Source: Plumapathes pennacea (taxonomy: Eukaryota > Cnidaria > Anthozoa > Antipatharia > Myriopathidae). Taken from it: DNA of 64,000 nt. The notes beneath the pieces are model-generated. The model had not been told where the DNA came from and did no database searches. It saw nothing but the letters and a program-made list of their open reading frames with translations. Shown piece after piece: positions 1 through 64,000 of the stretch. The stretch covers positions 13,955,578-14,019,577 of the forward strand of contig OZ038470.1 in the NCBI GenBank assembly GCA_964036295.1. Reading direction: 5' to 3'. Made by a program: the position numbers and the translations under genes. How positions within the stretch are numbered: position 1 is the stretch's first letter; every line of letters begins with the position of its first letter.

Positions 1-204
1 TAGATTCTCCAAACTTGTTAAGAGGGAAATGTATGAGTAGTGTAATAAGAATTGAGCAAGGTATCAAAAGCCATATTCTTTTTACTATATGATATATTTA
101 TGCTGCCGAAACTGAAAGAGAAACTTAAACTTGATCACACTTGGGAGTGAAAGGGTTAAAGAAACGGGCGTGTTTATGTCAGTTCGTCTATTCCATTGGC
201 CAGT

Positions 205-606
205 ACAAGAGTCAGTGTTCTTGTTATTAATGTTAGCTTTTATCTATTTATCTATTTATCATCAAATCTGTTATCTGCTCTTTATTCCTTAGTTTTTTAT
301 CAAGTGAGTGATTACATATTTAGCTGTGAAACAACAAGTAAAAATTTACACCTAACTCGAAACTATCGTTGTCAAAACACTACAATGTAATACAATTGTA
401 TTTGGCCTCAACAGCAGAGGACCATGATGTATAAGCCAACAACAGTTTGTACAGCAGAATCAGGACAAGTTTTGCAATATAGATTGTTTCAGCTTCTTCC
501 CAAACTACAGGTCGTAGTTTTGAGTAAATATAGTCCGCTGCTTGAAACAAGTCAACAAATTACTAAACGTGGCATACAAGTTTTAGGTTTATGTTCAAGT
601 TGTTAG
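205..606. repeat. Dispersed ~0.4 kb repeat, copy 1
   Basis: This block is closely similar, in the same orientation, to 5137-5526. Shared landmarks include a 'gtgattacatatttagctgtg' type stretch, 'gttgtcaaaacactaca', 'agcagaggaccat', 'gcttcttcccaaactacag' and 'caacaaattactaaacgtggca'. Both copies end at 'caagttgttagtc' and diverge after it. The small open frames inside differ between the copies, so it is read as a non-coding mobile or duplicated repeat, not a gene. The family is not identified. Confidence 0.75.
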
Positions 607-1475
607 TCAGATGATGTTACTGTGCAGACACCCTGTTGGAGTGCAAGACTGCCCAATAAGTTATAACTTATTTCAAATGTGCCTGACATTTTCTATACTA
701 ACGAAAAACAGTAACTGTGTACCATACGACTTATCATATAATAACTATTACCGAATATTTACTTGGCAAGTAACTTTGGACCCCTCACATGTTTCTTACC
801 ATTTCACACCTGCACAGAGTTACTTTTTTTCAGCTAGTATAGAAAAAGAAAACATGATGTAATTCTTAGAAGCCTATACAGTTGGAAAACAGTTAGCTTG
901 GTTCTGCAGTTCCCTTTGTATGCTATGTATGCGACGTATAAGTTTGCAGTTCAGATATATTACAAGTTTCCAGGCAGAACGTAGCTCTTCTAAGAAAAAA
1001 CAAATACATAATAACAATGAAAAGCAATATTGATATATAGAGTAGAAATGCTCTAAAGTTACAATGTATATTCACTTCTGAATCCCAGTCACCTTTTGGT
1101 CGACCCAGACTGTAGTAATGGAACGCCATCTCCGTATGCTGAGATTTTATTATGGCATTATTTTGGAATATCGGCATTTTTCTTCTCTCAATCACTTTGT
1201 CTAACGGGAGCAAACTGTGAGACGAAGAACAAAAGAGAAGAGAACTTAATTCAAACTGTCCTTTATAATCAAGGCATATGAAAGGGAACTATTAAACTAT
1301 CTTACAGTAAGTTATGAAAACATTTATAGAATCATCTTGATGACAGAAGGTACAGATCATAGTTGATGATCCAGTTTCAAAATAGAAACGGCCTCTGGTG
1401 ATTATAAATCAACTGGCATCAATTTGTAAACTGCAGTGCATTGATTTTCTGTTGGATTTCTTTATCATGCAAAAA
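607..1475. other. Gene-free stretch downstream of the lectin-like gene
   Basis: I see no convincing coding exon here. A minus-strand open frame at 923-1213 contains a hydrophobic run that could be a membrane segment, but no splice acceptor in the phase required by the upstream lectin gene (phase 1) could be assigned with confidence. This stretch probably holds the 3' UTR or last exon of the gene at 1547-3576. Confidence 0.4.
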
Positions 1476-1546
1476 TCAAATTACGTGGCTTCCAGCTTTG
1501 GTCAGAGAACTCTCATAACAATCAAAAAACGTGTTCCATGACTTAC

Positions 1547-3576
1547 CTGCACCAAAAACCTGCACCTCACAGACACTAAGGGTCTTGCTTGCTCCTGGGA
1601 TTCGAATTGTGACGAATCTGCCCTTTTTTGCGGGGGAACAACGGAAGGATTTTGACTGGCCTTGGGGAATATGGAGATTTTCGCCACAAATAGTATCGCT
1701 GGACGAATTCTCCGTCGTATTGGCTGTGTAACAAACGAAAATTGTGTTTATTAATAGGCTTGCTTTATATTCCGAAATAAGTCTGCCTAAAAATATTGAA
1801 AATAAATAGATTCATTAGAACAAATATAACATCCAAGTATTTTTACTTGTAAATCAATAGCAGCATTCTTGGCCAATCAGGAACAAAAGCCGACTGCGAT
1901 CTATACTCAAACGCGAATTGATTTTCTGATTTTCGTTAAATGTGTTTAATTGTGGATATACAATATTGGAGAGGTAAATATACCAACAACAATCTGAAAT
2001 CCGTTCAATCGATCTCCGCAGCAATCTCCCCTGTTCCAAATTTTCACTTCAGCGACTTTTTCTTCATTTCCCAGATCAACTCTCCACCATGGAGAAGATT
2101 CCGGATTGGTGTGCGTGCAATGAGATCCTGGATTAATGTCTGTATCCGTATTTCCATCGACTGCTTTCTCAGCAACATGGTGGCCGTAATAGTAAGTGCT
2201 GCTTTGGCTCGCGGGTTTATTAAGCGCAAGATTCACTGGAAAGGCTGCAAGCGAAGTAAGATATTTTGGTGAGTGAAGTCAACCATCGCACATATAGATA
2301 CGTAATATTTATTGATCCACCTTGTCAGATGTGCTAAGCATCAGCACAAATAATTTGAACTCTTTTAAGTCTATTATGCTAAACTACTATTTCACCTCCT
2401 TAGGCACCTCCCGGCCGCCTCGTGGTTTCTCTACGCTACTCTCGTGTTCTCCCAACTTCCCTCGTGTTTAGATGAGGCTATATATACGGGAACGCGGTAA
2501 AAAACCAGCAACATGAAGAGAAAGTCTTTTGCACCGTGTTTGCCAGTGTCATCGTTAAACGAAGAAACGTGATCAATCGTCGAGCACAGCGGAAAACGAT
2601 ATCTCGCCAGCTGCAGTTATGCAAATTACCGCCAGAAACCCCACCCCTCCCTCCCCCCTCTAGTAATCTGTGTCTGATTCTAAGTTATATTTTAAAGAAT
2701 CTCGATGGGAACCTGTGATTGCTGTATACCATTCAAGGTATAACTGATAACGGTTTGTGGCCTTACTTTGTCTAAAATGTTCACACCGTGGTTTAAGTTT
2801 CAAACTCCAGAAAACGTCCTCACCCACAATAATTGTGACTTTCAAGTGACAAAATACACATGAATTTTTTATGTGTTATATACTGACTCACCTGTTTCAC
2901 ATCTCTTTCCATGAGAACACGGGGAGCAAATGCATTTGAAGTCGCCAAGAGAATACAGAGCCACACATTTCCCTCCGTTTTCACACGGATCTTTAGAGCA
3001 AGGAGTCTAGAAGAAGCGCAGTCAAGTTTCAGCAATAAATAAACGATGACAAGGATGATAATAGGGTTCAAAGAAACAAAAAAAAACAAAAAAAAAAATG
3101 AAACAAAAATATGACAGAGGTGCTCGCTTTAAAAGTTTATTACTTTAGTTTCAAATACAGAGTTGAGTCGAGGATCTAAAGCAACTCATCACAACGGATC
3201 AATTACTTACATATATGCTGTAGTGGTGAAAACCAGGATTTGCTTTGAACTTGTCAGACGAGTTATACTTGTCAGACGACAGAAGTTCACACAGAGTTCG
3301 GCCTTCCCCGTCAGGTTTTGCTGCCACATTGAAGGAGAAACACGTCACAACGCCAAGACAAGCGAAGGAGCACTGTAAGAAACTGGTCACAGAACTTGTC
3401 GTAACTGGGTTAGTATTGAGACAATGGAACTGATGAGCAACAAAGTAAGCAGAAGCCACAGACTCGGCTCCTCTTACTAGTGCTTCAATACCGTTGTTTT
3501 CATGTTCGGCAAGTGAAAAAGCCAAATAAAAGCCGAAACTAACCAAGGTAAAGATATAATTAAACATTCTGGCCAT
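1547..3576 (-). CDS. Secreted PAN/apple - EGF - F-type lectin (fucolectin-like) protein
   Basis: Four coding exons were spliced by eye: 3576-3211, 3006-2892, 2244-1984 and 1723-1547, all with canonical GT-AG borders and consistent phase. The chosen start gives MARMFNY followed by a hydrophobic signal peptide. An in-frame ATG 54 bp upstream (3630) would bury that signal, so it is less likely. Domains are a Cys-rich PAN/apple-like module (residues ~35-122), one EGF module with six Cys (CENGGKC ... CICSPCSHGKRCET), and an F-type lectin/FTP domain beginning ALNKPASQSS. The lectin domain carries the family fucose-binding signature in full, H-x26-R-x-D-x4-R (RGDCCGDR), with the adjacent Cys pair typical of the family. 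The inferred role is an extracellular, possibly fucose-binding recognition or adhesion protein. The last exon ends in a strong donor (GCAG|gtaagt), so either another exon follows or translation reads through to a stop at 1476. Domain calls are strong; the 3' end is uncertain. Confidence 0.82.
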
Positions 3577-4881
3577 GTCTGTTACTGAGGCGTTTGTGTC
3601 GAAAACACCTATTGTATAAGTTGTATTCAATCAACGTAAACGCTAGCGCACATATGGAGCGGTATCAAAAATTATGCAGTCGGCTTGTATCTTATTGGTA
3701 CCTATTTTCAAATATTGGTAATCGAGATAGTATCACCTGCGTCGCGGACAATGGAAAGTAGACTGGTATATATACAGTATTGTGCAAAAGTTATGAGAGT
3801 GAAATTCGACGAAAAGCCTCGAAAAAGTGCGAAAGTTCGAAAGAAACAAAATTTCGACAAATTTCGCACCGCTATTGTTTTCAAATGTTCGAAATTTTGC
3901 TCTTGTCGGCGAAATCGTTCGAGCAAAATTTCTTTGACTCCTCGAAATTTTGTTCTTGCGAAATTTCGTTGACTCATCGAAGTTTCGCACAAAATTTCAA
4001 GCGAAATTTCATTAAGGACATAGATAGATAGATTCACCTCGGGTTGGTGAGGCTGATTAGGCCTCTAGCATACAAATGCTAATGTGCCGAGAAAAATAAG
4101 GATGATATTATTGAAAATTAAAAGACTATACGTTTATGGCAGCAAGAAAGAGAGCATGATACTTTTTAGAGAGCTTTTTTTTAGGCTAGTTTATTTTGCT
4201 TAATTTTCACACAGGTCCTGATCAACTACCCAAATTCTAGTTAAACTTTATGATTCGGGAATCCCAGGTAAGAAAAAGCAAAGAAAGGTTAGGAATTAAG
4301 TAAGAAAAAGTAAAGAAAGGTTAGGAATTAAGTAAGAAAAAGTAAAGAAACGTAAGGGAGCGTAAGGAAACATAGGGAAATGTAAGAAAAGAAAAGAAAA
4401 AGTAAAGATAAGTAAGGCCAAACCTTCTGGCCATGTTTGTCAGCCGGGATCGTGGAGGCTTATGTTCCCTTTGTAAATATCTGAATTCGGTTATTTTGAC
4501 TATATCAGCCAATGAGCCACACAGCACAAACACAAGGTTATTGGCTTGAGTATTGTGTTTGCAGAAGTTATTTATTAGGTCTAATTAAAGAGGCTCTGCT
4601 TTGTTCGCTGTGTTGGATACTCTGTTAATCACATACATTCTAAAAACAGTGCTGGTTAATGATATTTAGTTTTAGCTCCTATATCAAAGTTTTGCGAAAC
4701 ATAATATTTTTATTCATAATGTGAAAAAAGAGTAAAAATGATATAGCGTAATCTAAACATTATAACAAACGTATAAATTAGAAAAAAAAAAGTTAGATCA
4801 GCTGTTCCTTGTAAAAGCGCGGATAAGATCCTAATTGTAGTCTTTATGGCAAATGGTTTGAATCAAGGAGTGTGAACAGAA
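3577..4881. other. Intergenic DNA with an AAATTTCG-rich palindromic repeat
   Basis: This is the presumed 5' flank of the lectin-like gene on the minus strand. From about 3778 to 4015 the DNA is packed with interleaved 'aaatttcg' and 'cgaaattt' words that can fold on themselves. The same style of sequence recurs at 29205-29400, so it is a dispersed repeat. At 4263-4430 there is a low-complexity run of 'aagtaagaaaaagtaaagaaa' type units. No gene is seen. Confidence 0.6.
3778..4015. repeat. AAATTTCG-rich foldback repeat, copy 1
   Basis: Many inverted 'cgaaatttt' and 'aaaatttcg' words occur on both strands, beginning near 'gtgcaaaag' and ending near 'gcgaaatttcatt'. A second member lies at 29205-29400 (within a CEP104 intron) in the opposite orientation, where 'ttttgcacagcactgta' is the counterpart of 'tacagtattgtgcaaaag'. 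It is likely a non-autonomous hairpin element; the family is not identified. Confidence 0.65.
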
Positions 4882-5109
4882 GGTTGGTTGTGATCGTCCG
4901 GGTTAGAGTAGTCTCCAGGAAGACTGTTGTTGGTGACCGACGTTTCGACTCCCCGAACGGAAGTCATCTTCAGAGTCAAGTGAAGAGGTCTGCACTTGAA
5001 GAGGTCTTCACTTGACTCTGAAGATGACTTCCATTTGGGGAGTCGAAACGTCAGTCACCAACAGCAGTCTTACTGGAGACTACTGTGACCCGGACGATCA
5101 CAACCAACC
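4882..5109. repeat. Foldback element (inverted repeat, arms ~110 bp)
   Basis: The left arm starts 'ggttggttgtgatcgtccgg' and the right arm ends with its complement. The arms meet near 4990 at 'gaagaggtctgcacttgaag'. Both arms contain 'gtttcgactccc', 'gaagtcatcttcagagtcaa' and 'agtagtctccag'. Arm identity is high with scattered substitutions. It abuts the second copy of the 0.4 kb dispersed repeat. I read it as a non-autonomous hairpin transposon. Confidence 0.85.
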
Positions 5110-5136
5110 TACTGTATTCTTCATTTCGCAATCAGT

Positions 5137-5526
5137 GTCAGTGTTATTGTTATTAATGTCAGCTTTTATCTATTTATATATGGATGTGTTATCTGCCTTC
5201 TATTTCATCTTTTTATCAAATGAGTGATTACATATTTAGCTGTGAAACAACAAGTAAAACTTTACACCTAACTCAAAACTTACTGTCGTTGTCAAAACAC
5301 TACACTGTAATAATTGTATTTGACCTCAAGAGCAGAGGACCATAATGTATAAACCAACAAGAGCTTGTACAGCAGAATCAGGACAAGTTTTGCGAGATGG
5401 ATTGTTCCAGCTTCTTCCCAAACTACAGGGCGTAGTTTGAGTAAATATATAGTCCGCTGCTTGAAACAAGTCAACAAATTACTAAACGTGGCAAGCACGG
5501 CCTAGGTTTATATACAAGTTGTTAGT
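5137..5526. repeat. Dispersed ~0.4 kb repeat, copy 2
   Basis: This is the second copy of the 205-606 block, in the same orientation, with small insertions and deletions. The two copies bracket the lectin-like gene region, so unequal exchange between them could delete or duplicate that gene. Confidence 0.75.
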
Positions 5527-5812
5527 CAACACAATATTAGGCTATTCACATACGCAAGACCGGTAAAATCCTTTGGTTTGGAGCAGACCCGGGTAGAGGT
5601 ATATGATGGGGAGCTGTTCTAAACAAGCAGCACTTTGGGTAATTTTAGTTGTTTCTATTTATAGACCTAATCGAGCGCAGCTTTACGGTAGTTAAAGCAG
5701 CCCTGTCGATCGTCAGCTTGTCAGTTACCAGTCCGGCTGTCGTTGGCTACCTTTAGCGCCTCAGGGTGATTCTCTTTGTTGCGTATATGAATAGCCTAAT
5801 ATTGTGTTGTTC

Positions 5813-6274
5813 TTAGACGGTGGTCTCTCTCTCTTTCTGTTTGCCTGGCTCTTTTCCTGTGCCCAGAGCATGCAGAGCTTTCTTCCAGCTGATATTTGTA
5901 ACGTCCTGTCTTTCAAGCCAAGAGTTTTCATGAACAGCTCTACTTCGGAGTCTGAGGTCATGGTTTATACGTGGAAGTTTCGTGGTGTCAATACCTTGTT
6001 TTCGATCCTCTGCAGTTGCACCCCTTACGTCCGAGTTTATCGGGGGTAGACTTAAAGTCCGTTTACACCCTTCTTTCGTTTCGCTTGTTTCGTTCACAGT
6101 GATATCTGGCAGCTTTAGAACTTGTTGGATGGCGTCGTCATCTTTGTTGTACATGAAATGACCAGGAACAATATCTTTTGATGGGAACGTCTGGCTGATG
6201 TTCCTTTCTGTGCTCGATGGGATCTTGCCAAGCTTTCTCCCACCACGTTTTTTGCGTGATCTGGGTGTCTTCAT
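5813..6274 (-). CDS. Hypothetical protein, basic/low-complexity, 153 residues
   Basis: A single open frame runs from ATG at 6274 to a stop at 5813. The N-terminus is strongly basic (MKTPRSRKKRGGRKLGK). Three short related motifs occur about 30-35 residues apart: LKLPDITVNE, LSLPPINSDV and TKLPRINHDL. There is no signal peptide or membrane segment. I do not recognise the family. The spaced L-P-x-I motif and basic head resemble a short linear-motif protein more than an enzyme. It could be a single-exon gene, one exon of a longer gene, or a chance frame. The sequence upstream (6275-6800) shows no further exon that I can defend. Confidence 0.45.
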   Translation of the reverse strand: MKTPRSRKKRGGRKLGKIPSSTERNISQTFPSKDIVPGHFMYNKDDDAIQQVLKLPDITVNETSETKEGCKRTLSLPPINSDVRGATAEDRKQGIDTTKLPRINHDLRLRSRAVHENSWLERQDVTNISWKKALHALGTGKEPGKQKERETTV

Positions 6275-8239
6275 GCTTCACAATTCTCGCTGTTACAGCA
6301 CTCCTAACTTGTCATGGTGATATAATTCTTTCAGCTCCGAAACAACTTTCCAAACAATGCACAAGTTCCTCAGACCTTGACGTCTAAAGGCATCGACATT
6401 ATATGGCCGTGTTTTTTCGCTGTGTCAAACCGGCAATAGCAATAAAGGCTACGAAATGCCCGAGAAAAGTTTTACGATGCAGGCAAACACGCATTTGCCT
6501 GTGTAAATAACTTTTGTTTGATGTGCGTCTCACCGGTTGCGTAAATAAACCTAGAGATTAATTCTTATTTGAATCCTTCCCTCCCTTGGGAAACTGCTGC
6601 CAGCCAGCCATTGAAAGGGCTTGTTGTTCGTCTGCTTTTCCTAATCCATCAGATTCTCGATTTCAATCTAAATGCAAAACAGTCAGCACTGATATCCAGA
6701 AACGGACAGTAAAACCAGTGGACTGACTCATCGCCCCTGCTTTCCAGACGCACAAACAAATTGCCTTTCATAAGCATGACGCACCAAAGGGGAAGCCTTT
6801 TATTTTAAAGTGATCCACAACATTGCCCTTATTAACACCCGTATCGCACAAAAGGGAATCAATTGAATTTCACTGTGCTATGGTGTTAAAAAATGACGTA
6901 TTACGTGTTGGGGTTAAATCCATCCGTCCGCGATACGCAGACCAATCCACGTTCACACCCCACCTCACCCCCCTCAGCAAAAATTTGTACAAAAAAGAGA
7001 ACTCTCCAAAATGGCGACCGGACCTCGACGGGCTCTCGAAAAGCCAAAATGTTGGAGCTTGTGGAGAACTCGCAGTACCGCAGATAATGCATCTTGAATC
7101 ATTACATACTCACATACGACGTTCAACAGCTTCAAAGTAAAATATTTACTTGAGAAACTCACCTGGTTCTCGGCCGTTCGGCGACTTTCCACTCAGTGAC
7201 GAGTTTGAATTTTCCCGCGTTGCGGAGAAATATCTGCAACTTGTCGCTTGACTGAAGCGAAAACACGATAGACTTGTTGCCTTTCTTTGCTCTTGTAGGT
7301 CTGACTTGAGCTTCGTTGAAGTTCAGCTGGTGGTTTGAAGCCTCGGCTTTGAAGTTGTTTTCTCACCTGTGGACCTCATGAAAATATCAAACGCACGTGC
7401 TCATCAAAAATCTTAATGTGAATGCGCGCTGAAAATCAAGCAGCGCATGCTCCACACGTTTTCTTCGAATGATGGCAGCAAAAATGATTCACGGTAAAAT
7501 GCACCGTCGTTTCAATTATATTTCTGAAATTCTGCTCCGCAGTCCATAATCGTATAGTCATGGGTTTGATTTCCGTTGAAACCCAGGCTTTTTCTCCCGG
7601 GTTAACTTGCTTCTTAAGTGGGAGCCAGGGTCACTTTCACAGTGTACGCAGACCAGTCGTTCTGAATTACTCAACAAGTTCCTACAGATCACCCACGGCG
7701 GCTCTTATCTGCACAACAATTCATCACCCACCCACTCCACCCCTCTCTTAAAAAAACTAGGTCCGTTCACGCCATGAAAATGAAGCAGATTTACTCCAAT
7801 GTCTAAGTTGTTCTGTAGATGTGCTGTGGAATCAGGTATTTGGTGCCGCGCTCTGCACGAAAAACTCAGAATTTCAAAATGAACTGTCCAAAATTGTTTC
7901 ATACTTAGGCCTGGTGCACCCTAATGCGCTTTCATTTAAAAACGCGTTTGAAGGATGCGTTTTTAACTTCCGTCCACAATGTAACGATTAAACACGACTT
8001 TCGAAAACAGTTCCCAAAGTGGAGACTTGAAAAACGCAATGAAAAGGGATCAGTGTGGACGGGTGACTTTGGAAACGAAGGCGAAGTCGCCAGTGCGCTC
8101 CTATAACTCAACATAGAGCTTTATTTATTTTTATTAAATAATATGCGTGAGATTATATGCTTATAAACTGTATGTGTGAAGTAAAGAAAAAACTGAAAGA
8201 AGTTATTTACTGTAGTTCTAATAAGTTCTTTTATTATAT
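6275..8239. other. Intergenic region between the hypothetical ORF and ARMC9
   Basis: No confident gene is seen. At 7012 a plus-strand ATG in the context 'aaaatggcgaccgg' opens a 29-codon frame. On the minus strand a splice-donor-like site (AGAACCAG|gtgagt) lies at about 7161, so a small exon or 5' UTR may be present. The distal part is the 3' flank of ARMC9, with AT-rich 'tttatttatttttatt' at about 8121 that could supply poly(A) signals on the minus strand. Confidence 0.4.
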
Positions 8240-11200
8240 CTAGCGTTTTTGTTGACTGGAACGGTGACTAGTTCTTGAAGAACCTGAACCTAGAAAAAAA
8301 GAAAAGGAACAAAAGAAGAATTAATATGGTATGATTTGAACCACTCTCAAGAACTATCTTCAACGTTATAATATACTGTGACAACTCTTTAAAAAAACGC
8401 TGAAAAACATTCCGTTGTGGCATCCAACAAAAACATCAAGCGTAGAATGTGATAACGGAAAGGTCTCACATTACCTGGTCTGCTGCGATTGGACGGAGGT
8501 CTGGGGGGAGACGCGGACCGTCCTGGAGGAGGAGGGGAAGAGGTCCTGGGCCTGACCTGCGACTGAGAGTCCGGTTCGCGAGGTATCTTGGGTCTTGACG
8601 AAAAAGCAGTCCTGTACTCTTCACTAAGGACAAACAAATCAGAGAATTTACAAACTCTCCCTCTAATTTTAGAGGTCAGGTCAAAGTCACACGATCTGAC
8701 CCGCCCGTCACGGATTGCACTGACAAATTCTGAAATAAAATAAGCTTATTGCTGCGGTATTTGACCAGCCTTTTTTTTCTTAGGCGTCCATGAACGTGAC
8801 AAAATTTCGGCAACCTTGACTTGCGACTTTCTGCAATTTGCGGTTTGCGGGCTGCGGAATACGGCAACCTTTAAATGCCAAATTATTCGGAATGCATTGG
8901 CACTGCAAAAAGCTAAGCACACCTGAAATATTGAATTCGAGTTATACTCACCTTTCTGAAAGACCGCTGACTTGGGCCTTCTTTGCTACCGCGAAGTTTT
9001 CTGTTGGAAATCAGCATTGCAAAGATATCACTCCAATTAAGAACAGAATAAGACCGTCTCTGGGAGAGACAACAAAAGCATCGTGAATGTGAACAAGCCT
9101 AACCTTCAGAGCTGGCCTTCGGTGTTGGTCTTGACGATGCTCTGGACCCAGAAGTCCGCGGTCTACCCTACAAGTACACACAGGCTATCAGTGGAAGAAT
9201 TCCCGCGATTTACGGGTTACGATCTGTGTTACAATCGGGTTAAGATCGGGTTACGATCTGGTTACGATCGGGTTGCGATCGGGTTACGATCTGGTTACGA
9301 TCGGGTTACGATCGGATTACGATCTGGTTACGATCGGGTTGCGATCGGGTTAGGGTTACAATCGAGTTATGATTTGGGTTACTGGGTTACGATCCTTCGA
9401 TTCAGGTCATAACACAAATCCTCAATGAGTCCAGAACACACCATATACCAATACGACAATAAATCCTTTCCTTATATGGTGCCAAATACTTAGTACAAAA
9501 TAAAAATACTCACTCCATCAGATGTTGGTCTGATTGTTGTCGTTGAAGGTCTTTCCGTGTTTTCTGAAAAGGAAATGGGCATGAACAGTTCACTTGGACC
9601 AAGAAAAACAAGAAACGGGAAAGGCGGGACATTTTCTTCATATTTCCCACCATCACAGACTTTGTCCCTTCCCTTTTCGTTACGTTTTCTCACCTGGAAA
9701 GGATTCCATTGCCTTGATTCCCGGAGTGGTGGGTCTGGTCAGCGGATGGTCTGGATCCAGTGATGACTGCTGCCATAGATAACAGAGTCACACTTTAAAA
9801 CGTGCTCAATAAAAACAAGCCAAGCAGGTTAAGCAGGTTACACCAACTAGGTTACTCCAAGCAAGTTTAGTAGTTTAAGACAAGCAGGTTTAGTAGGCTA
9901 AGCCAAGCAGGTTTAGTAGTTTAACACAAGCAGGTTACACCTCCAAGGTTACGCCAAGAAAATGTAGTACGTTAAGGCAAGCAGGTTTGGCAAAGCAGAG
10001 TTAGCAGGTTAATCCAAGCAGATAAAGTGTTGATAACGTACCTTTTTCTTGCTCTTTATTGCTACCGACGAGGTCTGCTTAACCTGGAAAGGAACGTCGA
10101 TAACTTATTTTGTAGTCTTCGTAGTACACGCAGTATACATGCCTCAAACACAATCACAGATTTCGATAATCCTAATTCTCAATAAGGAGAAGTCGGCTTT
10201 TCTGACAATTCTGAAAGCTTTACATTTGTTCGCTTTCATTAGTGTTGTGTCACGAACAAAAAATAATACGCTACCAAAGAACGGGGTGGAGGAATAAAAG
10301 GATGGATGAATGAATAAGGAAGGGAAGGGAAAGGATGCATCAGTGATGGTGAAATAATTTACTTACACTGGAATACTCAAGAGCGAGGAGTTTTTCTCCA
10401 GAAAGTTCTCCTGGAAGTGCAACTAACTTTTCGTTTTTGTCCAGTTCTGTGTCGATGGCATCTCCTTCCTGACAAAAAGAATAAGATTGACCAACTTCAG
10501 TTTTCTATTTCATGAACGAGACTCCTACATAGAAAGTAATGCGACAAAATCAAACTCAAGTTGGAGTGCTTAAGCGGCCTTTGTTCGGATCCACCAATCA
10601 GTAGCGACGAGAGAGCACGTGATTAAGAGGAAATGACGACAAAGAATTGTCAGAGCTTGGTAGATTGGTCAGTTGTCGCTGTTGGCTGCGGAAAAGAAAC
10701 TGTGAGATGTTCTTTACAACTAAGTATTGTGGAGTTACCTCGTCGTCGTCCTCTTCGTCTTCATCGTCAGATTCGGGGTCATTAGTGGCAGCTGGATCAT
10801 CTGATGGCAAAATAAAAGGACGTGTCACTTCTCTTCTCTTCATTCACCTCATGTAGGCTTCATATAGGCACGATAACTGATGCCTGTTTGGCTGATAACA
10901 TTGGGAAACGAGCTCGATGCTGTAACTAATCAGCGAACTCTGAATCAGAAAGTAGGCCAATATGCCTCTATTTCAAAATGAGGCCAACTGCCGAAATCTT
11001 TCACATGAAAATTAGTTTTATTCACACGCAAGTTTTCATACAAACTAAACTCATTTTCATGTCACACGTTTTTCACTGGGTTTCTTTTCGAAACCGGGGC
11101 AATGATCGGGTAAATCGGAAAATGGATAATCTACTGGGATATCGTATTCTAACAACTTGATCATGTGACCGAACCTGCATTTAGTTGTCTGATAATAAAC

Positions 11201-11738
11201 TGTATCTGCCTCGTCATGTCAGGATTCTCATCGTTCAGGAAACACTCGAGAATCTCCTCCATACCCTGCAGGTTAACAACACAACATGTTCCGCTGGTGT
11301 GAAGAGACAATTTCACAATCTCACACACAAAGTTAGAGCTGAGGAAATTCAATCAACCTCCTCTAAGACGGACACCCACGGGACCAGCTCCAACTGTCCG
11401 TTTCAGAGAGGTGTCCGTCTTAAAGGGGTGTCCTTTAAGAGGGAAGTGACTATAGCGTGCGTGTGTGGTAAAACAGGTGGCCTACATAGCTGGCGGTCTC
11501 ATTCGATGCGGTTGAAAAGTGATCACGGGCGCCATTTTGTACTAGTGGCAGATGGGAGACTAAGAGCGAGTGACGAAATTACGGGGCGGGGGGAGGGGGG
11601 CCGGTTCGACCCCGCCCCGTAATTTTGTCACTCGCCTTCAGTCTCCCATCTTTGCCACCAGTACAAAATGGCGCCTGTGAACACTGTTCAACCGCATCGA
11701 ATGAGAGCGCCACCAATGCAGGCTATAACACAGGTAGA

Positions 11739-11769
<31 letters not shown>

Positions 11770-14700
11770 TACATCCATTAGACACAGACATAAAACAGAC
11801 AGACAAAGTAGTTCACTTCAGTGACTTACCATTGCTCGTGCTTCCTCTTTAACAGCTGGAAGAACAAGAATGCTGTAGAGTGCTCCGTTGACATAAGGAC
11901 GGATCTTAAACAAAAAGCATTGCACTTCAAAGGTACTGAAATAAGGCTTTGTTCTCTTCTTACCGCGTTACTCTGTGCTGCCCAACGTCCTTACCTCCTG
12001 ATTTTCATGTCCAAGCAAATCACTAAGAACTTTTAAAATGCTTCCAGCGCTTGTAATGCAGCTGCGCTTGCCTGAGAAGTAAATGAAGGTCACGTTTTTA
12101 AATTCTAATTCCAACAACAACAAAAAAACATGTACGCGGTTTGCGGGCTGCGGAATACGGTTTGGTGCGTTCAACCTACCTGCTGATCGTAGGCACAAGT
12201 TCATGAGCAAAGCCACGGAGTACTCCAGAGTATAGTCCGACAAGTTGTCATGATCATCCAGGAGTTGAACCAACCAATAAATCAACTGACGCTCAATCAT
12301 CAAACTCTGCAATCTGCGCCTGCGCAAATGTTCACCAGAGTCAGAAGTATCCAGGCATGTTAATCTTACAACACACCGCGAAGCTATAGTGAAGCAAAGT
12401 TCTGGTTGAACACTAAGAGCACAATATTCCCCGGATATTTTATTCAAACTGACAGACTGCACCCACAGTGCCCTTCTCTTCAACAACACTATTAGTTACT
12501 AAATATTAGAACCATTTGGGATACTAACAGTTTTAATTATGGAGAGAAATGAAAATACCAACCTCAGACTCAGTTTCTGTAGGGTACCCAAAATATTTTC
12601 ACAGGTTAGTGAAGACTTGGACTCCGTTGTGAGAGCAGCATGCAGAATCTGTACAAGTTCGGGATTCTGGGCCAAGTACGATCGTCCTTTGGCGACAAAG
12701 AGGTTATTAGTTCTACAATCTAAGTGAAGCCAAAACTTGATGTTGTCCAGACATTTTTGTCTTAGTTTGTCGCTTTACCAAGACTTGTGTTGTGTTTCCA
12801 CAAGAATTTGATAAAAAGTACAACTTTTACTGGTCGGTTGAGTCCTTGAGCCAACGTTGGTCATTGATCCATTGGGCCCAAAACTACTTGCGTTAATCAG
12901 AATTTGTTTTTTGTTTTTTAACTACTTCCTTAAGTACCATAAATGCGAGGATTTAGAGAAGTAAGCACATCATACAACAATCTGGTAATGGTTAATAGTT
13001 TGTGTTCCACATTATAGAGTGGTTACCTGCTGAGAATGAAGCCAAGGCATTGAACAATCTTGCCGTGTATTCTCTGACCACTTCACTGGGAGATGCGAAT
13101 AAATTGAGAACACCATCCTATGAAAGCAAACCAACGAGATATTGTGACGTAACCGCGAGCAGATAAAGCAAAAAGAAAAACAAGAACGAAAAAGAACAAG
13201 GACAAGAACAAGAAGAAAAATGAAGACAAAGAAGTAGGAAAAGAAAAAAAGACAAACACAAAGAACAAGAAAAAGACGGAGAACAAAAACAAGCAGAACA
13301 CAGGGGGAGGGGAAGGGGGAGGACCACGGATGAAGAAGATGTGGAGCTCAAGTGAAGAAGAAGAGGAGGAGGAGGACTCACTCTGAGGTTTCCAGGCACA
13401 GAACAGCCGATTACATCGTGTGCGATGTAGGCTCTGACAACGGAGTCCCTCTGTTCTACACTGGCCGTTTGCGTTAAGCGCTTGAGAAAGAAAATGTACA
13501 TTAGCCAGAGACAAACTTCAGTAAATAGTGGAGATTGGGTGCTCTCTCTTGCATGGTTCAAGCTGGTCCGGCCAATGCACTTTAAGATCAAAATTTGCAA
13601 GGGGACCGCACGGCCGAAAGACGTATTTCCGCGGCTATCCATGAGTTGATTTCATGACACTCACCCATCTTAAAGCTTGCAGAAGAAAAGATTTCTTTCT
13701 GTCTGATAAAGAAAGAAGGTCATTCTTGATCGCTTCGTAGTCCAAAGATGACACGATGTCTACGCTCTCAGCTAGCCTACAAAATAAATGCAGGAGCAAA
13801 AACCGTCATCCTAGGTTTCTTTAGATCAGTAGCTTTAAGGTCGTCTAGGTTTCATACGTCGACCCCTAGTCGATCCATTTTATACGTTTTTTTATCCACG
13901 AAGTCCAAATCCAGTTCCCTTAGTGCTAGTTTTCCATATTAACGAGTGTGGCTTTCGCGCGCACTTTGTCATGGTGGCACTTCGCTTTTGCTTTCAGCGT
14001 GGACGGGCCTCTATTAGCGTCAATAGTAAATCTGACAATTGCCGTTTGACAACATTTATAGCAACTCCATGTTATCAGTGGATCTGTATTAGCGAGATAG
14101 GATACTCTTACCCAAGCCCATTGTTAACCAGCGAGGCCCTCAGTATTGAACTTGCCTAAAAAAATTAAAATAAAACTTACACACAACCAAATGCATATGT
14201 TCTACACATAAACGTTACTACAAGAATAACGAATGACGATAGATCTTAGAACTCCACAAAATTGAACAAGTTGCATAGAAGTTTAACTGAAGTCAAGCTT
14301 AAAATGTAAGCCTGTAGTATTCATTTCATCTGGAAGCTTAGGACCTTATTGCTGCCAATAGTTGTTTTGGACCGGCAATCAAACAACGCAGCAATATGCA
14401 AAATATACTGTATACAATATTACTCTCGACAGACACCCGAAAACGACTCCGCGTATTAAGAAACAGGCGTACCAATAGATCAGTGCATTACATACAAAAA
14501 AAAAAAAAAAAAAAAGGCGCAGAGAAAGGTTGACCATAAAACTGACCGTTCCGGGTTTGGTGATGTCAACAGACTCCTGAGTTGAAGTGCTAAAGAGTCT
14601 TGCACAGATGTCTTGTAGGTATTCTGGGGTGACCTGGAAAAGTCAATCCTTACTTTGTTAAACACGAGCAGTTGTTAGTACAGTGAACCCTCTCTAAGGC

Positions 14701-17700
14701 GGACACTCTCGGGACTAGATTTAGTGTCCGCCTTGGAGAGAGTTCATAGTTGCAGAAAAACAAGTGAAAGTTGGCAAGGACCAAATCTGCATGCTGTCTG
14801 CCTTAGAGAGGTGTCCGCCTAAGAGAGAGTTCAGTTACAGAGAAACAAGTGAAAATCGGCAAGGATCAAATCTGCATGCTGTCTGCCTTAAAGGTGTCCG
14901 CCTAAGAGAGAGTTCAGTTACAGAGAAACAAGTGAAAATCGGCAAGGATCAAATCTGCATGCCGTCCGCCTTAGAGAGGTGTCCGCCTAAGAGAGAGTTC
15001 AGTTACAGAGAAACAAGTGAAAATCGGCAAGGACCACTGAAATCTGCATGCCGTCCGCCTTAGAGAGGTGTCCGCCTAAGAGAGAGTTCAGTTACAGAGA
15101 AACAAGTGAAAATCGGCAAGGACCACTGAAATCTGCATGCTGTCCGCCTTAGAGAGGCATCCGCTTAGAGAGAGTTGACTGTATCACTCTTCATGAAATG
15201 AAATATTGTTAAAGAGTCAAAGCAATCAAAGAAATTACCAACCAAAAAGAAATCGATAAATTACTGCGGTGAAGTGCGCGGTGCATCACAAGTAAAAATG
15301 ACTCGCTTTGTTACCATCTTTCCTCGGACTGCATCCTCTAGCGAGTCTACTAGTTCTGCTGCTATTCTGATCAACTTGTGATAATCCGCCTGAAACAGGA
15401 AAACACAAGCGATTAAAACCCAGCAAAACACAGGAACCAATTGCGCAAAAAAAGCGTTAACGTTGTCGTCCTATAGTTTGTTACTTGTTCTGCAACAAAA
15501 TGACATGTAGCGAGTTGCGGCAATTACATGCTGCAAAAGGTACATCTTACTCCTACTCTTGTTAATAACATCAGGCTGCAACACAGTACTGTTTTGCACA
15601 AATAGTTGCGAGAAAATATTGCCCCTACTTCACCTTTAAGGCCTGGCAAATTAAGGCATCAACATTGCGAGCGCGCGCACGTTTCCCAAATGTTGCCTGT
15701 ATTGCCACGCGCGAAACATTTGCTGTGGACACAGCATTTGTGTCTTGAACACAAGAAATGTTCCTGAAAAACCTCGCGCAGCGTTGTTGCCGCACGTTTT
15801 GCCACCCAGGAAACATCAAAGGACACAATGTTGCCGTCACAGTGCGTCTTTTTTTGCCTTGTTCTTAGGCCACAAATCACCTGAAGCTTGGAACAGCTCC
15901 TAAAGTATCGTGAAGAGCGGCGTTCAGTCTCTGCCAACTGCAGCTGCAGCAGCCTCACTTGGTCAGCATGCTGCTTCCTTTCTACAAAATGCAATACAAT
16001 AAAGAAGACAACATTCAGTACAAGTTCGGCTGAGTCACACAAAGAAAGGGACTTGATCAAGTTGTGCAGCGTACAGCAGGAGGAACAAGATACCACTGGT
16101 CACATTTTCAAAAGTTTCTGACTCTTTGCTGGCCCAAAATACATTTTCCAAATAATCTACAAAATCAGACACAAAGGACAGCTCTGCCCATTCCACCTTT
16201 TCATGATTTGACTAAAAAAAGGATAGCAAATGTTTGGTGTTTAAAATGTCACTGTTTTAGTTGTGTTTACAGTGTATTGCCTTTCCTGCAAAATGTTCCT
16301 CAAAACTTCGACTTCCCCTGACCAACACCAAAGTTCCCTGTGTTTTTTTCCCCTGACCACTGGAAACCCTGGATAAAAATATTAAACAAAAATATACCTT
16401 GCTCTAGTTGCTGTGGTCCAACTTTCTGATCATTTTACACAAGTTAGGGTAAATATTATATACATTGAGTTCACTAAGCAGTATAGCAGTATATAACAAC
16501 ATTTATCAACATTTAACATAGTTTACATAGTACGTACTTGAAGGATGAACATTTGGTATAGGCTTGCATCCCAGCAACTTTTCCAATACAAATCTTCTTA
16601 GCATTAATATATTCTATAAAATAATGCTGTGAGCCTGAAATTGTTCACTACTACTAATATTGTTTCATTCTCTATCCATATGGCACTTAAAACGCTGTTA
16701 TGATGAATTTTCAGTTACATGATGGGATTTTGGTGATGTGACCAGGCTGATGCAAAGGGCCTATTCTTTCAATAAGAATATTAAAAGTTGGTTTAAATTA
16801 GCAGCAATAAGACAGACACATAGAAAGTGCCTTCATCATATGAAAAGAAAAAACTCTTGGTGTCTTTTGACATTGGAATGGCAATATCAAGCTTGCAAAA
16901 AAATGTGAAATCTGTACTTCTTAGCACTTATTCAAAGGATACAAAGAGATTATACAACTGAGGCTTCTCTTCAGATTTCAATGATGAATGCAGAAATGCT
17001 TCTAACTGATTCATGAGATCTGTACTCCAGGAGCTCTGAAGCAAATAAACAAAATTATAGTAAAAGCATTCAAGGACGAGAAGAAGCTAAAATACTTTAT
17101 GCACTGCCAGGTTTTTGACATGCAACCTGGAATCCACTTGTTCCAATACTATATAGATTGTGTCCATGCTTGCAATACTGATCATGTTTATAGGGGATTA
17201 AACCTCAAATGCCACTACATAGTACACTTCTAATCAGTTTCTATTTCAAACTTTAACCCTGAACCAGCATTCTTTACACCATGTAGCTTCCACATAATTT
17301 TCTATGGTCTTACCACAAATATAGGTTGAAACGAAGGATGCACAGTGGGATCCGGAACAAATGGTAAAGCATAATATGGCAGAAATTCTGTAGTCTGACT
17401 CAGAGCAGATCCTTGATTCTCCAGGTAAGCCTTAAACAGACCCATGGACTTCTCCAGCCCCTTTTTACTCTGCAGAAAGAGAGATAAAAGACAAGAGAGG
17501 AATTATGTGATTGCAAACTCGTGGTACAGTACGACAGAAAACATGGAGTGCAGTTGAAAGCCCATACAAGTTGCAGTGAGGTTCATGTGTACATAAAAAC
17601 ATATTTGCACCGTAGACTCATTTCGAATCAAAAGCAACCTTTAATGACATGATGATTGATGTAACACCTATACAGAACATCCCAAAATGATGTAAAGTAG

Positions 17701-18863
17701 GATTTAATTCAATTAGAGTTTGCAGGAGACAGTGCCTGCAATATGACATTGTATGAATTACTGACAAGTTTACAAGGAGTGAAAGATGGTCGAGACACAT
17801 TGTAGTGTATGTACTGTGTGTAGAAGTCCCTCCTGACTAAAGTGAGAAAGCTGGGCCAGGTTTGATCGATGCACATGGTAGCTCTAGTGGACATTTATAA
17901 ATTAAATAACCTAATATAAAGACATTTAGACATTAAATCCGACATTAATTATCATAGTGTGCCACCCACCTGCTTTCCACTGAGAATTGGATAAACAGCA
18001 AAGTAGATGTTCAGGTTGAACTCCAGCTTTTTACATGTGGAGTCTGTTTCCTGTAATTCAGCTGGCACAAACTTGTTCCATGAAACAAAGAATTCCTTAT
18101 GACTCCCATTCTTAAAAGCACCAATCAGCTGATTCTGCAGAGAAACACATTTTAGATTGATACACATCAGCTGTCAAACAGCACATCAAAAATGATGCAA
18201 TGGCTAAATGCATAAAACAACACTCAAAACAATATTGCCTTTTTATCATGCTACAAAAAACAATAAAATATACTGTCCCGGTACTTTACAGTAAGTTCTA
18301 CTTCTACTTTATTGACTGATAAAGCAGTATCTCCGCATCACATCAGTTTTAGAGATTGATCCCCACCTACAGTATACTTAAAGCTTTTGGTCACGAATTT
18401 GTGCAATTACCTGGATTGCATCCTTCTGTGAAACATCTCTTGGTGAAACAATCTCTTTCACTTGTTTCCCAAGAGTGCGAAGCTCGTCGTCAAATGCTGA
18501 TGATGTCTGGCTATAGTTCAAGTAGTCTAGGTACTAAGAGAAAAAAATAATAAATCGGTCATAACAACTACTAACAGCACTACATAAAATCGTCTAGATT
18601 TGTCATTTGCATTTTTTCTATTGCATTGCCGCATCTAGTTTCGAGTCTTTAATAATTCCCTCTTAATATTCTGTTGTTTCTGTATTGCCTCAACTGAGTG
18701 CAGTCAATATGTACTGTAAATTTTATTTGACTTTGTTTTGTGCATATTTCAAATATATCTTGAATCAAGTAAATATTGGTTGAAAAATCCAACTAAAATA
18801 AATATCACTCACCTCTTTTACAACACTATTCAAATCTGACTCAACGGCTATCACTGCGTCCAT
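8240..18863 (-). CDS. ARMC9: ARMC9, LisH and armadillo-repeat ciliary protein
   Basis: Twenty-seven coding exons, all phase-consistent, sum to 2364 nt (787 residues): 18863-18813, 18533-18411, 18134-17970, 17469-17314, 17035-16943, 16425-16398, 15981-15881, 15389-15315, 14633-14547, 14155-14112, 13776-13665, 13480-13382, 13117-13027, 12686-12563, 12313-12180, 12071-11995, 11904-11830, 11265-11175, 10800-10739, 10468-10367, 10077-10042, 9769-9694, 9563-9514, 9167-9104, 9000-8952, 8623-8475, 8289-8240. Identification rests on blocks near-identical to vertebrate ARMC9, such as [31 protein letters not shown] and [12 protein letters not shown] LisH motif lies at residues ~8-40, a coiled coil at ~197-240, armadillo-like repeats at ~308-575, an acidic stretch ([11 protein letters not shown]) at ~580-596, and a Ser/Pro/Arg-rich tail follows. 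Length is close to the human long isoform. ARMC9 is a basal-body/ciliary protein of the Joubert-syndrome ciliary-tip module. It is divergently transcribed from nucleolin 286 bp away. Introns carry minisatellites and a hairpin element. Orthology is very secure; the small exons at 16398 and 10042 are somewhat less so. Confidence 0.95.
8835..8863. repeat. Short exact repeat in an ARMC9 intron, copy 1
   Basis: The motif 'gcggtttgcgggctgcgg' followed by 'aatacgg' occurs here and again at about 12135-12161. Both copies are in ARMC9 introns in the same orientation. It is too short to assign to a known family. Confidence 0.55.
9229..9395. repeat. GGGTTACGATC minisatellite (12-bp units)
   Basis: Tandem variants of 'gatcgggttac', 'gatctggttac' and 'gatcgggttgc' alternate with a 12-bp (24-bp higher-order) period in the intron between ARMC9 exons at 9514 and 9167. 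Because 12 is divisible by three, it keeps a spurious open frame; it is not coding. Confidence 0.85.
9813..10018. repeat. Degenerate 'aagcaggttta' minisatellite
   Basis: About eight imperfect units of roughly 25 bp are built around 'ccaagcaggtttagtagtttaa' words, spanning the intron between ARMC9 exons at 10042 and 9769. It is non-coding. Confidence 0.75.
11355..11435. repeat. Dispersed 'tccgtctta' hairpin repeat
   Basis: The stretch 'ctctaagacggacaccc' to 'gaggtgtccgtcttaaag' is a short inverted repeat. Relatives are at 14680-15185, 26955-27085 and 35820-35910, with a possible fragment near 35080-35140, so it belongs to a dispersed family found repeatedly in introns of this window. It lies in an ARMC9 intron. 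Confidence 0.65.
11475..11724. mobile_element. MITE-like near-perfect hairpin (arms ~115 bp)
   Basis: The left arm runs from 'cctacatagctggcggtctc' through 'cgggcgccattttgtact' to 'aattacggggcggggg'. The right arm is its complement, ending 'gagagcgccaccaatgcagg'. The loop at about 11591-11606 is G/C-rich. It sits in the ARMC9 intron between exons at 11830 and 11265. No coding capacity is visible, so it is a non-autonomous foldback insertion. Confidence 0.85.
11738..11770. repeat. (AG)n microsatellite
   Basis: A run of about 15 AG dinucleotides directly follows the hairpin element in the same ARMC9 intron. Confidence 0.95.
12133..12163. repeat. Short exact repeat in an ARMC9 intron, copy 2
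   Basis: This is the second occurrence of the 25-bp motif seen at 8835-8863, same orientation, within the intron just below the exon 11995-12071 / 12180-12313 boundary. Confidence 0.55.
14680..15185. repeat. ~90-100 bp tandem repeat array, about five copies
   Basis: Each unit contains 'gagagttcagttacagagaa', 'acaagtgaaaatcggcaagga', 'tctgcatgc' and 'gtccgccttagagaggtgtc'. Copies differ by small indels ('atcaa' versus 'accactgaa'). The array lies in the ARMC9 intron between exons 15315 and 14633. It is an expanded form of the dispersed 'tccgcctta' hairpin repeat. The plus-strand open frame across it is a repeat artefact. Confidence 0.9.
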
Positions 18864-19149
18864 TGTCGCTTTTTTCAACACATAAGTTAGGAGAATTTGC
18901 CATAGAAACAAAAAAAATCAACATTGTTTAAAAACTTCCGCCATGTTTGATTTTAACACGCACCACCACAAAGGCTCTCGGGATATAAATTTGGTGAACT
19001 AGTGCGAGTCTCACGCGGTCTATCTTGACCGCTGGTGAGGTTGTGATACAGCTCGGCTTGTTCTTTTTTCTGTGCCCTCTGGTTGAGAGCACGTGGATTG
19101 TCGTAGCCTGTGATAACTGACCGAATTTGTCCCCGAGAAAACAGTAAAA
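18864..19149. promoter_or_regulatory. Bidirectional promoter region, ARMC9 / nucleolin
   Basis: Only 286 bp separate the ARMC9 start codon (minus) from the nucleolin start codon (plus), so both 5' UTRs and core promoters must fit here. A TATA-like 'gatataaattt' occurs near 18981. Transcription start sites cannot be fixed from sequence alone. A shared or overlapping promoter is an inference from the spacing. Confidence 0.7.
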
Positions 19150-22100
19150 ATGGCCAAAACTAAAGTTGATAAGAAGGTAAGGGCATTTCGCATCTGAGGT
19201 TGATGTTTTAGGCTCATACATTCAAGATCGCAAGAAAATACCGGCTTAGCGTCCAAGAGCACATGTTGCGTTTCAAGAACTGTTTCGTCTTTTCCCGTTT
19301 TTCCGAGGTCGGATCCTTTCCTGTTTGTCCAAATATTAGAATCATCCCGTAATATTTCTGTTAATGCACTGACAACCAAAAGATCGCTCCACACGGAACA
19401 TATGCGGTGGTACCGTGCTCCGTGATTGTTTTCGTTTTTGCATGCAAATTGTCAGCAGTTTGTGGTCCATGTTAGTAGGCTAGTCACTGCCAGTCAGCGC
19501 ATATGTGTTAAAGTTATTCTGTCTTCCATCTAAACTTATTATTAAACCTAACCATAACCCTAGAAAGACATAGTTGTTCTCACTCTAATATATTACATAC
19601 AAGTTGCGCAATGTTTTTAGATCACGAGGACAGCGTAAACAAAGCCACGATTAGTAGTAAACAAACTTTTACCAAGACCCTTTGAATCTGACAAAGTTTT
19701 GCTGTTGAAGTCAACCATTGTCGAAGAATCCTTGCTTTTGAAATTCATTTTACTGTTTGTATGTCAAAATGATCAGGACTTTCTCATTTAATTTGCACTT
19801 GATCTGTGCTGTACTGTACATCGCATACATGTATGATGGGCTCAGTGCATTTTAAAGTGACCAACTTGATCACTCATTAAAAGTTTTTTGTGTTTGTTTA
19901 TTCCTGTAGCAAAGTAAAGCTGCTGATGTGAAAAGCAAAAAGAAGGGTAATAAGGAGAAGAAGATTGAAGAAGGGAAGAAAGTCAAAAAAGTTCCAGTAA
20001 AGCAACCTGAATCAAGCTCGGATGTGAGTGTTTGTTTTGACTCAGATCTGTCAGTGTGAACCAGTACTAGTGGATGCTGTGCTGTATGTATAATTGCCCT
20101 TGAGTGTTGTATTTGTCTAACTTGTATTTGCCATTTCCCCTTTTCTCTATCAGGATTCTAGCTCAGAAGAGGAGATTAAAACTGAAAGGTGAGATAAATA
20201 AACATTTCTTCAGAGAGTTTTAGCAGGGCAGTGCATTTTTCCCCTGGTGAATGGGCTCTGAAAGTCCTGGACCTGTGGCAAGTTAAACAGCCCTGGAGAT
20301 TACAGTATATCCCTTGTACATAACATTCTCTATCAGCTCCACTGCTTTATCAGGCTTGACAACTGAAAGGAACAAGCAAAATACCATTTAAAAAATGTAT
20401 ATCAGAACATGTTTTTGTTTGATCTTTTGCTCAACAGACCCCAGAAAGCACTTCCAAAGACAAAACCTGCAAAAGTGATCAAGGCTGCAGCAAAGGAGAG
20501 CTCAAGTTCAGATTCCAGTTCAGAGAGTGAGGATGAGAAACCAAAGAAGGCTAAGGGAACTCCAAATGGAACACCTAAAGCAGCACCAAAGAAGGCTGAA
20601 TCATCCAGCGATGATTCAGATTCTGAGTCTGAGGAAGAGAAGCCCAAGAAAACGAATGGAGTGACCAAAAAGGCACCACAAAAAAAGAAGACTTCAAGTG
20701 ATGAAGGAAAGAAGTCGAAGAACGTGCAAAAGGCTAAAGCAGCAGCAAAGAAGAGTGAGTCTTCCAGTGAGTCTTCCAGTGATGATTCTGATGATGAAGA
20801 AGAAAGAAAGCCAGCCGCGAAGCCAGCTGCCAAGCCAAAGGCAAAGAAAGAAGAGTCATCTAGTGAGGATTCAGACTCTGAGGAGGAAGAGGAGAAACCA
20901 GCCACAAAAGCAAAAGCAAAGCAGCCTGTTGCAAAGAAGCCAGCAGAAGAGTCAGACTCTGATTCAGATTCCTCTGAAGAAGAAGAGGAAGCAAAACCTG
21001 CAAAGAAGGCCACGGCGGATATCCTCGCTATCAAAGGAATGAAGAAAAAGGCAGATTCCTCTTCGTCAGAATCCAGTTCAGATTCTGAGGATGAGAAAGA
21101 TACTAAACCAGCTGTTGTAAGCAAAGTGCCAAAGAAAGATGATTCATCAAGCTCAGAAGATTCAAGTTCTGAAGAAGAGGAGAAACCAGCCACTAAGAAA
21201 GTAAATGGCAAGAAAGAAGTTAAAAAAGCTTTCACAGACAGTAAGAAGAAAGAAGCCAGTAAAGAAGAATCTTCCTCCGAAGATTCCAGCTCAAGTGATG
21301 ATGACGAGGAGGAGAAGAAGAAACCAGCTAGTTCTGCAAATAAGCGTAAGAAGGATTCCTCAGATGATGATGACGATTCTGACTCGTCAGAGGAGGAAGA
21401 TGAACCAAAAACAAAGAAAGCAAAAGACAGTGACAGTGACAGTGACAGTGAGGTACAGTACATGTATATATGTTGTACTTATTACTAATGCAAGCTGCCA
21501 GTCATATCTCCTTTCTCTTGAGATGAGAGCTGAGTCCATTGTCTTTAGAGATGTTAAGGTTTTTAAGACAATACTTCCCCTATCGTGATGAGACTGCATG
21601 TACTGTACATTATTCTTGTCCTCGTACTCTGAATCTGTTTGCCTGGGGGGTATACTGATAGGCTAAAATGGCTACAGCTACAATCACTCAAAAAAAAAAG
21701 TCATATTGTACAAATTACAGCTGCCAGTTTGTTCTTGTTATAGAGAATACACTGTAGACTTTTGTGCAAAATTGTTGGCACAAAATACAAAAAACCCTAA
21801 GCCTTAGTTTCACCCAGTACAATATGAATTGGCCATCAGACTGGCATATGTGTATGTACCGTACACATGCTGTGAGGTGCTGAAAAGAGAACAATTTATC
21901 TACAGTACTTACTGTTAATAATGATACTGCAGGTACTTTAAGTTTAGTAACTTTGTGTTCTGTTTTTATCTTGATAAAGGATGATGAGAGTGAATCTGAA
22001 GAGGAGGAGAAACCTGCAAAGAAAGGAAAAGTAAAGAATGCTGATGAAAATCACAATGTTGCTGGCAAGAAGAGGAAAAACAAGGAGGACAATTTTCAGA

Positions 22101-24323
22101 CCCCTCAAGCCAAAACGCCCAAAACTGACAAATCTGGTAAGTGTCAAATGTATTTGTCTTGTATAAATATCCTTCTTCTAAATCATGCAAGCTCCAGAGT
22201 ACAGGCAATATAAAATGCATTTGGTTTAAATTTGGGCTCTTAGAACAACAGTTGGTGTGAGAAAAATCACTAAGCAGTCTGCAGCTCATTTGTTAATATT
22301 ATTGCTTTTTGCTGATTAGTCAAGCATGCTGGCAAATGTGTTTGTGTGTGGCAAAGGAAAAAAACAAGCAATTCAAAAACCACTCTATACTGTAATGTAC
22401 TGTTATGTGACTTGTTGGTGCAACACATGCAAACATTCATTATATCTCTGGCCTTGAAATCAAGCTTATGTTGAAGTTTACATTTTCTTGTTTTGTTTTT
22501 GAAGGAACTGTCTTTGTTGGGAATTTGTCTTGGAACACAACTGAAGAAAGCCTCACGAGTTTTTTTGAGGAGCAAGGTCTCACTCCTTCAAGTGCGAGGA
22601 TTATGACTCGACCAGATGGCTCATCAAAAGGGTGAGTTTTAACCCTGAACTGTCTTAGCTGTTCATTTGCTTTAGACAAAGTTCTGTCTGCAAACCAAAA
22701 TTATTCAAGTACCATAGTACAGGAGTCATTCTTTTAGATGTAATATTACACTACTTGTATGGCAATGTTACTGTAGGAGTTACATGTTCACACCTAATTA
22801 CCCATCTCATTCCTTTGACAGATTTGGTTATGTGGACTTCGCAACTTCTGAAGATATGCAAGCAGCCATGAAATTAGCTGGCTCAGATGTTGATGGTCGT
22901 GAAATCCGGATAAATGAAGCTGAGCAGAGGACCCCTAACAGTGGAGGCAGAAACTTCAACTCTCCACGTGGCGGCTTCACCCCTCGCTCATCCGACCGCG
23001 AGTTAAGTGAACCCAACAACACACTTATTGTCAGAAATTTATCTTATGACTCAACCAGCGAGTCACTTGGAGCAGCCTTTGAAGGGTGTACTGATGCGAG
23101 AGTGATCACAGATAGAGAAACTGGCCAATCAAGAGGGTGAGTTTAATGAGCTTCAATGCAAAAGTGCTCCCAGATAAAGTTCTTCAACTATTGTACAGTA
23201 ACAGGGGTGGGTTCAATCTTCACCAGGTAGACCACCTCTATTTCCGGCACAAACAGCTACCATATACCTTTCATGCAGCCACAGCTGCTTAGCCTACCAT
23301 ACTTTACCATGATCACAACAATTCTATGCTAGATACAACGTGAAGGTTGAAAAAAAAATCTGAATACTGGTGATGTATCATATTCATGTGCTTTGACGGA
23401 TTCATCACCTTTCACCCTTTGTGTGTACAGACATTTTCCCCAAACACATGCAATATAAAGAACAAAACAACAATATTTTTGGAGTTCTCATACATAAACT
23501 GCTTTGACATTTGTATCGACCATTACAATATTGTTGACTTACTGGGTATATTTCATTCAAAACGTGAGCGTCTCGGGGATCATATCTTGACCTTGTTTTT
23601 TATTCCCTGTTAGATTTGGAATGGTGGACTTTGAAGATATCGACTCGGCCACTGCGGCTCTCAAGGAAATGAATGGAGCCACAGTAGATGGTCGCCAAGT
23701 CAGGTTGGATTACGCCACGCCACGTGGTAGCACACCGCAGGGTGGAGGAAGAGGTGGGAGAGGCGGTTTTGGCGGAGGAAGAGGCGGACGAGGCGGTTTT
23801 GGTGGCAGAGGTGGTCGGGGTGGCTTTGGTGGACGTGGTGGCAGAGGAGGCCGTGGTGGAAGAGGTAAGCTATGGCATAACGGCAGCCTATGCCTCGTCT
23901 GTACTAAACACCCATATTAAATTGTTTGTCAATCATCGGGAAACCGTAGAGTACGAGTCATTTTGTCAAACTTGAGATCTGGCATATGCTGCATGAACTA
24001 CTTTCAGTTTTGTTATGTCACTAAAAAATGCGTTATCAATTCAAGCGATGGGATCTTCATACTTACGACACACCAGAAAAAAGAAGTACTAAGGAAGCAT
24101 TTGAAGTCGTATGCGAGCGGAGGCGACACCAATATCTGATCAATTTGACATCTTCCATGAGCCTTTCTGTCTTCTGTAGTCAGTATTCTTGATTGCGGGA
24201 GCTTCCTCTTACATTTTTTACTGTTTCAACGCAGGTGGTCGCGGTGGAGGACAATTTGGAGCAAAAGCCGCCAACAAAGGAACAATCCAGGAATTCAAAG
24301 GATCCAAGATTAGCTTCGATTAG
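19150..24323 (+). CDS. NCL: Nucleolin (two RRM domains, RGG tail)
   Basis: Nine coding exons sum to 2130 nt (709 residues): 19150-19176, 19910-20023, 20154-20188, 20438-21452, 21980-22136, 22505-22631, 22822-23136, 23614-23864 and 24235-24323, all GT-AG and in phase. Residues ~1-430 alternate Lys-rich blocks with Ser/Asp/Glu runs, as in nucleolin acidic domains; most sit in one 1015-bp exon. RRM1 (~450-525) has RNP2 VFVGNL and RNP1 KGFGYVDF. RRM2 (~545-625) has RNP2 LIVRNL and RNP1 RGFGMVDF. A GGRGGFGG-type RGG tail follows, ending KGSKISFD. Nucleolin acts in the nucleolus on pre-rRNA transcription and processing. Two RRMs, as in yeast Nsr1 and plant nucleolins, differ from the four of vertebrates. 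The serine/acidic blocks are candidate CK2 sites. It is head-to-head with ARMC9 and tail-to-tail with CEP104. Another RRM/RGG nucleolar protein is possible, but nucleolin fits best. Confidence 0.93.
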
Positions 24324-25907
24324 CTGGATGTCTTTCTGCAATAGAGCGACAGATTGGATTCGTGTCGGCCATGTCTGAGCGAGGCGTGTGCCAGCTGAAT
24401 GAGCAATCGCTCGTTTTGCCGTCCAAGCTGAAGGCAGCGGTAGCACAACTTTTTTGGTTGCCAAGTGTTTAAAATATAAAATTTGGATACTGGTTCGCTT
24501 CATTTCTGTAGAAACTTTCAAACCATGGACTTGTCGGCATAGTTTTTAAGCCAGTTGGTCAGGAACATTAGATGAAGTATGTTTTTCTACCATTGGCCGT
24601 TTTTTTTTTTTTTGGCTCGAGTATTGAGAATTATTATCCAACTCCCTTTAGTAACGTGCAAATATCTCATAGTAATGTGCAAAATGTAGAGTCGTGTTGC
24701 TGAGGGAAAACCAAAAAATCTCGGTATTTGCACGTTATAAGGGACTTGGATGATAACAGTAACTTATTTGACGCTTATTGCTTGTATATTTTTACTCGTC
24801 GTTTCTGCGCGACTTGTAAAAGTCTGTATATGTAAGTTTCTTACAAGACAATATCTCTGTTTTTACATCTTTTCGCTTTGGTATACTCCGTCACAATGGT
24901 GCAGTGTACAATTTAGCAGGTGTATATCCATGAGATTATTCTCGGGGAACGCTCATTTTTAACGTGAACCTGCGTCTCGACGCGAAAGCTTGGACGTTCT
25001 TAGTTGTTTTTTTTTTCTTTTAAATATGCATCAATTCTCTGTAATTCTTTGTCAAAACATCTTGGTAAACTATGATGCGAAAAAATGTTATCACGTATAT
25101 TAGGCTAATAAACTGTTGAAGTCGTATAAGAATGATTGTTAGTTTTAAATCTTTCTTCCCTCTCCCCCCGACCCCACCATGTGTTGCGACTGACAAAAAG
25201 AAGCGTTTTTTCCTCGATAAGGGGGAACTATTAGATGTACACCAATGTCATCTACCACCATACGATGTCAGTGAATTTCCACCATACGACGTCGAATCCC
25301 ACAACCTGTCGCTACCAAGTTATTACTCGGGGAGACAAGGTGAGGCCTGGGTACAGTACCATTGAACGAGTATATCGATATGGAAGAGCAGAACTAGTAT
25401 GACTGTATGTAAAACGTACCACACTAAATACGATTCGTTTATGTATGTTTTACTCATCATCCAATGTTTGTCATTCGACGCTGATAATGAAGTGATTAGT
25501 GTTTTCGACGTACCTTTCACTTGGTTAAGTAAGACTAATGTTAAATAGATGCTGTTTCGTTACGCACGTAATATAGTAAAGCTTAGCGCAGGCTCTCTGG
25601 GCTCGGAATAGATGCGGGGAAGCCAATCCCGTCCGTTCAACTCGGCGCACGATCGGCGCAGAACACTCGCAAAATAATAGACTCCCTCGTGCTCCTTCCC
25701 CGTGTCCCATTCGGAGCCGAAAGAGCCTGTTCGTACGCCAAGCAAAACTGAACACGCTCTGTGCCACTGGACACCCTTTGAAAGAGATCCTGGCGTTTTA
25801 CAATATAAATACGAAGAGTATTCCTCAGACGATGTTGGGATATACATGCATGTACATAATGTTGCTGTTACTATTTACAATAACACCTCAGCTCACTGTC
25901 CTTTGTT
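24324..25907. other. Convergent 3' flanks of nucleolin and CEP104
   Basis: This holds the nucleolin 3' UTR, with a canonical AATAAA at about 25106 ('ggctaataaactg'). The CEP104 3' UTR enters from the other strand. No other gene is supported; the short open frames at 25132-25847 lack family features. Confidence 0.65.
25105..25111 (+). terminator. Poly(A) signal of nucleolin
   Basis: AATAAA in the context 'ttaggctaataaactgttg', about 780 nt downstream of the nucleolin stop codon. This is the best-placed canonical signal on the plus strand. Confidence 0.5.
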
Positions 25908-26686
25908 TTAAGTTCTGGGCATCACCCCTCCTTTCCGTCCCCTTCCCGCACCTCGGCCAATGGGTGTGGCTTTGCCGCCCCGGCCTCGGTTGCTCTTCAG
26001 GCTCGCTCTGCTCGGGGCTTTGCTGACTGAAAGAAAAAGATAATGATCAACTTCAATTTTCTCCTTCAGTTTCTCACTAGAAATACATCAAAGAGTAGGG
26101 AGAACTTGGCTCTTTTTTGATACTTTGCTCAGATGAGAGCTGACTAAACGTTCAATTCTCACTACATCACTCATACATTTTCTTCTTGAAGGTTGGGGGA
26201 ATCTGTATTTTGAGCTTGAGTGGGATTAAGCGAGGTTTTCAATAGCTTTGCCCAGATCTCCGACAGAATAGGAAACTAAACTAAGAACATCTGTGCGACC
26301 GTTTACCAACCTTGTTGGTTCTGAATTCGCGCCTTGTTTGGGGCACAGTCCTCCATAAGGTGCTTCTTCCAAACCTGTAATATAATCAGATTGTTAGACA
26401 GATAAAGAACGATTTTATACTCGACGAAAACTGCCAAATCGCTTTGTAAAGACAACTGACAATGCAACGCGTTGTAATTTTTAAACATTTGGTGTTAAAG
26501 AAACAAATACGATACAACGCTCATTAAACTTGATCAGCTTCAAGTGAAAAGTAGTCATGATTTGGCACTCACCTCATCTCCTGATCCAAGACTCTTGTGG
26601 CACAGTGGACAGTTGCTAGACTTCCCTCCTTTAGGTACTGGATGTGCAATCAGAAAATAAGAATAGCTGTTCAACCTTTGGTGGGT

Positions 26687-26717
<31 letters not shown>

Positions 26718-29700
26718 AGACTCGAACAAATCGAGGAGACAGAAAAGATGAAGTTGGAAAGCGAGTTGACTCGACCAACCTGTACATGATTTTGCTACAA
26801 GGTGGTCGTCCATGTCCGCCTTGAGAATGGCCTCTTTACACTTTGGACATTGCATGTACTTGTCTTTAGCATCACACTCCGTCAGGAAATGATCAGCAGT
26901 CCCCGAGATCTCGACCACCTGAATAACAACAATAGAGTGAGCAACACATAATTTCAGTTACAGAGAAACATGTGAAAATTGGCAAGAACCAAATATTTAT
27001 GCTGACGGACGGGACACCTCCCTAAATCGGACAGTTGGAGCTGGTCCTCAGGGTGTCCCTCTTAGAGGGAGTTGACTGAAATTCAGAATAGACTAGTGTG
27101 ATGGCAGTTATTTGCACTGAGCGAGTATTTGTGGAAACTCGCGGCTTAGTTACTTAGTGGAATGGTTACCTGTGCGCAATGGTCACAGCGCCTCAGCATT
27201 GGACAGCTTTTCCAGTAATGAAGATCCAACATGTCCTCTGTGAAGTTCGGGTTCTGTTCTCCGCAGAAAATACACATCCTGAACAAGACACAAGGAAAAA
27301 TGGAAAAATGGAAAATGAATAATACAAACAGCAATGAAAGGGCAAACATGATTGAATACTGCTCTTTATTACTGAGTTCTTGTCGCGAGCCTGTAGACTT
27401 GTGACAAAAGGTATTCAGCGGCAAGATAAAAATCATCAGTCCGTCACGTGACCTACCTCTCCACGTCCACAGGGGGTGGTGCTGGGGGTTCTGTGAATTG
27501 TGAAAATAATTCGGTTTGAAAAGAAGTAAAAAACACACAAGAATCTAACGATAACACTGCTTGCTCCACCAGAAGGTTTTGAAATACAAACTGATACACT
27601 GAGACATGTTCACGGAACGTGTGCGAAGGCATACTACCACACAAGCCTGTTCTGCAGACTGCGGGCCCATATGCTTCGTAGAATTATTCTTGCATGTCAC
27701 CTGGCCTTCTCTGGCATTCAGATGAGCCAGAAAGGAACGGATCATTGGGAAAACCGCCTTGACCGGCTCCCGAGACATGCGTGATCAATCAAGGCCTGGT
27801 AATGTTCAAAGCCAGATTAAGCTAATCAAGGTTTAACCCATTTACTTCTCCCAAACTGTAACTGAATAAAATGTCAAACTGAAATTTTCAACAGTTCAAA
27901 GTGAACTTTGTTTGTGACAAATATTTCAGCAACCAGATTTACTTGTATTGCATATACTAACTGCATCACTTGCTGAATGTATCGAGCGTTTTACAGCTTT
28001 ACCACGTTACATCAGATACAACCTACCTTTATTCTTTCCCTTTTGCTTGTTCTCTTCTCCAGCCTACCAAACAGGACAAAAGACAAAATCACTGCTTGCT
28101 ACGAAGAGCAATCAATACTCGCTTAGCAAAAACAACGTGGTAAAGCGAAGTCATCGTACCATGTCTCGCAGAGCCTGAAGTTGAGCTTGTAGGGCTGCAA
28201 TCTGATAAGGAAAAAAAGAACATCGGCTAGTTGTTAGTCATCGAAATCTTTTAATCTCTTTCTGTTTTCTTATAAACTCTCAAGAATTAGCAAGAAAAAG
28301 AACAAAAAAGATACAAGGACGGTAATAGAAGTCGGCTTAGTCGATATAGCATGACTTACTTCTGCTTGTTTTTCCTTCTCGTTGTTCAGTTTATCAGCCT
28401 TAGCCTTGGCCTGACGCAAGAGAAATCCAGTAATTAATTAGTAAGAAATCAAGTAAGGTCCAATAATTATATGAAAGAGCCTGATGACAACCTGGTGAAT
28501 CGCATATACTATGTCAACTGCGGAACATAGTAAATGAATGATAGTGAAAGTGACCCTCACAGTTATGAAGCTTTTATATTGTATACTCATATACTCTGTT
28601 CAAGGCAAGTTAAAACTATGTGATACAGCAATATGAACATCTAAAGTGAACTGGCAGTAGTAGTGCAGGGATCACAAACCCGACGTTCTGCCTCAGTGGG
28701 CTTGCCATCAATTTTGTCGAAGCCATCAAACAGTTTTTTGTAGAGCGGGTTCTTGCGCGTCGCAGGTTCATCCGGTGGTATGTAGTCCCGCACAGTTCCC
28801 TTGACCTGCAAACCAGTGCCACACAAAAATTTATACAAGGCACTTCGCCAGGTTGCACTCGATTGTGCGGCCTGTGGAAACGATAGTCAATTCGAGCGTA
28901 GCCTCGTTACGCAAGTAGGAACTAGTTCAATGCATTTTCCATCCACTAAAGAAAACTGAGCTGGTACACGATGTAAAATTTTATCTTAGAATCAGTTTGA
29001 CTGGTGAACAAGCAATGGATTAACAAGAATTAACAATTCAAGCACTGTCCCCACCTTCTTGTACAGCTCGAAAATGAGGTTTATGGCAGCATCTCGCACC
29101 TCACCACTAGTGTGCTCCAATGCCGGATTGACGATCTGAAAGAAAGCAAAGTAAAGCTGCGCTCAAATTATTAAATCCCCCTCCTTTTGGTTGAATCAAA
29201 CAAATAACAATATATGGCGATAATATTAAACCAAATTTCGGTGTCCTCAACGAAAATTCGCTCTGGCAAGAGCAAAATTTCGAACATGTAAACACGTTAT
29301 GGCTTCAAAAATTCGCCGAAATGTATTTTCTTTTTCTTGGAAATTTCGCTCTTTTTCGTCTAAATGTGACAAATTTCGCTGCTTTTGCACAGCACTGTAA
29401 TAGCCGGTGAATCAACTCACTTTCATGATGGCTGCTGTTGTGAGGCTCCTGTTGATGCAGAAGAGAGTGGAAGGTGAGGCCCACATTCATGAAATCCTAC
29501 TGTGCAGTTGATCAAATGTCCAAAAAAAGTTTACCACATTTTCCTGTTTCCTATTCTCTGCTTAATTTACTGAAAACTTGGAAATCTTCACAGCTCCGCC
29601 AAGTAGAGAGATTATTCAACTGTCCCTACGCCCCCCGCACCACCCCCCCCCTCCCCCCCCCCCCCCCCCCCTTCCTTCTCTTTCTCACACAGCCGAGAAT

Positions 29701-32700
29701 ACCTCTATCTTCACGAGTGCTCTCTCAACTTCCCGCACTTTGACACCATAATCTGCTGGCTTAAACATAACTAACGCCACTACGCACTGGAAAACACAGA
29801 ATCTTGAAAATTGTAAAAGAAACCCCCTCATTGTTACACTGAATACGCAGAATCAACGAAACAAAATCACAACCAACCAACCAACCAACCAACCAAACAA
29901 ACAAACAAACAAACAAACAGACAAAAACAAGAAAACAAAAAAGAAAACCAGCTTAACAAGGAATCGTTGAACATGCAGCGCTAACAGTAAATGTTGTGAT
30001 CTGATCTCGTCTGTGGTCTCATTCCTGTCTTTCGATCGCTTACCCGGCTTTACCGGAGTCCAGTTCCAGTATGGTCAAGAGCTTCTCGATAATTTCTATC
30101 CTACTCTTATACAGTTTAGCCTGCAACAAAGGAAAAACGAGTACAAGGTACTTGAGAGAGAACATCATCGTTTCGGAAACAAATCTCCAAGTCCCGTAGC
30201 AAATTCACTGACAATAAAATCCCAACTTTTCACTGAATTTAGCAAGAAGTTAGAATGTCCCTGACTAGTTGATCGAAAAAACCCTGACTTTTCCCAAACC
30301 CTGAAAAATGAGGTCTTCTGAACTTTCCCAGTAAGAGAACTCTGTTACTTTTGTTACACAGGAGATTGAACAAAATAACACGCTGCTGAACTAACCGGTA
30401 CTTGGTGCTTCTGTTTGAATGGCTGCGTCACTAACTCTGGGATGGTACCGTGAGCCTGATGAACACAAAAACAAAGCAAATTGTGTCAACATATTCTTTA
30501 CACGGATCACAATAATTATAAATCCCTTGACAAAGTAAATAAGTCAAAGCCAACTAAACCAACTTACCACTATATCTTTTAATGATGATAATTCTAGGAT
30601 CATGTTTATTGACGCCTCACGGGTTCTTGGAGCCTAACAAGAACACATGTAGGTTAACTAATTGTTCTCAGCTATGAAACAAATAGATTTTCCGAGGGTG
30701 GCACGAAGCTAACACGAAGTCTGTTAGGGTGACCCTTTATATCTTTATTGGTACAGTATGTATAAACACCGGTCTTTAGTTCGGATGAGACGCAGGCTAA
30801 TATCCATATGGTCACCCATAAAATAACAATTTAGTTTACTACGAGCAAACTTAAACGAAAATAGTCAGTCGCGCTGTACGACTCTATCTCACCATTTCGC
30901 CAGACTTGGCAAGCAACGGCGGTACGACCTGGGAAAGAAATCAAGCAAAAAAAAGAAAAGAAAAGAAAAAAAAAAATGGATCTCATGAGGCAACAAAGAA
31001 AAGACGCAGACCAAAAACCAAAAACCGAATTAATTCAAGATTTGTTGTGGAACGTTCCTAAAGGATACCTTTTCTGTCATGCTGGACAACTCCGATTTGC
31101 CAATCCTGGGAAAACAAGATCAACACACAAAAACAAAAACAAAAACAAAAACAAAAAACAAAAACTGAGTACGTAGTGTAAGTTACTTGCTTGTGATACA
31201 CGAGGAAAGTAGCTCGAGGAATGCAGTCACGCTGAACGTTAGATCAAGTGTTGTAAACTGACAAATAAGGCTAGTGTGCCAGGAATATATACCCACATAG
31301 GCAACAGCTTGAAGATAAACACGACTTACTTATGACTGGGAATGTACGTATTCGTTAGGGACCGCACAACTGTTAGGCACACGTTAAAAACCTAAAAAAA
31401 AAAAAAAAAAAAAAAAAGATAACAAATAGATAGGCCAATCAGCCTTCATCTGAGCAAACTATCAAGTGGCAAATTCTCCATACTGTATATCTCTTGTGAA
31501 AAGCTGAAGGAGAAAATTGAAGTTGATCATACTCACTGAGAAGACTGTGTCTTTGAGTCCCCTGTTCAACAGGAACAAGACAGCTTTGTAAACAAGTTTG
31601 GGATCCTTGTCTTTCGACAGCTCTGGAGCTGGGGACGTCAACTCGTCGTTGAGTTTCTCCATTGCCTCTTGACGAAACTTCCACTGTTTTGAATAGGCAC
31701 ATTGAACCTGCGCATGAAAAACAAGTTCACTTACATAATTAAGCCTGCATGTCCGTAAACAAAGCTATCCGGTAAAGTCAACAACGCGTTATAGATCACA
31801 TATTATAAAAGGCTGACTACCAAGTATTACAAACTGCACTGAGCCTTTGAGAGTTTTGGCTCTTGAGAAGAGATACTCATGGTTACATATTAACATGTAT
31901 TGCCCATAGTTCATCTCTTTTAGTGCGTCTCTCTGCTCATTTTTACCAAGACCGTTTTCTAATCAGAGACAATTAGATCACAGTAGCAGTGTTCAAGATG
32001 AGACAAGTTTACATGATATTAATATGACCAAGTTCAAAACAACGCTTTTGGAATAATACTCACGGCCTGTCAGAAAACCAAATTCGTACAATAACAAGTG
32101 TACCGTAAATGCCCTAACCTCCCCCCCCCCCCCACGCTCTTCTCTATTAGCCCCACCCCACCCACCCCCATTCGCAGTCGCCAGGATGAAATGGGGGTTG
32201 GTAGAGTGGAAGTGGGTTACTGAAGAGAGGTAGCCTGCAAGAGTTTTGCCTTCATCGTGATTTGGCAGCTATGGGAAGTAGACGCTTGTGGTTATTAACG
32301 GCTTTTCTACTCACTCACCAAATGCTCTCCAAACACATCAACTACGAATCCAGCTGAACGCAAGTCGTTCTCTTTCAGTGGCTCCGGCATTCCTGGTAAA
32401 ACAAAAGCACTCTGAGAAAACCTCAAGCAATGATACAGTAACTAACTCTAACTCAAAACAAGAACAAAACATGGATCTTAACCATTTTTCTAACTTCACG
32501 AGTTCAAGAAATTGTCTAACATAACCAGCAAGAAATTGTCCAGAATATACGCTAGACTATTCATTCTACGCCAATTTCATTCTATTTACGCATTTATGCA
32601 TGCACGCTCCGCGTAGACCTATGCTGAAATAGTGCGATGTCTGCTGTTAATGTTTCCGCTCAACAAAATATATAGTATAATATAAATAAGTGGTATACCT

Positions 32701-35700
32701 CGTTCACACCAACGCTTAAGCCTGTTTAAAAGGTGTTTAATAAAACTTGTTTTGTTCGGTCGGCCGTTCACAATGCACGCACGGCAAAACTAAACTGGTT
32801 TAAACCCGTCCAACTAAACAACCTGTGCGAGGTGGTGTAAAATATTGTGTAATTAACACAACATCAAAACAGGTTTCAGAAAACGCAGTCTAGAAAACTT
32901 GGTTTAATTAAACAGGTTTAGTTGGTGTGAATAGAGTAGTAGTGTCCTTCTTCATACGCTGTGTGCCAGCTGAACGTGACGCCTTCCTGTGACTTATTAC
33001 TTGCTACTTACCCGAGTCTTCTAACGGCGGTTCTGCAACTAAAACCAAAAACAAAAAAGTTTACGTAACACTGTAATCAGTGGTCACTTCAAAGTCTTCA
33101 ACTTCAATAACAGTCTTAATATTTGCATAGAGAACTCAGCCATCAAATATCTTGCTTAGACAAAAGCTGAATAAACTTATTAATTCTCACTCTTAGAAGG
33201 CTGGGATTTTGAACTTGGGAGTGGAAAGGTTAATGAACAAAGCAACAGTATAAAGAAAGGCATCATACCTTCATCTTCTGTCTTCGGTGGCCTGTATTAA
33301 AACAAAATCAAAGAGTTACCAATTCATAACGATTACACTTGGTTTAGGTTTGGTCTGATGTGTTTTTGCTCGCCTCATTGATCGGCTGTGTGATTGCTTT
33401 GGTTTTGGTTTTCGACAGTCATCCGTAAAACGCTCTAACGATTGGAATAACTTAACTTCCATCGTTATTAATGCCTGATTCAACAAGTAGTGCCTAAAAC
33501 TAAAACCAATACACACAGCAACCGGGAACAAGACAGATCCAGCAAAGATTTTGTGAGGCATTCAAACTTACGCTTTGTCCTGTAATGCCGGCAATGGGCG
33601 GTCTTCGTTCTGTACATTATCCTACAAAAATCATAAAACCCTTTACACGACAGATATTTGATTTTAGCATTGGATGATTTCCAGTCAGAGAATTAGAGCG
33701 ATCCTGCCCTTGTAAAAGGTAGTGACTAAAATGTTACAACCTTTTCCACTTCAGATCATGTATAACCAAACCTAGCTATTAACAAACTTACAGACAATAT
33801 TCCACAGCATACTTATAGTATACCCTAAACCTAAAGCTAACCCTAATCACATACCTAATTCTAACAAAGATATCCCTAAGGGTTTAGAGTAAGCTTTACG
33901 GCTTTGTAGTCAAAACGCGTATAATATATCCATCCATCACCTCACAAACGAACATGTAATGCAAGAACGTACACGTTTAGTCTTCAAAACATGAACAATC
34001 CTGTCAACACACGCTTTTAGTCCACGCCCTGGCAACTTACCCTCAACGGAGGAGACTGGGGTGACTCGCGTTTGGGGAGGTCTGGGGAAGGCCTGAGACT
34101 AATGGGCGCGGGTGTCAGAGTCTTGTTGCTTTGTTCCTGAGGGAGTGGAGATGGTCTGTAGGGGTTTTGTGTTGCTATTGGTGGCAGTGGTGATGGGGCT
34201 GAAAAAAAAAAAAAAAAAAAAGTATTTAACTACATTATAGGAACTGATTGACTATACGGGAAGGCTCGGCCCAAAAGGGGTCCAATCTGGAGCCACTGGT
34301 AAAAAAGGGTCGCCATTTCGACTCCAGAATGATATTTGAAAGACTAAAGGTTGAAAGCCTGTGTGGAGCTTCCCCGTATAAAACTTGATTAAGTGCCCGC
34401 CCTCCCCGAGTACTAAGTAAACTCACTTTTATCTTCAAGCCGGCGTTCACGTGCCTGCAGATGAAAGAGGAAATGTCAAATTTACTCAGTACAAGTCCGT
34501 TTACACTGAAGGCGACAACTGCACATGTTTTGTGTTCCGTATGCTTCATGTTGCAAGCGCGCGGCCAGCAACGTTATTTTAGTTAAAGTCTCTTGTGTGA
34601 CTTCCGATACATTACTTTCACTATAAACCTCGCAAATACACGTCAGACACCTTTTCAACTCCCCGAGAGAATTTTTCCGGATTCTGAACGGGAGTAACAT
34701 ATAGAATGTATTTCAATGCAAAATGCAGACGTCTCCCTCTGGGAGCTCAAAAACTACCTAACGTGAGACGGCTGTAATCGCAGGCTACACTTTTAGCAGT
34801 TACTTCTTTTACTGAAATCTAATTTTATCGCGATATCGCGTGCAATTACAACCTGACGAATCCTGTACTGTACGTTCAGTGTGAATTGACCTAAACAATG
34901 CAGTCTACGCAGTTTTGTCAGCGAGAAGTCGACGTTGGACTTACACCATTCAGCTCGAGCAGCTCTTTGATGTCCAGTTGCTTGTAAACATACAGTCTGA
35001 ACTCGTCACTTTCTTTCTGTAAATGAGTAAACAAAGAGTAATTTGACTGAGGGACCAATCGGTATTACCGGTCATTTGGTAAGTGGTCGCTTAAGAGAGG
35101 TAAAAACGGGAAGTAGTCGCTCAGGGAGGTTCCACTGTACATAGGTTAAAACTATTGTTATTAACTCCTAATCCTGGGCGTTTTATGCAACCGGGTCCAA
35201 GCTTAATTGAACACCAATGCTTCTAATCAGTTAATATCAAGTAATAGAAAGGAACACACTTTTTTCTCCATCGCCACATCATAGTTCTCCTGTTCGACAG
35301 CTCGTCGCTTCTCCACTTCGAATTTGCCAAGTTTCTCGCCGACTTTGTACAAATCCGTGATGACCTGACTTAACTTCTTGGCATAGTCATACCTTTCCAC
35401 TAAAAGAGGAAAACACAACAGTACAGTAGTTACAGTGAGAGATATTGGTTTCTACTTGTGACTTCCAAAACATAAAGCATTTTAACTATTTCTTCCAACT
35501 TAACCAATCAATTTGAGGTCGCAATCGACATGAAGATCTACCATTAAAAAAGGGCTTTTCGAGTAAACTAGAGTTTCAATATCTCTGTTGTCATGCAAAA
35601 CTCTCTTAACGGTTGTTTGGAGCTCTAACCCAGGATTAATCAAATTCTTGACCAACAAACTGCTGTGTTCCACCTCCAACATACCTTGCACAGCTTCTCG

Positions 35701-38700
35701 CTTCTTTTCATCCAATCTTCTGATCAAAGCTGCAGTTTCCTGATCCTGAAATACAAATTCATGCACATCAGACATTTATGAAGTTAAAAAATTGAAAAAG
35801 TTCACTGGTTCTTCATGATAGAACCAACTGCCTCTAAGATGGACACCCTAGAACCAGCTCCAACTGTCCATTTTAGAGAGGTATCCGTCTTAATCAAAGA
35901 GAGCTCAGTTTAGAGTACATGACTGGGGAAATGGTAGGGATGGGATAGGAGATGTTTTAAAAATCACCTCACAATAAACTCTAGTTATAGACATAAAACT
36001 ATGTTTTAAGTACAGAATAGGTGGTTTGCTTAATATTTTTCTTGCGGTCCTGCAAAGAAGTGGACAATATTTAATAAGCTTTCACCTACTCTTTTCTCGA
36101 GTCTTAAAAAAAAGTAACAATAAATAATAATAAACACAACATATTTATAATAAACATTAGAAGGACCAACAAAACATCAGAACTTGAGGGCAAAACAGCT
36201 CACCTGGTACATATCAAATGCAAGATCATCCATAGGGGAGACATACTCTGGCCTGACAAGACAAGAATTAACCCTTTCACTCTCAAGCTCAAAATACAGA
36301 TTCTCCCTATGAGTGATGTAGTAAGAATTGATACTTGAATCATCTTTCATTATAGCATGCCATCAAAAGCCAAGTTCTCCTTACTGTATGATAAATTTCT
36401 GGCAACAAACTTATGGAAAAAGTTTAAGTTGATCACTCTTGGAAGTAAAAGGCTGGTCAATAAGGCCGGCAAGAGCCTGAACAACTCACATTTGGAGTAC
36501 ATCACACATTCCAATATTCAGAAGCTGTATGTGCATACACTTACTTATTGATTTTGCCCCATAGTTTAGCATTGCTGTGGCTGCCATGGGGGTTCATGTA
36601 ACCCTGCAAGATGCTGTCCACATCTCTAGGCTGTAACAGCCGCAACAATAAAAGAACATCTAAGGTTTGTAATAGCATATGGCAACATGTGTGATGTGTT
36701 GTTGCTATCATGCTAAAACACAAGTCTCATCTCCTCATGTGCGTAATTAAAAAAATTATAATGACAACTTCTTAAAGTTTCCATACTCAATAGAACATTG
36801 TAATAATATAATTATAATTATTATAATTATAATTAATTTATACTAGTACTAAAATTGTATTATTATTTTATTATGGTGTTATCAGTCACAAATGGAATAC
36901 CTAATGGCAACTTGAAATTTCGTCATTCATTAGGACAGTCAGTGTACAGTGTAAAAAGTCTGGCCAAACGACTTGCTCGTAAGAGAACTTGTAATAATAT
37001 TGATGCCAGCTGTTTTGTGAAATTAAAGTTCAATATTATGGAAGATGGGAAAAATGGAAATTCCACACTGGTTTGGAAAGCTAATATTGTGGTGGAACAT
37101 AGTAGAACACAGGTCTCTTACATAGTCTCCCTCCAAGGCCTCCTGGTTTAGCACATCAAGAGAATCCCCAATTACATTCACAGCAACTAAACCAACCTAA
37201 GAAAAGATGTATTTAGATTCAATCAATAGGTTATATTGAAACCCATCGCACATAGGTGATCAATGAGTTAAAATCAAGAACTTCTCTACAAAAGCCAAAG
37301 AGATCATGCTGTGATACTAAATAAATATTACTTATATTTATGTCTTAATTGGCAGAAATTGCATCTGCATGCACTCAGGCTTACTTGGTTGTACAGATTG
37401 TACTTGTTGACATAGTTCTTGTGTAACACCAGCTTGACAAATTGGCCCTCAGCATCCAAATGGATAGACTTAAGTTCCCTTGCCTGTCAAAAAAAGTAAT
37501 TATTAAAAGTATTAGTGAGTAATTCAGCAGAGCTGGTAGGGGGCGAGTTAAACTGAACGAAAATTTGTAAAGAATCCCAACAGGTTGGAGGCTAACTAAC
37601 CAGTTGGCTATTACATAGTGTGGCAGAGGATTTGAACTATTAAGAAGAGATTGTGCAGCACATACTTTAAACTGTGTGTCCTCATTCTTGGATAAACCAA
37701 CATATCTGGGAATGAAATAAACAAGCAGATGTTATTGTAAATACTAAACATCTCTCCTACATAATAGTGTACAGTTTGTACAGTATAATGTTCATTTTGG
37801 TCTGTTCAAATAAAAACTCCACTTACCCAAGACGCTTGAAGTTACTTGGCTTCACAGAGCGTGAATGACCACCAGGATCTTGGCTTACAAAGATTTCCAC
37901 TTTAGTTGCTGTGAACAAGACAGCAAGGATTTAGAGAATATAATACAAAAAAATTGACATAACTTACCCAACCATATTAATTACATACTCAATGTTTTGC
38001 CTAATAAAACAGCCCAGATATATTAAATGTGTACATAAAAATAATTACATGATAAATCAAGAGTATACTATTTAAAGGAGTATACTTAATTAAGGTGATG
38101 AAGTTTTAAGCTGTACAATCAATACGATCATGAATTTTAAACTTACAAATCAAGTACTGATGGGAAAGAAGTTGAAGCTTGCGAACCCGCATCGGATTTT
38201 CCATTCTTAAGATCAACTCTTGTGGATACAGACAAAACCTGGAAACCAAACATTTATATATATATATATATTTTATTTATTTTTTTATTTATTAATCATT
38301 TATATGGACTTACAATACTGTGCAGTAGTACATGACTGCATGTTTACAATATATTATTTATAAATTTGTTCTTTGACTTCCCAGTGAGCTCACACCCTGC
38401 AGGTGGAGAATCTTGGCTAAGACCTTGACCAAAAATCCTGTACCATCTTAGCAAAGTCTGACCTTGGCAGGATCTTGGGGAGTTCTTGTGCGACCTTGAC
38501 AAAGTCTTATATGATCCTGAAACAATCTTACATGATCTAGGCAAGATCTTACTATCCATGATCTAATTATTGTCAGAATCGTACTTGGTCTTGGCAAAGT
38601 CACTGTTGATGGTCTTGACAGTAACTTAGTGACATGATATTGGGAAGATCTTACTGCAATCTTGACAGAATCTCGCATGATCTTTCAAAAATGTTCAATC

Positions 38701-39367
38701 TGGGAATGACTGACCCTGGGACAACTCAGCACAAAAGCTAATTTCAAACCCTGTTGCTAGCAAAATGTCTAGCTTGAATTATTTTACAAACTGAAAAAAA
38801 AAAATGCAAGCTAGGCATTTGAAGAGTAATATGGATTGGGCAGCTGTTCTATCAACTGTATGCAATTTTATATTTACTGACCTTGAGGACACCCATCCTT
38901 TTGTAGCTGGGCTGTGAACCTAGGGTCAAGAGGTCAACAAAATGAAACCTGGTTTACTGTATCATTATCACAATATTATAACCCATCATCCTGGCAAGAA
39001 CTGAAGTCATCAAAATCACAATTGTACCATAATGTTGCACTTCTTATTTTCTGAGAAAATACAGTTGTGGACTGTGGCCATTTACCTTACTGATCTAATT
39101 CAGCTGTTTGCTTCAACTCCCACATACTCATGTCAATTTTCCACTTTTTTTTTCTATATTGCATGTAGAGTGTCTATCTGAATTTTTTTAAATGTATAAT
39201 TATGAAACAACTCGCAAAGGGATTGTCGCCTGTGATCTAAAATGGGACTTATCACGATCAGTGACAATAGTAGCAAGGTGGTTATTATTTACCTCTAGTT
39301 CCTTGGCACTGTGTTGTTCTTCTGCACCAGACCAGGACAGTACTCGAAAGGGGATTTTCTTAGGCAT
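25908..39367 (-). CDS. CEP104: CEP104, TOG-domain ciliary-tip protein
   Basis: Thirty-seven coding exons sum to 2664 nt (887 residues; human about 925): 39367-39293, 38919-38882, 38238-38147, 37908-37827, 37705-37666, 37483-37385, 37196-37122, 36630-36545, 36252-36204, 35745-35685, 35399-35260, 35016-34945, 34454-34427, 34198-34041, 33621-33572, 33291-33269, 33038-33012, 32392-32319, 31707-31537, 31391-31330, 31105-31069, 30928-30893, 30633-30568, 30455-30396, 30120-30044, 29448-29421, 29135-29055, 28805-28680, 28410-28360, 28201-28160, 28063-28027, 27490-27457, 27278-27170, 26918-26780, 26628-26573, 26374-26311, 26026-25908. Domains: N-terminal jelly-roll-like domain (~1-150; MPKKIPFRVLSWSG start), coiled coil (~213-300; RYDYAKKLSQVITDL), Ser/Pro linker, TOG array (~398-671), second coiled coil, then Cys/His zinc fingers (~727-850; CIFCGEQNPNF, CDHCAQVVEI, CPKCKEAI, CPLCHKSL). 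CEP104 binds tubulin and EB1 and works at ciliary tips and distal centrioles. The human SKIP motif position reads SKAP here. Orthology is very secure; the shortest exons are less so. Confidence 0.95.
26685..26717. repeat. (ACA)n microsatellite
   Basis: About nine 'aac' trinucleotides lie within a CEP104 intron between exons 26573-26628 and 26780-26918. Confidence 0.95.
26955..27085. repeat. Dispersed 'tccgtctta' hairpin repeat, CEP104 intron copy
   Basis: It contains 'ttcagttacagagaaaca', 'tgtgaaaattggcaagaacc' and the inverted 'ggacacctccctaa' / 'agggtgtccctcttagaggg' arms, all shared with the array at 14680-15185. It lies in the intron between CEP104 exons 27170 and 26918. Confidence 0.75.
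29205..29400. repeat. AAATTTCG-rich foldback repeat, copy 2
   Basis: Words such as 'caaatttcg', 'cgaaaattcgc' and 'gcaaaatttcgaa' recur, and the end 'ttttgcacagcactgtaa' mirrors the start of the 3778-4015 copy. It lies in the CEP104 intron between exons 29421 and 29135. Confidence 0.65.
29639..29672. repeat. Poly-C tract
   Basis: An almost pure run of C of about 30 nt, interrupted by single T or A residues, in a CEP104 intron. Confidence 0.95.
29871..29940. repeat. (CCAA)n / (CAAA)n microsatellite
   Basis: Tandem 'aacc' units pass into 'caaa' units in the CEP104 intron between exons 30044 and 29448. Confidence 0.9.
32703..32931. mobile_element. MITE-like element with TTCACACCAAC terminal inverted repeats
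   Basis: A 229-bp block starts 'ttcacaccaac' and ends 'gttggtgtgaa', an exact 11-bp terminal inverted repeat. Internal sub-repeats such as 'aaacaggttt', 'ctggtttaaacc' and 'ggtttaattaaac' are also palindromic. No target-site duplication is obvious. It lies in the CEP104 intron between exons 33012 and 32392. No coding capacity is visible. Confidence 0.8.
35820..35912. repeat. Dispersed 'tccgtctta' hairpin repeat, second CEP104 intron copy
   Basis: 'ctaagatggacacccta' and 'gagaggtatccgtctta' form the inverted arms around 'gaaccagctccaactgtcc', matching the copy at 11355-11435. It lies in the intron between CEP104 exons 36204 and 35745. A shorter related fragment may be present near 35080-35140. 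Confidence 0.7.
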
Positions 39368-41841
39368 GTAGTTTCAACATCCAGCAACTGCTACGTCAGA
39401 GGAACATACACACTACTAACTGGATACTGTACTATGCTGCACAGATACATAATTGTATTACTAGAGAACACAACTGTTACATGGCACACAGTAGGTGATA
39501 TCGATGATACTGATGGGTCCGTAGTTTTATATTATTTATTTTTATTTTTATTATCACAACTAAACACGTTGTACAAGAAGAAAACGTCGACCAGCATTTA
39601 GAAGTTTTTTTCACCCAAACTACAGGGTTGGAGTACATGTCACGATAGTGATCCATTTCGATTTAATTCACTTTGGCAGTATTATAAACTTCTCCATCTT
39701 CATTAATCCTTCATCGGTGGTCAGACAATTTCGTGAGATGAAAAACAACAAATCTGAAGTTTTGTTTTACCTTTTAGCTCGTATCTGGTTCGTGACGACA
39801 GCTTGCCCTTCACATTCTCCACACAACGGGCATATGTCCTCCTTTTCTAAATTCTGACCATATAATTTACTGTTGAAGCATATTGTTTGGACAAACTGTT
39901 GATCCACAACAGTCTGTTTGCGTGCAGTAGTCAACTGCAACACTGAGCGCCCCTGATCTACTGCAGCAGCGGCATTCTCTAGTGCTCATGCGTGTTTTAT
40001 CAGACTGACCTCCCGCTGGGTTGTGCCTAAATCGTAACCAACGGGAAGGACAGCCGCGCAAGACTGAAAACGAGTTTAGACCCGATCGCCTCACGACCAA
40101 GAATCGGACGATGTCGGTAAATCCAAGATGGCTGTCTTCTGTGTATTCATCGCCTTCAAGCCTTTAAGTGAAATAACATCGCTTCATTTCATCATAGTTC
40201 AGACGATATACATATAAACGACCGGTCATTTTGGTGTCTTGAACAGGGTTAGGGTTTTATAGAGTCAGCGGAACACCCCTAGCCAAATTCGTATTGAGTA
40301 CCCTCCCACCCACCCCCCGGGGTTTCATTTCAGGGAAGATTTCAACTTTAATCCGACTCCTTTTACCCTTTCGAAATGTCGGATATCAAGGCTTTAGAGT
40401 ATTCTACCTTGAATGTAGGAGAACTACCCGAAAGCCTTCCAAATTTGTTAACTTGTTTATTTTTTGAGTTGAAAGGAAAATTTTGTCTGCATCTCTGTGC
40501 GTAAAACAAAAAGCTGTCTGACTTTTCACCCTTTAAACAATCTGGCATGTGCTGGGTTTGTGTCAACGTGATCAATCTACTATTCAGCCAGGCTCCAAAT
40601 ATTGATAGTTAAATGAAATAAAGATACAGATGTTTGCTCAACACTTTGCAAACGTCAAGACTGACGTCTCAATAAAGCATATTTAATATTGGTGTGTAGA
40701 CAGTTTTAATTGGTAACTACAAAAGAGGCCCTAACCCGCAATGATAATCTTGGAAGTTAGTCCACACCATACATAGTTAACATACATGAACTTTATTTCA
40801 GTGTCAAGTGCATTTAGTTATAGAGCTAATTACCACCTTACTGGGCTTGTTCTTTTGGCAACCACAACATTTCGACGAGCACTATTCACAGCAGATAGTA
40901 AAAAGCCCTATGGAGGATTTCCTAGTTGAAGCAGCTGTCTTCAAATGCTAAGTACACACTGTCCCGTTACTCTATACTCTACTTGAAATCTTCAATTAGA
41001 GTATGCGATAAACGTAATTTTGATCACTTATTGTAGGAATTTTAAAGAGACCCTATCACCGTAGATGCTTTGCGCGCCTAGTGACTGACGGTGGCCATTT
41101 TCATATCATACGAAAATGGCGGATTCTTATGTTTTATACGTTTTATCGCAAAATAAATCAGCGCAAAATCAGAAAGTGTATTGAATACGGCAAGCAGCAA
41201 CAGTCAGATCAATCAGTCATAACATGGGCGCCTCAGGAAAGTCAAGCTTCGGATGTAGTTATAAAAATGGGTGCGCAAAGCATCTAGGGTGAGAGGATCT
41301 CTTTAAGCAAAAGTAGCATGGTGAGACGTTTGCACGGTCCGAGACTCTCATTCTAGTTCTAGTCAAGGGAATGTGTGACGCACCCAAGCGTTATTAACTA
41401 ATTAACTAGTTATTAATTACCGCTAACCTACTACACTATGTTTTACACACTTCCAGGTTTTAAATGAAACAGAAGGAAAATATGGAAACACTGGATACAA
41501 GCTACTATAACAATATGATGCTATTGCCTAAATCCCCTGGTGCAAACAGATAACACACTCTCCATTCGTGAAATCAATTATTTGGGTCTGAAATGCTGGA
41601 TTACTGATTATATGTGACGCACCCGAGCTATATTTTACACTTACATGGTTAAGCAGTTGGGTACTTGCTTTGGTTTTGGTTTTTTGACAGACATTAAAAA
41701 ATTAATAAACTGCTCCAAAACAATTTGCAATAAATAAATAAACCTGCATTTACTGATACTTTATGACATCCATGAATATATATCACTGACTCTTCCTAAA
41801 TGCCCAGTGTCAGTAATTTAACTAAACACTTGAGTTGGTAA
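39368..41841. other. Intergenic region upstream of CEP104
   Basis: This is the 5' flank of CEP104 (minus strand) and the 3' flank of the next minus-strand gene. Several short open frames (39311-39601, 40363-40575, 41081-41287) show no family features or phase-consistent splicing. The motif 'gtgacgcaccc' appears twice, near 41375 and 41616. I see no gene. Confidence 0.5.
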
Positions 41842-44800
41842 TCAGAAGTAGTTCTTATCTTCTGGCTGTTTAATTGACAGTGTAAATGCATTCTGTCTTT
41901 CCATTCTTGCACAAAGCTCCCTAAAAGGGGGATGACAGACATTGCATTAAGGCACAAACATCAAATGTAAAAAAAATGCATTTTTGGCAAATGAAACTGA
42001 AACTAAACTTTCTCATGCTAACAGTTAACTTCTAAAGTTTTCCTTGTTATGTTACGGTACGTCAAACAACTCTTTGTACATAACATTATTACTCACATTA
42101 GCTATTTTGTTTATGCAGAAATATTATACATTGCAACCAAATATCAAAATATGACCATCTATGGCTATGATTTGCAAAATATCAAAGAATTATTGCCCCC
42201 CTTTTGTTTTTTGAATTATTTTTACAATTTATTACTTTTTCCCATGTTTTTTTAATCTGTCTGTTTGTTACTCCTCTATTATAAATAACTTACTGAACTG
42301 TACAGTTTATGCAAAAGTGAATATAAACTAACAAAGTCTAATTATTTACCTGGAAACATGATCACAGTGCACAGTATGACAATCACAGCAAGTAATGCAG
42401 AGGGGTAAATATGCACTTGTCCACACATTTCCAAGCTTGGCCCTATAATGTCCGACTTTAAATAGATGCCTTTTGTACTTGCTCTTCACCAAGAAGTACT
42501 GGAAGGTGAGCCAGCCTCGTTCCACCTCAAAAGCCCAGTGCAAATCCTGGGATCTGCCTTTCAACAACAACAACAACAAAGAAAAAACAAACAAAACAAA
42601 ACAAAAAAAAAAACAAAATACATTACCAGTTAGTAATAAAAACCTGAAGAACTCACTTAAACTTTCAAAAATGAGATTTGGGACATATGGAGTGATCACT
42701 GAATATTAGCAATTTTTTTTTTTTTTTTTCTACCAGATGTGATCTTGTAGTTCATTTTGTTTCAACTATACATATCACCCACCTGATACAAACTCCAGGA
42801 AAGTGGGAAGTCACTGCAGCCTTGTGCTCAGGAAATTACTGTTTGAAAAACTTTGAAGTCTGTGGAATAAAATAATGGACTAGTCAAGTAGGACATCACT
42901 GCAGCCTTGTCAAATAAATTATGTTAAGTAAACAACTGTTTAAACACTCTTAAGTCTGTGGAATAACATAGTAGACTAAGTCAAGTGAATTTTTGTGAGG
43001 TACGTCTTGGTATATAACAAACTATGTACAACTTCAAAACTTGGCACATGAGATATTTTCATGATTAACATCACCCACCTGATACAAAACTCCAGGAAAG
43101 TAGGAAGTCACTGCAGCCTTGTGCTCAGGAAATTACTGCTTGAAAAACTCTGAAGGCTGTGGAATAAAATAATGGACTAGTCAAGTGGATTTTATGGGTA
43201 CACTGGCTACCCGACATTTTTAACCCTGAGGTTATTACGGGATGCCAGTACTCCTGTATTCTTTGATATATTTAATATTTGTAAACTTTTTTTTTTTTAA
43301 GTCTGGGGTAAATAAAAGGTTGTTGTTGTTGTTGTTATTCAACAAACTATGTGGGGTACATGCAAAGACCTCAGCAGAAATTTAAGAGCCCCATGGGTAC
43401 CACCCTTCTCAGCATGCATTAACAATCCATCAAATCTATCAGAGATCCATTACAGTCCTCAGCAAACAGGCCTACCAACTCTGAAAGTGACTTAGTTCAC
43501 AACTCAACCCCCCCCTGTTTTTTTCTTTTTTATTCATTGGGGGGGAGGGGGTACTCCTCAAAATTTTGGGTGGGGGTGTGTCGCCCGGGACTGACAACCC
43601 TTACCCTATTTCAGACCATAATTTGTAATTTTTGACCATATTTCAGACCAAAAAATGCAATTTTCGACCATATTTCAGACCAAATAACAAGTCTCTAAAG
43701 GTTAAAATTGATACCCTATTTCAGACTAAAAGGCTGAAAATGATACCCTTAGGGGTGGCACATACCTATATGGGAGTATCACCTCCCCCCCTCTCACCCT
43801 TGGGCCATGCCCAATATTCTGCCTGGCCCCGAAGCATGCTGAAGATGCGAATTTTGGGTGACGGTAGTTTGAAATTTAGACTTACCTTCCTTCCACAAGT
43901 TCCTTTCTTTACTTCAACCATCATCTGAAGGGCAAGGCCAACACAGCTTTCAACAGCGTCTCTGTTTAAATAGAAATTCTCTCTTTTGGGAACTTGTCCC
44001 TTATTTATTCATTCCTTCAATTTATTGAATTTAGTAATTCATTTATTCATTGTATGAATAATTAATCAATTCATTTAATAAATTAATTTATTCATTATAT
44101 GAATAATTAATCAATTCATTTATTCATTATATGAATAAATGAATAATTAAATAAATGCATGCATGAATGAATAAATCAATTCTGACTGGCCCAATGGAAT
44201 TATGGGTGTATGGTAATTTGAAATTTGGATTTGAATAAATCAATTCATTCACTTATACATTATTTAATTATTCATTTTCTCTTTTGTTTATTTTATCGTT
44301 TATTCTTTTGTTCATTTCTTTACTTGTTATTCTTTGTTCCTTTATTCATACATTAAAGAATAAAATAAATAAATAAAATAAATGAAATAAAATAAAATAA
44401 ATAAATTTTAATCATTGGGTGTGTTGGGTTAGGTTATGGCGCCATGGTTAGGGTCAAGTAGTGTTAGGGTCAGCGTTACGGTTACTTAGGGTTATGGTTA
44501 TGGGTTATGGGTTAGGAATGGGGCATCCTGTCGGGGGAGGGGGCCTGGGATGGTGGAAGTACACCAAGGGAGGTGACGGTTGCACAACCACGTTCACGGT
44601 CATCCCAGGCCCCCTCTCCCACCCCTCCCCTCAAATCCCATCCCTCCCAAATCACCTGTACAATCCAGTCCCTATCCACTACCCTCCGACCAACAGCCAA
44701 CCCCACTGAAGGAGGAAGAATGCAGATGAATATCAGCGAGGAGATAGACAGGAAGAGAGTCAAAACCGGGCCCTGAGGGGGCCGTGGGTGCATTGCCTCC

Positions 44801-47602
44801 CCTCTGATGAGTTGTAGGAGTAAGATGAGAGAGTTAGGGCTACAATGGGGAGAATTGGCCAAAGCAGTGGTACGCATAACAACCCTCTCGACAAGTTAAA
44901 TGGGTGGACCACCCCTCGGCGACGAGATCTTGGAGCTGCAAGTAGTCCTTTGTAGAGGATGGCACCCTCCATCCGGAGTACAAGCAAATGCGACTTGGCG
45001 GCAGAGACCCCCCCAAACAGAGGTGCCATCAATGTCGTTGAGGTCTATGTTGCCTGTAAGCCGACCAGTCTCGAGTCACCTGCCCATTCTTCTCATTTTG
45101 AGGATTGAAATGCGTACCACTGCTTTGGCCAATTCTCCCCATTCTAGTCCTAACTCTCCCACCTAACTCCTACAACTCACCAGAGGGAAAACAATGCGCC
45201 CACGGTCTCCTTAGAGTCCTGTTTCAAACCTCTTCCTGCCTATCCCTTTGCTAACATTCATCTGCACCCTTCCTCCTTCAGCAGAGTTGAATGATGGTCA
45301 TCATCAGGTTGATGGAAGGCACACAATGATCATACAGGGGACGAGGGACTTGAGGGGACTCAGATAGTTAGAAAGAGAAAAATGGATGATAATAGTCTCT
45401 GGAACAGCATGCTGGAGGAATGTCCACAACAGTCTCCAGGAAGTCAGCCCAGAAGAGTCTGTCCTCAACAGTCTGGAGGAAGTCAGCCTGGAACACTCTG
45501 CAGCAGCTGGAGGAGAACATCTGACTATAGTAGGGAGAACAGGAAACATGAGGTAAGAAAACAGTGTAAAATAATAATATTGTAATGGATGAAAATTGAG
45601 CATGGGTACTTACGAAAACAGAATATAATAGGGGAGAATTATATTATGTATTTTTTTGCTGTCTATAATAAAGCACAACAACATTGATAGTGAAAAGATG
45701 CTAATTAGGTGACCTTAAACTTTTTATACACATCACGCTACAGTATATTTTAGAACCTACAGTGTTGTATTCAGAGCGCATCATTGCGTCCTGGGATGCA
45801 CAAATCTCAATTTGGACGCAAAAAACTCCACGGACGCACTCGAAAAATTAATTAACAAGCGACTCTTTTCAAAATGCGACCCGCTAAGCAGAAAGCCGAC
45901 ACTGATCCTTCACCAACTGATAGTGCGTCGGTAAAGCACAATTTACGTGTTGCAACTTTCACTTACGACATGAATAAAAAACCACTCCATGATTTGGTTT
46001 TCTGTCGCATACGACAAGAAAAAAGTAGTACAATTTTGTAATGGTTAAATCCTGGAATGCGAGTGTGAATGCACAAATATTAAATCAAACGTTATTGTAA
46101 ACCACTGGCTGTTCGAGCAGCTCAGTTCATCGCAATGTGCACACCCTTTATTGATCACGACGACACCGCTTTTAATATGTCAAACAGTCAATATCTGTCC
46201 ACATAGAAATCTTAAAATATTGACCTTTAGTCTTGCACATCAACTAAAAATCAAGCTGTCAATTTTAGGCATAGCGTGGTGAAATGTGATAATCCAAAGA
46301 ATTGAATTCAGATTTGCATAAACATGTTTGTGCACATGGTAGAAGTCAATAAAATACATTTTAGCCAAAAACCTCCTCGAAAGAGAACAAAATGTGGCAG
46401 GAACATCAAAAATGTCCTATCAGCTTGTTATTTGTTTGGTAAGCAATGTGAATAATGACACAGCACAAATATTAATATTAAAAATGAATATTAATTAATT
46501 GGACCCCACAAAATCCTACTTGGACCCCTAAATTTTGGAAGAGGGGGTCCAAAGGACCCCCAGTTTTGAAATCCTGGACCTACACATAAACAAGTTTACT
46601 AAATACTAAATACCTCATCTGAATTGGAAAACAGTTTCAATCACCAGAAAAAAAAGAAATGCACTGTATCACAAAAATTATTTAAAAAAAAAAAAAAAAA
46701 AAAAAACGCACAATTATTTTGAATATATTTAGAACCTACACATAAACAAGTTTACTAAATACCTCATCTGAATTGGAAAACAGTTTCAATCACCAGAAAA
46801 AAAAATGCACTGTATCACAAAATTATAAAAAAAAAAACGCACAATTTTGAATTTCAAGGACTTGGAACTTCCACGGCAGTGAATCGCAAAGAATACTGCC
46901 TGCCCAGTGTCAGGCTGGATAGGGGACATAAGACATAAAAGCCCCAATAGGGTGCACAACCAACAGACACATGGATACCAATAGAACAACAAAGAGTGTA
47001 AGGCAATATAGTTTATCAAAGATTGAGGATACGAAGGAAAAAACGAAATGATGCAAACTAATGCTACGAAGCGACCGTAAAACAGGGGAAGTTGTACAGC
47101 CAGAGAAGTATGTAAAAAGCATTGCGAAAGGCAAAAGGAAACAAAATATATAGGGAAATAAGCTAGACCAGTACAAAGAAAATCTAAAGACGGGACAGGA
47201 AATAACATGAGTGTGAAACGAAGGGACATGCGACAAGGGAGAAACGAAGGCCAAACAAATTAACACGAGGTGTGATCAAAGTGACAAATGCGTTTTGCAT
47301 AAGTGACACGAGAAGGAAACTTGAACGCGCACATGGCCTGAGAAGGCGAGTTGGTTATGGGGAGAAACAACAAACAACAACGACAGAACCTAAAACTAAA
47401 TTACCTGTAAAAGGGGGCTTCGTTTTTTAGGCGTGGAGCTGGAGGCTTTGCCGGACGCTTTGGGCCGCTTCAGTCGACGCCGAGGGGAGTCCGGAGAGCA
47501 GAGGCGTTGGGAACTTGGAGGTTTCTTTTCTGCTGGAAATCATTCCGAACTTGGGGAACCTTGAAAATCTTGTGAAGCAACAGCGAACTCCCGCTCTTCC
47601 AT
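41842..47602 (-). CDS. Unrecognised protein with Cys/His-rich C-terminal region
   Basis: The model has five exons: 47602(?)-47405, 43924-43886, 43123-43079, 42546-42350 and 41920-41842, with GT-AG borders and matching phases (0, 0, 0, 2). Exon 1 is basic (SPDSPRRRLKRPKASGK, PKKRSPLLQ), followed by MMVEVKKGTCGRK, HKAAVTSYFPGVLYQ, then DLHWAFEVERGWLTFQYF and a C-terminal CITCCDCHTVHCDH cluster that could bind zinc, ending EDKNYF. I do not recognise the family. Oddities: read from the ATG at 47602, exon 1 meets an in-frame TGA at 47540-47542, which would be skipped only by a 27-nt GT-AG gap (47559-47533) or a different start. A second frame through the 42350 exon encodes a hydrophobic stretch instead of the Cys cluster. 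A near-copy of the third exon at 42777 is frame-broken. The 3' four exons are better supported than exon 1. Confidence 0.5.
42777..43190. repeat. Tandem partial duplication including an exon copy
   Basis: A ~115-bp unit at 43074-43190 (containing the exon HKAAVTSYFPGVLYQ and its donor) is repeated at 42777-42893, and a shorter, more diverged part again at 42885-42985. In the 42777 copy one T is missing just before the donor ('gtttgtatcag' versus 'gttttgtatcag'), shifting its reading frame. The spacing between copies is 297 bp. Confidence 0.85.
43540..43870. repeat. 'TTTCAGACC' repeat with G-rich end, copy 1
   Basis: Spaced units of 'accctatttcagacca' and 'gaccatatttcagaccaa' are followed by 'tacccttaggggtggcacata' and a C-rich tract. 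The inverted counterpart is at 61800-62100. This is a dispersed, probably mobile, repeat lying in an intron of the unrecognised gene. Confidence 0.8.
44005..44405. repeat. AT-rich 'attcatt / aataaatgaat' low-complexity block
   Basis: About 400 bp is dominated by 'ttcatttattcatt' and its complement, able to form cruciforms. It is non-coding. Confidence 0.85.
44417..44520. repeat. Degenerate TTAGGG-like interstitial telomeric repeat
   Basis: The sequence repeats 'ggttagggtt', 'gtgttagggtc', 'cttagggttatgg' and 'gggttatgggttagg'. Many units match TTAGGG or a one-base variant. Cnidarian telomeres are TTAGGG, so this may be a relic of end healing or a microsatellite expansion. Confidence 0.6.
44709..45290. 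mobile_element. Foldback element with ~180-bp arms
   Basis: The left arm (about 44709-44887) and right arm (about 45103-45290) are inverted copies: 'gaattggccaaagcagtggt' on the left pairs with 'accactgctttggccaattc' on the right, and 'tgcagatgaat' pairs with 'attcatctgca'. The middle contains unrelated sequence. It lies in the long first intron of the unrecognised minus-strand gene. Confidence 0.8.
45415..45515. repeat. Short tandem 'cagtctggaggaagtcagcc' repeat
   Basis: 'aacagtctccaggaagtcagcc' and 'aacagtctggaggaagtcagcc' recur 54 bp apart with 'agaagagtctgtcct' between them, plus a third partial unit 'ctgcagcagctggagga'. It is non-coding. Confidence 0.6.
46565..46855. repeat. Tandem duplication of a ~140-bp unit with poly-A
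   Basis: Two copies (about 46576-46718 and 46733-46853) share 'cctacacataaacaagttta', 'tacctcatctgaattggaaa', 'acagtttcaatcaccagaaa', 'tgcactgtatcacaaaa', a poly-A run and 'cgcacaatt'. The poly-A run is longer in the first copy. Confidence 0.9.
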
Positions 47603-47748
47603 CCAAGATGGACGACGTTCCTTCAGCGAATTGAAGTCGTCAAGATTCCCGCCAATCATTACCCATGACGCCCTCGTCAGGAGAACGAGGCGACAACTTG
47701 CTGAGGTGGTAGTTGTACCCAGTCTCCCAGTGCCTTACGTTTAGTTAC

Positions 47749-49354
47749 GGTTGTGACTAAACTGGATACTCCAAAATCAGGTTTCCGAGAGGAAACTGGG
47801 ACCGAATCAAAAATTAAATTCTCGTCAGCTCGGACCGTGTTCCGAAAACAGTACGACAGTGACGTTGATGTTTTGAAAGTTTGTTTGGCGCGCATTAGCA
47901 AGTCCGCTCGGCTGGCCGCGTCGCGCCGCCTGTGTTCCTTTTTACGCGGACGTGGAGGTCAATTCCAAATAAAACTGAAGCGGCTCAAGACAGAGTAGAA
48001 ACTGTAACCAGTCAACACCAGATACACACAAGAAGCATTGTAGTCGTGAACGTGAAAAGGACAATATTACTGTTTATTTGTAAAATTTCGGGTCAGCCGG
48101 CCATTTGCTCGAGAACACAGTGGTTTTGGATGAAAATAACTTATCTATATAAGCATCCTAATACAGTAAATACGGATAAATATCTACATATTTTTAGAAT
48201 ACGTTGGAAATCTGATCCGTCTATAACTGTTGGCTTCTATGGCCTTCATTATTATTCCTATTTACTTATCATTCCTGTGGTGATTTTTGACAGTTCGCAC
48301 CTTCACGCGGAATGCTTAATCTTGATTGCATGTCTTATCGTGAATGCGTTCGTCTTTTGGAGTTAAGATTGATCAAACACAGGATCGTACACAAGCCGTT
48401 TCAATCGCTCTCCGGAACAGTTCACGCGGTGGGATTCTTCGGTGTCAATATTCATCTGTGCCAGATAAGCCAGAACAAGCCTTTCTTCTTTAGTATTTTC
48501 TCCCCAAGCTAATTTTTTCCTTCTAAAACCTTTCCAGTGCCGAATTTTATTTGACTGTCTTCCGGTGTTAGATGCTTCTGTGTTAGTCGTCCGGAGCCGT
48601 TTACGAACATTGTTGACAAAAAAACGACCTCGGTTCGTCTGAAGCATCTAACACCGGAAGACAGTCAAATAAAATTCGGCACTGGAAAGGTTTTAGAAGG
48701 AAAAAATTAGCTTGGGGAGAAAATACTTACAGTCTTAACTCCAGAAGACGAACGCATTCACGATAAGACATGCAATCAAGATTTAAGCATTCCGCGTGAA
48801 GGTGCGAACTGTCAAAAATCATCACAGGAATGATAAGTAAATAGGAATAATAATGAAGGCCATAGAAGCCAACAGTTATAGACGGATCAGATTTCCAACG
48901 TATTCTAAAAATATGTAGATATTTATCCGTATTTACTGTATTAGGATGCTTATATAGATAAGTTATTTTCATCCAAAACCACTGTGTTCTCGAGCAAATG
49001 GCCGGCTGACCCGAAATTTTACAAATAAACAGTAATATTGTCCTTTTCACGTTCACGACTACAATGCTTCTTGTGTGTATCTGGTGTTGACTGGTTACAG
49101 TTTCTACTCATGTCTTGAGCCGCTTCAGTTTTATTTGGAATTGACCTCCACGTCCGCGTAAAAAGGAACACAGGCGGCGCGACGTGGCCAGCCGAACGGA
49201 CTTGCTAATGCGCGCCAAACAAACTTTCAAAACATCAACGTCACTGTCGTACTGTTTTCGGAACAAGGTCCGAGCTGACGAGAATTTAATTTTTGATTCG
49301 GTCCCAGTTTCCTCTCGGAAACCTGATTTTGGAGTATCCAGTTTAGTCACAACC
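47749..49354. repeat. Large palindrome (inverted repeat, arms ~830 and ~714 bp)
   Basis: The left arm 47749-48578 and right arm 48641-49354 are inverted copies of very high identity, separated by about 62 bp. The outer ends are 'ggttgtgactaaactgg' and its complement. Translations of the two arms (for example MTKLDTPKSGFREETG) are almost the same. The left arm has about 116 extra bp (roughly 48371-48492) that the right arm lacks. It lies between two divergently oriented candidate genes. It may be a foldback transposon or a recent inverted duplication; the assembly must be verified. Confidence 0.9.
48363..48647 (-). pseudogene. Possible coding remnant in the left arm and loop of the palindrome
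   Basis: A 94-residue open frame on the minus strand crosses the loop and the left arm. It includes RHWKGFRRKKLAWGENTKEE and ERLVLAYLAQMNIDTEE and ends in a stop at 48363. The right arm lacks the ~116-bp segment encoding its C-terminal part. The family is unknown. The protein-like composition suggests a captured exon or an element gene, but it may be chance. Confidence 0.3.
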
Positions 49355-49384
49355 GTTTAGTTACACAGTTCCCGACAGTTCCCC

Positions 49385-49490
49385 AGGTGCCAGTTCAGCA
49401 TGTCCTCGAACCTAAGATTAGAGATTATCCACAATTGTGAATCATGTCAAAATTATCATATATCGACAATCCTACGTCACCGCACTACGG
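49385..49490. repeat. Block shared (inverted) with 63685-63775
   Basis: 'attagagattatccacaattg', 'tgaatcatgtcaaaattatc' and 'atatatcgacaatcctacgtc' have inverted counterparts at 63692-63770. It lies immediately outside the palindrome and upstream of the next candidate gene. Confidence 0.8.
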
Positions 49491-49517
49491 TAAAGTACTG
49501 GTGACTAAATTGACAAA

Positions 49518-51851
49518 ATGGCGGCTGAATATCAAATCAGTGATGCACCAGTAAATGTAAATCCCCCCCCAACCTGGAAATAGCGGGGATATGGGGGGGG
49601 GGGGGATTTAGCGGGGCAAAAAACGACTTTTGATCATTAGAAGTGCTCCGGTTACCGGGGACGTGTATGAGATTTACAGCGGGGACCTGGAGATGACTGT
49701 ACGTTGGGAGATTGGAACGAGAATGTCTCAAAGCATGGAACATGGCGACGGAGGAAATGGAGAAGGTAAAATCCTTGAATTATTGGCCTGAAATTAAACC
49801 ATCCGTGTTCTGTCGAGTCATAGTTTGGTGCACTGCAACACTAAGAACGTGATTATTTGCATATTTGTGTTTTCATTCTTGCAATAGGTGCATATTTTAA
49901 TATTTTGTTTGCTCGAGTAGCCATGTGGAATGCATATATTCAGAATAAGAACACAGAATGTTTATCTGGCGTTGCAGATCCTTTTACAGCGTGGTGACAG
50001 ACGCCAAGTGGTTGAAGTCCAGCATTTCAAGTCTCTTAAGGACCTAAATCAATATACAAAAGCTCATTTTGACGTTTCGCAAAATAGGCGAATATATTTT
50101 CAAAGATTCGTGAGCGATTGGAACGAATATGTAGAAATATCTGATCTACATGATTTAAACAACAAGGACAAGATGATTGCTATTCTCAGTGTCAACGTGA
50201 AGAGTACAGACGGCGACTCGGGCGGCGACGCAACTGCACAGGTATTCAAATTATAAATAATAATAATAATAATAATAATAATAATTTGCCTTTATTGTTT
50301 TATGATTTTTACATATTTGAAATTAATAGCCAAAGCCAGAGGCTTATATTGCATAGGCATATTGACTGACAAATCAAATAACATTAACAGAGAAATAAAA
50401 AAATAATAATACATACATATAAAAAAAAAAAAAAAAAAAAAAAAAGAGATGTGCTATGCACATTCATAAATTATTGGTCTAATACACAAGCATATATTAT
50501 ACAGTACATTATTACATGCATATAATTATCAAAGGCATATCTACATGCATACATATAGTTAGTATAGTTGTAGGGTGAACTAGTAAGTGAGGTGTAGGAA
50601 ATATGACTTCAATAACCTCTTGTAGTTAAATTGTTTCAGCGACTGGCGAATTGACAGTGGAATGGAATTCCAGATGTTAGGAGCTTGTGATCTAATAGCA
50701 AATTTGTATTTTAGAGAGTCTTTATGTAGGTCATGTTTGTGTCTGGTATTATGATCATGGTATTCTTGATTAAATTTAAGAAATGCAGATAAAGGATTAG
50801 GAAGCAATTTGTTAATGTGAGAAAAAACAAAGCATGATATCTGTAATTTGTAGATATTGAAAATAGTTAGGATATTTAGTCTATCAAATAAGGGTTGTGA
50901 ATGGGTACGAGGTGGGGAGTTAGTGATTATCCGAGCAGCCTTTGACTTGATGTTAGTTTACATATTTTGAAGTTGCTCACGTTGAGCACAAAATAGAGGC
51001 TGCTTTTGAAATAATATTTAAATGATATTATCTCTTATAAATTGACAAGCCTAAGAGACAAAATGTGCTTCTCTATACCGACGATGATGAATAAAACATA
51101 AGACGGCATAATCCTTGATAAATTAGCAATTGAGTCATGTCCTTATGATCTGCAGGCTGTGACAACAGGACAGTGCGAAGTGATAAACTTGTTTGTACAA
51201 GGGGCACAAAAGCCATGATATTTCGACTTTTTTTAGTGTGTTTTAAACTGTTGTCCACTAATTTACATATAAGTTATCAGGTTTCGCTCTCATGCCTACC
51301 CAGTAACCTCCCTGCTTTAGAGCAGTAGGCACATGTACTTTTTAGATATCTATTTTTTAGTTATATGGCAGTGGCCGTTTACTTATAACCCAAAAAACCC
51401 CACCCAACCTCGTGCGCTTTTTGTTCATGCATCCCATGCTGTTTTGTTCATGCATTCAACTGACAAGTGTGCCAAAACTGGCTTGACTGCATTTTTCACA
51501 CCTTTTGTTCCATCATGCACAGAAGCCATTTGTGAGAAGACTGCCGACAAAGATGTATGTGTTTGCGAGAAGAGATTTGTAAACCAAAAATGGCATAGCG
51601 AGCGAAAGTCAGGCTTTCTGGTGAGTCTTACTAAGTTGAAACTTGCAACATACAAATGAATGAAATGAACTTACGCTTAGCTTTATTCCTGTCTTTGAAA
51701 CATTCCAGGTTATTTAATACATTTCCCTCTTTTCTCGCAGAGCTTTCACACCACGCAGCTTTCAGGACAGTGGAAAAGAGGCATGGCACATGGACTTGAC
51801 TCAAAGTTTACAAGGATTATTTGGCTGGAGATGGCTTCAAGCGGAAGATGA
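49518..51851 (+). CDS. Unrecognised protein, possible ubiquitin-like N-terminal domain
   Basis: Three exons chain in phase 0 with GT-AG borders: 49978-50241, 51372-51620 and 51741-51851 (stop 51849). Two alternative first exons also end in phase 0: 49518-49550 (MAAEYQISDAP) and 49742-49765 (MATEEMEK). With the second the protein is 215 residues. The first long exon (ILLQRGDRRQVVEVQHFKSL, then FQRFVSDWNEYVEISDLHDL) has the alternating pattern of a small beta-grasp or PB1-like domain, but this is inference only. The next exon is Cys-rich near ICEKTADKDVCVCEKRF; the last ends MASSGR. I do not recognise the family. The intron at 50242-51371 carries LINE debris on the other strand. An additional open stretch at 49640-49765 (DVYEIYSGDLEMTVRWEIG) in another frame may be an alternative exon. 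Confidence 0.5.
49560..49612. repeat. Poly-C / poly-G tracts flanking a short hairpin
   Basis: 'ccccccccaacctggaaatagcgggg' and a run of about 13 G form a small G/C hairpin with 'gatttagcgggg'. It is within the first intron or 5' region of the candidate gene. Confidence 0.6.
50262..50284. repeat. (AAT)n microsatellite at a LINE 3' end
   Basis: About seven 'aat' units lie at the distal 3' end of the LINE fragment read on the minus strand. Short tandem tails of this kind are typical of CR1/L2/RTE-type LINE insertions. Confidence 0.8.
50285..50960 (-). mobile_element. 3'-truncated LINE (non-LTR retrotransposon) fragment
   Basis: The minus-strand open frame 50807-50580 (HDHNTRHKHDLHKDSLKY, then IWNSIPLSIRQSLKQFNYK and KSYFLHLTY) is the conserved C-terminal tail that follows reverse transcriptase in many LINEs (HNTRxK ... 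WNSLP ... FKxxLKxxL). The 3' UTR follows toward lower coordinates and ends in poly-A-like and (AAT)n tracts. Only the 3' end is present, the usual 5' truncation. It is inserted in an intron of the plus-strand candidate gene. Confidence 0.75.
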
Positions 51852-53100
51852 ATGTAGAAATGTATTGAACAGAAAACCGTAAGCTCTGATATGTTATTCT
51901 ACAGTCATGTATGATGTTATTTACTTTGTCTTTGAAAGAGGTGTTCTAAACGTTCTCAGTGAGACCTATTCTCTCAAAGACTTTATTTTACATTAATTTG
52001 TGGACATGAACGTTTTTAAATGGGAGGGCACTTTTGAATTTTATATTTTACATTTTATACTTAGTGTTTGCTGCACTATGTTGGGCAAAAACCTAATTTG
52101 CCATCTGTCACATACGTGTGAACAGCTTGCTTTTTTTATTAGATAGATTTAATCCAAAGTGCCAAAATTTCCAGGTCTGCTACGATATTATGCAGAAAAA
52201 TCCCAAATGATAAGTTGTGCAAACAATACAGATATTGGCTGCTGAAAACAATGATGTCTAATCAGTTTGGTTGACAAAGAATTATTGCTTTGCCTGTGTT
52301 TTTATTTTTCAGGTGTCAACTTTTTTGCTGTTGTTTTTCTAAAATGTTCTTGATTGGCACTGCCACAAATGTAGTGTAGCGCAAGTTGTGCCCTCTGGCC
52401 TTCCACCAGAAGTTATGTGCAACTCCCTTCTTTTTTTTTTTTTTTTTTTTTTTTTCAGTTCTTACTGAGGCACAACTTCTAAATGAAAAATGGCTCAAGA
52501 AAGATAAGTAAAGTGTTTTAGATTTTTTACCATTCGGTCATACCACAAGCATCCTGGGCCTCAGCAAATTTAGGTTAGGAATGCTTATTCAAAGGGCAAG
52601 CTTGTTTGAGGGGAGGCCCTTATTAAATTTTCCCTAGCCATTTACTTTTGCAATGCGTATCATTTGCTTATGAACAACAAAGCAGTTCATATAGATCTAT
52701 TAATAACGACATACTTTAAAGCATAAAACATCGATTTTGATTTTCGATGGTGCTAATTTACCATCAGTGCAAAAACAACAAAGTCTGTAAAGGGGAGGAG
52801 GCACTTATTTAAAATTTTGGCCAAGAGGGGGAGGGGGGGGGGGGGGTTGTCATCTATTAGAGTGGGGGACTTATTCGAAGATCTTTGGTGTGACCATTTG
52901 TTAGAACCTTGTGCAATTTGTCACAGCGGTTGATCCGGGTCAGTCTCTCTTATGAGAGAGCACTTTTCTGAAGTCTTCCCAAAATTACAAAATTCCCTCC
53001 AAAATTTCCAAAATAGGTAGATAATATATTATTGAAACTTGGTTTGTAGCACTGTTCTTGGCCACTGGAAACTGATGCACTTTTAAATGTGGCTAAATGT
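51852..53100. other. Gene-free stretch with homopolymer tracts
   Basis: No gene is seen. A poly-T run of about 25 nt occurs at 52430-52455 and a poly-G run at 52826-52848. The sequence around 52560-52900 has degenerate 'gaggggaggcccttattaaat' words typical of old dispersed repeats. Confidence 0.5.
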
Positions 53101-53109
53101 AATTTAAGC

Positions 53110-56100
53110 AAAGTTAACCTCGAGACAATTGCTGGTCAGCAGTTGCTCCCCGCAGCAGGGGTGCCCCGTGGCATTCTGGGGCTTTGCGCGGTTTGTGGCA
53201 TTTGCAGTTTGCTTGCAGATCGTTGTGGATCTCTTGCTTGACTCTAAGTTTGTGATGTTGCGTCAAACTCATAATAGTCTTGATAGTGCTTACTCTTTGG
53301 CCGTGGCGTCCGTACTTACCGACGATTTGCCAGTTGCGTTTGGTTGGCCTATGATTGCACCATTTGCCAGCATGCCGCCGCCACGAAGCTGCAGGATTGG
53401 TCAAGCATGGATGTCCAGCTGTTCAATTTCCATTCAGCGGGTGCCTCGCCCCGGATTCGTTCTGTATCCTGTCTTCGGAATTTAGCGAAGCTTGGGGTAA
53501 CAACTCATCGTTTGCTGTCTGCAGGTCATGGAACTGTGGTCGTTGCTCTGCGCCTTATTCTTCCTGCCGCTTCACCCACAAATGCAGTTCTTGTTCTGGC
53601 TTACATCGTGCCAAGGATTGTTTTGATTCGCCCGATCGAGACATTGTGCCTGACGCCAAACATGGTTTGTCGCCTGGCCCAGACTCCAAGGAGCTCTCCA
53701 AGCATCCCAAGAAGGGACTTCAATTCTTTTCTTTTTTCTTGCTAGTCACTAGTTTTGCTGTTGCTGTTGCCTTGGTTGCTTCTTAGTTCCATTAAGTTTT
53801 GCTTGAGTTGCTTGGTTGCATTGCTGCGTGCATGTTCTGGTTGCCAATTCGCTTTTACTTCCCCTTCTAGCGTGGCCTCCCCTTCCTCCAGTCGAATTAG
53901 TTAGCCCTCTCGTCCCTGACCTCTTCACCCAGGAGCTGCATGAGCACCCAGACCAGGATCGAGTTTCCTTCGTAATCCAGGGGCTTAGGCATGGGTTTAA
54001 GGTGGGCTTCCTTGCAACCTCTCCCCTTAGCTCCTCTAAACGTAACGAGCCATCTGCCCTTCAACATCCGGCCGTTGTCGATGCCTATCTGGTCAATGAA
54101 GTATCGAAAGGCCAGTTTTACATCGATCTCACGCTCCCGTTTGGCCTTCAGCACCCTTCATCTTCAACTTGGTAGTGGACTTAGTGGAATGGATCCTACA
54201 CGTGAACTACGCGGTGTCTGATCTCGTTCACTACTTGGATGATTTCATCAGTGCGGGCCCTCCTATTTCTCTACAGTGTGCTCACAATTCCGGCACTGCC
54301 TTAAACGTTTGTCGTCGGCTGGGCCTGCCACTGCATCCCACTAAGTGTGTGAGACCCATAACTTGTATGGTTGTTTTGGGCATCAAACTTGACTCAGTCA
54401 ACCAGATAGCTCGCCTACCAGCTGAGAAGCTACTTGCCCTTCAAGATTTACTCTTCTCGTGGGTTCCTTGCTGCTGGTGCGACAGATGACAACTCAAATC
54501 CTTGATCGGCCACCTCCATTTTGCCACCAAAGTGGTCTGGCCTGGCCGAACCTTCCTGCACGCATGATTGACCTGCTCTGCTGCTTCTGGCAACCTGATC
54601 ATCCTATCCGGTTGAACCGGGAGTTCCACCTTGACCTCCAGTGGTGGGTTCAATTTGTCTCTTCGGGGAACGGCGTCAGCTTCTGGCTCTATCCAGGCTT
54701 GACCCCGGATTTAGATCTGGAGGTCACTTCTGACACAGCAAGTTCCCTTGGCTTTGGTGCCTTTTTCTGCGGAGAATGGTTCTCTGGTCCATGGTTGCCC
54801 ATCCAACGGCACAAGTTTATTGCCTACAAGGAACTCTTCCCGGTAGTTATCGCAGCACATCTGTGGGGCCCAAGGTGGGCTAAGAGGAACATTTTGTTCC
54901 GTTCTGACAACACAGCTGTCATGTCGGTCCTCAACTCTAGGACTTCCAAGGTCCCCCAGCTGATGCATCTAATGTGTAGTCTGCTTATGGCCTCAGCCCG
55001 TTTCAACTTCTTCACGGCCCGACACATTCCTGGTGTGCGGAACTCAATTGCTGATGCTCTTTCTCATTTTAATTGGCAGGAATTCCAGCGTTTAGCTCCC
55101 GAGGTGCACCCGTTTCCAGTTCCAATTCTGCATCAGCTTCTCAAGAATCTGACTTCTCCCAACTAGAGCAGTGTTGCTGGAATTTTCTTACGAAGGTCTG
55201 GTCCCTTCTACTCGCCAAACGTATACGTCCGCCCAAGACAGGTTTCACCATTTCTGTCTTCATTCCGGGAGGCTTCACGCCAGTGGCTCTCCTTGTCCAG
55301 CCGATGAGTGGACCCTCGGCCTTTTTGCAACTTCCTTAGCCGAGTCCCTCCAACATTCCTCCATTAAGGTCTACCTTTCTGCTGGATGGTCTCTACACAT
55401 CGAACAAGGCTTCCCCAATCCTCTAGCCAACTGTCTACGTCTCCAGGGTGGTTCGTGGCATCAAGCGTCAGCAAGGCTCTCCTGCCGACAAACGTTTGCC
55501 TGTGACTGACTCCATTATGTGGATTATTGCCAACTCGATCTGATTCTTTCTGACCACTGCATGTTCTGGGCTGCCTACACTCTCGCCTTCTTTGGCTTCT
55601 TGAGATTCTCAGAGTTCCAGTCCCCAATCTCGCCAGTTTCCAGTCCTCCATTCACCTTGAGGTATCAGATATTGCTGTGAACTCCAACTCTAACCATTCC
55701 TGCTTGCAAGTTAAGATTAAGGCGTCCAAGACCGATCCGTTCCGTGTTGGCTGCTTTATTCACATTGGCCTCGGTACACCTCCTCTTTGCGCTGTTCAGG
55801 CCATGTTGGCTTATCTGTCTCTCAGAGGTATTGTTCCAAGCCCCTTGTTCTTGCTGCAGGATGGTCAGCCTCTGACTTGCACCTTACTCACCAACTGGCT
55901 TTGCCAAATCCTGGCAGCTGCAGGTGTGCTAGGCAACTTTTCAAGCCATAGCTTTTGCATCAGAGCTGCCACAGTCACAGCACCCAGTGGAGTGCCGGAT
56001 CACCTCATTCAAGCCCTGGGGAGGTGGACCAGCAGTGCTTATCAGCTCTACATCAGAACTCCTGCGTCAGCTTTGGCTGGCCTCTCTCATCACCTGTCTT

Positions 56101-56110
56101 AGCAGTTGGG
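53110..56110 (+). mobile_element. Degenerate DIRS-like (tyrosine-recombinase) retrotransposon
   Basis: In order on the plus strand, over several frames: a gag-like region ending in a CCHC-like knuckle (53560-53720, CSSCSGLHRAKDC); reverse transcriptase pieces (53816-54175 and 54169-54489, with LDDFISAGPPI in the palm); an RNase H-like region (54459-55166, SDTASSLGFGAFF and FRSDNTAVMSVLN); and a tyrosine recombinase (55171-56102, with VPSTRQTYTSAQDRF near the start and SHSFCIRAAT and YQLYIR near the end). This gag-RT-RH-YR order is diagnostic of DIRS-type elements. Multiple frameshifts and a changed catalytic residue show it is dead. Terminal split repeats were not resolved. Confidence 0.85.
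55677..56102 (+). pseudogene. Tyrosine recombinase C-terminal part of the DIRS-like element
   Basis: A 141-residue open frame carries the catalytic half of a YR: KIKASKTDPFRVG, AYLSLRG, then SHSFCIRAATVTAPSG, LGRWTSSAYQLYIRT. In DIRS recombinases the conserved box is HxxR (usually HSFRxGAA). Here the Arg codon reads TGC (Cys), one CpG-type transition from CGC. The tyrosine nucleophile (YQLYIR) remains. The upstream half lies in a different frame (55171-55509) with a frameshift near 55510. Confidence 0.75.
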
Positions 56111-56825
56111 ATGAGGCTCGTTTGGTAAGTGATCTGCTCAAGTGGGGTCTGTACCTTGGTTGTGGGGTCAAATGTGCTGTGGCAACGACTAGATACAATC
56201 TGATGCAATTTTCAACAAAATAGGTGCCTATGATGTCGGCTGGGTCCTTGGATAATTGTTGAAGGCAGTTGGGAAGTTCTGGAGGAAAGCACATGTGTTA
56301 CAGGACTCAAATATGCAGGCTAGGGCATGCTCCAAGATGAAGAAAAGGCCTCTCTAATCTGATAGGTTTTGTAGTTGGCTTACTAATCCAGGATGTAGTC
56401 TCAAGTAGGATGATGGTGGTCAGGAAGAGGTCAAGTCTTGAACTGGTGTGTTTCTTGCATCATCAGTGAAAGGGTGGTTGTCTTGCCGTAGGGATGGTTG
56501 CTTTGGCGAGCATCGTGTGCATTTCAAAGATGTTCTAGAGGTCAGACACCAAGTCTGCTCCTTGGTGAATTGGTTGAGCTGTGTCCAATGCTTACAGGAA
56601 AAGAAACTTGGTTACAATTACTGTAGGCCAAGTTGCCAGACAGGACTTTCAACAGGTTTCTGATGTGCACTGAGGCAGCTCTTCCTCAAGTTCTTGTACA
56701 GGCCATTCTGCAACTGGGATGTCATTGGCATTCTTAGCACGACCACTGTCATAAAATAGGGTGTTTCTCCTTTCGTCAGGAACAAGCAAGAAGCAGTCAA
56801 CAAGATTGTGGAGCCTTCGTGTAAC
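56111..56825. other. Gene-free stretch after the DIRS-like element
   Basis: I see no gene or clear domain. The short open frames on both strands have no recognisable motifs. It may include the 3' end of the DIRS-like element, whose terminal repeats were not resolved. Confidence 0.4.
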
Positions 56826-57245
56826 CCACCTTCCGTCTTGCTGCGACCGCCTTCCGACTTGCTGCGACCGCCTGCCGTCTTGCTGCGACCGCCTGCCGTC
56901 TTGCTGCGACCGCCTGCCGTCTTGCTACGACCGCCTGCCGTCTTGCTGCGACCGCCTTCCGTCTTGCTGCGACCGCCTCCCGTCTTGCTGCGACCACCTT
57001 CCGTCTTGCTGCGACCGCCTCCCGTCTTGCTGCGACTGCCTCCCGTCTTGCTGCGACCGCCTCCCGTCTTGCTGCGACCGCCTGCCGTCTTGCTGCGACC
57101 GCCTTCCGTCTTGCTGCGACCGCCTTCCGTCTTGCTGCGACCGCTTCCCGTCTTGCTGCGACCGCCTGTAGTCTTGCTGCGACCGCCTGCTGTCTTGCTG
57201 CGACCACCTTCCGTCTTGCAGTGACCTCCTGCCGTCTTGCAGTGA
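56826..57245. repeat. 21-bp minisatellite A ('cgtcttgctgcgaccgcctgc')
   Basis: About twenty units of 21 bp with substitutions at a few positions ('cttccgt', 'cctgccgt', 'cctcccgt'). Because 21 is divisible by three, it stays open in several frames, giving heptad repeats such as SKTAGGR (minus) or DRLPSCC (plus). I interpret these as repeat artefacts, not a gene. Confidence 0.95.
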
Positions 57246-57559
57246 TAACCGGCTGTCTTCTCGAAACCTTTATGCTGTCTTGCGGGCAGGAATGGCACGT
57301 CTTGCTGTGGTATATGTTCTGTCATTATGTGGCAGGCCTACCGTCTCGATCCTCGGCGCATAGCTGCGACCGCCTCTCGTCTTGTGCCTACTTCCCCCAT
57401 TTCGTGCCTGCCTGCCGTCGTAAGGCGTGTTGGGTAGCTGCGGGGGGTTGTCGCCCTGGCGTGTCTGATTGTCGCCTTTGCGTTCTGCGTTTCGATGCCG
57501 TGTAGGATGCTTCCTTGGCTTTGTAATGTATACACACTGGGCGTATCGGGTTGTCCAGT

Positions 57560-58058
57560 TGGCAGTTTGGTTGTCACCCTGGCGTGTTTGGTTGTCACCC
57601 TGGCGTGTTTGGTTGTCGCCCTGGCGTGTTTGGTTGTCGCCCTGGCATGTAAGGTTGTCGCCCTGGCTCGTTAGGTTGTCGCCCTGGCGTGTTTGGTTGT
57701 CGCCCTGGCGTGTTGGTTGTCGCCCTGGCGTGTTTGGTTGTCGCCCTGGCGTGTTTGGTTGTCGCCCTGGCGTGTTAGGTTGTCGCCCTGGCGTGTTAGG
57801 TTGTCGCCCTGGCGTGTTAGGTTGTCGCCCTGGCGTGTTAGGTTGTCGCCCTGGCGTGTTAGGTTGTCGCCCTGGCGTGTTTGGTTGTCGCCCTGGCGTG
57901 TTTGGTTGTCGCCCTGGCGTGTTTGGTTGTCGCCCTGGCGTGTTAGGTTGTCGCCCTGGCGTGTTTGGTTGTCGCCCTGGCGTGTTAGGTTGTCGCCCTG
58001 GCGTGTTTGATTGTCGCCCTGGCGTGTTTGGTTGTCGCCCTGGCGTGTTACTGCCTCT
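57560..58058. repeat. 21-bp minisatellite B ('ggttgtcgccctggcgtgttt')
   Basis: About 23-24 units of 21 bp, mostly differing as 'gtgtttggttg' versus 'gtgttaggttg'. One unit near 57706 is 20 bp, which shifts the open frames across the array. The heptads are WLSPWRV (plus) and PGRQPNT (minus). Unit sequence is unrelated to minisatellite A only 300 bp away, although the period is the same. Confidence 0.95.
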
Positions 58059-58075
58059 CACCCTGCTGTTGTCTC

Positions 58076-58600
58076 CTTGTTGTCCTGGTGTGACTATCAC
58101 TTTACACCTCTTGGACTAAGGTAAGAACGTGTCTTTGTTTTTGTTGACATGGGTCGTGGTAAGAATTGCAACAAAACCCTGTTGCAAAACTGTACAAGAA
58201 GAGCTGCAGTGCACAGCAGCAACTTGTTGAAGGTTGCGTCAGCAAACTTGGCCTAGCAGTTACCACAGGGCATTTATATGCACGCATTCCAAGAACTAAT
58301 CCAATCTGCAAGCTCCAATGCTACTACTCCAACTGGATGTATTGATCTTCACAGAGACTTGGCTAGGTGACACAACATTAGATGCGGAGAGTGAATTCCT
58401 GGAATACCAACTGGAACGCAGGGAGTTTTCATGTATATATACTCTGAAGCTACGTATGATGGAATGTTCTTGACAATATTGAGTACTTCACCAAGACGTT
58501 TCTGAGTGTCGCTGGTGCCATGCCCTACTGGTTTAGAAATGAGTGATAAAACAGAGGCTAACTCCTTGAAGGACACCTCATATCTGCAGTGAGATTAGAC
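58076..58600. other. Stretch between minisatellite B and the BEL/Pao relic
   Basis: A minus-strand open frame at 58576-58349 (SLISKPVGHGTSDTQKRLGE) has protein-like composition but no recognised family. It may be element-derived. Nothing else is seen. Confidence 0.3.
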
Positions 58601-58609
58601 ACTTGCTTT

Positions 58610-61490
58610 TTCAGCTTTCTCTGGCATTTAGCAGTGAATCTCTTGATCCATGTGGTCACTCTACATAGGTTAATTCAGGAGGTTTTCTCTGGATCCATTA
58701 AGGCGTTGTCCACTTTGGAAGAGAAAGTGGACCACATCTCGACTTCAACTTCAGGGTCATAGTAATCAGGAGGTCGGCAGATTTTTCGTTCTGGCCAGTG
58801 ACTTTCGTCTTGCCAGAGGAAACTCGGTCCTTGGATCCATGGGCTTTCTTGTGTAAGGTCTTGTGCAGATAAGCCCCTGGAACAGTCGTCAGAAGTGTTT
58901 AGGTAGCCAGGAGCATGCCTCCACTTGTTCAGATCCGAGCCTTCTCTCAATTCAGCAACCCTGTTGACTACAAAAGTGTGAAATCTGGCTTTCTCACTCT
59001 TGGTGTACTGGAGCACGGTAGTTAAATCTGTCCAGTAGGTGATCTGCTCAGCCTAAATATCTAGCTCTCTCTGGGTGGTTTGGCCAATCCGTACTGTCAG
59101 GACCGCGGCTTGCAGCTCTAATCTCGGTACTGTCAAAGGTTTGATTGGAGCGAGCTTCACCTTTCCAAGCACAAAGGAGCAGTGGTGAATGTCGTCTTCA
59201 GACTGGAGTCTTAGGTAAGCTACAGCGCTAAAGGCAGTTTCAGACACATCAGCAAACACATGACGTTGGCGCTGTACCATGCGACCTTCACTCTTGTTGT
59301 AGCATCTGGGGATTGATAGCTTTGCCATGTCCGGAAGTTCCGTCTTGCAAGTTTCCCAAGCGTCAGATACTGGGCCCGTTATTGGCTGATCCATTGTGTG
59401 CTCTCGCCTCCACAGTTCCTGTATGATCAATCTGGCCCTTGACACAAACAGCGCCACTAGGCCAAAGTGGGTCAAAGATAAAAGAGGTCTGTTTCAGGAT
59501 ACCTCATGGTTGATGCGAAAAGTTTTGGCACGATCTTGATATCCAGAGTATCCCGTTCCGCATTCAAAAGCACACCTAGTGCCCGCTCGACAGGAAGGCT
59601 GTCCAGTTCTAGATCCAGTGACTGGTGGGCGTAATCTGCAACTGGTAGCTTGGCCAGGACCTCTCGGCTGTTGCTCATGAACTTAGTGAGGCGAAAGCCA
59701 CTCCTTGTCAGGAAGTCAATCACTTGCAATGCAAGGCTGATTGCTTCCTGGTCCGATGGAAGAGACCTGAGTAGATTGTCCATGTAATGGTCTCTCAAAG
59801 CTGTTTGGATCGTTACTTCGTCGTCCTCTTGAGAGTGGTCAAGAGCTGTTTGTTTCAAACAGGAACTTGCACTGCGTGGGCTTGATTTTGCTCCAAACAT
59901 CATAGCCTGCATTTGCTCAAAAAAGGCTGATTTTGCTCATTGACGGTGCTTCCTCGATGCATGTTCATTTTCTCTGTGTACATTGTTACACTGGAAGAAA
60001 GGAGTTGCAGTCTCATTCTCATCACCTGTTGTAGTAATGACTGGTTGCATAAATTGTGACGTAACTGGGGGAGCGTACGTTGGGAGCCCTTTGCTTGTGC
60101 CAGTGGCTCTCTCTACATTGAGAAGTGAACCCAGGGCATTGTGGGAGAATACTGGATCAGTAGCAGTTGTCGCTTCTGTCTTCACGAGCTTGGCAAAATC
60201 ACTGAATTTGGGAATGGTATCTTGGTAGAGTCTCATTTTGTTGGTTTCACTGCACCAACGATCCTGCAGCTGCATTGGGAGCTTCTTCGCCATGTTTTGA
60301 TGATTTTTGCGGGTGGTCCAAGATCGTAAAGAAAGAGAGTGACATCATGGCTAAGGCATTGGGTCAGGAAAGTTGAATACCGATCAAGGGCAACATTATC
60401 TCCCAGTTTGATGGTCGGCCATTCAGTTACTTTCTTGAGGTAAGCATTGGAGATCCTCTATGTGTCACCGTACTTTTCTTCCAGCAGCTGTTTTGCTTCC
60501 AGGTAACCCTTCTTGGGGTCCATGAATAGACACCCCTTTATCAGTTTCTTTGGTTGCCCTTCCGGGTACAGTTTCTTCAAAAGTTCGGTTACAGGGAATT
60601 TGTCTGCTTTCAGTGAAAATCTGGTTGTAATCACGCTCGTCACTGGGGGCCGTAGCTCAATAGGTTGAGAGACAGATAAAGCCTTTGATAAAGCAGAAGT
60701 GGGTTGCTGCGACTGTAACTTTGTGTTCATTAAGATATTCATTCATCCCGTCGTTAAAGTTCAGTTCTTGTTCCACTTGAGCGTATGGGCGCTCACGAGC
60801 TTGAGCCACTCCAACCCCTTCCTGCAGTTCAAGCCTTACAGTTTCATTTTGAAGAGCTTGTTTTTTCTCTAGCATAGCGGCTCTGGCAACTAATTCTGCT
60901 GCTTTGGCTCTTTCTCTGGCTCTCGTAGAGACAGATGAAGCTCTTAAAGAAGCCTTGGAACGGTTAGACAGTTTGGAGATAATTGAACCGTTATTGAGCT
61001 GTTCCTCTATTTGGCGCTTTGCCAAGATAGTCCAATTTCCGATTTTGTCAATGAAATCACCCGTTATCTTGTGCTCTTGGTATTAGTCCCTTGCAATGAG
61101 TTTTTCTTCCTTTGTGGTCAGAGTACCACATAAGACATGTGTTTTCTGCAGGTCTTCAAGAACTTCATGCAAAGTCTTCAGTTCACTCTGAACTATGTGC
61201 ACGTTGTCATAGTCTTCAGTGAGCAGTTCTATTTTCTTCATTTGACACGATATTTTCCTTTGGGCAGATTGACCATTTTGCCATTTAATGTGGGCTTGAA
61301 AAGCCATGCCTTTCGCTGTGGGCTTTTTTGTTCTTGCACCGCCGACAACGTCTTGCTTTGTGCTTGTTGCATACTCATTTGCTTTGATGTTTAAATCTTC
61401 TCTCGGTCTCGGTGAACCTTCGAACTCTTGATTAGAGTCAATCATTTCCAAATTCTGCCATCCGGCTCGAAGGACCAAAAATGTTGATGA
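58610..61490 (-). mobile_element. Internally deleted BEL/Pao LTR retrotransposon
   Basis: Reading on the minus strand: a gag-like N-terminal part (61478-61083, then 61025-60657, with Ala/Arg/Glu-rich coiled coil); a gag piece with YPEGQPKKLIKGCLFMD and LLEEKYGDT (60620-60458); a further piece (60293-59937); then directly the C-terminal half of a Pao-type reverse transcriptase (59912-59472, MFGAKSSPRSASSCLKQTAL, then SGFRLTKFMSNSREVL); the Pao A17-like region (59475-59053, GLVALFVSRARLIIQELWR, then RLELQAAVLTVRIG); and the RNase H-adjacent part (59016-58675, RVAELREGSDLNKWRH). Protease, the first half of RT, and integrase are missing. The gag-to-RT junction near 59930 is abrupt. There are several frameshifts, so it is non-functional. 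Confidence 0.85.
61462..61477 (-). promoter_or_regulatory. Primer binding site of the BEL/Pao element
   Basis: On the minus strand the sequence reads TGGTCCTTCGAGCCGG: TGG followed by bases complementary to a tRNA 3' acceptor arm (CCGGCTCGAAGGACCA). It sits just upstream of the gag-like frame, exactly where a PBS should be. This sets the inner edge of the upstream LTR at about 61481. Confidence 0.75.
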
Positions 61491-61800
61491 CTCGACTCTA
61501 GACTCGTGAGATGTCCGGTTGCTGAAGATTTGTTGGGTTCACTTCACAGATACACAAAAAGGTTGATTGATTTATTGACTGAATGAAGACTGATAAAAAA
61601 GCTATTGCCTTAAGTAGCCCAAAAAGAAGTAACATATGGTAGAATACAAAGAACTGAAACAAAAGAGTAAACTGTACAAAGGAAAAAACAGACAGTTCCA
61701 GCCAGTTGGCAACAAGATCCATCAAAAAAGCAAAGTCTTCATTTTTAAGAGTCTATTGAGAACAGTTAAAGCCCTAGAGAGCTTTGGAAGCACTTTAAGA
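61481..61800 (-). repeat. Probable LTR sequence of the BEL/Pao element
   Basis: Sequence immediately 5' of the primer binding site (on the minus strand) should be the LTR; its inner end reads '...catcaacatttt' before TGGTCC. The outer boundary is not resolved because a 'TTTCAGACC' repeat begins at about 61800. A matching downstream LTR was not found near 58.6 kb. Confidence 0.4.
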
Positions 61801-62105
61801 ATACTATGGGATGCACCCAGAAAAAAAAAGGGGGGGAGGGGGGTACTTCCATATGCATATATATAAGCCATATATGTATGTGCTGCCCCAAGGGGTATCA
61901 TTTTCAAGCAGTTTTAGTCTGAATTGGGTATAGATTTTGCCTTTTTGGTCTGAAATAGGGTATCGATTTTGTCTTTTTGGCCTGGGATATGGTATGATTT
62001 TAACAGAAATCGGTTGTTGCAGACATGAAAAAAATATCTGAAGTAGTTCTGAAATAGGGTATACATTTTTGTAGTTGGGTCTGAAATAGGGTATAGATAA
62101 TTTCT
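61800..62105. repeat. 'GGTCTGAAA' repeat with G-rich end, copy 2 (inverted)
   Basis: 'ggtctgaaatagggtatcga' units and 'gtgctgccccaaggggtatc', with a 'ggggggaggggggtac' end, are the inverse of the 43540-43870 block. This is the second member of that dispersed family. Confidence 0.8.
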
Positions 62106-63684
62106 CTTGACACTTTTGCCTTTTATTTCAGAGGGACTGTGATGTTGATGGAAGCATAAAGAACTAGTTCATTCAGCCCCAGATTTTGCTAGTGGGAGGT
62201 CCATTTGATATAGATTTATTACAAATTGTTGAAAGTGTGCCGTGCACCACTCCTTAACAGAAAATGCTAGACGCTGTTCCTGGGCTGCTCGCCTCCTACT
62301 TGTACATGTTAATACATACCTAGCACAAATTGCAAAGCATTATTGACGTTATTCGAGCAGATTTTGCTTGAAAGGTGGGGGTTAGTCTTTCTGTCTGTCT
62401 TTCTATCTGTCTGTTTGTCTATCTGTGATTGAGTAATCAAAGCTTTTCCAAGTGAAACGGTAGAGGACATAGCCGATCACATCAAGCCGACGGGGGCTGG
62501 GGGGCTAAACTCTATTGAGATTTCTTGTGATGCAGATTTTAATGCTTTTGGATGTAATGTTAGGGGTTTCCTACTCTCCGTCCCTCTCGAACACAGTTTA
62601 CGGTCGTTCGTGTATGTGCGTTATCATAATAAACATAAAATCAGTCAGAACACTGTGCCTTTTGCAAATTTTATTGCTTTAAACCTATTGGTATCACCAA
62701 GGGAAGAAAACATTTTGACTACTTCTTGCAAATAGTAGGTTGACCAACTGAAATATATATACGTGACTAGGGGGTGTTGGAGTAATATCGTCAAGCTAGG
62801 CGTGACCTTTTTATACGCAAAATTCTTCAAGAACTTGCTCCAAGAACAGCAAGAGCGATCACACCTTCGAGTTCTTCATGAGCATATTTATTAAGCATTT
62901 AACTGTATTGAAGTTATTAGGTTCAAGATTTCCAAGGGCTTGACGTTTAAGTAGTGTCACCCTGCATGATTCGTGTGAACCATTAGTTGCCGCAACAATA
63001 TCTGGCAAAAAAAATAGAAAGAAAGAAACAATTCGCGTAAACTTTCATTTAGTATTTGGACAAAGTAACAGAACAAATTTCATTGTTTTATCAAACCCAC
63101 AATTGTGCCGATTGCGGTCTGCTCGTTTATGAGATGTATCTTCGCTTTTAAGCCCGTATTAAGTCTCCCTACACAAAACCAAGAAGCCTGGCATTTCATT
63201 GTTTATCAATTGCTAGTTGATGCACCGCTTGATCATGCCAATCTTCTCAAGGATTAATCGGTTTACCACGAACAGGAACACCTTTAATGAACGGAAAGAA
63301 AAAAGTCCTTACAGTACAAAATAAATATTACCTCGTATAGATAATTAAAGCAATATAATGTAAACTGCCACTAATGTATTTATGTGCATGTATACCCTAT
63401 TGTACATCCACCTACACACAAGCATAATGTAATTCACAACACTCAGTATAAAATATCAGTTACACAGAAAAAAGATCACATAAAAACATTGCACCTGAAA
63501 CAGTACTGGAAAAATCTTCAAAGTCTTGCCCATATCTTTCCTTGGGGCTTCTTTTGGCCTGTACTCACAGTGAGTTTTGTGTGGCCTCCCTGTGACAAGA
63601 CGTTTGAAAAGTAAAAGGGTTAATGTGTCTGCCCTTCTTAACAGCCATTATTGAAAGATGCAAACGATCCCAGTCCCAGTGCCA
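62106..63684. other. Gene-free stretch
   Basis: No confident gene. A short 'ctgtctgtctttctatctgt' microsatellite lies at 62388-62425. At about 63647 on the minus strand an ATG (ATGGCTGTTAAGAAGGGC) follows the block shared with 49.4 kb and could mark the start of a short exon, but no splicing supports it. Confidence 0.4.
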
Positions 63685-63775
63685 CGCGCATGACGTAGGA
63701 TTGTCGATATATGATAATTTTGGCATGATTCACAATTGTGAATAATCTCTAATCTCAGGTTCGAGACCATGTTGG
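63685..63775. repeat. Block shared (inverted) with 49385-49490
   Basis: 'gacgtaggattgtcgatatat', 'gataattttggcatgattca' and 'caattgtgaataatctctaat' match the complement of the 49.4 kb block with few differences. Confidence 0.8.
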
Positions 63776-63960
63776 CCAGTTACCCGGTTGAGGTGCCTGA
63801 GGTTGCTGGTCCCCATTCTTCCAGGTGCCTGAGGTTGCTGGTCCCCCCAGGTGCCTGACGTTGTTTGGACCCAGTCCCCCAAAATGACTGAGGTTCTGGT
63901 CCCCATTCTCCCAGGGCCTGATGTTGTTGTACTCAGTCTCCCAGATGCCTGTTATAGGTG
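63776..63960. repeat. Degenerate 'ggtgcctgaggttgctggtcc' minisatellite
   Basis: Four or five imperfect units of about 35-45 bp carry 'ccaggtgcctga', 'ggttgctggtcccc' and 'cagtctcccag'. The phrase 'gtactcagtctcccagatgcc' also resembles 'gtacccagtctcccagtgcc' at 47716, just outside the palindrome. Confidence 0.7.
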
Positions 63961-64000
63961 AGCTTCTGCCGCGGATGGCCCTGGGAACGAGATTGAAGCG

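What the first reader, a model, noticed from the sequence alone, without database searches (positions are those of the whole stretch)
8240..39367. Ciliary-tip genes ARMC9 and CEP104 flank nucleolin in one 31-kb block
Seen: full-length, phase-consistent ARMC9 (minus), nucleolin (plus) and CEP104 (minus) lie side by side with no other gene between. Known: ARMC9 and CEP104 act in the same ciliary-tip module mutated in Joubert syndrome, but in human they are on different chromosomes (2q37 and 1p36). Inferred: either an ancestral linkage lost in vertebrates or a lineage-specific gathering of co-functional genes, which is unusual for animals and could matter for co-expression.
Basis: partly seen in the sequence, partly recalled or inferred. 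Interest (0 to 1): 0.85.

Follow-up and report, generated by a model that had tools for sequence, protein, structure and literature searches.

The report
Old neighbours: ARMC9, nucleolin and CEP104
Three ordinary animal genes sit side by side; two of them (ARMC9 and nucleolin) are also near neighbours in mice, so this looks like an old neighbourhood rather than a newly gathered set of cilium genes.

Summary
In detail: ARMC9 (minus), nucleolin (plus) and CEP104 (minus) are adjacent, each readable as one GT-AG spliced chain (836, 709 and 916 aa; steered models) with strong Pfam or PDB matches. So the conserved half of the block joins a cilium gene to a nucleolar gene; here their start codons diverge across 286 bp. 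CEP104 (human 1p36.32) is the unexplained neighbour. Some paralogous pairs tie 1p36 to 2q36-q37 (PAX7/PAX3, CROCC/CROCC2), so an ancestral linkage split in vertebrates is possible, but support is thin and no other invertebrate genome could be searched. Nothing found supports a functional cluster: RFX-site tests were inconclusive, and no direct ARMC9-CEP104 interaction is described (PMC12170345). Interest is modest.

The parts
8240..18863 (-). ARMC9 gene, 27-exon model, 836 aa: LisH motif, CTLH-like domain, ARM repeats. Last exon uncertain (8218 in another run)
   Evidence: Gene model (steered; differ in parts); Pfam; no PDB relative
18864..19149 (.). 286-bp gap between the divergent ARMC9 and NCL start codons; presumed shared bidirectional promoter. 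Contains weak RFX-like sites 18896-18909 and 19103-19117, CACGTG at 19090, and a YY1-like AAACATGGCGG on the minus strand (read by eye, motif recalled)
   Evidence: Sequence and CpG o/e; motif tests; CACGTG; transcription start sites not known
19150..24323 (+). Nucleolin gene, 9-exon model, 709 aa: acidic serine-rich N-terminal part, two RRMs, RGG tail
   Evidence: Gene model; RRM_1 two stretches; best PDB match Nucleolin 9cb5
24324..25907 (.). 1.58-kb gap between the convergent NCL and CEP104 stop codons; no gene recognised
   Evidence: Sequence; reading frames (by eye); CpG o/e 1.16
25908..39367 (-). CEP104 gene, 38-exon model, 916 aa: N-terminal domain, TOG domain, zinc fingers; small exons between 38463 and 38911 have no homology support
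   Evidence: Gene model (steered); Pfam; PDB 5jo8, 5lph, 5lpi

Best explanation
This is an ordinary stretch of animal chromosome (probably cnidarian; the taxon was not tested) that keeps an old gene neighbourhood. Shown: ARMC9 and NCL are divergent neighbours here with 286 bp between start codons, and they are close neighbours in mouse. Inferred: the two use one bidirectional promoter, with nucleolin's housekeeping transcription keeping the site open, and such sharing slows their separation. Inferred, less sure: CEP104 stood beside them in the ancestor too. In vertebrates the ancestral chromosome was duplicated, and ARMC9 plus NCL survived on the 2q37 copy while CEP104 survived on the 1p36 copy. 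That both ARMC9 and CEP104 work at the ciliary tip is then incidental.
For: Mouse chr1 table: Armc9 87,985,962-88,107,425, B3gnt7, LOC383538, Ncl 88,175,889-88,190,626 (PMC3420870, section 15 part 1 read). Human ARMC9 and NCL lie in one 2.76-Mb deletion (PMC7261772 passages). CEP104 lies near TP73 in 1p36.32 (PMC6920427 passages). Paralogous pairs tying 1p36 to 2q36-q37: PAX7 1p36.13/PAX3 2q36.1 (PMC2211742 passages) and CROCC 1p36.13/CROCC2 2q37.3 (PMC6585022 passages). The mouse table also lists Nppc, Alpi, Ecel1, Efhd1, Ngef, espin-like, Hes6, Per2 and Kif1a on the same mouse chromosome; that their paralogues NPPA/NPPB, ALPL, ECE1, EFHD2, ARHGEF16/19, ESPN, HES2/3/5, PER3 and KIF1B lie at human 1p36 is recalled, from no call. 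In amphioxus 25% (3,950 of 15,884) of neighbouring genes are in bidirectional promoters against 12.83% in mouse, and 54.5% of 372 putatively ancestral ones were lost in stem vertebrates (PMC6292497 passages).
Against: No second invertebrate genome was available, so adjacency of CEP104 outside this window is untested. The paralogy support is mixed: of 7 families with a 1p36 member in the table passages of PMC6585022, only 1 (CROCC) has a 2q37 member, while E2F, FAM110, GRHL and ID have theirs at 2p25, and STMN and TCEA show members on 8 and 20 (that paper chose families of chromosomes 1, 2, 8 and 20). The same paper raises an alternative to genome duplication for such regions (start of abstract). 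Four searches for a 1p36/2q37 paralogon gave no paper that treats it as such. Shared chromosome ancestry does not by itself imply adjacency. No transcription data for a shared promoter. In mouse the two genes are not directly adjacent, and their orientation in mammals (recalled: ARMC9 plus, NCL minus) is not head-to-head.
Confidence: 0.45

Rival explanations
1. Only ARMC9-NCL is an old linkage. CEP104 arrived next to NCL later, by a rearrangement in the lineage of this species, and its being a cilium gene is chance.
For: Mammalian evidence covers ARMC9-NCL alone. Gene order inside ancestral chromosomes is usually scrambled (general knowledge). With an assumed 25,000 genes, some same-module pair among 20 cilium modules of 10 genes falls within two positions in 12% of simulated genomes, and some pair among 40 Joubert genes in 11%. 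The 1p36/2q37 paralogy support found in papers is thin.
Against: 1p36, where CEP104 lies, has some paralogous pairs with 2q36-q37, which a random arrival would not predict.
Confidence: 0.45
2. The block is a functional cluster: ARMC9 and CEP104 are kept together because they need common control as parts of the ciliary-tip module.
For: Both belong to the ciliary-tip module with CSPP1, TOGARAM1 and CCDC66, and earlier work cited there reports functional and biochemical interactions within it (PMC12170345 passages). RFX-like sites lie between the ARMC9 and NCL starts. [quoted passage not shown]
Against: Nucleolin lies between them, and their start codons are 20.5 kb apart. CEP104 has no RFX site at one mismatch or fewer within 1 kb upstream; at two mismatches it has three upstream and one inside the gene, a density like the rest of the window. 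No direct interaction is described between the two proteins. The genes lie apart in human.
Confidence: 0.05
3. The neighbourhood is an assembly error joining unrelated pieces.
For: Reads and the rest of the assembly could not be examined; the genome search did not complete.
Against: No N in 64,000 bases. Each of the three genes can be read from end to end, and no repeat of 60 bases or more was reported inside the two gaps. ARMC9-NCL closeness is seen independently in mouse.
Confidence: 0.05

Closest known systems
Mammalian Armc9-B3gnt7-Ncl neighbourhood (mouse chr1; human 2q37.1)
   Same: ARMC9 and nucleolin are close neighbours (68 kb apart in mouse)
   Different: B3gnt7 (and LOC383538) lie between them in mouse; CEP104 is elsewhere (human 1p36.32); orientation in mammals is recalled as not divergent
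Bidirectional promoters of neighbouring genes, as counted in amphioxus, mouse and zebrafish (PMC6292497, passages)
   Same: Two genes in 5'-to-5' orientation with 286 bp between start codons, one of them a housekeeping gene
   Different: Transcription start sites and shared control are not shown here
Ciliary tip module (CEP104, CSPP1, TOGARAM1, ARMC9, CCDC66; PMC12170345, passages)
   Same: ARMC9 and CEP104 proteins with their family domains are encoded here
   Different: The module is a protein network, not a gene cluster; nucleolin is not among its five members, and I did not recognise the other three genes in the window (no dedicated search)

Membership tests
ARMC9 | LisH motif, CTLH-like domain and ARM repeats of the ARMC9 models | tested here: met
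   Pfam PF21051, PF23138, PF21050, all above curated cut-offs
CEP104 | CEP104 N-terminal domain, TOG domain and CEP104 zinc fingers | tested here: met
   Pfam PF21038, PF21040, PF21039; PDB 5jo8, 5lph, 5lpi
CEP104 | SxIP motif (SKIP) that binds EB proteins (PMC12170345) | tested here: inconclusive
   By eye on the model the C-terminal stretch reads SKAP; two SPLP tetrapeptides lie in the middle linker. Exon choice not proven
Nucleolin | Acidic N-terminal region, RRMs, C-terminal RGG tail | tested here: met
   Model; two RRM stretches; best PDB match Nucleolin. Vertebrate nucleolin has four RRMs (recalled), this one two
Bidirectional gene pair | Adjacent genes in 5'-to-5' orientation at short distance (1 kb limit recalled) | tested here: met
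   286 bp between start codons
Bidirectional gene pair | Shared regulation of the two transcripts | not testable with these tools
   No expression data at hand
Ancient microsynteny (ARMC9-NCL) | Same genes close together in a distant animal | tested here: met
   Mouse table in PMC3420870; one distant lineage only
Ancient microsynteny (with CEP104) | Same genes close together in a distant animal | tested here: not met
   Human CEP104 lies at 1p36.32, ARMC9 and NCL in 2q36.3-q37.1. No other invertebrate could be searched
Functional gene cluster of co-regulated cilium genes | Common cis-regulatory sites or co-expression of ARMC9 and CEP104 | tested here: inconclusive
   One RFX-like site at one mismatch in the ARMC9-NCL gap, none at one mismatch or fewer within 1 kb upstream of CEP104; 7.6% of random 286-bp intervals hold such a site; co-expression not testable

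The most novel reading that the evidence does not exclude
ARMC9-NCL-CEP104 is a three-gene block already present in the common ancestor of cnidarians and bilaterians and kept by promoter sharing. Vertebrate genome duplication then split it between the 2q37 and 1p36 copies by reciprocal gene loss, which would make it a small, datable case of two Joubert genes separated from one ancestral locus.
Probability: 0.3. Interest if true: 0.45.

Novelty: new member of a known kind. Interest (0 to 1): 0.27.

Why it matters
If the block is ancestral it is a clean marker for animal gene order and for how vertebrate duplication splits neighbourhoods. It also warns against reading function into the linkage: the part shown to be conserved joins a cilium gene to a nucleolar gene. 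Otherwise it is an ordinary piece of an animal genome.

Tried and rejected
Functional cluster, tested by RFX (X-box) sites. The single best 14-mer in the window (one mismatch to GTTGCCATRGMAAC, 18896-18909, 33-46 bp before the ARMC9 start codon; expected 0.12, reached by 9 of 100 shuffles) used a pattern that I wrote after seeing the site, so it is biased. At three mismatches that pattern has 15 matches against 18.8 expected, and a looser one has 10 against 13.9. Against the published consensus GTNRCC-N0-3-RGYAAC (PMC10530576) the site has two mismatches. Another site, 19103-19117, has one, but 20 sites at one mismatch or fewer lie in the window, and 7.6% of random 286-bp stretches hold one. 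The single-site motif GTTGYCA occurs once in the ARMC9 stretch (513 bp upstream) and not in the CEP104 stretch (both -1000 to +200). Judged inconclusive.

Nucleolin-hosted snoRNAs: no Rfam match at gathering score in the window; at E up to 10 over 18600-24600 there were 7 matches, each far below its gathering score.

Relatives in held collections: one scan of viral contigs with joined CEP104 pieces gave none. The prokaryotic genome collection was not scanned for these genes.

Literature: (ARMC9, CEP104, synteny, cnidarian; at least 3 of 4) gave 1 paper, a zebrafish review whose one 'synteny' passage concerns togaram1. One search (nucleolin, ARMC9, bidirectional promoter, microsynteny; at least 2 of 4) found 44 papers and listed 12; among those 12 only PMC3420870 holds ARMC9. 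Irimia et al. 2012 on ancient microsynteny is not held, so whether ARMC9-NCL is in its list is unknown. Searches for the 1p36/2q37 paralogy gave partial support from PMC6585022 and PMC2211742 only.

Full report
OBSERVATION. Reading-frame fragments of both strands (the output of 18 was cut) showed long recognisable stretches of ARMC9 and CEP104 on the minus strand and of nucleolin on the plus strand. A dynamic-programming gene model on the window's own sequence, in its final form, gives one phase-consistent chain per gene with GT-AG at every intron: ARMC9 8240-18863 (27 exons, 836 aa), nucleolin 19150-24323 (9 exons, 709 aa), CEP104 25908-39367 (38 exons, 916 aa). Other settings overran the gene ends, ended ARMC9 at 8218 or broke ARMC9 and CEP104 into three pieces each. 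Exon edges and small exons are therefore uncertain; gene identity is not. Family tests: ARMC9_ARM 2.6e-49, CTLH_Armc9 4.7e-40, ARMC9_LisH 7.2e-07; CEP104 TOG 1.1e-60, N-terminal 8e-47, zinc finger 8.4e-37; two RRM stretches for nucleolin, whose best solved relative is Nucleolin 9cb5 at 8.6e-50. CEP104 matches solved CEP104 TOG and zinc-finger chains. ARMC9 has no solved relative at E up to 0.001.

LAYOUT. ARMC9 and NCL are divergent with 286 bp between start codons (18864-19149); NCL and CEP104 are convergent with 1.58 kb between stop codons. The 286-bp gap has CpG o/e 1.0 against 0.45 across the NCL gene body, as expected of an unmethylated start region and a methylated active gene body (inference); 18% of 300-bp windows reach 1.0 as well. 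The gap holds a CACGTG at 19090 and RFX-like sites, discussed below.

In mouse, a published gene table (PMC3420870, section 15 part 1 read) lists Armc9 87,985,962-88,107,425, B3gnt7, LOC383538 and then Ncl 88,175,889-88,190,626 on chromosome 1. Human ARMC9 and NCL fall in one 2.76-Mb deletion at 2q36.3-q37.1 (PMC7261772, passages). So two of the three genes are also near neighbours in mammals. A given pair would fall within three positions by chance with probability of about 6 in 25,000, or about 7 in 10,000 for any of the three pairs (my arithmetic; gene number assumed), so this is very likely real conserved linkage. It joins a cilium gene to a nucleolar housekeeping gene and needs no ciliary explanation. 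In the same table Pde6d lies about 267 kb from Armc9; it too is a Joubert gene (recalled), a sign that such closeness also occurs elsewhere.

CEP104. Human CEP104 lies near TP73 in 1p36.32 (PMC6920427, passages). 'Different chromosomes in human' does not by itself argue against ancestral linkage, because some paralogous pairs tie 1p36 to 2q36-q37: PAX7 1p36.13/PAX3 2q36.1, stated to derive from a single ancestral gene (PMC2211742, passages), and CROCC 1p36.13/CROCC2 2q37.3 (PMC6585022, passages). The mouse table adds Nppc, Alpi, Ecel1, Efhd1, Ngef, espin-like, Hes6, Per2 and Kif1a on the same mouse chromosome; their 1p36 paralogues are recalled, from no call. Duplication followed by reciprocal loss would put ARMC9 and NCL on one copy and CEP104 on the other. 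Against this: of 7 families with a 1p36 member in the passages of PMC6585022 only CROCC has a 2q37 member, four have theirs at 2p25 and two show members on chromosomes 8 and 20 (that paper chose families of chromosomes 1, 2, 8 and 20); the paper itself raises an alternative to genome duplication (start of abstract); and shared chromosome ancestry is weaker than adjacency. The CEP104 part of the explanation is therefore about as likely as a later arrival.

CO-FUNCTION. Both proteins belong to the ciliary-tip module (PMC12170345, passages), but that paper says that no direct ARMC9-CEP104 interaction has been described and that a reported weak co-immunoprecipitation could not be confirmed. RFX control was tested by motif. 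The best site near ARMC9 is attractive in position but depends on a pattern written after seeing it. With the published consensus (PMC10530576, passages) one site at one mismatch lies in the 286-bp gap and none in the 1 kb upstream of CEP104, while 7.6% of random intervals of 286 bp hold one. This is not evidence for a shared programme; [quoted passage not shown] Chance: with an assumed 25,000 genes and 500 to 900 cilium genes, ARMC9 would have at least one within two positions with probability 0.08 to 0.14, and 20 to 64 such cilium-gene pairs are expected per genome. For the five-member module alone the chance is 0.0016, but the module was picked after the fact from many.

PROMOTER SHARING. 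Divergent pairs are common in an invertebrate chordate: 25% (3,950 of 15,884) of neighbouring genes in amphioxus, enriched in housekeeping functions, against 12.83% in mouse and 7.84% in zebrafish, and 54.5% of 372 putatively ancestral ones were lost in stem vertebrates (PMC6292497, passages). ARMC9-NCL fits that picture: divergent and close here, close but not adjacent in mouse. No transcription data were available.

VERDICT. Observation confirmed; interpretation partly supported (old linkage likely for ARMC9-NCL, open for CEP104; functional gathering not supported). The decisive test, gene order in other invertebrates, could not be run: the genome collections offered are prokaryotic, the window's own assembly did not complete, and a main paper on ancient microsynteny is not held.

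Noticed in passing
47747-49356: Near-perfect long inverted repeat (arms 327 nt at 100% and 246 nt at 99%): a foldback element or an assembly palindrome.
   Followed up: no
58678-59493 minus; 53-56 kb plus: Pao-type retrotransposon peptidase fragment (PF05380, 1.7e-30) and a weak RT-like match (RVT_3, 5.4e-4, below cut-off) from hand-joined frames: parts of the right flank are mobile elements.
   Followed up: partly
56829-57240 and 57565-58049: Two 21-bp minisatellites (19.6 and 23.1 copies) that are open in several reading frames on both strands.
   Followed up: no
1.5-3.6 kb minus: Pieces of a secreted lectin-like gene: EGF and F5/8C galactose-binding domains; a PAN-like match (7.7e-4, below cut-off) came from a query with stray leading letters.
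   Followed up: partly
294-609 and 5210-5528: Direct repeat in three blocks at 90-96% identity, 4.9 kb apart.
   Followed up: no
25908-26026 minus: The CEP104 C-terminus reads SKAP where the EB-binding motif of CEP104 is SKIP (PMC12170345); two SPLP tetrapeptides occur in the middle linker (read by eye).
   Followed up: no
19150-24323: This nucleolin has two RRMs, and the second aligns best to residues 260-347 of 347 of solved nucleolin 9cb5; vertebrate nucleolin has four (recalled).
   Followed up: partly
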